This document shows positions 1 through 31,515 of a DNA stretch of 31,515 nt, one piece after another. This DNA comes from an uncultured Candidatus Competibacteraceae bacterium (lineage in GTDB: Bacteria; Pseudomonadota; Gammaproteobacteria; Competibacterales; Competibacteraceae): contig CALMNY010000181.1 of the NCBI GenBank assembly GCA_937872125.1, forward strand, positions 1 to 31,515, in the 5' to 3' direction. The position numbers and the translations under genes were made by a program. The first letter of the stretch is position 1, and each line of letters starts with the position of its first letter. Under the pieces are notes generated by a model. That model had not been told where the DNA came from. It worked only from the letters and a program-made list of their open reading frames with translations, and searched no databases.

Positions 1-286
1 CCACATAGGCTTCCACCTGCGACCTGAGTTTCTGGCCGGGGTGGAAGGTCACGACCCGCCGCGCCGTAATGGGGATTTTCTCGCCCGTCTTGGGATTGCG
101 TCCCGGACGCTCTTTCTTCTCGCGCAGATCGAAATTACCGAATCCGGACAGCTTCACCGGCTCGCCTCGCCCCAGGGCAACCCGGATCTCCTCGAAGAAC
201 AGCTCCACCACGTCCTTGGCCTCGTGTTTAGTGAGGCCGATTTGCTCGAGGAGGTAGTCGACCATGTCCGCCTTCGTGAGTGCCAT
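1..286 (-). CDS. ihfA: Integration host factor subunit alpha (5' part of gene; C-terminus cut by window edge)
   Basis: IHF alpha pairs with IHF beta to bind and sharply bend specific DNA sites in recombination, replication initiation and transcription. The 95 visible codons start [20 protein letters not shown], contain the family stretch [13 protein letters not shown], and the beta-arm [12 protein letters not shown] with the proline that intercalates into DNA. They end at SQVEAYV, only a few residues short of the usual length of about 99. The ATG at 286 is the only one that gives the conserved N-terminus. The alpha rather than beta assignment rests on the MALTKADM start and the GRNPKTGE arm, as seen by eye. 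In many chromosomes ihfA follows pheT; what lies beyond the window edge here cannot be seen. Confidence 0.95.
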
Positions 287-299
287 CGCATCAATCTCT

Positions 300-1098
300 C
301 CGTGTTGCTCCAAGTTCCCGGCAATTTTACAAGCATTTAGCCGAGGATACCCGCTTATCCCTCCATTTTCTGTTTCCCCCCGTCCGTCCCACGTCTGTCC
401 CCTGGGAAACCCCCTCACCACACCTCCCCATCCGGCCACTCGAACGGCTTCACCGGATACCCCAGCACCTGGGCGTGGTAGCGAGAGTTCGCCTCCATCT
501 CCCGCGTCCACTTCCCGGCCTGGATGTCCACCAACGACAGGACCGGACGCTCCTCTGACCTCGTAGGCGCCCCGCCAGGCCGACGGGCGCCCAGGGGGTA
601 ACCCTTTCCGCGCCCGGTTGGCTGATGAGTCCTGGCCCCGCAGCGAGGGCAAGGTGGTTGGGGTGTCATGGGGAGCGAGGAGGCGGCGGCAGGGGGAAGA
701 GGTCTGCTGCGGGCAGGCGAGGGGTGGAGAGATGAGCGTGAGTACGCCGTGCGCGCGCTGGTGTCGCTAAACGCATGATTGGGTTTGGCTGGAGAAATGC
801 GGATGACAGCAGATACGCGATCGGGCGGACGGGGGGGCTCTAACGCGTGATCAGGTTTTTTTTGCTGACAGCGGGGAAGTTGAGGCTAGATCGGGTAGGT
901 TGTGGTCGGGCTGGTGCCAGTTTGGTGTCTCACCATGGCAGGAAAATTTTCGTTGTAGCTGAAGGTTGGCTTGGTTGGTCCCCATTCACAACGCTTCACC
1001 AGATCTGGACTTGTTCCTCGCCTGCTTGGTTTGGTTAGCCAGCCCTAGGTGATGGGGCTATCGCTTGGCTTTGTCCAACCTCAACCTGGAGAAACGAT
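300..1098. other. Gene-poor stretch
   Basis: About 800 bases upstream of the AlpA-like gene hold one possible small gene (415-669, minus) and otherwise no convincing coding sequence. From about 770 to 1080 the base composition is visibly less GC-rich and has G/T-rich runs. It contains two loosely similar stretches (around 770-830 and 840-895), each starting with a variant of ctaacgcatgat and ending in gatcggg, which may be decayed copies of one sequence. I see no tRNA and no clear promoter. Confidence 0.4.
415..669 (-). CDS. Small hypothetical protein with one CxxC motif
   Basis: An 84-residue reading frame with a PCPRCG motif near the N-terminus, suggestive of half a zinc knuckle. Its C-terminal half ([20 protein letters not shown], ending EWPDGEVW) reads like real, non-repetitive protein. 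The middle is Gly/Arg/Pro rich and could be frame noise. No good ribosome binding site precedes the ATG at 669. I do not recognise a family. It may be a small mobile-element gene or the remnant of a longer one. Confidence 0.4.
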
Positions 1099-1320
1099 AT
1101 GCAAACTCAACCCACTCCCTCCTGGAAACTCTTGCGCGCGCCGATGGTGATCGCCATCACTTCCTACAGCCGGGCCTCTATCTACCGCCCAGTCAGGGAG
1201 GGAAAATTCCCGCCCCCCGTCAAACTTGGCAACGGGCAAGGCGGGGCCGTTGCCTGGCGGTCAGATGAGATCTTTGATTGGGTCAAGACTCGCCAGGAAG
1301 GCCGAGCATGGTCCCAATGA
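1099..1320 (+). CDS. AlpA-family (MerR-like HTH) phage/plasmid regulator
   Basis: A 73-residue protein containing SRASIYRPVREGKFPPPVKL followed by AVAWRSDEIFDWVKTR. This is the helix-turn-helix plus wing pattern of AlpA / CP4-57-type regulators, whose usual form is SRSTIYR..EGKFP.PVKLG...RW...EI..W. Such proteins typically activate excisionase or integrase genes of prophages and integrative elements. The start at 1099 is supported by GGAG eight bases upstream. The part before the HTH is short, but the overall length is usual for the family. No integrase lies next to it in this window, so its target is unknown. A hairpin at 1467-1489 may end its transcript. Confidence 0.8.
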   Translation: MQTQPTPSWKLLRAPMVIAITSYSRASIYRPVREGKFPPPVKLGNGQGGAVAWRSDEIFDWVKTRQEGRAWSQ

Positions 1321-1466
1321 TTCCCAGGTAATGACCCCTTGCGCCTGATCCGCCCGCCAGGGGCATCCTGACTCTGGTTCGGCGCGGCCCGGCCTCTGGT
1401 CCTCACCCTGGGGGCAGATCCAACGAGCGCCGCCCCGTGGCGCCTCGCTCCCTTTCATCACACCGT

Positions 1467-1496
1467 GGGTCCTCAGAAGATGAGGACCCCTTTCTT
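1467..1496 (+). terminator. Hairpin followed by T-rich tract
   Basis: A perfect 8-bp inverted repeat (GGGTCCTC, 7-nt loop, GAGGACCC) is followed by CTTTCTT, the form of a Rho-independent terminator on the plus strand. It lies about 150 bases after the AlpA-like stop codon. The T-tract is interrupted. Confidence 0.45.
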
Positions 1497-1719
1497 CCCA
1501 TGCGCCGCCAGGGTACATACAAGCTGCCTGGCAGCTCCCCGTTTGGCCACTGGGCAGGCATTTTTGTGCTGGCGTACCTGCTAACATAACATGCCTTAAC
1601 CCCCGCCATCGTTACCCAAGGCGTTACCCATACTGTCATTCTTATCTGAATTTGTTCGGCAAAACATTGTCAACTCTATGATATTTAATAACTAACTAGC
1701 GTCCGGCGGCAGAGAAAAA

Positions 1720-1956
1720 CTAGACGCCATAGGGGGGTATCAGTAGCCGCCAGTAGGGGGTGTCCGGGTAACGCCAGGGCCGGAACCAGACCATGCTGCC
1801 ATAGCCCAGGGCGCCGAGGGCGATGCCGATGAGCCCGGCCAGCCATTGTCCCTGGACCAGGAACGCCACCGCCATCGCTGGTAGCCACAGGAAGGCGCCG
1901 GCGAAGCCGCCGAGCCAGCCGGCCTTTTCACCCCGCCGCGTGTCCGCCATGGTCAT
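1720..1956 (-). CDS. Small two-helix membrane protein
   Basis: A 78-residue protein with a short charged N-terminus (MTMADTRRGEKAG), then two hydrophobic segments (about residues 14-35 and 38-57). It ends in an aromatic, proline-rich tail (WFRPWRYPDTPYWRLL). The pattern predicts an inner-membrane protein with both termini on the cytoplasmic side. Family not recognised. The C-terminus stops soon after the tail, where related-looking membrane proteins often continue into another helix, so a shortened gene is possible. It follows ssb on the same strand after about 317 bases. Confidence 0.6.
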   Translation of the reverse strand: MTMADTRRGEKAGWLGGFAGAFLWLPAMAVAFLVQGQWLAGLIGIALGALGYGSMVWFRPWRYPDTPYWRLLIPPYGV

Positions 1957-2273
1957 TGCCTACGCCGGGCCACCGCACCCATCAGGCCCCGGGCGGGCCG
2001 GAGTGCTTGGAACCTACCCTCAGGCGGGCGTGGATACCCGCGTGCCGGGTAAGGTGACCCCCGATCCACTGGCCACCCGCGGCAGCCCGGCGTGCCGGTC
2101 ACCCGCAGGACGGAAGGCGGACACCCGCTGAGGGGCGAATTCCACCGCGACCCCGCCTGTAGTTCACCTACCCCCGGAGGGGTAATAAACTTTACAAAAG
2201 ACTTGGCCTGCAAATGACATGGCCCGCATTAGCGGACCATGAGTTTGTTTCATATGATTTTTTTAAGCTTTCT
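1957..2273. other. Intergenic region downstream of ssb
   Basis: No supported gene. A frame on the minus strand (1953-2213) is proline/arginine rich and lacks family features. A short GC-rich palindrome (acccctccgggggt, about 2170-2183) may be a transcript-end hairpin. The 60 bases next to ssb are AT-rich. Confidence 0.4.
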
Positions 2274-2735
2274 CTAGAAGGGGATATCATCAAAATTGTC
2301 CAAGTCGGGGGCCGCCGCGGGCGCTCCGCCGCGACCCTGCCCCCCGCCCGACGCCGCCGTGGGCGCACCGCCGCCGCCCTCGCCACTGCCCCGCCCGTCG
2401 AGCATCTGCAGGGTGGTGCCGAGCCCGCCGACCACGATCTCGGTGGTGTAGCGATCCTGACCGCTCTGATCCTGCCACTTGCGCGTGTGCAGCTTACCTT
2501 CCAGATACACCTTGGAACCCTTGTGGAGGTAGTTTTTGACCACCTCGGCGAGCTTGCCGCGGATGACGACCCGGTGCCATTCCGTGCGCTCCTGGGGTTC
2601 CCCGCTGTTACGGTCCTTCCAGGTCTCGCTGGTGGCGACACTCAGGTTCGCCACGCCATCCCCACTGGGAAAATACCGCACTTCCGGGTCGGCGCCCAAA
2701 TTGCCAATGAGAATGACTTTATTGACACCAGACAT
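2274..2735 (-). CDS. ssb: Single-stranded DNA-binding protein
   Basis: SSB coats single-stranded DNA and recruits replication and repair enzymes through its C-terminal tip. The 153-residue protein opens [20 protein letters not shown] and contains the OB-fold signatures [16 protein letters not shown] and [17 protein letters not shown] within residues 1-110. A Gly/Ala-rich disordered linker follows, and the protein ends in the acidic tip DNFDDIPF. All expected parts are present, so it should be functional. AGGA lies upstream of the ATG. It starts about 50 bases after the end of cas5e, on the same strand. On this possible mobile element it may be an extra copy alongside a chromosomal ssb, which cannot be tested from the window. 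Confidence 0.97.
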
Positions 2736-2786
2736 GGTTTTTTTAATCCTGTGTTGGTTGCGATGAATTGGGGCGACGACCGCTCC

Positions 2787-3533
2787 TCAGCGGAGGGATT
2801 TGGCCGCGCGCTCGGGTATGGGGATGGCCGGTAGCGCCGGGTGAGGCGGGACAGAATTATCCCAGAAAACTGCGTATTCCTCGGCGTCGATCTCCACCCC
2901 GACGGCAAAGAGTGGCATGGTTGCCTGCGGTTCCTGCCAGGGGACGAGATCGAGCGCCAGCATCAGGGCCTGGTCCAGGGTGAGCTTGGGGGCTTTCTTG
3001 CCATAGAGGGCGCGGTAGCGGCGTTGGGCATGGGCCCGCAAAGCCTTCATCTCCGCTTCCAGCAACGGTCGGACCAAGGGGCAGGACCGGCGGCCCAGAT
3101 AGGGGGTATAGCGCGGCTGGTTCACGGCCGCGACGACCTCCTTGTGACGAAAGCGCGCGTCCGGGCGGAACGCCAGGGCCACGGTGAAGCTGGCATCGCA
3201 CAGATATTCCCGGCGCGTGACCAGCGGATAGGGGCTCAGCTGGCCGTCCGCCCGGCGCACCGGGGATACGGTGTGGAAATCGGTAATGATCGAGGCCCCA
3301 TAGGGGCGGTGGGGGTCCTGATCGGCACGTACCGCCAGGCGGAATGACGCATCCAGGGCGCAGAGTTCCGCCCGCTGTTGTCCGTCGATGCCGAGACAGG
3401 CGCCCAGCAGCCCGACCAGGCCGGAGCGGGTGGGGAAGGGCCGCACCGGCCGGCAGGTTTCCAGGGTATGGTCACCCCAGGCCTGCATCGGCCCGACCAG
3501 TTTGAGGAGCAGGAAGCGGGACATGGCCGTCAT
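2787..3533 (-). CDS. cas5e: Type I-E CRISPR Cascade subunit Cas5e (CasD)
   Basis: Cas5e caps the 5' handle of crRNA in the type I-E Cascade complex. The frame is intact, about 248 residues, a normal family length. The N-terminus [19 protein letters not shown] is the Cas5 RAMP signature. Further marks are [16 protein letters not shown] (the Gly-rich loop region), [27 protein letters not shown] and [12 protein letters not shown]. The ATG at 3533 forms a TGATG overlap with the ancestral stop of cas7e, which favours it over the ATG at 3524. It is the only undamaged member of the remnant operon, and no cas6e, cas1 or cas2 follows; ssb lies about 50 bases downstream. Without intact Cas7 and Cas8 it cannot form a normal Cascade. 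Confidence 0.93.
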
Positions 3534-4774
3534 CACTGGCCGTCCCGGACGATCCACTGTTCGAGCGCATCGAGGCTGGCAGCACCGCCCGGCCCTCCAG
3601 CGGCACGCGGAAGCACACGGCCATCGGGTCGGTCCGGCTGTACATCCGCTGCATGTCGTCCCAATAGGCGAGCAGTCGGGCGGCGGAGGGTTGCAGGAAG
3701 CCACCCTTGGCCTTGACCGGGTTCTCGAAGGCAGTGGCCAGGGATAGGGGTGTTTGACTGAAACTGGCGAGGACCAGATCGGCGTGGTTATACGCAGCGA
3801 AGGCGCTCTGCTTGCTGCTGGGCACCTCGGTCGCCAGCAGATGGGCCACATGGCGGGCAACCTTCAGCGCCCGGGCGCGGGGCGCGGCGCCCAGATTGCG
3901 CTGCAAGGTCCCCAGATCGAGGCAGGCGTAGCGATAGAACACGCCGGTGGAAAATTCCTGGGTCGAGATGTGCCCGGCGCCCTGCTCGTCGAGGTCATCC
4001 ATCGCCGTGAACCAGTCGATATCGGGCTCGCTGGAATGGGTGGTGAACGCGTGCGCGACGGACAGCGCCGCATGCACCGTGGTCATCAGGCCCGAGGTGG
4101 CCATGCGCCCGGAGACCGCGATATCGACCCTGATTGAAGGCCTGGCTGGTCGCCGGCGCCTGCCCCCGCAGCTGGCGGACAATTTTCTTGTCGAGCTCTT
4201 CCTCTTCCAGCGCGCGCAGACTGGGCGGCGCTTTCGCCGGCTTGGTCTTCGCCTTGGCGTATTTCTCCAGCAGTTGGGCGTGACGGGCGGCGATTTTGGC
4301 GCATTCCTCCGCCGGCAACCCCTCGTCGAGCACCCGGGCCACCCGGCCACACAGTTCGCGGATCTCGACCACGCACCAGGGGGCCACGGCCTGTCCCTTT
4401 TCGCCCGCTGCCGCGGCATCCTCCGCGGCCGGGTCCGGCGCCTCCGCCTTCTCCTCCTCCGCCGGCACGCTGGCATTGGTGACGAACAGCCGGGCCGTCC
4501 GGCTGATGACCGCTTCCTCAAACTCGCCGGCCAACTGCGCCTGCAGGTGATCGGTGATCAGGGCGAGGTTACGGCTGCGGAAACTGGGCGTGCCGAGATG
4601 CACGCGATAGTATTCCGAGCGCCTCATCACCCGTTTCAGGGCCTGGCTGGTGATGCGCGTGCGCCGCACGCCGCCATACAGGACGGTCTTCTGCATCCCC
4701 AGGTCATCGCGGTTGAGGCAGGAAGCGTTATGCGAGATCAGGACGCTCAGGTTCAGATAGTTGTAGGCATTCAT
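3533..4774 (-). pseudogene. cas7e: Cas7e (CasC/Cse4) Cascade backbone subunit, two frameshifts
   Basis: Cas7e forms the six-copy backbone of type I-E Cascade. The start MNAYNYLNLSVLISHNASCL is typical, with AGGAAA upstream of the ATG at 4774. Reading passes through TRITSQALKRVMR and an Ala/Glu-rich middle to TSQAFNQ. There one extra G in a GGG run (CCC on plus, 4128-4130) shifts the frame; removing it joins directly to the family stretch [13 protein letters not shown], then [20 protein letters not shown] and [15 protein letters not shown] second shift near 3585-3588 separates PLEGRA from the expected end [14 protein letters not shown] and stop at 3533. Both breaks lie inside conserved sequence. 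Programmed frameshifting is not known for cas7, so decay is the simplest reading; base-call errors are the alternative. Confidence 0.9.
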
Positions 4775-4793
4775 TGGCGGGTTTCCTGGCGGG

Positions 4794-6351
4794 TCAGGCC
4801 GCGGCGCGGCGCGGCGGGTGGGTGAAATAACCCTGCAGAATGCGGCGCTTGGCGGCTTCGCCCCAGAACAGCCGCACCGGCGCGAACGTGCCCCGGTCGA
4901 GCCGCAGTTCGGCGTGGATGAGTAACCGGCGCAGGGCGTGGAGATCCTCATCGGCGTGGGCGCGCACGGTATGGTGATACGGGGCCACGGCCTGCTCGAA
5001 CAGGGTGTAGGCCAGGCGGATGACCGCGTCGTTGAATTCCAGCATGGCCCGCTGGCGCTCGCGGCGGGTCATCTCGGTGAACAGCGCATCCACCAGGGAG
5101 CGGCTGCCGTGGTCGAACTGCTGCTCGACCGCGTTCTGGAGTGAGGCGCCCAGTTGCTTGCTGGCGTAAAACACCTGTCCGCGAAGGATGTTGCGCACCG
5201 CCTGGGCGAAGGTCTGCCCGGCCTCCAGCTGGCGGCTGCCGGCATGGTCGGGCCAGTGGAGCGGCAGGGTGAACACCTTGTGGCGCCGTTCGCGCACCCG
5301 GCTTTGCCGGGTGCGATACCCGGACACCAGCAGGCGGATCAGCAGGGTCTCCGGGTGCTGCGCCTGGCCCTGCTGCACGACCAGGGCGGGCTGATCGGTG
5401 CTGCCGGCCTGGAGATAGTGATTCAGCTGATGCCAGGTGGGCGTGCTGGTGTTGAAGATGCGGTAGCGCACCCGGACCGGCGCGCCTGGTGGAGGTCCCC
5501 CTGCTGCGTGCTGTGGGGGTGGAGCCAGCAGCCCTTGACGCCAAAGGCAAAGGGCGCTTTGTTAAACGCCGGGACCAGGCGCGGGCTGTCGCCCTGACAG
5601 GCTTCGCAGCGCCCGCCCGCCGCCGTGGGCAGGAGTTCGACGTGGTGCGGTTGCCAGAACAGGCCGCGGATCAACCCGATCTCCGCGGCGCGATACGTGG
5701 TCTGACGGCGCAGGGGGGTCGATCCAGGTCGGCGCCACCGGGTCCGTGGCCAGCGGGTAGTGCTGGCGGAGGGTGTCCTGGGACAGGACGTTGAGCCAGA
5801 TCGTTTCGCGCAGGTGGCGCCCGGCGAGCAGGGTGATGATCGGTCCGTTGCCGCGCCGGGGGTTCTTGAAGCCCCCACCGAAACTGGGCGCGACACTGGC
5901 CTGATTGAACAGGGCAATGGACTTGCAGCGCGGGCAGACGTGGCGGATGGCGTCAACCGGGTTGAGAAAGGTCGGGGTGATCCCTGCGGGAGGCCGACAA
6001 ACAGTTTCTGGATCGGGTCGGCTCCGTGGCCGGCACGCCGCGGGTTTGCAAAAACGGGGTCTGGGGATGAAACAGCTCGAACCAGTGGCGGTAGTCGCGG
6101 ACCGTGGCGCGATACTCCGCCGGGGTCAGTGGGGTGCGCAGCCGCCGATGATAAGCGGCGCCATCGGCGGGGGTGAACAGGGTCCGGGTCAGGGCGCTGA
6201 GCAGCTGCAGGGCGGCGGCTTCCATGTCATCCCCCGCCAGGGACAGGGTGCGCGGCGTGTCTTGGGTCAGCAGGCTTGCGAGATCGATATCGCGGATCTC
6301 ACCGGGCTCATGCACAGGAATTCAGGGGTCATCCAGCAGGTTCAGCAGCAC
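4794..6351 (-). pseudogene. cas8e: Cas8e (CasA/Cse1) large subunit, multiply disrupted
   Basis: Cas8e recognises the PAM and recruits Cas3 in type I-E. The canonical N-terminus MNLLxDPWIPV reads here NLLDDP-stop-IPVHEPGE: the Trp codon is TGA (6322-6324), and no ATG precedes it (CTG or GTG only). Four frame changes follow: near 6020 (one base lost, ATEP to DPIQKLFVGLP), near 5982 (one G lost, then TPTFLNPVDAIRHVCPRCKS), at a C6 run 5713-5718 (one extra base, TWIDP to LRRQTTYRAAEIGLIRGLF) and near 5480-5486. The last frame, YRIFNTSTPTWHQL to the C-terminal helical bundle, is open to 4794. All blocks are present in order, so the decay is recent. cas11 (cse2), normally between cas8e and cas7e, is absent: only about 20 bases separate them. 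Confidence 0.9.
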
Positions 6352-6468
6352 CTCACCCGGTCGTCAGACCGTGACGGGGAAACAGGGCGCCACGCGCCCG
6401 CCAGCGGTGGGCATGACGCGTGGCGTCAGAAATTGGCGGACGCCTGGGGCGCCCGCGGGGGGGCTGGC

Positions 6469-7107
6469 TTAGAAGGCGTAACGCACGCCGGCGAACAGGT
6501 TGTGGGAGGCGTTGGTGATCTCGACGTCCTTGTCCCAGGGGCCGCCGGAAGAGAAGCGCAGGTCCTCGGTGGCGGCATAGCGGTAACCGGCGTCTAGATT
6601 CAGCTGCGGATTGACCGCAAAGCTCACGCCGAGGCTCAGGTGATAGGCGAAGACCACATCATTGTTATCCCAGTGTTCGCCACCTTCCAGAGCGAAGTCA
6701 TTAAGCCGCACTTTGGCCAGGCCGACACCGCCGCCGAGGAAGGGGCTGAACTTGGTGCCGGTGGGGATATCGTAAAAGGCGCTGGCGAGGAAGGCGGTGC
6801 TGCTTACGTCGCCGTTCATCTTCGCTTCCGCGCCCATCATCTGCACTTTGTCGAGGTCGTTCTTCTGATAGGCCAGGCCGGCCTCGAAGCGCAGGCCATT
6901 GGCCAGCTGGTAGCCAAGGCCGGCGCTCAGCCCCAGGCCGCCATCGAAGCTAAAGTCCGCCCGTTCCGTGCCCGGGGCGGAGAGTTCGGCATCCACGGGC
7001 AACGACAGGCCGAGGGTGCCGGCGACATAGGGCCCGGGCGCACTCAGCGCGGCGCCGGACAGGGCGGAGAGGATGGCCAGAGTGGCGAGTTTGGGCATGA
7101 AGTTCAT
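6469..7107 (-). CDS. Outer-membrane beta-barrel porin-like protein
   Basis: A 212-residue exported protein. Its signal peptide is about residues 1-23, with cleavage after ALSA. Amphipathic beta strands alternate throughout and it ends in an aromatic C-terminal strand (SHNLFAGVRYAF), the signal read by the BAM machinery. Glycine-rich strand motifs (GLGLSAGLGYQLANGLRFEA, PFLGGGVGLAKV) fit the 8-stranded OMP_b-brl / OmpA-like barrel group. It follows a paralogue by 46 bases on the same strand (both end SHNLxAGxRxAF), so the two likely form one operon. AGGA precedes the ATG. The ligand or role is unknown. Confidence 0.85.
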   Translation of the reverse strand: MNFMPKLATLAILSALSGAALSAPGPYVAGTLGLSLPVDAELSAPGTERADFSFDGGLGLSAGLGYQLANGLRFEAGLAYQKNDLDKVQMMGAEAKMNGDVSSTAFLASAFYDIPTGTKFSPFLGGGVGLAKVRLNDFALEGGEHWDNNDVVFAYHLSLGVSFAVNPQLNLDAGYRYAATEDLRFSSGGPWDKDVEITNASHNLFAGVRYAF

Positions 7108-7153
7108 GAGTCGTGTTCCTGTATCAGGGTGGAGAAAGTGGCGCGGATCGCGT

Positions 7154-7798
7154 TCAGAAAGCGAACCGCAAACCGGCGTAAAGGTTATGGCTGGCGTGGC
7201 TCATGTCCGCCTGTTCCAGCGGCAGTTCGGCAGTGGCGTAATAGCGGTAGCCGAGGTCCAGTTTGACCTCGGGTGTCAGGTGGTAACTGGCGCCCAGGCC
7301 CAGCTGATAGGCAAAGACCGTCGTCCGCTCCGTGACGGCCTCCGCCGTGGCGCCGCTGCGAACCTGCGCGTCGTCGATCACGACCCAGGCCACGCCCAAA
7401 CCGCCCCCGATATACGGGGTGAAGGGGGTGGGGTTGTGCAGATCGTAATAGGCGCTGCCCAGCACGGAAAACCGGCGGGCATCGCCCCGGCGGTTGTGCG
7501 GTTCGAGGGCGAAAGCGAATTTCGACAACGGCGTGGTCTGGTAGCCCAGTTCCCCCTCCAGGCGCACCCGCTCCGTGAGGTGAAAGCCCACGGCCGCGCT
7601 CACTGCCGCCCCCGGGTACAGGTCGCGATGCGCCGTCTCACCTCCGGGATACGTCAGCCGCGCCACGGCGGGATACGCCAGACCCAATTGCAGACTGGCG
7701 TAGCTTTCCGCCTGCACGGTTTGCAGGCCGCTCAGGAGGACGAGCGCGGCCGTCATCGGGCGGATGGAGCGCGGATTTTCCGGGCGGGTGAGGGGCAT
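7154..7798 (-). CDS. Outer-membrane beta-barrel protein, paralogue of the downstream gene
   Basis: A 214-residue barrel protein from the ATG at 7798. Arg residues precede the hydrophobic stretch MTAALVLLSGLQTVQA, which looks like a signal peptide cleaved before ESYASLQLG. Strand motifs TPYIGGGLGVAWV and FAYQLGLGASYHL and the final strand HASHNLYAGLRFAF match its neighbour closely in plan, indicating tandem duplication. No good ribosome binding site precedes 7798; an internal ATG at 7756 would give a shorter, poorly charged signal. A perfect palindrome (TGGGT-5-ACCCA, 7817-7831) lies in the leader, and a fourfold TGACC repeat lies about 70-100 bases upstream, suggesting tight control. Confidence 0.82.
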   Translation of the reverse strand: MPLTRPENPRSIRPMTAALVLLSGLQTVQAESYASLQLGLAYPAVARLTYPGGETAHRDLYPGAAVSAAVGFHLTERVRLEGELGYQTTPLSKFAFALEPHNRRGDARRFSVLGSAYYDLHNPTPFTPYIGGGLGVAWVVIDDAQVRSGATAEAVTERTTVFAYQLGLGASYHLTPEVKLDLGYRYYATAELPLEQADMSHASHNLYAGLRFAF

Positions 7799-7870
7799 AA
7801 GCGACAGGTTGACCGGTGGGTAAATAACCCAACATGTCGCTATCCTATCAGATGGTTTTGTCGGGTTTAC

Positions 7871-7905
7871 TGACCGGTACTGACCAAATCTGACCGGTCC
7901 TGACC
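7871..7905. promoter_or_regulatory. Four TGACC repeats with exact 10-bp spacing (probable operator)
   Basis: TGACC begins at 7871, 7881, 7891 and 7901, one helical turn apart. A related TTGACCGGT occurs at 7809-7817. The array sits about 75 bases upstream of the barrel-protein operon, between it and the divergent PIN/NYN gene. Phased direct repeats of this kind are typical of sites bound cooperatively by a transcription factor on one DNA face. The binding protein is unknown. Confidence 0.6.
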
Positions 7906-8066
7906 GCCGGTTGTCGGTCGCTTGCCGACCGTTGGCGCCCGGGAGCACGACTGCGCCGCGCTGGCCCGCCGTCCCCACCCCAGCGCCGGCGCTAGCCGCC
8001 GCCCCACGGTGCGCAACGCCGCACCGGCGGCAGGCGGCTGACTCAAGTCCCGTTTCCCGCTGGCAT

Positions 8067-8076
8067 CATTACCGAC
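8067..8076 (+). promoter_or_regulatory. CATTACCGAC motif, copy 1 (upstream of PIN/NYN gene)
   Basis: An exact CATTACCGAC followed by a run of T and TATCAT, pointing toward the plus-strand gene at 8139. It is one of six identical intergenic copies in the window. TATCAT at 8083-8088 could be a -10 element, although the spacing to a -35 is poor here. Confidence 0.6.
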
Positions 8077-8138
8077 TTTTTTTTATCATAGCGACGCCGT
8101 GGCTCCCACAGCCGCCTCCCCCTCACCGGACCACCCCC

Positions 8139-9038
8139 ATGCCCACCCACTACCTGCTGGTCGACTACGAGAACGTTAAACGGGTTAACCCGACCCTCCT
8201 GGCCAGCGGTGACCACCACGTCATCCTGTTCCTCGGGCCGCAGGAGGACAAACTGCCGGTCGAGCTGGTGCTGGCCATGGAGCGCCTCGGCCCGCGCGGC
8301 CAGTACGTGCGGCTACGGACCCGTGGTCCGAACGCCCTGGATTTTCTGCTCTGCCATCATCTGGGCACCCTGATGACCCGCGCGCCACGGGCGCGGTTCC
8401 ACGTCCTCTCCCGGGACACCGGCTTTGATCCCCTGCTCGCCCACCTGCGCGCGCAGGGCTATCACTGCGCGCGGGTGGCGACGCTGGAGGAGCTTCCCGG
8501 GGCCAAGCCCCCCGGCGCGGTCCGTGGCGCTATCCCGGCGCTCCCCGCCCCCCCGCCGGCTGTTGCGGCGAAGGCGCCGGCGGTCGCGACGGACCCGGTG
8601 GCGCGTGCGGTGGCCCTGCTGCACAAATTCCCGCACAACAAGCCGGCCAGCGTCACCACCCTGCACGGCACCCTGCGTAACCTGTGCGGCCCCCAGGCAC
8701 CGCCGGAGCAGGCCGCGGCGCTCATCGACGCCCTGGTCGCGAAGGGCTATGTGCAGCTCACCGGTGAGGCGGTGACCTACGCCCTGCCGCCCCCGCCCGG
8801 CCCGGCCCCCGTCCCGCCCGCGCCGGCCGACCCGGTTACCCGCGCGGTGGCCCTGCTGCATAAATTCCGGCATAACAAACCGACCCGCGTCACCACCCTG
8901 CACGGTACCCTGCGCGCCCTGTGCCTCCCCCAGGCGCCGCCGGACCAGGTCACGGCGCTGCTCAACACCCTGGTCGCCCGCGGCTATGTCCAGCTCACGG
9001 GCGCGCGCGTGACCTATGCCTTACCGGCCGTGGGCTGA
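8139..9038 (+). CDS. PIN/NYN-like domain protein with duplicated C-terminal winged-helix-like repeat
   Basis: A 299-residue protein. Residues 1-115 look like a PIN-like nuclease fold of the PIN_7/NYN type: HYLLVDYENV (first acidic pair), ALDFLLCHHLG (acidic), and LSRDTGFDPLLAHLRAQGY (acidic), the spread of Asp/Glu expected at a metal-binding RNase site. After a Pro/Ala linker come two copies of a roughly 65-residue module (about 150-217 and 230-297), each with AVALLHKF..NKP..VTTLHGTLR.LC and GYVQLTG..VTYALP. The copies are offset by 79 codons and very alike at DNA level, so the duplication is fairly recent. Such modules may bind nucleic acid. The ATG at 8139 gives the conserved start. RNase activity is inferred, not shown. 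Confidence 0.75.
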   Translation: MPTHYLLVDYENVKRVNPTLLASGDHHVILFLGPQEDKLPVELVLAMERLGPRGQYVRLRTRGPNALDFLLCHHLGTLMTRAPRARFHVLSRDTGFDPLLAHLRAQGYHCARVATLEELPGAKPPGAVRGAIPALPAPPPAVAAKAPAVATDPVARAVALLHKFPHNKPASVTTLHGTLRNLCGPQAPPEQAAALIDALVAKGYVQLTGEAVTYALPPPPGPAPVPPAPADPVTRAVALLHKFRHNKPTRVTTLHGTLRALCLPQAPPDQVTALLNTLVARGYVQLTGARVTYALPAVG

Positions 9039-9044
9039 GCCCGC

Positions 9045-12000
9045 TCAACGGCCCGTCCCGGCGCCAGCGCGGGGCGGATAGACCACCGTCGCGCCTTCTG
9101 GCCCCAACAACGCCTGCAGCGCCGCCAGCAAGTCATCCGTCGGCGCCACCCGCCAGCCGTCATTCAGGGTCACCGTCCGGTCCTCGTCCGGTTTGCGCAG
9201 CCGGTACTCCAAGCGCAGCCCTTGGGGGTCGTTGGCGGCGCGCAACAGGGCGATCAGCCGTTCGCGCAGCGCCAGCGCCGCTTCCGGCGTCAGCGGGCGC
9301 AGATCCGCCGTCACCCGCAGCGCCATGGCCCGCTCGCTGCGGGCCGTCACCAGCGAACTCAGGGACGTCGCGACCAGCTGCGGCGCGTGGCTGCGCACAT
9401 CCAGCCGCAGGTCGCCGGTAACCCGCAGGATGGCGTCCGTCACCAGCAGCGCGGCATGCGCCTGATAGGCGGCGCCAAACACCACCACCTCGAGGCGCCC
9501 ACTGCCGTCATCCAGCTGGAGCGCCGCCATCGGGCCGCGGCGGGTCTTGCCGGGGCGCACGCTGGCGACCAGGCCCAGCAGGGTGGGCCGCGGCGACGTG
9601 CGCCGGCCGGCGCCCGCCGGCGCGCGGTCGGGGACGGGGGTGCTCTCCAGCAACGTGGCAATGCGCGTGGACGCCAGGTGCGGCCATTCCGCGACGTAAC
9701 GGTCGAGGGGGTGCTGGGACAGATAACACCCCAGCGTCAGCCGCTCGCCCTGCAGGCGCTCGGCCAGCGGCCATTCCGGCCAGCGCCGGGCGGCGAGTTG
9801 GGGGTCCACCGTCACGTCCTGCGGCGGCGCCAGGGCCGCAAACAGATCGCCCTGGCCACTGGCCGCGCGCGCCTGATCCTGCTCCGCCAGTTTCAACGCC
9901 AACGGCAGCTGCGCGGCCAGGGTCGCGCGATTCGCCCCCAGGGCATCCAGGGCGCCGCTGCGAATCAGGACCTCCAGGACGCCGATGTTGACCTTACCCA
10001 GGTCCAGGCGGCGACACAGATCCCACAGATCGCGGAAGGGCCCACCCTGGGTGCGGGCGTGTAACAGCGCCCCGGCGGCGGCCTGGCCGACGCCTTTGAT
10101 GGCGCCCAGGCCATAGCGCAGGGCCGGCGGCGCGTCGCCCGCCGCCGGCGCGACCGTGAAGCGCCAGGCCGAGGCGTTGACGCACGGCGGCCGCACGCCC
10201 AGGCCCAGGCCGCGCACCGCCACCAGCAGCTCCACCACCTTGTCGGTGTTGTCCATGTCCGCGGAGAGCACCGCCGCCATGAACGGCGCCGGATAATGGG
10301 TCTTGAGCCACAGGGTCTGATAGGCGAGCAGGGCGTACGCCGCCGAATGACTGCGGTTAAAGCCATAGCCGGCGAATTTGTCGATCAGGTCGAATATATG
10401 CCGGGCGACTTCAGGCGCGACCCCCCGCGCCACGGCGCCGTCCTCGAACACCGCGCGCTGGCGCGCCATCTCCGCGGGTTTTTTCTTGCCCATGGCGCGG
10501 CGCAACAGATCGGCGCCGCCCAGGGTGTAGCCGGCCAGGACCTGGGCAATCTGCATCACCTGTTCCTGGTAGAGGATGACGCCGTAGGTGGACTGGAGGA
10601 TGGGCGCCAGGGCGGGATGCGGATATTCCACCGCCGCGCCGTGCTTGCGCGCGATGAAATCATCCACCATGCCCGACTGCAGCGGCCCGGGGCGGAACAG
10701 CGCCACCAGGGCGGTCAGATCCTCGAAACTGTCGGGCTGCAATTTGCGGATCAGCTCCCGCATGCCGCGCGATTCGAGCTGGAAGACCGCGGTCGTGTCA
10801 CCCTGGCGCAAGCGGGCAAAGGCCGTGGCGTCCTCGGGCGGCAGCCCCTCCAGCGTCAGCGGCGGCTGCCCGCGCGCCCGCCGTTCCTCATTGGCGGTGA
10901 TCAGCGCCCCGTCGAGGATGGTCAGGGTGCGCAGGCCGAGAAAGTCGAATTTCACCAGGCCGATCTGTTCGACATCATCCTTGTCGAACTGCGTCACCTG
11001 GCCGCTGCCGCCTGGCTCGCAGTACAGCGGCGTGTAGTCGGTCAGGGGTCCGGGGGCGATCACCACCCCGCCGGCATGGGTGCCGGCATTGCGCGCCACG
11101 CCCTCCAGCTGCCGCGCCATGTCCAGCAGCGCGCCCACCACCTCGTCGGTCTGGTAGGCCTGGCGCAACGGGGCGCTGACTTCCAACGCCTTGTCCAGGG
11201 TCATGCCGAGCTCGAACGGCACCAGCTTGGCCAGCTGGTCGACGAAACCATAGGGATGGTCCAGCACCCGGCCGACATCGCGCACCACCGCCTTGGCGCC
11301 CAGGGTGCCAAAGGTGATGATCTGCGCCACCGCGGCGGACCCGTACTTCTCGGTGACGTAGGCGATCACCCGATCCCGGCCGTCCATGCAGAAGTCAACG
11401 TCGAAGTCGGGCATGGACACCCGCTCGGGATTGAGGAAGCGCTCAAAGAGCAGCTGGTGCGTCAGCGGGTCGATGTCGGTGATGCGCAGGGCATAGGCCA
11501 CCAGTGAGCCGGCGCCGGAACCGCGGCCCGGGCCGACCGGGATGCCCTGGGTGCGCGCCCAGCGGATGAAGTCGGCGACGATGAGAAAATAGCCGGCGAA
11601 GCCCATCGCGGCGATGACTTCCAGCTCGTTGCGCAGCCGCGCCGCGTAGGGGGCGCGGCGTGCGGCGCTGGCCGGGTCCGCCGCCGGCCAGACCGGTTCC
11701 AGCCGGTCCGCGAGGCCCTGCGCGGCCACCGTAGTGAAATAGGCGTTGACGTCCTGCCCGGCAGGCACCCCCGGCGCGGCCGGCAGGAAGCTGCGGCCCA
11801 GCGTCAGCTCCAGGTTGCAGCGCCGCGCAATTTCCACGCTGTTTTCCAGCGTCGCGGGGAGATCGGCGAATAACGCGCACATGTCCGCCGCCGGGCGCAG
11901 ATATTGCTCCGGCGTGAAGCCGCTGCTCACCCCGGCGGCGCCCAGTTTCACCCCCTGGTTGATGCACCAGCGCACCTCGTGCGCCTCCCAGTCGGCACGC

Positions 12001-12614
12001 CGCAGGAACTGCACGGCATTGGTCGCCACCAGCGGGACGCCATGGCGCGCCGCCAGGGCCAGGCTGCCCTCCTCCACCGGCGCCTCGCCGGGATGGCCGA
12101 CGCGCGTCAGCTCCAGGTAAAAACGGTCGCCAAAGGCGCGCAGCCAGGTCTCCAGGCAGGCGCGCGCCTGCTGGGGCTGGTCGTGCCGCAGCGCGCGCCC
12201 GACATCCCCCGTCACGCCGCCGGACAAGGCGATCAGCCCGGTGGTGTCCGCCAGCACCCAGTCACGCTCCACTTGGGGGAAACCCTGGTCCTGACCGGCG
12301 AGGTGGCTGCGCGACAGCAGGCGCGTCAGTTGGCGATAACCCTGGTCATCTTGCGCCAGCAACACCAGCCGGTCCGGGCGGGTGGGCGTGGCCGGATTCC
12401 GCACCCGCAGCTCAGCGCCAGTCAGGGGCTTGATGCCCGCCGTCTGCGCCGCGCGGTAGAACTTGACCAGCCCGAAGAGATTGCCCAGATCGGTGAGCGC
12501 CACGGCAGGCATGCCGTCGGCGCGCAAGGCCGCCATCAGCGGCTTGAAGCGGATGAGCCCATCAACCAGTGAATATTCACTGTGGACATGCAGATGCACG
12601 AAGGATACGGCCAT
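9045..12614 (-). CDS. dnaE: DNA polymerase III subunit alpha
   Basis: The catalytic subunit of the replicative polymerase, 1189 residues, close to the usual 1160. It begins MAVSFVHLHVHSEYSLVDGL, the PHP domain. The palm carries PDFDVDF near residue 400 and GMVDDFIARK further on, which together supply the three catalytic Asp. Fingers motifs AGYTLGGADLLRRAMGKKK and FNRSHSAAYALLAYQT are present. QGDLF near residue 920 matches the beta-clamp-binding pentapeptide (QADMF in E. coli), and an OB-fold follows (LGLVASVRPGKTRRGPMAAL). It is complete and probably active. The frame stays open upstream to 13175, but that overlaps the hns-like gene and the conserved start is 12614. Finding dnaE beside an hns-like gene, away from lpxB/accA, argues for an accessory replicon copy. 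Confidence 0.96.
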   Translation of the reverse strand: MAVSFVHLHVHSEYSLVDGLIRFKPLMAALRADGMPAVALTDLGNLFGLVKFYRAAQTAGIKPLTGAELRVRNPATPTRPDRLVLLAQDDQGYRQLTRLLSRSHLAGQDQGFPQVERDWVLADTTGLIALSGGVTGDVGRALRHDQPQQARACLETWLRAFGDRFYLELTRVGHPGEAPVEEGSLALAARHGVPLVATNAVQFLRRADWEAHEVRWCINQGVKLGAAGVSSGFTPEQYLRPAADMCALFADLPATLENSVEIARRCNLELTLGRSFLPAAPGVPAGQDVNAYFTTVAAQGLADRLEPVWPAADPASAARRAPYAARLRNELEVIAAMGFAGYFLIVADFIRWARTQGIPVGPGRGSGAGSLVAYALRITDIDPLTHQLLFERFLNPERVSMPDFDVDFCMDGRDRVIAYVTEKYGSAAVAQIITFGTLGAKAVVRDVGRVLDHPYGFVDQLAKLVPFELGMTLDKALEVSAPLRQAYQTDEVVGALLDMARQLEGVARNAGTHAGGVVIAPGPLTDYTPLYCEPGGSGQVTQFDKDDVEQIGLVKFDFLGLRTLTILDGALITANEERRARGQPPLTLEGLPPEDATAFARLRQGDTTAVFQLESRGMRELIRKLQPDSFEDLTALVALFRPGPLQSGMVDDFIARKHGAAVEYPHPALAPILQSTYGVILYQEQVMQIAQVLAGYTLGGADLLRRAMGKKKPAEMARQRAVFEDGAVARGVAPEVARHIFDLIDKFAGYGFNRSHSAAYALLAYQTLWLKTHYPAPFMAAVLSADMDNTDKVVELLVAVRGLGLGVRPPCVNASAWRFTVAPAAGDAPPALRYGLGAIKGVGQAAAGALLHARTQGGPFRDLWDLCRRLDLGKVNIGVLEVLIRSGALDALGANRATLAAQLPLALKLAEQDQARAASGQGDLFAALAPPQDVTVDPQLAARRWPEWPLAERLQGERLTLGCYLSQHPLDRYVAEWPHLASTRIATLLESTPVPDRAPAGAGRRTSPRPTLLGLVASVRPGKTRRGPMAALQLDDGSGRLEVVVFGAAYQAHAALLVTDAILRVTGDLRLDVRSHAPQLVATSLSSLVTARSERAMALRVTADLRPLTPEAALALRERLIALLRAANDPQGLRLEYRLRKPDEDRTVTLNDGWRVAPTDDLLAALQALLGPEGATVVYPPRAGAGTGR

Positions 12615-12645
12615 GGGCGGTCCCCGGAGGACGCGGCGCGTTCGC

Positions 12646-13068
12646 TCAGGCGGCGGGCACGCGATAGCGCTCGAGATCGTCGCCGGCAGCGACGAGGCGG
12701 CGCACCCAGGCCGGGCATCGGCCCCGGCCGCCATGCCAGACATTGCCGGCCTCGTCACGGGAGCGGGGCGTGAGTCGGTCGCGTGCCGCCGGCGGACGCG
12801 CGGCCGCCACCGCCGGGGCGGGCGTGGGCAGCAACACCAGCGCCGGCCGCGGTGCCGTCTCCACCGCCGGGGCGCGGTCCGGCGCCCGCGGCGTGACCGG
12901 CTCGGGCTCCGGGCGCAAGCCCAGCTCGTCGGGGGTGAGGTGATACTGCGCAATCGTGCGCCGCAGCTCGGCAATGACCTGGGATTTCTCCCGGACCGCC
13001 TGTTCAGCGGGCAGTTGGGTAAGGTAGTCAATAAGACAGTCCAGTTCGGCGAGATTGAGCTTGCCCAT
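12646..13068 (-). CDS. H-NS family nucleoid-associated DNA-binding protein
   Basis: A 140-residue protein with a helical N-terminal oligomerisation region (MGKLNLAELDCLIDYLTQLP then QVIAELRRTIAQY). A long Pro/Ala linker follows, about residues 50-95. The C-terminal domain RSRDEAGNVWHGGRGRCPAW matches the H-NS motif YRDP..G.TW.GRGR.P.W. H-NS-type proteins bind AT-rich DNA and silence foreign genes; plasmid-borne forms often reduce the fitness cost of the plasmid. It ends 31 bases before dnaE on the same strand, so the two may be cotranscribed. GAGGA precedes the ATG, and a TTGACA promoter lies upstream. Confidence 0.85.
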   Translation of the reverse strand: MGKLNLAELDCLIDYLTQLPAEQAVREKSQVIAELRRTIAQYHLTPDELGLRPEPEPVTPRAPDRAPAVETAPRPALVLLPTPAPAVAAARPPAARDRLTPRSRDEAGNVWHGGRGRCPAWVRRLVAAGDDLERYRVPAA

Positions 13069-13102
13069 GGTTCCTCTATTGACGGATTAAGTTCACGGTT
13101 TA

Positions 13103-13132
13103 ATGGTAGTTTGCCCCGCGCTTTTTTGTCAA
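13103..13132 (-). promoter_or_regulatory. Sigma-70-like promoter of the hns-like/dnaE pair
   Basis: On the minus strand TTGACA (13127-13132), an 18-base spacer, then TACCAT (13103-13108), about 35 bases upstream of the hns-like ATG at 13068. The -35 is consensus and the -10 is weak. Confidence 0.55.
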
Positions 13133-13434
13133 AGGATGCCGTTCTTACCCGCCGCGCAGACCTGGGCTTGTCCACGGCTGTAATCCCACGCTTCTCGGCC
13201 GGTTACGGCGGCTGGAAGCGACCTGAATCGCCTGCTTTTTTATCCGGGAAACTCTGTTCGCAACCCCTTACCGTCCTGGCGTTCGCCCGGTGTTGCCGGG
13301 GCGGATGCCCCCGGATGGCGGCCGGTTACGCTCCCGCGACGCGTCATCCCGGCTATAATCGCGCTCTAAGTCCCGGCGCAAATGTCCGGCGGTCGCCTCC
13401 GCCAATGGCCCGCGCCATGTTCTGGAGAACGCCC
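13133..13434. other. Intergenic region between divergent hns-like gene and 13435 gene
   Basis: About 300 bases with no supported gene. It would carry the promoter for the 13435-15389 operon, but I see no strong sigma-70 boxes; GGAG at 13424-13427 is the ribosome binding site of the next gene. Confidence 0.35.
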
Positions 13435-14394
13435 ATGGTCGATGACGCGCTTTCCCTGGCGGACCGGGTGCCGCCCCGGCGCCTGGCACGCCAGCTGGCG
13501 GACGATAAACGCCGCCTGGGCGAGCCCCTGTTCAGTCTGGCCGTCCGCCTGGCGCACGACCCGCGCCTGACCCGGTACGACTCCGAGGAGCGGCTCACGC
13601 TCGACCCCGACCCCCAGCCGGTGGCGGCGGCCTTGCTGGCCTGCCCCGCGGCGCTGCCGCTGTCGACGCGCCCCGCCGACCTGGCGGCGCACGCCGCGGC
13701 GGTGACCGCCACCATCGCGCGCCTGCACGCCGGCCGCATGGCGCGGGAGGATGCGCGGCTGCCCGCCGGGGAGATCGCGCCCCGGGGCCCCCGGTGGGGC
13801 CAGTGGCGCCTGCCGGAAGGACCCCTGGAGGAACGACTGCAACGCCGGCTGGCGGCGGAGATCACCCCCTGGCTGCGGAGGTGTTACGACTTTGACGTCA
13901 CCGGCACCCTGGAGGTGCGGTTGAGTCGCGATCCCCAGGCGGTCGGCATCCGCGCCGACGTGGGCTGTGCGCGGCGGATTCCGGTGCCGCCGGCCACCGC
14001 GCACGCCGTCCGCGTGGTGCGCTATGTCCTGACGCTGCCCGGCGGCTGGTGGCGGCGCGTCAAACGGCCGGGGCTGATCCTCCTCGACGGGCAGTTGACG
14101 CTGGATGCCGAACCGCTGCCAGCCCCCCCGGACCTGGAACTGTTTGCCGTGACCACGATTCGTCAGGGGCTGCGCTACCGCCTGCACACCGCGCACCGGG
14201 TGGTGGCGCGCGATGTCGCCACCAGGATCACGGCGGTGGCCCTGGATGCGGAGCGCGCGGTGCAGCTGTTACGCCAACGCTGCCCCGCCCCCGCCGCGCG
14301 CGGGCACGGCCCGCGGGTGGTCGCGCTGCGCCGTGGAGCGGAGCGGGCGACCACCACCCCACCCCCCGCCCCGAGCGACCCGTGCCCGCGCTGA
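13435..14394 (+). CDS. Hypothetical protein, partner of AcrVA2-like gene
   Basis: A 319-residue Arg/Ala/Pro-rich soluble protein with no signal peptide or membrane helix. It is preceded by a good ribosome binding site (GGAG, seven bases before the ATG). Visible features are an N-terminal helical part (SLADRVPPRRLARQLADDKR), a central stretch EITPWLRRCYDFDVTGTLEV, and HAVRVVRYVLTLPGGWWRRV. I do not recognise the family. Its 3' end overlaps the GTG start of the AcrVA2-like gene by 13 bases, so the two are translationally coupled and probably act together or in the same response. Codon use matches the surrounding GC-rich genes. Confidence 0.7.
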   Translation: MVDDALSLADRVPPRRLARQLADDKRRLGEPLFSLAVRLAHDPRLTRYDSEERLTLDPDPQPVAAALLACPAALPLSTRPADLAAHAAAVTATIARLHAGRMAREDARLPAGEIAPRGPRWGQWRLPEGPLEERLQRRLAAEITPWLRRCYDFDVTGTLEVRLSRDPQAVGIRADVGCARRIPVPPATAHAVRVVRYVLTLPGGWWRRVKRPGLILLDGQLTLDAEPLPAPPDLELFAVTTIRQGLRYRLHTAHRVVARDVATRITAVALDAERAVQLLRQRCPAPAARGHGPRVVALRRGAERATTTPPPAPSDPCPR

Positions 14395-15389
14395 CCCATC
14401 GCGCCCGCGACCTGCTGGTGGCCTACGGCAAGCGCTATCCCGACGCCTGGCGCCAATTCGACCGCTTCCGTGACGACCGGCAGGCGCTGGGGGGCTGGCC
14501 CGACACGGTGTTTTGTCCCCTGGCCGGCGCCTATGCCCTGGTGTCGGGCGGCGGTGACGCCCGCGTGCCCCTGGCGCAGATCGGCGAGGTGGCCCGGCTC
14601 GCCGCCCTCGCCGCCTGGCGGCCCACCCAGGGCATTTTCCGCTTTGATCCCGACCTGTTGGCCGCCCTGTGGACCAGCCCCCTGAGCGGCGACCTGCCGT
14701 GCGCCCTGCTCCGCTACCTGCCGGCCTGGTGCGTCTATATCGAACTGGGGGCGGCGCAACGTGCGCAGGGAGTGCACGGGATTTTCGCCCACCTGGAATA
14801 CGACACCAACGATGGGGCGGAAGAGCTGCGGCTGCTGATCGATACCGACACGGAGCTGTTGCCCCTCCCGCTGCCGCTCGGCCCCTGGACCCTGGCCGAG
14901 GCGCTGGAGCGGATGGCGGCCAAGGCCCAGCCGCATGCGCAGCGGTTGGGCTTGCCACCCTTGTACACGCACATCGACCCGGCAGCGACCGCCTGGCTCG
15001 AACCCCTGGTCTCGCTGGTGCTGTATCTGTGCAGCGCTGAGGCCGATTACGTGCGCCCGCCGCTGCCGGTGGCGCGCCAGACCAAGCGCGGTCCACGGCT
15101 GTTTCCGCCCGAGCAGCCCCAGGCGTGGGCGGTGGGGGTGCGGATTGGCGCTGCCTTACGCGCCGGCGCGCCGGCGGCGCGGGACGATACGGGAACGGCG
15201 GCGGGCACGGGCTCCCGTCCCCGCCCGCATCTGCGCCGCGCCCACTGGCATGGCTTCTGGTCCGGTCCGCTCAGCGGCGAACGCACTTTCAAGGTCAAGT
15301 GGCTACCCCCAATCCCCGTGAATCTGGCGCCGGGCGCGGACCTGCCGGCGGTGGTGCACCCAGTGCGCGCCCCGCTGGCGCGGGACTAA
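14382..15389 (+). CDS. AcrVA2-like protein (homologue of the Cas12a anti-CRISPR AcrVA2)
   Basis: A 335-residue protein. Several blocks agree with AcrVA2 of Moraxella bovoculi as I remember it: AWRPTQGIFRFD (AcrVA2 AWRNTLGIYQLD), LPAWCVYIEL (LPDWCVYVDI), a LIDTDTE segment (VVDTDTD), LVLYLCSAEADYVRPPLPVAR (LWLCVAEPDI...LPVSR), and near the C-terminus RPHLRRAHWHGFWSGP then FKVKWLPPIPVN (RPHIRRGHWHGYWQG, FKVRWQPAVFVN). AcrVA2 recognises the nascent N-terminus of Cas12a and triggers loss of its mRNA. Homologues are common on plasmids in hosts without Cas12a, where the target is unknown. The start is GTG at 14382, overlapping the upstream gene. No Cas12a is visible here. Confidence 0.8.
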   Translation: MPALTHRARDLLVAYGKRYPDAWRQFDRFRDDRQALGGWPDTVFCPLAGAYALVSGGGDARVPLAQIGEVARLAALAAWRPTQGIFRFDPDLLAALWTSPLSGDLPCALLRYLPAWCVYIELGAAQRAQGVHGIFAHLEYDTNDGAEELRLLIDTDTELLPLPLPLGPWTLAEALERMAAKAQPHAQRLGLPPLYTHIDPAATAWLEPLVSLVLYLCSAEADYVRPPLPVARQTKRGPRLFPPEQPQAWAVGVRIGAALRAGAPAARDDTGTAAGTGSRPRPHLRRAHWHGFWSGPLSGERTFKVKWLPPIPVNLAPGADLPAVVHPVRAPLARD

Positions 15390-15552
15390 GTCCACCGCCC
15401 GCCGGGGCGCCGGCCGCCCTTGATCAGACGCCTGCCACCCGCATCTCTTACCGGTACCTGGCGGGTGCCGCCGGGCGCGCACCCGCCACGCGTGGGATCG
15501 GCGCCGAACCCGTTGGCACGGCGCCTTTCTTCGTGATCGCAGGGGTATATGC

Positions 15553-15565
15553 ATGCAGCAGTTAC
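15553..15565 (+). pseudogene. Severed 5' end of the secreted-protein gene now at 17324
   Basis: AGGGG (15541-15545) followed after a 7-base gap by ATGCAGCAGTTAC gives M-Q-Q-L and the first base of a codon. The sequence then breaks into the IS605-type element. Joining base 15565 to base 17331 restores one frame: M Q Q L H A S L R V M S L L A A L, a convincing signal peptide start. Confidence 0.65.
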
Positions 15566-15581
15566 CAGTTTGTGCGGAAAG

Positions 15582-15601
15582 CCCCGGCGTTCAGGCCGGG
15601 G
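15582..15601. repeat. IS605-type left-end hairpin
   Basis: CCCCGGC, 6-nt loop GTTCAG, GCCGGGG: a perfect 7-bp stem 16 bases inside the left boundary. Such imperfect palindromes are recognised as single-stranded hairpins by TnpA. Confidence 0.75.
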
Positions 15602-15639
15602 ATGGATAGCGCGGAGTCCGTAGGACTCCTTTTCTGCCG

Positions 15640-16056
15640 TCAAGCTAGTGTCGCCTGCTGCTCAATGTATTGGCGAATGATGCTGATCGGAGCGCCGCCG
15701 CAAGAGGACGCGAAGTAGGAAGGCGACCACAGCGCGCCCTTGTAGTAGAAGCGTTTGGCGATGTCTGGCCTTTCTTTTCGCAGCACGCGACTGGATGCGC
15801 CTTTCAAACTATTGACCAAGGCGGACACCGGCACTTTCGGCGGATAGCTGACCAGCAAATGCACATGGTCACTCTCGCCGTCCATTTCGACCAGTTGCGC
15901 CTCGAAGTCGTTGCAAACCTTGGCAAACAGTTCGCGCAGCCTGTCGATAGCTGCGGAGTCGAATACTTTGCGCCGATACTTCGCCACAAAGACCAAATGG
16001 ACGTGCATGTTAAAAACACAGTGTCGTCCGCGCCTAATGTCGTTGTTTTCTTCCAT
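15640..16056 (-). CDS. tnpA: IS200/IS605 Y1 transposase TnpA
   Basis: TnpA cuts and joins single-stranded element ends through one tyrosine. The protein has CVFNMHVHLVFVAKYRRKVF, the HUH metal site in ESDHVHLLVSYPPKV, and the catalytic Tyr in SIIRQYIEQQ near the C-terminus. The start at 16056 (MEENNDIRRGRH, 138 residues) fits the family; the ATG at 16080 would add eight residues and would overlap the tnpB start codon on the other strand. Length and motifs are complete, so it is likely active. Confidence 0.92.
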   Translation of the reverse strand: MEENNDIRRGRHCVFNMHVHLVFVAKYRRKVFDSAAIDRLRELFAKVCNDFEAQLVEMDGESDHVHLLVSYPPKVPVSALVNSLKGASSRVLRKERPDIAKRFYYKGALWSPSYFASSCGGAPISIIRQYIEQQATLA

Positions 16057-16078
16057 AGACCAAAATATACTATGCGAC

Positions 16079-17296
16079 ATGCAACGGCTTCAAGCCTACC
16101 GATTCGAGCTACAGCCAAACGGCGAACAGCAGCGCAACATGCGCCGCTTTGCCGGTTCGTGTCGGCACGTCTACAACAAGGCGCTGGCGTTGCAGCAGGA
16201 GCGGCACGAGGCGGGAAAAAAGAAGCTCGGCTACGCCGCTCTATGCAAGGCGCTCACCGAATGGAAGGCACAACCGCAAACGCTCTGGCTGAACGAAACT
16301 CCCAGCCAAGCCTTGCAACAGGCGCTCAAAAATTTAGAACGCGCCTGCCAAAACTTCTTCGAGAAACGCGCCGACTTCCCGCGCTTCAAGCAGCAAGGCG
16401 TATCAGACAGCTGCCGTTATCCGCAAGGCGTCAAACGCGATCAGGCTAACTGCCGCCTCTTCCTGCCGAAGCTGGGCTGGTTGCGCTACCGAAACAGCCG
16501 TGACGTGTTGGGCGAGGTCAAGAACGCGACCGTCAGCCAGTCAGGCGGCAAGTGGTTTGTCTCGCTCCAGACGGAGCGCGAAGTCGATCAGCCTTTGCCA
16601 AACGGCGAGGCAGTCGGTATCGATATGGGCATTGCCCGTTTCGCCACGCTGAGCGACGGAAGTCACATCGAACCGCTCAATTGCTTCAAGAAACATCAGC
16701 AACGGCTGGCACGCTATCAGCGTGCCATGAGCCGCAAAGTCACATTCAGCAACAACTGGCAGAAGGCGAAAGCCCAGGTTCAGCGCATTCACACGCACAT
16801 CGCCAACGCCCGCAAAGACTTTCTGCATAAAGCTTCGTGCCAGATCAGCCAAAACCACGCCATGATCGCCATCGAAGATTGGCAGGTTCGGAACATGTCC
16901 AAGTCGGCCAAGGGCAACAGCGAACAGCACGGCAAGATGGTGAAACAGAAGTCAGGCCTGAATCGGTCGATCCTCGATCAGGGGTGGAGCGAATTTAGGC
17001 GGCAACTGGAATACAAGTCGGCATGGAATGGCGGCTTCGTCGTCGCCGTGCCGCCGCAATACACCAGCCAGACTTGCCCGTGCTGTGGGCATGTGTCGAA
17101 AGACAACCGGCAGACGCCAGCCCGGTTTGAGTGCCTTGAGTGTAGCTTTGAAGAAAACGCCGATCTCGTCGGTGCCATCAATATCCTAGCGCGAGGACAT
17201 CGCGTGTTAGCCTGTGGAGAGTCGGTGCAGTCGGGCCGCTCGGTGAAGCAGGAACCCGCCGAAGCAACTCAGGCGATTGCCGCCTGTGTGCCGTAG
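16079..17296 (+). CDS. tnpB: TnpB RNA-guided endonuclease of the IS605-type element
   Basis: A 405-residue TnpB, the ancestor type of Cas12, which uses a right-end-derived omega RNA to cut empty donor sites and help retain the element. The RuvC parts are visible: GIDMGIARFATLSDG (Asp), AIEDWQVRNMSKSA (Glu) and NADLVGAINILARG (Asp). The four-Cys zinc ribbon is CPCCG...CLECSF. The N-terminus MQRLQAYRFELQPNGEQQRN is the family start. The catalytic triad is intact. TATACT (16065-16070) lies only eight bases before the ATG, so translation from it would be nearly leaderless. Base composition is lower in GC than the neighbours, consistent with acquisition. Confidence 0.93.
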   Translation: MQRLQAYRFELQPNGEQQRNMRRFAGSCRHVYNKALALQQERHEAGKKKLGYAALCKALTEWKAQPQTLWLNETPSQALQQALKNLERACQNFFEKRADFPRFKQQGVSDSCRYPQGVKRDQANCRLFLPKLGWLRYRNSRDVLGEVKNATVSQSGGKWFVSLQTEREVDQPLPNGEAVGIDMGIARFATLSDGSHIEPLNCFKKHQQRLARYQRAMSRKVTFSNNWQKAKAQVQRIHTHIANARKDFLHKASCQISQNHAMIAIEDWQVRNMSKSAKGNSEQHGKMVKQKSGLNRSILDQGWSEFRRQLEYKSAWNGGFVVAVPPQYTSQTCPCCGHVSKDNRQTPARFECLECSFEENADLVGAINILARGHRVLACGESVQSGRSVKQEPAEATQAIAACVP

Positions 17297-17300
17297 GAAT

Positions 17301-17320
17301 CGCCGTCCTTCAGGGCGGCG
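17301..17320. repeat. IS605-type right-end hairpin, likely 3' part of the TnpB guide RNA
   Basis: CGCCGTCC, loop TTCA, GGGCGGCG, followed by AGGATG and the terminal TCAA. In this family the omega RNA scaffold covers the right end, and its guide is the host DNA just outside, here starting at 17331. Confidence 0.7.
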
Positions 17321-17323
17321 AGG

Positions 17324-17971
17324 ATGTCAAACGCCTCCCTCCGGGTGATGAGCCTGTTGGCGGCCCTGACGCCACTGCGGGTGGGTGCTGAGCCGCCGGC
17401 GGGGCCGGACGATGCGTTGGGGACGGCGGGATTTTTTACCGATTTGGCGGGCGATACCGCCGTCCGGGAGCGGGCGCGGCAGGAGGCGGCCGCCCAGGCC
17501 CAAGAAGCCCTGCGGGATCAGCCGCCCGGCACCGGGGTGGTGATGCACCTGCAGATTTATCGGGAAAGGGCGCCCGAAAGCGCATTTCAGCCCCAGGACG
17601 CTCAGGTTTTTCAGGGCGGGATGGGTTCCGGTAAGACGGAGGCGATCCGGGCAGGCGAGAATCCCGCTGTGCATCCCGCCCGGTTTGACCGGGAACGGGT
17701 TGGCGGCGAACGGATTTATTTCGAGAAGCAACCGGATAATTCGCTGCGCCAGGAACGGGTGACCCGCTCGGAAGTGGAGCGGGTGCAGCAGGACCCCAGG
17801 GATACCGCGCCGCCTGCCCCTGCCCTGCCCCCGCCCGCCGCGGCACCCGCGCCCGCGCCCAGCGCGCCCCTGCGCCTGGAGCGGGACACCATCGACCTGT
17901 TCCCCGCCGAACCGCGGGTGATTCCCCGCGAGACCTGGGAGGCCTTCGAGCGATCGCAAAAGACCGGTTGA
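17324..17971 (+). CDS. Secreted/periplasmic hypothetical protein, start codon replaced by IS605-type right end
   Basis: A 215-residue protein whose present ATG (17324) lies inside the insertion sequence (ATGTCAA at its right end). A later ATG at 17348 keeps the hydrophobic stretch MSLLAALTPLRVGA, a probable signal peptide cleaved before EPPAG. The mature part is charged and Gln/Arg/Pro rich (DTAVRERARQEAAAQAQEAL; a Pro/Ala run near residues 163-180), with no recognised domain. GMGSGKTEA resembles a P-loop, but the surroundings do not fit an ATPase. Removing the insertion restores the original start at 15553 in frame. Expression now depends on IS sequence. It is convergent with recA. Confidence 0.65.
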   Translation: MSNASLRVMSLLAALTPLRVGAEPPAGPDDALGTAGFFTDLAGDTAVRERARQEAAAQAQEALRDQPPGTGVVMHLQIYRERAPESAFQPQDAQVFQGGMGSGKTEAIRAGENPAVHPARFDRERVGGERIYFEKQPDNSLRQERVTRSEVERVQQDPRDTAPPAPALPPPAAAPAPAPSAPLRLERDTIDLFPAEPRVIPRETWEAFERSQKTG

Positions 17972-17978
17972 CCCCGCT

Positions 17979-18000
17979 GCGGGCGGGCCCGGCCGCCCGT
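17979..18000. terminator. GC-rich hairpin between convergent genes (weak)
   Basis: GGGCGG, short loop, CCGCCC lies between the 17971 stop and the recA stop at 18006. There is no T-tract, so it may slow rather than terminate transcription. Confidence 0.25.
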
Positions 18001-18005
18001 GGCGC

Positions 18006-19097
18006 TCAGGCGCTGCTCACCGCAGGGTCGGCGGCGCGAGGCGCGTCATCGATCTCCTCCCTCCGCGCCGCGCCCGGGTCGAGGTCATCGGCTGTGACGG
18101 GCGGGGTGGCGCGGAGCAGCCGGTCGCGGATCCGGGCCTCGATCGCCCGCGCCAGGTCCGGATGCTCACGCAGGTACTGGCGGGCGTTGTCCTTCCCCTG
18201 GCCGATGCGCGTGCCCTGATAGCTGTACCAGGCGCCGGCTTTATCGACCAGCTCCTGCGCCACCCCCAGTTCGATGATCTCCCCTTCGCGGGAAATGCCT
18301 TCGCCATAGAGCAGGTCGAAGGTTGCCTGGCGGAACGGCGGCGACACCTTGTTCTTCACCACCTTGACCTTGGTCTCGGTGCCGACGATCTCCTCGCCGC
18401 GCTTGATCGGGCTGCCCTTGCGAATGTCCAGGCGCAGGGTGGCGTAGAATTTCAGCGCATTCCCGCCGGTCGTGACCTCGGGCGAGCCATACACCACGCC
18501 AATTTTCATGCGGATCTGGTTGATAAAGATCACGATCGCGTTACTGCGCTTGATATTGCCGGTCAGCTTGCGCAGCGCCTGCGACATCAGGCGCGCCTGC
18601 AGGCCGACATGCGCATCGCCCATCTCGCCCTCGATCTCCGCCTTGGGGGTCAGGGCGGCCACGGAGTCAATGACGATCATGTCCGTGGCCCCGGAGCGCA
18701 CCAGCATGTCGGTGATCTCCAGCGCCTGTTCGCCGGTGTCGGGTTGCGAGATAAGCAGCTCCTCGACCTTGACCCCCAGCTTGGCGGCATAAACCGGGTC
18801 GAGCGCATGCTCGGCGTCGATGAATGCACAGGTGCCGCCGGCGAGCTGGCATTGGGCGATGGCGTGGAGGGTGAGCGTGGTCTTGCCCGAGCTTTCAGGC
18901 CCGTAGATCTCGACGATGCGGGATTTGGGCAGGCCGCCGACGCCGGTGGCGATATCCAGGCCCAGCGAGCCACTCGAGATCGTCTCGAGGTTGGTCAGGC
19001 CGCCAGCGTCGCCCATGCGCATGATGGCGCCCTTGCCAAAATGTTTCTCGATTTGCGCGAGCACGGTCAGCAGTGCTTGTTTGCGATGTGCGTCCAT
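18006..19097 (-). CDS. recA: Recombinase RecA
   Basis: RecA forms filaments on single-stranded DNA, pairs homologous strands and triggers LexA cleavage. The protein has 363 residues and contains [15 protein letters not shown], the Walker [10 protein letters not shown], the [13 protein letters not shown] block, the Walker [11 protein letters not shown], and the L2 region [29 protein letters not shown]. It ends in a longer than usual Ala/Arg-rich tail. The ATG at 19097 ([13 protein letters not shown]) fits the family start; a TTG at 19106 is less likely. No recX follows. A second recA copy, or one on a large mobile replicon, would be unusual, and its genomic context needs the flanks. All catalytic parts are present. 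Confidence 0.97.
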
Positions 19098-19116
19098 GGT
19101 CCTCAATGCCGAAACA

Positions 19117-19138
19117 GGCCCGATCGTCGCGATCAGGC
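19117..19138. promoter_or_regulatory. Inverted repeat upstream of recA
   Basis: GCC-TGATCG-CGA-CGATCG-GGC (read on the minus strand) forms a near-perfect dyad about 20-40 bases before the recA ATG. It does not resemble the gammaproteobacterial SOS box. It could be an operator or a leader hairpin. Confidence 0.35.
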
Positions 19139-19212
19139 GGATTTAGGTTCTATTCGGGGTGCAGCGGCCTGCCGCCGCCGCCCGCCTTGGGCGACCACCC
19201 GGAGGTGACCGC

Positions 19213-19719
19213 TTAAAACCACTGCCGTCCGCCCGGAGGGGGACCGGTATAGCACGTCGCGGGAGCGGCCGGGGCCGCGTCCGGGGGGTCCGGTTGTCCG
19301 GTGGCCAGCGGCCATAAAAACACTCCGCCCAGTAGCGCCATGACCTGCGAATGGCGCAAGGCCAACGCGCGACCCTCGGCGGCGCTGGCCGCCTGACCGA
19401 TGACATAGCGCGAGCCGGCATGGGGATTGGCCAGCAGGCTGTGCAGCCGCGCCGCCGGGGTGGCGCCCAGGCCGGGCACCAGCTGCCCCCGCCGGCTCGT
19501 CACCACATGCTCGCCGTCCACCTCCACCAACCAGAAATCCCGGCGTCCCGGAGTAGCGGTGAGCAGCGGGCCTTCGGCGTAATTGCGAAATTGGACCGCA
19601 GCCGGCGGCACCGCCAGCGCCGGCGCCATGCACAGCCGCAGGGGGCGCCCGGCGGCCGGCCCCGGACGGGCGCCGGTGCGGCGCAGCGCCCGGCCGTGCC
19701 CCGGCGGCGACCGGGTCAT
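19213..19719 (-). CDS. Hypothetical protein, second gene of a two-gene operon
   Basis: A 168-residue protein. A basic, low-complexity first 45 residues precede a more structured part: VQFRNYAEGPLLTATPGRRD, then FWLVEVDGEHVVTSR, a Leu-rich HSLLANPHAGSRYVIGQA, and a hydrophobic SQVMALLGGVFLWPLA that could be one membrane helix near residues 125-140. Its ATG overlaps the upstream TGA (ATGA), so it is coupled to the gene at 19716-20087. Family not recognised. The true start may be further in. Confidence 0.55.
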   Translation of the reverse strand: MTRSPPGHGRALRRTGARPGPAAGRPLRLCMAPALAVPPAAVQFRNYAEGPLLTATPGRRDFWLVEVDGEHVVTSRRGQLVPGLGATPAARLHSLLANPHAGSRYVIGQAASAAEGRALALRHSQVMALLGGVFLWPLATGQPDPPDAAPAAPATCYTGPPPGGRQWF

Positions 19720-20087
19720 GGCGCGGCCGGTGGCGCCCAGGTCCAGGGCTGCCGCGCGCGCGCGGCGGCCTCACGGACCTGCTGCATGCAGGCCACCCGC
19801 CAGTCCAGCCAGGCGCGCGTCGCCACCAGCGGGTCATCGACCTCGGCCAGGACGGGGCGTTCAGGTAATGCGCCCACGCCTTCCCAGTTAACCAGGTTGG
19901 CGGCGCGCCGGAGGGTCTCCAGCTCCGTGAGGTCGGTGACCCCGTTCTCGTCGGTGGTTAAGGTCGCGAGCCATTCGCGTTCCTCCGGTGTCAGGTCGGC
20001 CGGATGCACCTGGATTTCCACCGCGCCATACTGGTCGCGGCCGGCGCGAATTGCCGCCGCACGATCGACTTTTACTGACAGTCTCAT
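19716..20087 (-). CDS. Hypothetical protein, first gene of a two-gene operon
   Basis: A 123-residue soluble protein: MRLSVKVDRAAAIRAGRDQY, then VEIQVHPADLTPEEREWLAT, an acidic TTDENGVTDLTELETLRRAA, and a C-terminal helix (RAWLDWRVACMQQVREAAAR). GGAAGAG precedes the ATG at 20087; a GTG directly before it is also possible. It resembles phage/plasmid accessory proteins in style, but I cannot assign a family. A CATTACCGAC motif lies about 85 bases upstream, pointing toward it. Confidence 0.65.
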   Translation of the reverse strand: MRLSVKVDRAAAIRAGRDQYGAVEIQVHPADLTPEEREWLATLTTDENGVTDLTELETLRRAANLVNWEGVGALPERPVLAEVDDPLVATRAWLDWRVACMQQVREAAARARQPWTWAPPAAP

Positions 20088-20170
20088 CACCCACTCTTCC
20101 CCGCCCGGGCGCCGGGCGCTTTTGCGTTTATGATTATCTTAGCACATCCGTTGGCGCGCTTTGCATATCA

Positions 20171-20180
20171 GTCGGTAATG
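20171..20180 (-). promoter_or_regulatory. CATTACCGAC motif, copy 2
   Basis: An exact copy on the minus strand in an AT-rich spot (TATC and TGATTATTATC on either side), between the GmtX-like gene and the 19.2-20.1 kb operon, oriented toward the latter. Confidence 0.6.
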
Positions 20181-20249
20181 TGATTATTATCACGCCGAAC
20201 AATGCGCATTCCCGGCACTGACGCAGCCACGCCGGGCGTTTTCCACCGG

Positions 20250-21125
20250 CTATTCCGCTAGCTCCGCGGCGCGAAGAACCTTGTGCAGCGCGCTCAGGTA
20301 GCCGGGTTTGTAGAGCACCCGCCCTTTGCCGTTCCGGATGCGGCCGGACGGATCCTGGGACCAGCCCCGGGCACGCAGCTGACGGTCGCTGGTCGCCTGG
20401 CGCAACGCCTTGATCTCCCCGGCCGTCAGGGCGATCCCGGTCGGCAGCGCGCCGGCGGGCGCGGGGTCGGGCGCGGCGGGTGGTTGGACCGCGCTCAGCT
20501 GGGCCCGCAGCTGGCGATTTTCCGCGAAGACCTCGGCCAGGGGGGCCTGGGCGGAGGGATAGGGCATCAGCTTGAGCACGGCCGCTTCCCGGGCGTCGGG
20601 GTCCTGGCTGCGGGCGGGCTGTTCCGGGGGCGGCAGACCGCGGGCCTGCGCGGCCCAGGCCCTGATCAGGGTCCGATAATCGCTGTTGGTCGAGTTGCGG
20701 ATCGTCGACGCGGCCAGGCCGCCCCGCATGTGGGTGAGGCGCGCGACGTCGGTCATCCGAAGCGTGCGGCAGCCGCCGTCGACCAGCTCCCGGCACGCGC
20801 TGTGCACAGCGGCGAGCCGCTCGCGCCGGCGGGGGTCCGCCTGCGCCGTGAGTTGCGCCAGGAGGGTGTCCGGATAGCTGCGGTTACGGGCCTGATCGGC
20901 CCACGCCTGCAGCAATTGGCGGTAGTGGGCGCCGGTCGGATGGCGCAGGGACGCCGCCTGGGGTCCGCCCCGCGCCTGGATGTGCGGTGCGATGGCCTCC
21001 ACGGTGAAGTCCTGGTTTCCCCGGGCAAACTGTTCCTGGCATATCGCATGAACCAGGTCGAGACCGCGGGCTTTGCGGGCAGAGGCCCCCGCTTTCAGTT
21101 GCGTCAGCAGAACATCGGGATGCAC
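20250..21125 (-). CDS. GmtX-like protein (gamma-mobile-trio type), duplicated N-terminal module
   Basis: A 291-residue protein with two related modules: residues about 15-80 (LDLVHAICQEQFARG...VEAIAPHIQARGGPQAASLR...YRQLLQAWADQA) and about 100-163 (LAAVHSACRELVDGG...VARLTHMRGGLAASTIRN...YRTLIRAWAAQA). A linker, a short coiled part (EVFAENRQLRAQLS) and a C-terminal block (LTAGEIKALRQATSDRQLRA, then GKGRVLYKPGYLSALHKVL) follow. From memory this layout matches GmtX, one of three core proteins of gamma-mobile-trio elements; partners GmtY and GmtZ are not in the window. The modules look like DNA-binding helical domains. Start GTG at 21125 has GGAGG five bases upstream. The tnpB-only element ends just before that site. 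Confidence 0.5.
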   Translation of the reverse strand: MHPDVLLTQLKAGASARKARGLDLVHAICQEQFARGNQDFTVEAIAPHIQARGGPQAASLRHPTGAHYRQLLQAWADQARNRSYPDTLLAQLTAQADPRRRERLAAVHSACRELVDGGCRTLRMTDVARLTHMRGGLAASTIRNSTNSDYRTLIRAWAAQARGLPPPEQPARSQDPDAREAAVLKLMPYPSAQAPLAEVFAENRQLRAQLSAVQPPAAPDPAPAGALPTGIALTAGEIKALRQATSDRQLRARGWSQDPSGRIRNGKGRVLYKPGYLSALHKVLRAAELAE

Positions 21126-21153
21126 ATCGTCCTCCGGGAGTTACGGTCATGTA

Positions 21154-21177
21154 CCCCACGGCTAAAGCCGGGGGCTT
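21154..21177. repeat. Right-end hairpin of the tnpB-only element
   Basis: CGGCTAAAGCCG core within a 24-bp sequence repeated exactly at 22361-22384. The tnpB stop codon (21162-21164) lies within it. Confidence 0.8.
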
Positions 21178-22280
21178 GCAGCTGTACTCGGACAGTCCCT
21201 TGTCGTCATCGCACGCCACGATGGGCACGCATGACACACGGCCCGCGCGGCGATATTGATCGCCGCATTGACATCCGCGTTCGCCGTATGCCCACAGGCG
21301 CTACAGCGAAACTCGGATTGCGACACGCGGTTGGCCTTGTCCACGCTCCCGCAGACCGGACAGGTCCGGCTGGTATGGCGTGGATCGACGATGACCACCG
21401 GCACGCCGGCGATCAGCGCCTTGTAGGCGATGGCCTGGCGCAGCTGATGGAACGACCAACCGCTGTGTTTGGCCCGATCAGATTTCCGTACCGTGGTCCG
21501 TTGGCGAATGCCCTTGAGGTCTTCCAGGGCGAGTCCGCGACCGGTGTCTTTGGCTTTTTTGACCAGGCGCTTGGAGAGAACGTGGTTGTGGTTGCGCCGA
21601 AAGCGCGCTTCGCGCCGGCGCAGCCGTTGCAGATGCCGTTGGGCCGAGCGCGAGCCGCAGGCCTGAAGGCGTTGGCGCAAGCGTTGATAGCGCTGGCGTT
21701 TCGCCTCGACCGTCGCGCCGCTGTGGCGCTCCCCATCGGAATCCGTGGCGATGTTGACGATCCCCAGATCGATGCCAATGAAGCCGTCGGGGTCCATCGG
21801 CGGGGCTTCCGGGGTCTCGACGACCAGCAGCAGATAGAACTGGCCATTGACCAGGACCAGATCGGCCTGTCCGTGGCCGCGCGAGAAGGCGGTGCGCTGA
21901 TAGGCGCCCATCTGCATGGGAATGGTCAGCCGCCCATCGAGCGTCAGGAGACTCGCCGCTTCCAGCCCTTTGAAGCTCAGGAGGCGCTGGTCATAGACCA
22001 CGGCCCCGAACGGCTGGAAGTGGCATTGCTTGGACTTGTCGCGCTTGTAGGCCTCGACCACCTTGGCAATGGCGCGGATGGTCAGCTGGGCCGAGAGGCC
22101 GAAGTGTTCCCGCACATCGGCGTAGACGAGTTTTTGCAACGCAAACTTGGAGGCGCAGCGCTCGCGATAGGCCACTTCGGTGATGAAGTTGCAGGCATCG
22201 TTGAACACCTGCATGGTCTTGAGCAGCGCGGCGTGCTGGTCGGGCGTGGGAAGCAGTTTGAGTTGCAGCGTAACTTTCAT
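21162..22280 (-). CDS. tnpB: TnpB RNA-guided endonuclease (IS200/IS605 OrfB), stand-alone
   Basis: A 372-residue TnpB from the ATG at 22280 (MKVTLQLKLLPTPDQHAALL). RuvC residues are GFIGIDLGIVNIATDSDG (Asp), GLALEDLKGIRQRTTV (Glu) and NADVNAAINIAARA (Asp). The zinc ribbon is CPVCGSVDK...CSACGH. The catalytic set is complete. It is not a close relative of the 16079-17296 TnpB: the two differ through most of the sequence, so they arrived independently. The last codons run into the right-end hairpin (AASPRL-stop). Its guide RNA would carry the first bases beyond 21154, next to the GmtX-like ribosome binding site. Confidence 0.92.
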   Translation of the reverse strand: MKVTLQLKLLPTPDQHAALLKTMQVFNDACNFITEVAYRERCASKFALQKLVYADVREHFGLSAQLTIRAIAKVVEAYKRDKSKQCHFQPFGAVVYDQRLLSFKGLEAASLLTLDGRLTIPMQMGAYQRTAFSRGHGQADLVLVNGQFYLLLVVETPEAPPMDPDGFIGIDLGIVNIATDSDGERHSGATVEAKRQRYQRLRQRLQACGSRSAQRHLQRLRRREARFRRNHNHVLSKRLVKKAKDTGRGLALEDLKGIRQRTTVRKSDRAKHSGWSFHQLRQAIAYKALIAGVPVVIVDPRHTSRTCPVCGSVDKANRVSQSEFRCSACGHTANADVNAAINIAARAVCHACPSWRAMTTRDCPSTAASPRL

Positions 22281-22294
22281 ATTGACGATAAAAG

Positions 22295-23992
22295 TCACAA
22301 AGAAACCGGCGCCTCAACCCCAGCCCCCGCCTTCCGCCCTGACGGGCGGGGCGCTTCCCTCCCCACGGCTAAAGCCGGGGGCTTCTCGCGCCAATCTGGT
22401 GAGTGGGGCGTGAGCGCCAGGGATGGAGCCCGCGTGCGGTTGGCGTGGCGCGTCCGCGCGGCGCGCAGAAACGCCAGAAACAGCGGGTGGCCGGACCACG
22501 GCGCGGCGGTGAATTCCGGCAGGAACTGGCAGCCGAGAAACCAGGGGTGACCGGGCAGTTCGATGATGTCCACCTGACGACCGTCCAGCGCTGCGCCGGT
22601 GAAGCGCAGGCCGTGATCCATGAGCAGGGTCTGATAGCGAGGATTGAGGCCGGCCGTTTGCCGATGGCGCTCGCGAACCTGATGGCGACCATACGCGGCC
22701 CGCGCCAGGCTGCCCGGGGCCAGTCGGGTCACGCGGCCGCCGCGAGGCTGGTCAGCAGCGGCCAGGGGGATGATGACGGGTTCGGGGGTGTCCGGCGTCC
22801 CGGGCTGGCGCTCGACCGCGGCCAGGCCCGCGACCTGACGGGCGAATTCACTCACCGCCCAGTGCATGCCGGCGCCCAGACCCAGGAAGGGCACGCCCAG
22901 GGTGCGAGCGGCGTGGATTGCGGCGAGCGCGACCGGCGGCGGGGGCGCGCCATCGGGGACCAGCAGGGCATCCACCGCGCTCAGGTCACAGCCTGCGACG
23001 GGCGGGTCCACGCCCAGCCAGCGCCGGTCGAGCTGGAGACCGAGGAGGCGCGCGCTGTGCTGCAGGGCGGCGTCCAGGGATGGGGCGGCCGGGCCGACCT
23101 GTTCCGGATGGGCGCTAACCACCCCCAGGGTGACCATCGGCCCCGTGGGCGTGGGCGGCGCCAGGAGCGGCTCCCAGGCCGTCAGGTCCGCCGGCGGCGC
23201 GTCCAGCCCGAAGGCGGCCAGCACCTGCGCGTCCGCCCCCACGGCCTGCAACAGGTGCGGCAGCCGGTAGACGGTGTCGGTATCCACCACCGACAGCACC
23301 GCCGGCGCGGGGACGTTGGTAAAGAGGGCGAGCTTGCGGCGCGCCCCGTCCGGCAGGGGCAGCTCGGCGCGGCACAGCAGGAGATCCGGTTGGATACCAA
23401 TGGCGCGCAACTCGTGCACGGTGTGCTGGGCGGGTTTCGTCTTGATCTCGCCCGCGGCCCGCAGGAACGGCACCAGGGTCAGGTGGGCGAACAGGGTGTG
23501 GCGCGGCCCGGCGGTCACCCGCAGCTGGCGGATCGCCTCCAGAAACGGCAGCGACTCGATATCGCCCACGGTGCCGCCGACCACCACCAGGGCGAGGTCC
23601 GCCCCGGCGGCGCCGGCCAGGATGCGCCGCTGGATTTCGTCGGTGAGGTGGGGAATCACCTGCACCGTCCGCCCGAGATAGTCGCCGCGCCGTTCGCGAC
23701 GGATGACCTCGGCATAGACCTGGCCCAGGGTCACGCTCTGCTGGCCGGCGGCCGGAATGCCCAGGAAGCGCTCGGCGTGGCCCAGGTCGCGATCAGTCTC
23801 GGCGCCGTCATCAGTGAGGAACACCTCGCCGTGGGGGCGCAAGGCGCGGGAGTCGACGTTGAGATAGGGCGCCAGCTTGACGAGGGTGACGCGCAAGCCC
23901 CGGGCCGCCAGCACCGCGCCCAGGGCCGCGGCCGTCACGCCTTTGCCCAGGGACGAGGCCACGCCACTGGTGACAAAGACCAGGCGGGTCAT
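22295..23992 (-). CDS. CTP synthase paralogue with inactivated glutaminase site, C-terminus extended by IS sequence
   Basis: PyrG makes CTP from UTP, ATP and glutamine-derived ammonia. Here the synthetase half keeps SSLGKG, GAETDRDLGH, GGTVGDIES and KTKPAQHTV, although KLDPY has become KLAPY and the following loop is two residues shorter. In the glutaminase half the nucleophile motif FLGICLGM reads FLGLGAGM (Cys lost), and QFHPEF reads QFLPEF (His lost); Glu is kept. Glutamine hydrolysis should therefore be impossible; ammonia-driven synthesis or a binding role remains possible. The natural end should fall after PLFLAFLRAARTRHANR; the last 20-35 residues are read from the tnpB element. The ATG overlaps the nucleotidase stop (ATGA). 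Confidence 0.88.
   Translation of the reverse strand: MTRLVFVTSGVASSLGKGVTAAALGAVLAARGLRVTLVKLAPYLNVDSRALRPHGEVFLTDDGAETDRDLGHAERFLGIPAAGQQSVTLGQVYAEVIRRERRGDYLGRTVQVIPHLTDEIQRRILAGAAGADLALVVVGGTVGDIESLPFLEAIRQLRVTAGPRHTLFAHLTLVPFLRAAGEIKTKPAQHTVHELRAIGIQPDLLLCRAELPLPDGARRKLALFTNVPAPAVLSVVDTDTVYRLPHLLQAVGADAQVLAAFGLDAPPADLTAWEPLLAPPTPTGPMVTLGVVSAHPEQVGPAAPSLDAALQHSARLLGLQLDRRWLGVDPPVAGCDLSAVDALLVPDGAPPPPVALAAIHAARTLGVPFLGLGAGMHWAVSEFARQVAGLAAVERQPGTPDTPEPVIIPLAAADQPRGGRVTRLAPGSLARAAYGRHQVRERHRQTAGLNPRYQTLLMDHGLRFTGAALDGRQVDIIELPGHPWFLGCQFLPEFTAAPWSGHPLFLAFLRAARTRHANRTRAPSLALTPHSPDWREKPPALAVGREAPRPSGRKAGAGVEAPVSL
22361..22384. repeat. Left-end hairpin of the tnpB-only element
   Basis: An exact 24-bp direct copy of 21154-21177 with core CGGCTAAAGCCG. 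It is translated as part of the artificial C-terminal tail of the CTP-synthase-like protein. Confidence 0.75.
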
Positions 23993-24978
23993 GGCGCCTC
24001 CACCCGCGGGGGGCTGGCGGACGGCGCCGGTTGCAGCAAGGAGCCCGTGGGATAAGGCACCTTGCCCGCCGGCACGCAATGCGCCGCGCGGTCCAGGTGC
24101 AGGTCCTGGTCATCGAAGAAGATATGCGCCTTGAACGCGGTGAGGATCGCGGTCTTGGCCACGCCGCCGAGAAAAAAGATCTCGTCGACGGCCACGCCCC
24201 AGTGGCGCAGGGTTTTGATGACGCGCATTTCCGCCGGCGCGGCGCGCGCGGTGACGAGGGCGATGCGGATCAGGGCGGCCTGTCCGTACTGCGCCAGGCG
24301 CTGTTGCAGGCGTGACAATTTGCGCAGCATTTTGGCGTAGGGGCCGTCGCCCAGCGGCTCATCCTGACGGGCATCCTCGCTGGCGTGGAAGCTCTCCAGG
24401 CCCTGCGTGCGGAACACCAGTTCACTGGTCTCGTCGAACAGCACGGCATCGCCATCAAAGGCGATGCGGACCTGATCCTCGCTGGGCGCGAGGCGCTGAC
24501 TGGGCGGGGGCTTGACGATGGCCGCCGCGCAGACCTGCTCGTCGATCACCCGTTGCGCGTCCTCGACGTTGGTGGTGAGAAACAGATCCACGGCGAAGGC
24601 GGCGAGGTAATCGACGACAGACTCGCCACCGGTGAAGGCATGGCGCCGAATGGGCAGGCCCCGGGCGCGGATGTTGTTGAAGACCCGCACGCCGGTTTCC
24701 GGGCTGTTGCGCGACATCACCACCACTTCCACCAACGGCTGCGGGTCATTGGCGGGCTGCACCTGGTTCAGGCCCAGCAAGGCGCGCACCAGCGGCATGC
24801 CCGTGCCATCCGCCAGGGGCTCGGCCTCCCGGGCCTGCATGTAGGCGCGATAGTCGGCCACCGCGGCCGCGGGATCCGCCGCGTAGCGGGCGCGGAACAG
24901 GCTGTCGCTTTCGGTCATGTCGAACAGGGCCGTCGCCGAAATGCCGACGACGAAGGTTTCAGCGAGATCCAGGGCCAT
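23989..24978 (-). CDS. Cytosolic 5'-nucleotidase (PF06189-type, HAD-like)
   Basis: Predicted to remove phosphate from nucleoside monophosphates. The 329-residue protein follows the family plan: FVVGISATALFDMTESDSLF at the start, LVEVVVMSRNSPETGVRVFN, LPIRRHAFTGGESVVDYLAA, the Asp pair in RIAFDGDAVLFDETSE, and LVTARAAPAEMRVIKTLRHW, then DEIFFLGGVAKTAIL and HIFFDDQDLH with the metal-binding Asp pair. Family members more often have DFDGVL; here the motif is DGDAVL, and both Asp are kept. It overlaps the CTP-synthase-like start by four bases and follows a 67-residue protein by 18 bases, forming a nucleotide-metabolism operon. Confidence 0.88.
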   Translation of the reverse strand: MALDLAETFVVGISATALFDMTESDSLFRARYAADPAAAVADYRAYMQAREAEPLADGTGMPLVRALLGLNQVQPANDPQPLVEVVVMSRNSPETGVRVFNNIRARGLPIRRHAFTGGESVVDYLAAFAVDLFLTTNVEDAQRVIDEQVCAAAIVKPPPSQRLAPSEDQVRIAFDGDAVLFDETSELVFRTQGLESFHASEDARQDEPLGDGPYAKMLRKLSRLQQRLAQYGQAALIRIALVTARAAPAEMRVIKTLRHWGVAVDEIFFLGGVAKTAILTAFKAHIFFDDQDLHLDRAAHCVPAGKVPYPTGSLLQPAPSASPPRVEAP

Positions 24979-24996
24979 GGCGCGCGTGACCGGCGC

Positions 24997-25200
24997 TCAA
25001 TCGCCCTCGGCGAGGGCTGTCGTCACGGCGGCCCTGATCGCCTGGGGCTCCGGCGCCAGTACGCCGTCCGCAATCTGTTCCTGAATCGAGGTGGAGAAAT
25101 CGGCGTTCCTCAGCACCTCCTGGTACACGTTGCCGTAGGGATCACGGATGCAAAGGGTGGTGGTGACCTCGGCCTTCCAGGGGAGTCTTGATAGCGGCAT
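24997..25200 (-). CDS. Small hypothetical protein, first gene of the nucleotidase operon
   Basis: 67 residues (MPLSRLPWKAEVTTTLCIRD, YGNVYQEVLRNADFSTSIQE, then EPQAIRAAVTTALAEGD). It is soluble and resembles small phage/plasmid proteins. AGGATCAGGATC precedes the ATG at 25200. Family not recognised. It is 18 bases before the nucleotidase gene, and about 100 bases after a promoter carrying the CATTACCGAC motif. Confidence 0.65.
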   Translation of the reverse strand: MPLSRLPWKAEVTTTLCIRDPYGNVYQEVLRNADFSTSIQEQIADGVLAPEPQAIRAAVTTALAEGD

Positions 25201-25302
25201 GATCCTGATCCTGTGGGGTTGTAGAACGTACGGAGCGGGCGTGCGCCGCACCCGGGGCGTGGGGGTGGGCCGGGTCCGTCCGCGCGTTACTCACCCGCGG
25301 TC

Positions 25303-25331
25303 ACATTAGCATTAAAAGGTCGGTAATGCAA
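25303..25331 (-). promoter_or_regulatory. Promoter with embedded CATTACCGAC motif, copy 3
   Basis: On the minus strand TTGCAT (25326-25331), 17-base spacer beginning TACCGACC, then TAATGT (25303-25308). The shared 10-mer overlaps the -35 and the start of the spacer, a position where a bound repressor would block RNA polymerase. It drives the 67-residue protein / nucleotidase / CTP-synthase-like operon. Confidence 0.65.
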
Positions 25332-25363
25332 TGAATCACCTTGCGCAACCCTGCATCCCCGCG

Positions 25364-25591
25364 TCAGGCGGTAAAGTGGCACGACGGGCCAGGGGGCGGA
25401 CGGGACTCCGCGTGAGCCACAATAAAAATCTTGCTGCCGATCACGAAGGGATTGAGCAGGCGCAGGCAAAAGCGCAGCAAGAGCCACACCACATAGGCCC
25501 GCGCCCGCCAGGGTCCCCGGATGTCCGCGGCGAGGACCATCCCGGGCGGCAGGGACGGGAGATCGCGGGGATCAGGCGGGCGGCGCGGCAT
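25364..25591 (-). CDS. Small membrane-associated hypothetical protein
   Basis: 75 residues: a Pro/Arg-rich start (MPRRPPDPRDLPSLPPGMVL), then one likely hydrophobic helix (AYVVWLLLRFCLRLLNPFVI) and a short tail. It overlaps the upstream Cys-rich gene by 20 bases and is the last gene of the nine-gene operon. Family not recognised. Confidence 0.5.
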   Translation of the reverse strand: MPRRPPDPRDLPSLPPGMVLAADIRGPWRARAYVVWLLLRFCLRLLNPFVIGSKIFIVAHAESRPPPGPSCHFTA

Positions 25592-25796
25592 GCGGGGTTC
25601 TCCAGGCGGCGCAGAAGGCGCCTTCCGTGGCCAAGGTCGTGGGTGCGTAGGGCTGCAGCCAGAACGGGGGCTGGCGGATGAGCCGGCACTGGCCCTGCGC
25701 CACCCCGGCGATCGTCCGGGGCGGGCAGGCGGACTGCCAGAAGCGGCAGGTACCGCAGCGGCAATCCGTCCTGGGCGCAGCGGCGCGACGTCCCAT
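25572..25796 (-). CDS. Small Cys-rich protein (CxxC ... C ... C type)
   Basis: 74 residues with CRCGTCRFWQSACPP, GQCRLIRQPPFW and EGAFCAAW. The spacing C..C..W, G.CR, C..W is common in short phage and plasmid proteins thought to bind a metal ion or Fe-S cluster. One base separates it from the stop codon of the preceding gene, so it is translationally coupled. Confidence 0.65.
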   Translation of the reverse strand: MGRRAAAPRTDCRCGTCRFWQSACPPRTIAGVAQGQCRLIRQPPFWLQPYAPTTLATEGAFCAAWRTPHAAPPA

Positions 25797-25797
25797 C

Positions 25798-26061
25798 CTA
25801 GGTCCGGCAACTGCCGCGCATGGTCACCACGGGCGGCGGCGGGGACACCCGGGTCAGGGGGTGACTTCCCGTCCGGGACGGCGCCGCTGGCGTCGCAGCC
25901 GGCATAAAAAACGGACAGCGGGCGCCGCTATCCCCGAGGGGCCGGAGGGACAGTTCGTGCCGCGCCCACTTGTGCGTCAGGCGCGCGGTGTAGCGCCAGC
26001 AGGACGGGGAGCGGCTGCATTCTTCATCGTGGCAATGCGACAGATCATGGGGAGCGAGCAT
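25798..26061 (-). CDS. Small Cys-rich protein
   Basis: 87 residues with CHDEECSRSPSCWRYTARLT and, later, GARCPFFMPA: four Cys in a C...C....C / C..F arrangement plus His, suggesting a structural zinc or Fe-S site. The last 35 residues are Pro/Thr/Ser rich. GGAAG lies upstream of the ATG at 26061. Similar Cys-rich mini-proteins are frequent in phage genomes; the function is unknown. Confidence 0.65.
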   Translation of the reverse strand: MLAPHDLSHCHDEECSRSPSCWRYTARLTHKWARHELSLRPLGDSGARCPFFMPAATPAAPSRTGSHPLTRVSPPPPVVTMRGSCRT

Positions 26062-26124
26062 CGTTTTCTTCCTTCGGTAACTACCAGGGCAATAAGATCG
26101 AGTGGGGCCGGACCGCGGCCGGCA

Positions 26125-26352
26125 TCAGGGGCTCGGGCCGCCCGTGAGCGCCGTCCCGGTTGCGGGCGCCGTCCACGCTCGGCAGCTCGTTCCTTCGTCC
26201 AGCCGCACCACGCACGGGGCGTCCATGATCCAATCAGGAAAGGTGCGGTGGGGCGTCACCTGGTGTTCGTACCAGGCGCAATAGCCAAATCCGGACTTCA
26301 GTCCGCTGACCGCGGTGAGGATATGGTGGCAATTGCCGCAAAGCTGACTCAT
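26125..26352 (-). CDS. Small Cys-rich protein
   Basis: 75 residues: MSQLCGNCHHILTAVSGLKS, then GYCAWYEHQVTPHR and APCVVRLDEGTSCRAW. Five Cys and several His fit a compact metal-binding fold. The ATG overlaps the TGA of the upstream gene (ATGA). Confidence 0.65.
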   Translation of the reverse strand: MSQLCGNCHHILTAVSGLKSGFGYCAWYEHQVTPHRTFPDWIMDAPCVVRLDEGTSCRAWTAPATGTALTGGPSP

Positions 26353-26615
26353 GCCCAGTACTCCGCGAACCATGGATCGAAGGCCTGCCAGGCCGGGTGG
26401 CGCGGGTTGTCCAGCGGCGAGCGCTGGAGGGGTTGACCATCCCGACGGAGGAATTGCGGTCCCCACTGCGGGGTGAATAGCCAGCGCCAGGTGCGGCCTC
26501 GGGCATCCTGGCCGACGCCGTAATAGGTGGCATGGGAACATTCCCGGCAGTGTGGGTTCTGCCCCGGGGTGCTGGAGCAGTGGGGCGACGAGCAGTCGTG
26601 ACAGCAGGTGCTCAC
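26349..26615 (-). CDS. Small protein with Cys-rich N-terminus
   Basis: 88 residues starting at GTG 26615: MSTCCHDCSSPHCSSTPGQN, then HCRECSHATYY, six Cys in the first 30 residues, followed by a Trp-rich part (TWRWLFTPQWGPQFLRRDG) and a C-terminus ending DPWFAEYWA. The GTG overlaps the TGA of the preceding paralogue. Family not recognised. Confidence 0.65.
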   Translation of the reverse strand: MSTCCHDCSSPHCSSTPGQNPHCRECSHATYYGVGQDARGRTWRWLFTPQWGPQFLRRDGQPLQRSPLDNPRHPAWQAFDPWFAEYWA

Positions 26616-26938
26616 GGCATTTTTTCGCCGCGGGCGGCCGCGGCGCGGACGATGGCGCGGCGCGTGGCGGCGAAGGCGTCGCGGGCCAGACCCGCGCCAC
26701 AGGGCTCACACACGTTGTTCGCCGCCGCGTGCGCCTTGTCCGGCCCGGGCGCCGCGACCAGCATGCCGAGCTGGACGGCCAGGGCGAAGGCGTCGCCATT
26801 GTGATGCAGCGGGTTCCAGGCCAGGCGTGCGTGGGGCGGGAAGGGGGAATAAAACCCGTCTTCAATCCAGACGGCGGTGTGGATATGTTCCAGCCCCACG
26901 GCCTTGGCGGCCAACGTCAACAGGTCGCGGTCGGTCAT
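26612..26938 (-). CDS. Tandem paralogue 4: MTDRDLL...WNPL...ATRRAIVRAAA family
   Basis: 108 residues: MTDRDLLTLAAKAVGLEHIH, LAWNPLHHNGDAFALAVQLG, and ATRRAIVRAAAARGEKMP. The same three landmarks occur in the three upstream genes. This pattern is common in small uncharacterised proteins of Pseudomonas and Burkholderia phages (from memory). The ATG overlaps the upstream TGA. No catalytic motif is visible. Confidence 0.75.
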   Translation of the reverse strand: MTDRDLLTLAAKAVGLEHIHTAVWIEDGFYSPFPPHARLAWNPLHHNGDAFALAVQLGMLVAAPGPDKAHAAANNVCEPCGAGLARDAFAATRRAIVRAAAARGEKMP

Positions 26939-27264
26939 GGCGCCTCGCCCCCCATCGCTGCCGCGGCCTGGACGATGGCTCGGCGGACGGTCGCCATGCC
27001 GGCGGGCCCGGCGGGCACCGTGCACGATGCAGCGTGCTGCACGCCGGCATGCGTCCACTCAACCCGGCACGTCCGGCGCGCAGGTTCCGCGGGATCTACG
27101 CCCACCTCCAGGAACTGCACGCGCAGACCAAGCTGCACCAGCAGATCAAACGCGTCACAGTTGTAAAGCAGAGGATTCCAACCGTATTCCTGGTCGGGGG
27201 GTGGGAGTTCGCCGGGCAGCTGTGCCACCTGGGCGGCCCGGGCCAGCAATTCCCCATCGGTCAT
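26935..27264 (-). CDS. Tandem paralogue 3
   Basis: 109 residues: MTDGELLARAAQVAQLPGEL, YGWNPLLYNCDAFDLLVQLG, and TVRRAIVQAAAAMGGEAP. It keeps all three landmarks but replaces ATRRAIVRA with TVRRAIVQA and the usual GDA with CDA. It overlaps both neighbours by four bases. Confidence 0.75.
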   Translation of the reverse strand: MTDGELLARAAQVAQLPGELPPPDQEYGWNPLLYNCDAFDLLVQLGLRVQFLEVGVDPAEPARRTCRVEWTHAGVQHAASCTVPAGPAGMATVRRAIVQAAAAMGGEAP

Positions 27265-27629
27265 GCCATGCCCCGCAAATTGCCACCCAGATGGGGCAGG
27301 CGCGCGCTGGCTCCCGACCGTCGCTCGCCCAGGTGGACGGCGACCCGGACGATCGCGCGTCGGGTGGCGGCGGCGGGATCGCCGCTGACCGCCTCCCAAT
27401 AGACCCCCGTCCGTGGGTGGCGCGCGCCCACGCGCTCGTCGGCGTCATCCTCGGGCCGCACCACCTCGATGGCCAACTGCCGCGCCAGCTGGCGCGCGTC
27501 GCCCTCTTGGGTCAGCGGATTCCAGAGGCGGCCGCCGGGACCGCGCAATCCATCCACCTCCTGCCAATACCAATCCACGCCCGCCGCGTGAGCGGCCCGG
27601 CGGAGACAGTCGTGACCCAGTGCCGCCAT
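27261..27629 (-). CDS. Tandem paralogue 2
   Basis: 122 residues: MAALGHDCLRRAAHAAGVDW, RLWNPLTQEGDARQLARQLA, and ATRRAIVRVAVHLGERRSG, with a further C-terminal stretch absent from copies 3 and 4. The N-terminal MTD motif is not kept. Confidence 0.72.
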   Translation of the reverse strand: MAALGHDCLRRAAHAAGVDWYWQEVDGLRGPGGRLWNPLTQEGDARQLARQLAIEVVRPEDDADERVGARHPRTGVYWEAVSGDPAAATRRAIVRVAVHLGERRSGASARLPHLGGNLRGMA

Positions 27630-27647
27630 GTCACGCCCCCGCCCTGG

Positions 27648-28070
27648 TTAGCGCGACGCGCCGCTGGCGCGCAGGTCGTCCCGGCCCACCCGGGCGGCGC
27701 GCGTGAGCCAACGGGGGAGCGTCGTATACCACGCGCGGGTCCGGGGACTGCTCTGCCCCCGCTGGGCGGCGGCGCGCACAATCGCCCGGCGCGTGGCGAC
27801 GTGATAATCAAATCCCGGCGGGGTGACGGGCTGAATCACCGCACCCGTGCCCAGCAAGCCGCGTGACCAGCGGACCTCCACGCACTCCCGATCGAGGTCG
27901 GGCGGGCGGATCTCCAGCGCCAGCGTCACCGCCAGGCGGAGCGCCGTCCCATCGCAGGTCAGCGGATTCCACAGGCCGCCGTGTTGGTCATGTAAGCCGT
28001 CGGGAGCGGCCTGCTGCCAGGCGATCCCCGCCGCCTGGGCGGCCTGAATGAGTAATTGCTGGTCGGTCAT
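27648..28070 (-). CDS. Tandem paralogue 1 (operon leader)
   Basis: 140 residues: MTDQQLLIQAAQAAGIAWQQ, GLWNPLTCDGTALRLAVTLA, and VATRRAIVRAAAQRGQSSPR, then an extra 35-residue basic tail (WYTTLPRWLTRAARVGRDDL). It is the first gene of the minus-strand operon, with a CATTACCGAC copy about 50 bases upstream. Confidence 0.75.
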   Translation of the reverse strand: MTDQQLLIQAAQAAGIAWQQAAPDGLHDQHGGLWNPLTCDGTALRLAVTLALEIRPPDLDRECVEVRWSRGLLGTGAVIQPVTPPGFDYHVATRRAIVRAAAQRGQSSPRTRAWYTTLPRWLTRAARVGRDDLRASGASR

Positions 28071-28120
28071 TATATTGATACTTATGGGCGATCTTGGCTG
28101 ATGAGAGCCGGCTACCTGGA

Positions 28121-28130
28121 GTCGGTAATG
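28121..28130 (-). promoter_or_regulatory. CATTACCGAC motif, copy 4
   Basis: An exact copy on the minus strand, about 50 bases before the first gene of the nine-gene operon and pointing toward it. No strong -10 at the expected distance. Confidence 0.55.
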
Positions 28131-28293
28131 CTTCCTGCTTGGCGTAGTGCGCGGCGGAGGCAGACGCGTTTATTTTCCGGCAGCCGGTCACTACATTAAG
28201 GTTACAACGAAGGCGCGCTGACGTCCAGCAGGCAGATACCACCGCCGCCTAATCCGCACCTGATAGCGCCAGGTAAGGGTAAATAATCATAAA

Positions 28294-28304
28294 GGTCGGT
28301 AATG
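28294..28304 (-). promoter_or_regulatory. CATTACCGACC motif, copy 5
   Basis: An exact copy on the minus strand ending four bases before the -35 of the plus-strand promoter at 28309. Unlike the others it does not point toward the nearest gene, so it could act as an operator for either direction. Confidence 0.55.
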
Positions 28305-28308
28305 ATAC

Positions 28309-28337
28309 TTGACTTGGGCAAAGCTGGCTGTTACAGT
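28309..28337 (+). promoter_or_regulatory. Sigma-70-like promoter for the DUF5983-like gene
   Basis: TTGACT, 17-base spacer, TACAGT, about 35 bases upstream of the ATG at 28372. This is the best promoter match on the plus strand in this part. Motif copy 5 lies immediately upstream. Confidence 0.65.
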
Positions 28338-28371
28338 AGACCCCATAGCCCACCCCACCCTGGAGATCCCC

Positions 28372-28725
28372 ATGTCGTCTGCCCCGTTCGCCCCCCACTC
28401 CGCCCCCCAGCCGGCGGCGCGGACCTTCCATAAAATGCTGGAGCTTTCCACCGCGCACCTGCCCCCGACGATCATGGCGCACCTGGAGGACACGGCGGGG
28501 GCGGATTATCCGTTCGTGAGCTTTCTGAACGAATACGGGGTCATGCTGTCCCTGCCGGACGCGGAGGAAGGGCCGTTTTTCCTGGAAGTGCTGGGCGCAT
28601 CGCCCCTGGCAGACCCACGGTTTATCGCCGTGATCGACTATGCCCGCGCCCTGGGTTGCACCTGGCTGCTGGTGGACCGGGATGTCCCGGTCCTGCCGGA
28701 TCTGCCGGTGTACGAATGGGAGTAA
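28372..28725 (+). CDS. DUF5983-like plasmid/phage protein
   Basis: 117 residues. The features LSTAHLPPTIMAHLED, an acidic middle, FIAVIDYARALGCTWLLVDR and the end LPDLPVYEWE match what I recall of DUF5983 (STAHI..., YA...GC..ILFDRD, LP.YEW). These small proteins are widespread on plasmids and integrative elements and have no known function. GGAG precedes the ATG by seven bases. Confidence 0.7.
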   Translation: MSSAPFAPHSAPQPAARTFHKMLELSTAHLPPTIMAHLEDTAGADYPFVSFLNEYGVMLSLPDAEEGPFFLEVLGASPLADPRFIAVIDYARALGCTWLLVDRDVPVLPDLPVYEWE

Positions 28726-28829
28726 CCCGCGAACCGTCGGGTGGCGCGCGCGAATCCCTGCCGCCGCCCGGACACCCTGCCTGCGGGGCTGGCCGCCCCG
28801 CGTGATTCCGCCCGAAGAGGACCGCCGGC

Positions 28830-29648
28830 ATGCTTGCTCCCCAACGTCTGATCGGCCTCGCCGCCCCGGCCCGCGCGGGCAAGGATACCGTCGCCTCTTT
28901 ACTGCGCGAGGTGTGGCCTGAGGCCCATACCTACGCCTTCGCGCTCCCGCTGAAAGTGGGCTGTCAGGTCTTGTTCGGCCTGAGCGACGCCGAGACCTGG
29001 AGTGAGCACACCAAGGAACAGGCGCTGCCCGACTGGGGCTACTCGCCCCGCGCCTTGTGGCAGACCGTGGGCACGGACTGGATGCGCCGGCGCAATCGCG
29101 ATCACTGGCTGCGGCGGGCGGAACGTGCGCTGACCCAGTTCAGTCGGGCGGCGCACGACCCGGCCCCGCCCCCGACCGATCTCCTGGACCCGCCGAGCGT
29201 GTTGCGCCGCGCCGCCCAGGCGTTTTGGGGCCTGTCGCCCGCCCAGGCGTTTGACCCAGCGGCCGCCGATGAACTGGACCCGCTGTGGGGCCTGACGCCG
29301 GCCGCCATGGTCGCGGCCCTGGACGCGGACGTGCGGCGGAGCTTCCCGGATTTTGCCCGGCTGCGCCAACGGCGAGCCGCGCCGTGCCTCGCGTCCACAC
29401 CAGCCGTGCCCCTCCCCCTGCGCACGTTGATCATCACCGACACGCGCTTTGCCAATGAGGCGGACTTTATCCGCCGCGCCGGGGGGACGGTGTGGCATAT
29501 CGACCGGGCGTCCGCTCCGGCGGTGCGCGCCCATGTCTCGGAGCAGGGCGTGGCGCGCCTCCCGGGAGATCGCGTGATCGACAATAACGGCACGCTGGAC
29601 GATCTGCGCCGGGCGGTGCGGGCGGCTGCCGCCCAGACCCCGGCGTAA
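28830..29648 (+). CDS. Phage-type deoxynucleoside monophosphate kinase
   Basis: Predicted to phosphorylate dNMPs, supplying dNTP precursors during replication of phage or plasmid DNA. The 272-residue protein opens LIGLAAPARAGKDTVASLLR, the P-loop form (G..ARAGKDT) of T4 gene 1-like kinases. It then has LPLKVGCQVLFGLS, WQTVGTDWMRRRNRDHWLRR and IITDTRFANEADFIRRAGGT, the D-RF-NEA motif that coordinates substrate in this family, and ends with a Val-Ile-Asp-Asn-Asn-Gly segment. AAGAGGA lies upstream of the ATG. It follows the DUF5983-like gene by about 100 bases. Confidence 0.85.
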   Translation: MLAPQRLIGLAAPARAGKDTVASLLREVWPEAHTYAFALPLKVGCQVLFGLSDAETWSEHTKEQALPDWGYSPRALWQTVGTDWMRRRNRDHWLRRAERALTQFSRAAHDPAPPPTDLLDPPSVLRRAAQAFWGLSPAQAFDPAAADELDPLWGLTPAAMVAALDADVRRSFPDFARLRQRRAAPCLASTPAVPLPLRTLIITDTRFANEADFIRRAGGTVWHIDRASAPAVRAHVSEQGVARLPGDRVIDNNGTLDDLRRAVRAAAAQTPA

Positions 29649-29837
29649 GGCGGTCATTGGCCGGAATCAGCCCCCGCCGACGCCGCATACCGGGCAAATT
29701 ACGGCCCACCCGCGGTTACCCTGGACGGAGCGTGTCCCCGCCGTGCGCGGCTGCGGTATACGCGGCCCCGTCGTCAGCCACCGCCAGCCGGCGCCCGGCG
29801 CGACGGCCTTGCCACCGTCATTGCTCCAGGCTTCACC

Positions 29838-30431
29838 ATGTATGCTCAACTCCTTGCGGCGGGCGCGGACCCCCAGCCGCTCATGGTCATTCGCGTGCTG
29901 CTCAACGCCAGCGACCTGGTCGATCTGCTGGCACCGCCGGCCCAGCCGGATGCCGCCTCCCTGTCCCTGCCGCTCCAGATCGACCGTGACCTGATGTCAT
30001 GCTTGGCCCCGTGGATGGTACCCTCCCCGCCCCCGCCGCCCGGTGCGCACTTTGAGGTGGCCTGGTGCCCGCCGGTAACGACCGTCGCCGCCCTGCGCCA
30101 GGCGGTAGCGACCCTGAACCCCCAGGCGACCGGGTCACCCCTGGTGGTGGACCTGCAACTGGCCGGGCACTCCCTGGCGGATGTACGCCGCCAGCTGGGC
30201 TTGCCGGACGCCCCGGAACTGCATCTCACCGTCCCCATCAGCGACGAGCTGATCGAGCAGCTGCGGGCGCTGGAGCAGGAACACCAGCGAGCCATCGCAG
30301 AGGTGACCCTGGAGGTGGTCCTGGGGGGCGCGCTCCTCGCGGATCTGCGGCGAAGCTGGGGATTCCCGGAGGCCCCCACCCCGGAGGAGGTGGAGAGGAG
30401 CTTGCGGGCGCACCGCGTACGCTTGCACTAG
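29838..30431 (+). CDS. Hypothetical protein with internal repeats
   Basis: 197 residues, soluble and Leu/Pro rich. Two related segments, VVDLQLAGHSLADVRRQLGL and LEVVLGGALLADLRRSWGF, each followed by PDAPEL or PEAPTP, suggest an internal duplication; a third, weaker one near the N-terminus (VIRVLLNASDLVDLLAPP) is possible. An acidic helix (ELIEQLRALEQEHQRAIAEV) lies between. Family not recognised. It is followed by a strong terminator. Confidence 0.6.
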   Translation: MYAQLLAAGADPQPLMVIRVLLNASDLVDLLAPPAQPDAASLSLPLQIDRDLMSCLAPWMVPSPPPPPGAHFEVAWCPPVTTVAALRQAVATLNPQATGSPLVVDLQLAGHSLADVRRQLGLPDAPELHLTVPISDELIEQLRALEQEHQRAIAEVTLEVVLGGALLADLRRSWGFPEAPTPEEVERSLRAHRVRLH

Positions 30432-30456
30432 CCTCTCGCCCTGTTTCGCGCCCCAA

Positions 30457-30476
30457 CCGCCGAAAGGCGGTTTTTT
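30457..30476 (+). terminator. Rho-independent terminator
   Basis: CCGCC, tetraloop GAAA, GGCGG, then TTTTTT: a clean intrinsic terminator 25 bases after the stop at 30431. It separates the kinase region from the lipoprotein gene. Confidence 0.88.
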
Positions 30477-30478
30477 AG

Positions 30479-30508
30479 TTGCATTACCGACCTTTTATTT
30501 GTTATCCT
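30479..30508 (+). promoter_or_regulatory. Promoter with embedded CATTACCGAC motif, copy 6
   Basis: TTGCAT (30479-30484), 18-base spacer beginning TACCGACC, then TATCCT (30503-30508). It drives the lipoprotein at 30539. The arrangement is almost the same as that at 25303-25331, including TTTT after the motif. Confidence 0.65.
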
Positions 30509-30538
30509 GAATCCCTGGCACACCACCCGGAGATTCTC

Positions 30539-31515
30539 ATGCGCACGTGTTCCGCTCTGCTCTCAGTCGCGCTGGCGGCCGCCCTGGCCGGTTGCGGCAG
30601 TGCTCCCACCAAGCCGGCCTTTGCCCCCGGCTATACCCCCACGGAGGCGGAGATGGGGCTGGCGGAGCAAAATAGTGCGACGGCATTACCGTCATCTACA
30701 GCAGCGGAGTTGAAATCGGAGGGCGTATTACCGTATTACACTGATACACGCCTACTCTACCTTGCCGCCATCCAGCGACAGGGCGCGCTGAACCTGGACG
30801 ATCACCACCATGTAGATATCGGCAAATACCTGGACCGAGCCAATTTGGCCGCGCACCTCTTCGGTGTGGGTAAATTCGCCCTCGACCCGCCGCTGATCAG
30901 CTTGCTCAGCATTGGCACGTCAACGACGTCCCGGCGTGATTACGGCCCTCAGTATGCGCGCAATATCCTGCGCTTGCCTTCGCTGACCTTGGTTGGCACC
31001 CTCTCGGCCGGTGGCGCCCAGCCGGGTACGCCGGCGTACGGCGCGCGCCTGGATTCGCTGTTTACGCAGGCGGATACACTGGTTCGCGCGGTCTCCCTGA
31101 ATTGCCGGCCCGAGGCGGCATCCCTGGCGCAAATCCGGAAGGACGAACTGCGGATGCCATGGAATGACTACAGCAACCGGTGGTTCAAGGACATGCTTCA
31201 CCAGCGGGCTTATGCCTGCACCCGCCGGGTCGCTAAACATGATCGCGAACAACGTTTAGGCTCCTATAAGATCGCCACCACCGCATTCCCGGTGCATAAG
31301 CACGATAAGTCCGTGGAGCGGGAATTTGGCTACTCCGGCATTACCGGCACGATTGCGCAGGCCGGCGATCCGTTCGTGACCGTGACCTTTTCCTGGCTTG
31401 ACGAGTACCCCCACCTCGGTGGCAACGACGCGGCCTGGACGTTACTGAAGGAGCTAAAAGCGGACCTGCCCGAGGGCTGGTACTACATCCTCAGTGCCGC
31501 CCCGCCTGGCGAGAC
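30539..31515 (+). CDS. Lipoprotein (3' end beyond window)
   Basis: Open to the window edge, 325 residues visible. MRTCSALLSVALAAALAGCG is a lipoprotein signal with the lipobox LAGC (Cys 20), so the mature protein should be lipid-anchored, probably facing the periplasm. The mature part includes LPYYTDTRLLYLAAIQRQGA, DDHHHVDIGKYLDRANLAAH and DYGPQYARNILRLPSLTLVG, then a region with YACTRRVAKHDRE and SGITGTIAQAGDPFVTVTFS. It has a defined globular character, with Cys at three further places. A phosphatase-like reading of GPQYARNILRLPSLTLVGT is tempting but unsupported. GGAGA precedes the ATG. Confidence 0.75.
   Translation, partial: MRTCSALLSVALAAALAGCGSAPTKPAFAPGYTPTEAEMGLAEQNSATALPSSTAAELKSEGVLPYYTDTRLLYLAAIQRQGALNLDDHHHVDIGKYLDRANLAAHLFGVGKFALDPPLISLLSIGTSTTSRRDYGPQYARNILRLPSLTLVGTLSAGGAQPGTPAYGARLDSLFTQADTLVRAVSLNCRPEAASLAQIRKDELRMPWNDYSNRWFKDMLHQRAYACTRRVAKHDREQRLGSYKIATTAFPVHKHDKSVEREFGYSGITGTIAQAGDPFVTVTFSWLDEYPHLGGNDAAWTLLKELKADLPEGWYYILSAAPPGE

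Follow-up and report, generated by a model that had tools for sequence, protein, structure and literature searches.

The 10-bp word CATTACCGAC (hereafter the box) is dispersed over plasmid-like contigs of a draft genome. On these it occurs between genes exclusively and faces the gene that follows, and 13 of 20 sites have a −10-like hexamer just 3′ of it. Its presence in the promoters of many genes of the element, and never within the genes themselves, points to one regulator controlling these genes jointly. We tentatively read the box, with somewhat less than even confidence, as a putative operator of an element-encoded global regulator, most likely a repressor that occludes RNA polymerase. 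A megaplasmid that brings along genes for RecA, DnaE, topoisomerase and helicase has to coordinate them with its host. Element-wide networks are already known from small broad-host-range plasmids, SXT and IncA/C; if our reading is true, one invariant asymmetric promoter word would provide a compact handle on megaplasmid-host coordination.

Copies of the box in the window

The initial annotation had listed six exact copies of the box in the window (the whole stretch of 31,515 nt that was analysed), and all six were found, with position and strand as in Table 1. The 10-mer is indeed rare by chance, with no copy in 100 dinucleotide shuffles of the window. Gene calls upheld the intergenic placement of all six copies. 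Their co-orientation also held, with an amended figure: six of six copies, rather than five, face the next called same-strand gene. The common TTGCAT/TACCGACC/TTTT arrangement described for two copies is real at 25319 and 30482, where the promoters read TTGCAT-N17-TAATGT and TTGCAT-N18-TATCCT. As to the proposed nine small accessory genes, four called paralogues were seen in a row, three of which were scanned. That recA belongs to an operon starting from site 2 is conjecture.

Table 1. Box copies and associated features in the window
Feature	Coordinates	Strand	Remark
Site 1, CATTACCGAC	8067..8076	+	63 bp 5′ of PIN7/NYN-type gene
−10-like TATCAT, site 1	8084..8089	+	7 bp 3′ of box
PIN7 domain gene (PF18475), downstream of site 1	8139..9038	+	
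Site 2, box	20171..20180	-	no −10 at the usual distance; precedes 19716-20090(-), possibly recA beyond
Gene downstream of site 2	19716..20090	-	124 aa, no Pfam family
RecA	18006..19106	-	same strand, downstream of site 2
Site 3, box	25319..25328	-	
−35-like TTGCAT, site 3	25326..25331	-	CAT common to box
−10-like TAATGT, site 3	25303..25308	-	10 bp past box, 17 bp from −35
First gene past site 3	24997..25200	-	small protein without assigned function
5′-nucleotidase (PF06189), behind site 3	23989..24978	-	
CTP synthase paralogue (PF06418), behind site 3	22295..23992	-	
Site 4, box	28121..28130	-	no −10 at the usual distance
Site 5, box	28295..28304	-	weak −10-like GATTAT 6 bp past box
First gene past sites 4 and 5	27648..28070	-	phrog_5086 family; paralogues continue to 26612
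Site 6, box	30482..30491	+	
−35-like TTGCAT, site 6	30479..30484	+	CAT common to box
−10-like TATCCT, site 6	30503..30508	+	11 bp past box, 18 bp from −35
Gene downstream of site 6	30539..31513	+	lipoprotein-like by eye, no Pfam family; open at contig end
AlpA-like gene	1099..1320		PF05930, E 4.5e-14
H-NS-like gene	12646..13068		PF00816 at 24.0 bits, short of its cut-off (25.6)

Distribution of the box in the genome

A genome-wide count, called for in the initial annotation, gave 34 exact copies of CATTACCGAC in the draft genome (81% complete, bin contamination 3.9%) versus five of the reversed word. Twenty-one copies belong to 11 contigs whose content is plasmid-like; all 21 are intergenic, the intergenic share of these contigs being 22% (2e-14). 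The remaining 13 are on host-type contigs, 12 of them in called genes and one (on C389) in a 254-codon open frame. The box is thus not equally frequent inside genes or along the host chromosome. This supports the proposed regulon, element-wide and marked by a common box at promoters, which reaches ten further contigs of the draft genome. In an unsteered word count CATTACCGAC was the commonest intergenic 10-mer of the element-type contigs (20 intergenic copies, none coding). This count leaves out a duplicate contig: the site on C249, identical to C136, was removed before the 20-site counts, and the related pair C118/C136 was retained. Contig C436 entered only some analyses, including the one-mismatch count, the flank comparison and the tetranucleotide signature.

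Intergenic sites with one mismatch were nearly absent (4, versus 3 for the reversed word). Contig C35, which by eye resembles the transfer operon, contained no exact box and five two-mismatch intergenic words, none promoter-looking. A further 100 contigs were taken, of which 81 were left after removal of 19 that were masked or shorter than 3 kb; the absence of boxes from these 81 is uninformative, as box-bearing contigs had been excluded at selection.

Promoter architecture

A −10-like hexamer was found 6–11 bp downstream of the box, on the same strand, at 13 of 20 non-duplicate sites, compared with 5.3% of random intergenic points and none of the 20 sites on the opposite strand; seven sites have no such hexamer at this distance. 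TTG occupies the −35 position, just 5′ of the box, at seven of the 20 sites (p about 8e-8; p-values here are descriptive, since the flanks had been viewed before the TTG registers and the window and threshold for the −10 were chosen). Seven of the 13 sites having a −10 are without a TTG −35. The box is co-oriented with the next gene at 17 of 18 sites (8 of 19 if flipped). Thus, the box mostly falls between the −35 and −10 elements of promoters of sigma-70-like type, with its centre near −27.

At the six TTG sites with a −10 the TTG hexamer is 16–18 bp from the −10, though its register relative to the box shifts by one base; sigma-70 therefore seems to read these promoters by itself, and a protein on the box would not have to take its place. 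The suggestion of a non-standard promoter box was, accordingly, half right: the box is there, but the visible promoters are otherwise of the ordinary sigma-70 type. The box is asymmetric and nearly invariant, and no second half-site, direct or inverted, was found at box sites. No Rfam family was detected at the boxes. One HEARO RNA was observed on C283.

Relatives, plasmids, viruses and literature

Among 58 relatives the box occurs 0–21 times per genome, 459 times in total, compared with 330 occurrences of the reversed word; it exceeds the control slightly everywhere and is most frequent in this genome. The multi-copy promoter form was seen only in this genome among 369 genomes of the class. 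In six related named plasmid records (three typed MOBH) TTACCGAC was below the reversed control in each; in place of the box, pUP202 carries iterons and a family of inverted repeats. A virus origin was rejected: of 15 viral-contig stretches with CATTACCGACCTTTTT, two of them being both ends of one contig, 14 have the word inside an open frame of at least 85 codons. In the remaining stretch, L092, a long frame is lacking and the single copy is promoter-like, with TATGAT 10 bp downstream. Six of the 15 stretches pass the −10 threshold, mostly in AT-rich DNA, for which the score was not set. No viral relative of the ATPase encoded on C10 was found, and in the family, beyond this genome, this ATPase has weak N-terminal matches alone, in 6 of 38 genomes; 84–86% and 56% relatives of it are carried by metagenome contigs. 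The 10-mer or its complement occurs in 72 papers, and titles and abstract openings of the 20 listed show no bacterial regulator binding it; an excerpt of a response-regulator paper has the 10-mer in a primer (PMC2696094).

The box as a putative operator

The box-bearing element looks like a MOBH/F-type megaplasmid, with TraF, TraH, TraG, an actin-like protein and an ATPase known from large plasmids; the traF-traH-traG run on C540 begins at the contig end. The element would comprise C10, C52, C118/C136, C181, C540 and other contigs. Candidates for control by the box are the genes downstream of it, which include those for topoisomerases, DnaB, the PIN protein, CTP synthase and nucleotidase, and an ATPase. 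We infer that a protein binds the box. In the proposed mechanism one dedicated, sequence-specific regulator encoded by the element would bind CATTACCGAC, and its regulon would consist of maintenance and DNA-metabolism genes of a large MOBH/F-type megaplasmid-like element. When on the box it would block RNA polymerase, in the manner of RK2 KorA or the R388 proteins ArdK and StbA. The genes would be kept low in a resident cell, and entry into a repressor-free cell would lead to a burst of expression.

Several observations argue against a repressor. Classical repressors use symmetric or repeated sites, and the box is asymmetric with no direct or inverted partner. Its fixed orientation to the −10 (13 versus 0) is unneeded for simple occlusion, and the scarcity of one-mismatch sites is unusual, being atypical of a graded operator. 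The −10 is absent at the expected distance from seven of 20 sites, and no regulator gene preceded by an exact box was recognised on the contigs of the element, which is incomplete. The AlpA-like and H-NS-like genes pointed out earlier as candidates are both present in the window (Table 1), neither with an exact box at its own gene. A 55-aa gene, ribbon-helix-helix-like by eye and without a Pfam hit, has a one-mismatch site upstream. A response-regulator-like protein of the element is a further candidate. Precedents for repression come from R388, on which six repressors, working in feedback loops, but no activator were found (excerpt of PMC3937220), and from RK2, whose KorA operator nearly always lies close to elements of the core promoter (excerpt of PMC11790492).

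The serious rival to a repressor, possible though on the unlikely side, is a polar activator acting at a "−26 box" in fixed orientation beside RNA polymerase and helping sigma-70 at imperfect −35 elements, as PafBC- or SARP-like proteins do; the DNA-metabolism targets would then represent a damage or entry response. The position near −27, the asymmetry and the single orientation of the box favour this reading, as do the promoters with a −10 and no TTG and the targets, which include topoisomerases, DnaB, the PIN protein, nucleotide enzymes and possibly recA. According to the excerpts of the sources, mycobacterial PafBC recognises a motif at −26, where it is placed between sigma domain 4 and the DNA (PMC11804915), and the SARP AfsR has its box over the spacer, with the centre at −29.5 (PMC10936776). 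However, the gap between box and −10 is variable, the 16–18 bp spacing of TTG in six promoters argues that no adapter is needed there, and no WYL protein (PF13280) was found in the 81%-complete assembly. We also consider it unlikely that a polar box at −27, read without tolerance of mismatches by an element-encoded protein acting on host sigma-70 polymerase (an adapter or spacer-bound switch of neither the WYL nor the SARP type), runs private replication, topology and nucleotide genes.

It is improbable that the box contigs are pieces of a co-binned second organism whose regulon the box marks. The bin contamination would allow it, and the box contigs have a tetranucleotide signature in common with flagellar contig C527 and with C436, which carries a recR-like gene; the signature is imperfect because C543, coupling-protein-like (TraG-D_C 16.1 bits, below cut-off), scores slightly host-side. 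Against this stand the conjugative-plasmid-like gene content, the absence by eye, from box-bearing contigs, of the genes that usually flank recA, dnaE and pyrG on chromosomes, and a second RecA end in the genome, on C84.

We also find it quite improbable that CATTACCGAC is the box of an AcaCD/SetCD-type master activator made up of the FlhC-like protein encoded on C540 and the product of the adjacent frame. The gene at C540:9341-9865(-) matches PF05280 (35.5 bits, cut-off 27), overlaps an upstream partner frame and follows traF-traH-traG, as flhDC does on pUP202; C540 also carries boxes. The partner, however, is 208 aa, longer than the usual FlhD, and has neither a Pfam match nor a plasmid hit; the transfer-operon-like C35 is without an exact box, and pUP202 has flhDC yet no such box. 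In addition, the 19-bp SetCD target covers the −35 position or lies 5′ of it, in promoters lacking a −35 (excerpt of PMC4344509), whereas CATTACCGAC is further downstream and TTG is enriched.

That the box serves an alternative sigma factor as its −35 is disfavoured and very improbable. The box is a long, nearly invariant word on a fixed side of a −10-like hexamer, but the 6–11 bp gap is shorter and less constant than a −35 would allow, and TTG stands where sigma-70 wants it. None of the six sigma-70 region 2 genes found is on a box-bearing contig: five, by eye rpoD, rpoS, rpoH and two of ECF type, lie in stretches with G+C of 0.58–0.645, and the sixth, FliA-like, on C527 (0.71). Hardly credible, finally, is a regulator-free relic of promoters copied from one ancestral cassette. 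The common orientation and the T-rich tract that follows many boxes speak for it, but all 20 non-duplicate sites have the exact 10-mer although their flanks retain almost no similarity beyond T/A at −3, the base at −2 and the T tract, and in the homologous promoters of C118 and C136 the box and −10 were kept while intervening and neighbouring bases changed.

Comparison with known systems

The KorA operator is symmetric, 12 bp long and can overlap the −10, whereas CATTACCGAC is 10 bp, asymmetric and located in the upstream spacer, and it is neither a symmetric nor a repeated operator of the KorA/ArdK type. As with KorA/KorB of IncP-1 RK2, where one operator word is near core promoters of many replication and transfer operons of one conjugative plasmid (excerpt of PMC11790492), the box is dispersed at many operon promoters and overlaps the core promoter at 13 of 20 sites. 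R388, with ArdK, StbA and KorA, is similar in that maintenance genes are under common plasmid repressors on strong promoters (excerpt of PMC3937220); ArdK binds direct and inverted repeats (excerpt of PMC9723621), and there is no repeat at CATTACCGAC.

The SetCD/AcaCD systems of SXT/R391 and IncA/C resemble this element in the FlhC-like protein after traF-traH-traG and in the element-wide regulon, but CATTACCGAC, unlike their box, does not lie over the −35 position or 5′ of it in promoters devoid of a −35. For an alternative sigma regulon a fixed distance to the −10 of usual −35 length (15–18 bp) would be expected; the distance is 6–11 bp. A spacer-embedded asymmetric box is absent from the R388, RK2, SXT and IncA/C networks as described in the excerpted sources. 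PafBC and AfsR differ in that no WYL protein was found in this genome, the gap to the −10 is variable and the host is unrelated. They are like the present case, as far as the excerpts describe them, in having a box in the −35/−10 spacer and, for PafBC, DNA-damage targets, and 13 of 20 CATTACCGAC sites place the box near −26 in fixed orientation.

Distribution of the box

All six exact copies of the ten-base word TTACCGAC (the box) that the initial annotation had reported in the window were present. Searching the draft genome (3.49 Mb, 553 contigs, 81% complete) revealed 34 exact copies, compared with five of the reversed word, used as a control. Gene prediction trained on this DNA put 12 copies within genes and the remaining 22 outside; one of the latter, on contig C389, sits in a 254-codon open frame. 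The 21 intergenic copies are spread over 11 contigs with plasmid-like content (element-type), the 13 in-frame copies over 13 others (host-type). Intergenic DNA makes up 30,484 of the 136,826 bases of the element-type contigs; from base composition, about 0.04 exact copies would be expected in it, versus the 21 observed. Equal abundance inside genes, named at the outset as an argument against a regulatory role, was not seen: all 21 copies on these contigs are intergenic. In a general 10-mer count not steered to the box, it topped the list of intergenic words, with 20 intergenic copies and no coding ones. One-mismatch sites were unenriched on the box-bearing contigs (4 intergenic versus 3 for the reversed word). 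We conclude that the box is a real, strong, element-wide promoter box.

In 58 relatives, 459 copies were counted versus 330 of the reversed word, with a maximum of 21 per genome. Allowing no more than one mismatch, the promoter form CATTACCGACCTTTTN6TA occurs at four places here and at a single place in each of eight further genomes among 369 of the class; its reversed form occurs at 11 places in ten of the 369. Since the promoter form is this rare and enrichment of the box was absent in six related plasmids, the box is, as far as seen, private to the element or its close kin.

Promoter context and downstream genes

Flanks were aligned at 23 sites (20 exact non-duplicate sites and three whose tenth base differs, including one on contig C436). 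Information outside the ten bases is found chiefly at base −3, where 22 of the 23 sites have T or A, at base −2 and in a T-rich tract after the box. In figures that are descriptive, because the −10 window, threshold and TTG registers were picked after the flanks had been viewed, a −10-like hexamer (>4.5 bits, starting 6–11 bp after the box) is present at 13 of 20 exact sites, against 5.3% of random intergenic points and 0 of 20 on the opposite strand, and TTG at −4 to −2 or −3 to −1 is present at seven of 20 (0.4 expected); the effect is large nonetheless. The hexamers are TAGACT and TATCAT (three each), TAAGCT (two), TATGCT, TAGGAT, TATCCT, TAATGT and a weak GATTAT. Six TTG sites also have a −10, the distance from the TTG hexamer being 16–18 bp. 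No second half-site was found at the sites.

Seventeen of 18 sites with a downstream gene point at that gene, the exception being on C294; flipped, 8 of 19 would. This count omits C52:82 and C540:25396, which are too close to a contig end to judge. The box on C283 may drive an IscB guide RNA.

Box-bearing contigs and associated features
Contig	Intergenic copies	Exact sites without −10 at 6–11 bp	Behind the box	Other features
C10	3		C10 ATPase gene and partial paralogue; array of small paralogues
C52	2		unknown genes
C118	1		GyrB/ParE-type gene
C136	2	2851	GyrB/ParE-type gene; type IA topoisomerase gene (151 bp)
C181 (window)	6	20171, 28121	PIN7 protein; nucleotidase/CTP synthase run; phrog_5086 array; lipoprotein-like gene	26612-28070 (-): tandem small-gene array, 3/3 scanned members match phage family phrog_5086; 2787-6315 (-): Cas5, Cas7-like (CT1975) and Cse1 genes, type I-E by names, Cse1 matches on two separate frames (gene looks broken)
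C249	1		type IA topoisomerase gene (151 bp)
C256 (L036)	1	2603	DnaB gene (470 bp)	3-2133: DnaB helicase with intein splicing domains
C283 (L037)	1		HEARO RNA (Rfam RF02033), 480-704; box at 395	395-2132: region with downstream IscB-like frame (by eye)
C294	1	4942
C500	1	3106	unknown genes
C540	2	25396	unknown genes	L119 9341-11363: FlhC-like protein (PF05280), overlapping upstream partner frame, adjoining response-regulator-like gene; L041 15012-15179 (C540:23011-23178): 55-aa gene
C436 (L120)				3692: one-mismatch box CATTACCGAT, T tract and TATGAT before recR-like gene; contig composition element-like
Viral contig L092				7595-7610: one CATTACCGACCTTTTT outside any long frame, TATGAT 10 bp downstream
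pUP202 (NZ_CP123898.1)				near 8619, 40234, 42532, 89660, 90450: near-palindromic intergenic repeat AACCCGCTGG...CCAGCGGGTT; near rep gene: TAGCTAGC clusters

Nature of the element

The G+C content is 0.625–0.721 in the 11 box-bearing contigs and 0.595–0.636 in the 13 host-type contigs. With two reference contigs left out, tetranucleotides gave an element-side score for eight of nine box-bearing contigs (C283, 3.1 kb, failed) and a host-side score for 13 of 13 host-type contigs. The box-bearing contigs belong together by composition. Four of 81 further contigs also score element-side, including C527, which by eye carries flagellar genes, and C35, by eye a putative transfer operon with a topoisomerase, while C543, with a coupling-protein-like gene by reading, scores slightly host-side; these scores keep alive a small chance that the bin holds a co-binned second organism. 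C118 overlaps C136 at 92% identity and C136 overlaps C249 at 95%; the bin therefore holds two related elements or strain variants.

Genes on the box-bearing contigs encode HU/IHF-like, SSB, DnaE, RecA, CTP synthase, 5′-nucleotidase, dNMP kinase, a GyrB/ParE-type subunit, type IA topoisomerase (III-like by eye), DnaB with intein domains, actin-like, CobT/VWA, TraF, TraH, TraG and FlhC-like proteins. A second RecA end of the genome lies on C84 (56% identity over 113 residues). The C10 ATPase (592 aa, HSP90-like by eye, no Pfam family) has relatives at 84–86% and 56%; others, at ~27–36% identity and mostly in the N-terminal half, lie on large plasmids from genera that include Methylomonas, Methylobacter, Sulfuricystis, Azospira and Geoalkalibacter. 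Three of the six such plasmids examined are typed MOBH. The order traF-traH-traG, flhC/flhD, ParM/StbA gene on the related plasmid pUP202 matches traF-H-G, FlhC-like gene, actin-like gene on C540. Taken together, gene content, plasmid-borne ATPase relatives and this gene order make a MOBH/F-type megaplasmid, or a replicon related to one, the most likely identity of the element.

On plasmids of Methylomonas and Sulfuricystis/Azospira (L094, L097, L096, L098), the ATPase gene is preceded by GC-rich leaders that resemble one another and, by eye, may form a hairpin; no Rfam family was detected in them at E 0.1.

Candidate regulators

The evidence fixes the place of putative binding rather than the binder, and two modes remain. 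A repressor, tentatively ranked ahead of an activator, would sit in the −35/−10 spacer of element promoters; it would explain why the box is enclosed by complete promoters at six sites, and this mode fits known plasmid networks. A polar activator at about −27, less probable but a serious rival, would account for the asymmetry and fixed orientation of the box, and PafBC and AfsR offer precedents for it, but the gap from box to −10 is variable and no WYL protein was found in this 81% complete assembly.

The FlhC-like pair of C540 makes a good candidate transfer activator. That it reads the box is improbable: the SetCD site position does not match this box, and the box is absent from C35. The neighboring response-regulator-like gene seems, by eye, to lack the usual acidic pair; an exact box lies 16 bp after the gene. 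The product of the 55-aa gene on C540 is ribbon-helix-helix-like by eye, with no Pfam match. Upstream of this gene are a box with one mismatch, CATTACCGAA, and the −10-like hexamer TACTAT, and the gene could possibly encode an autoregulated regulator.

A repressor in the spacer is the reading we tentatively prefer, and the box would add a form of plasmid-wide transcription network, a kind already known.
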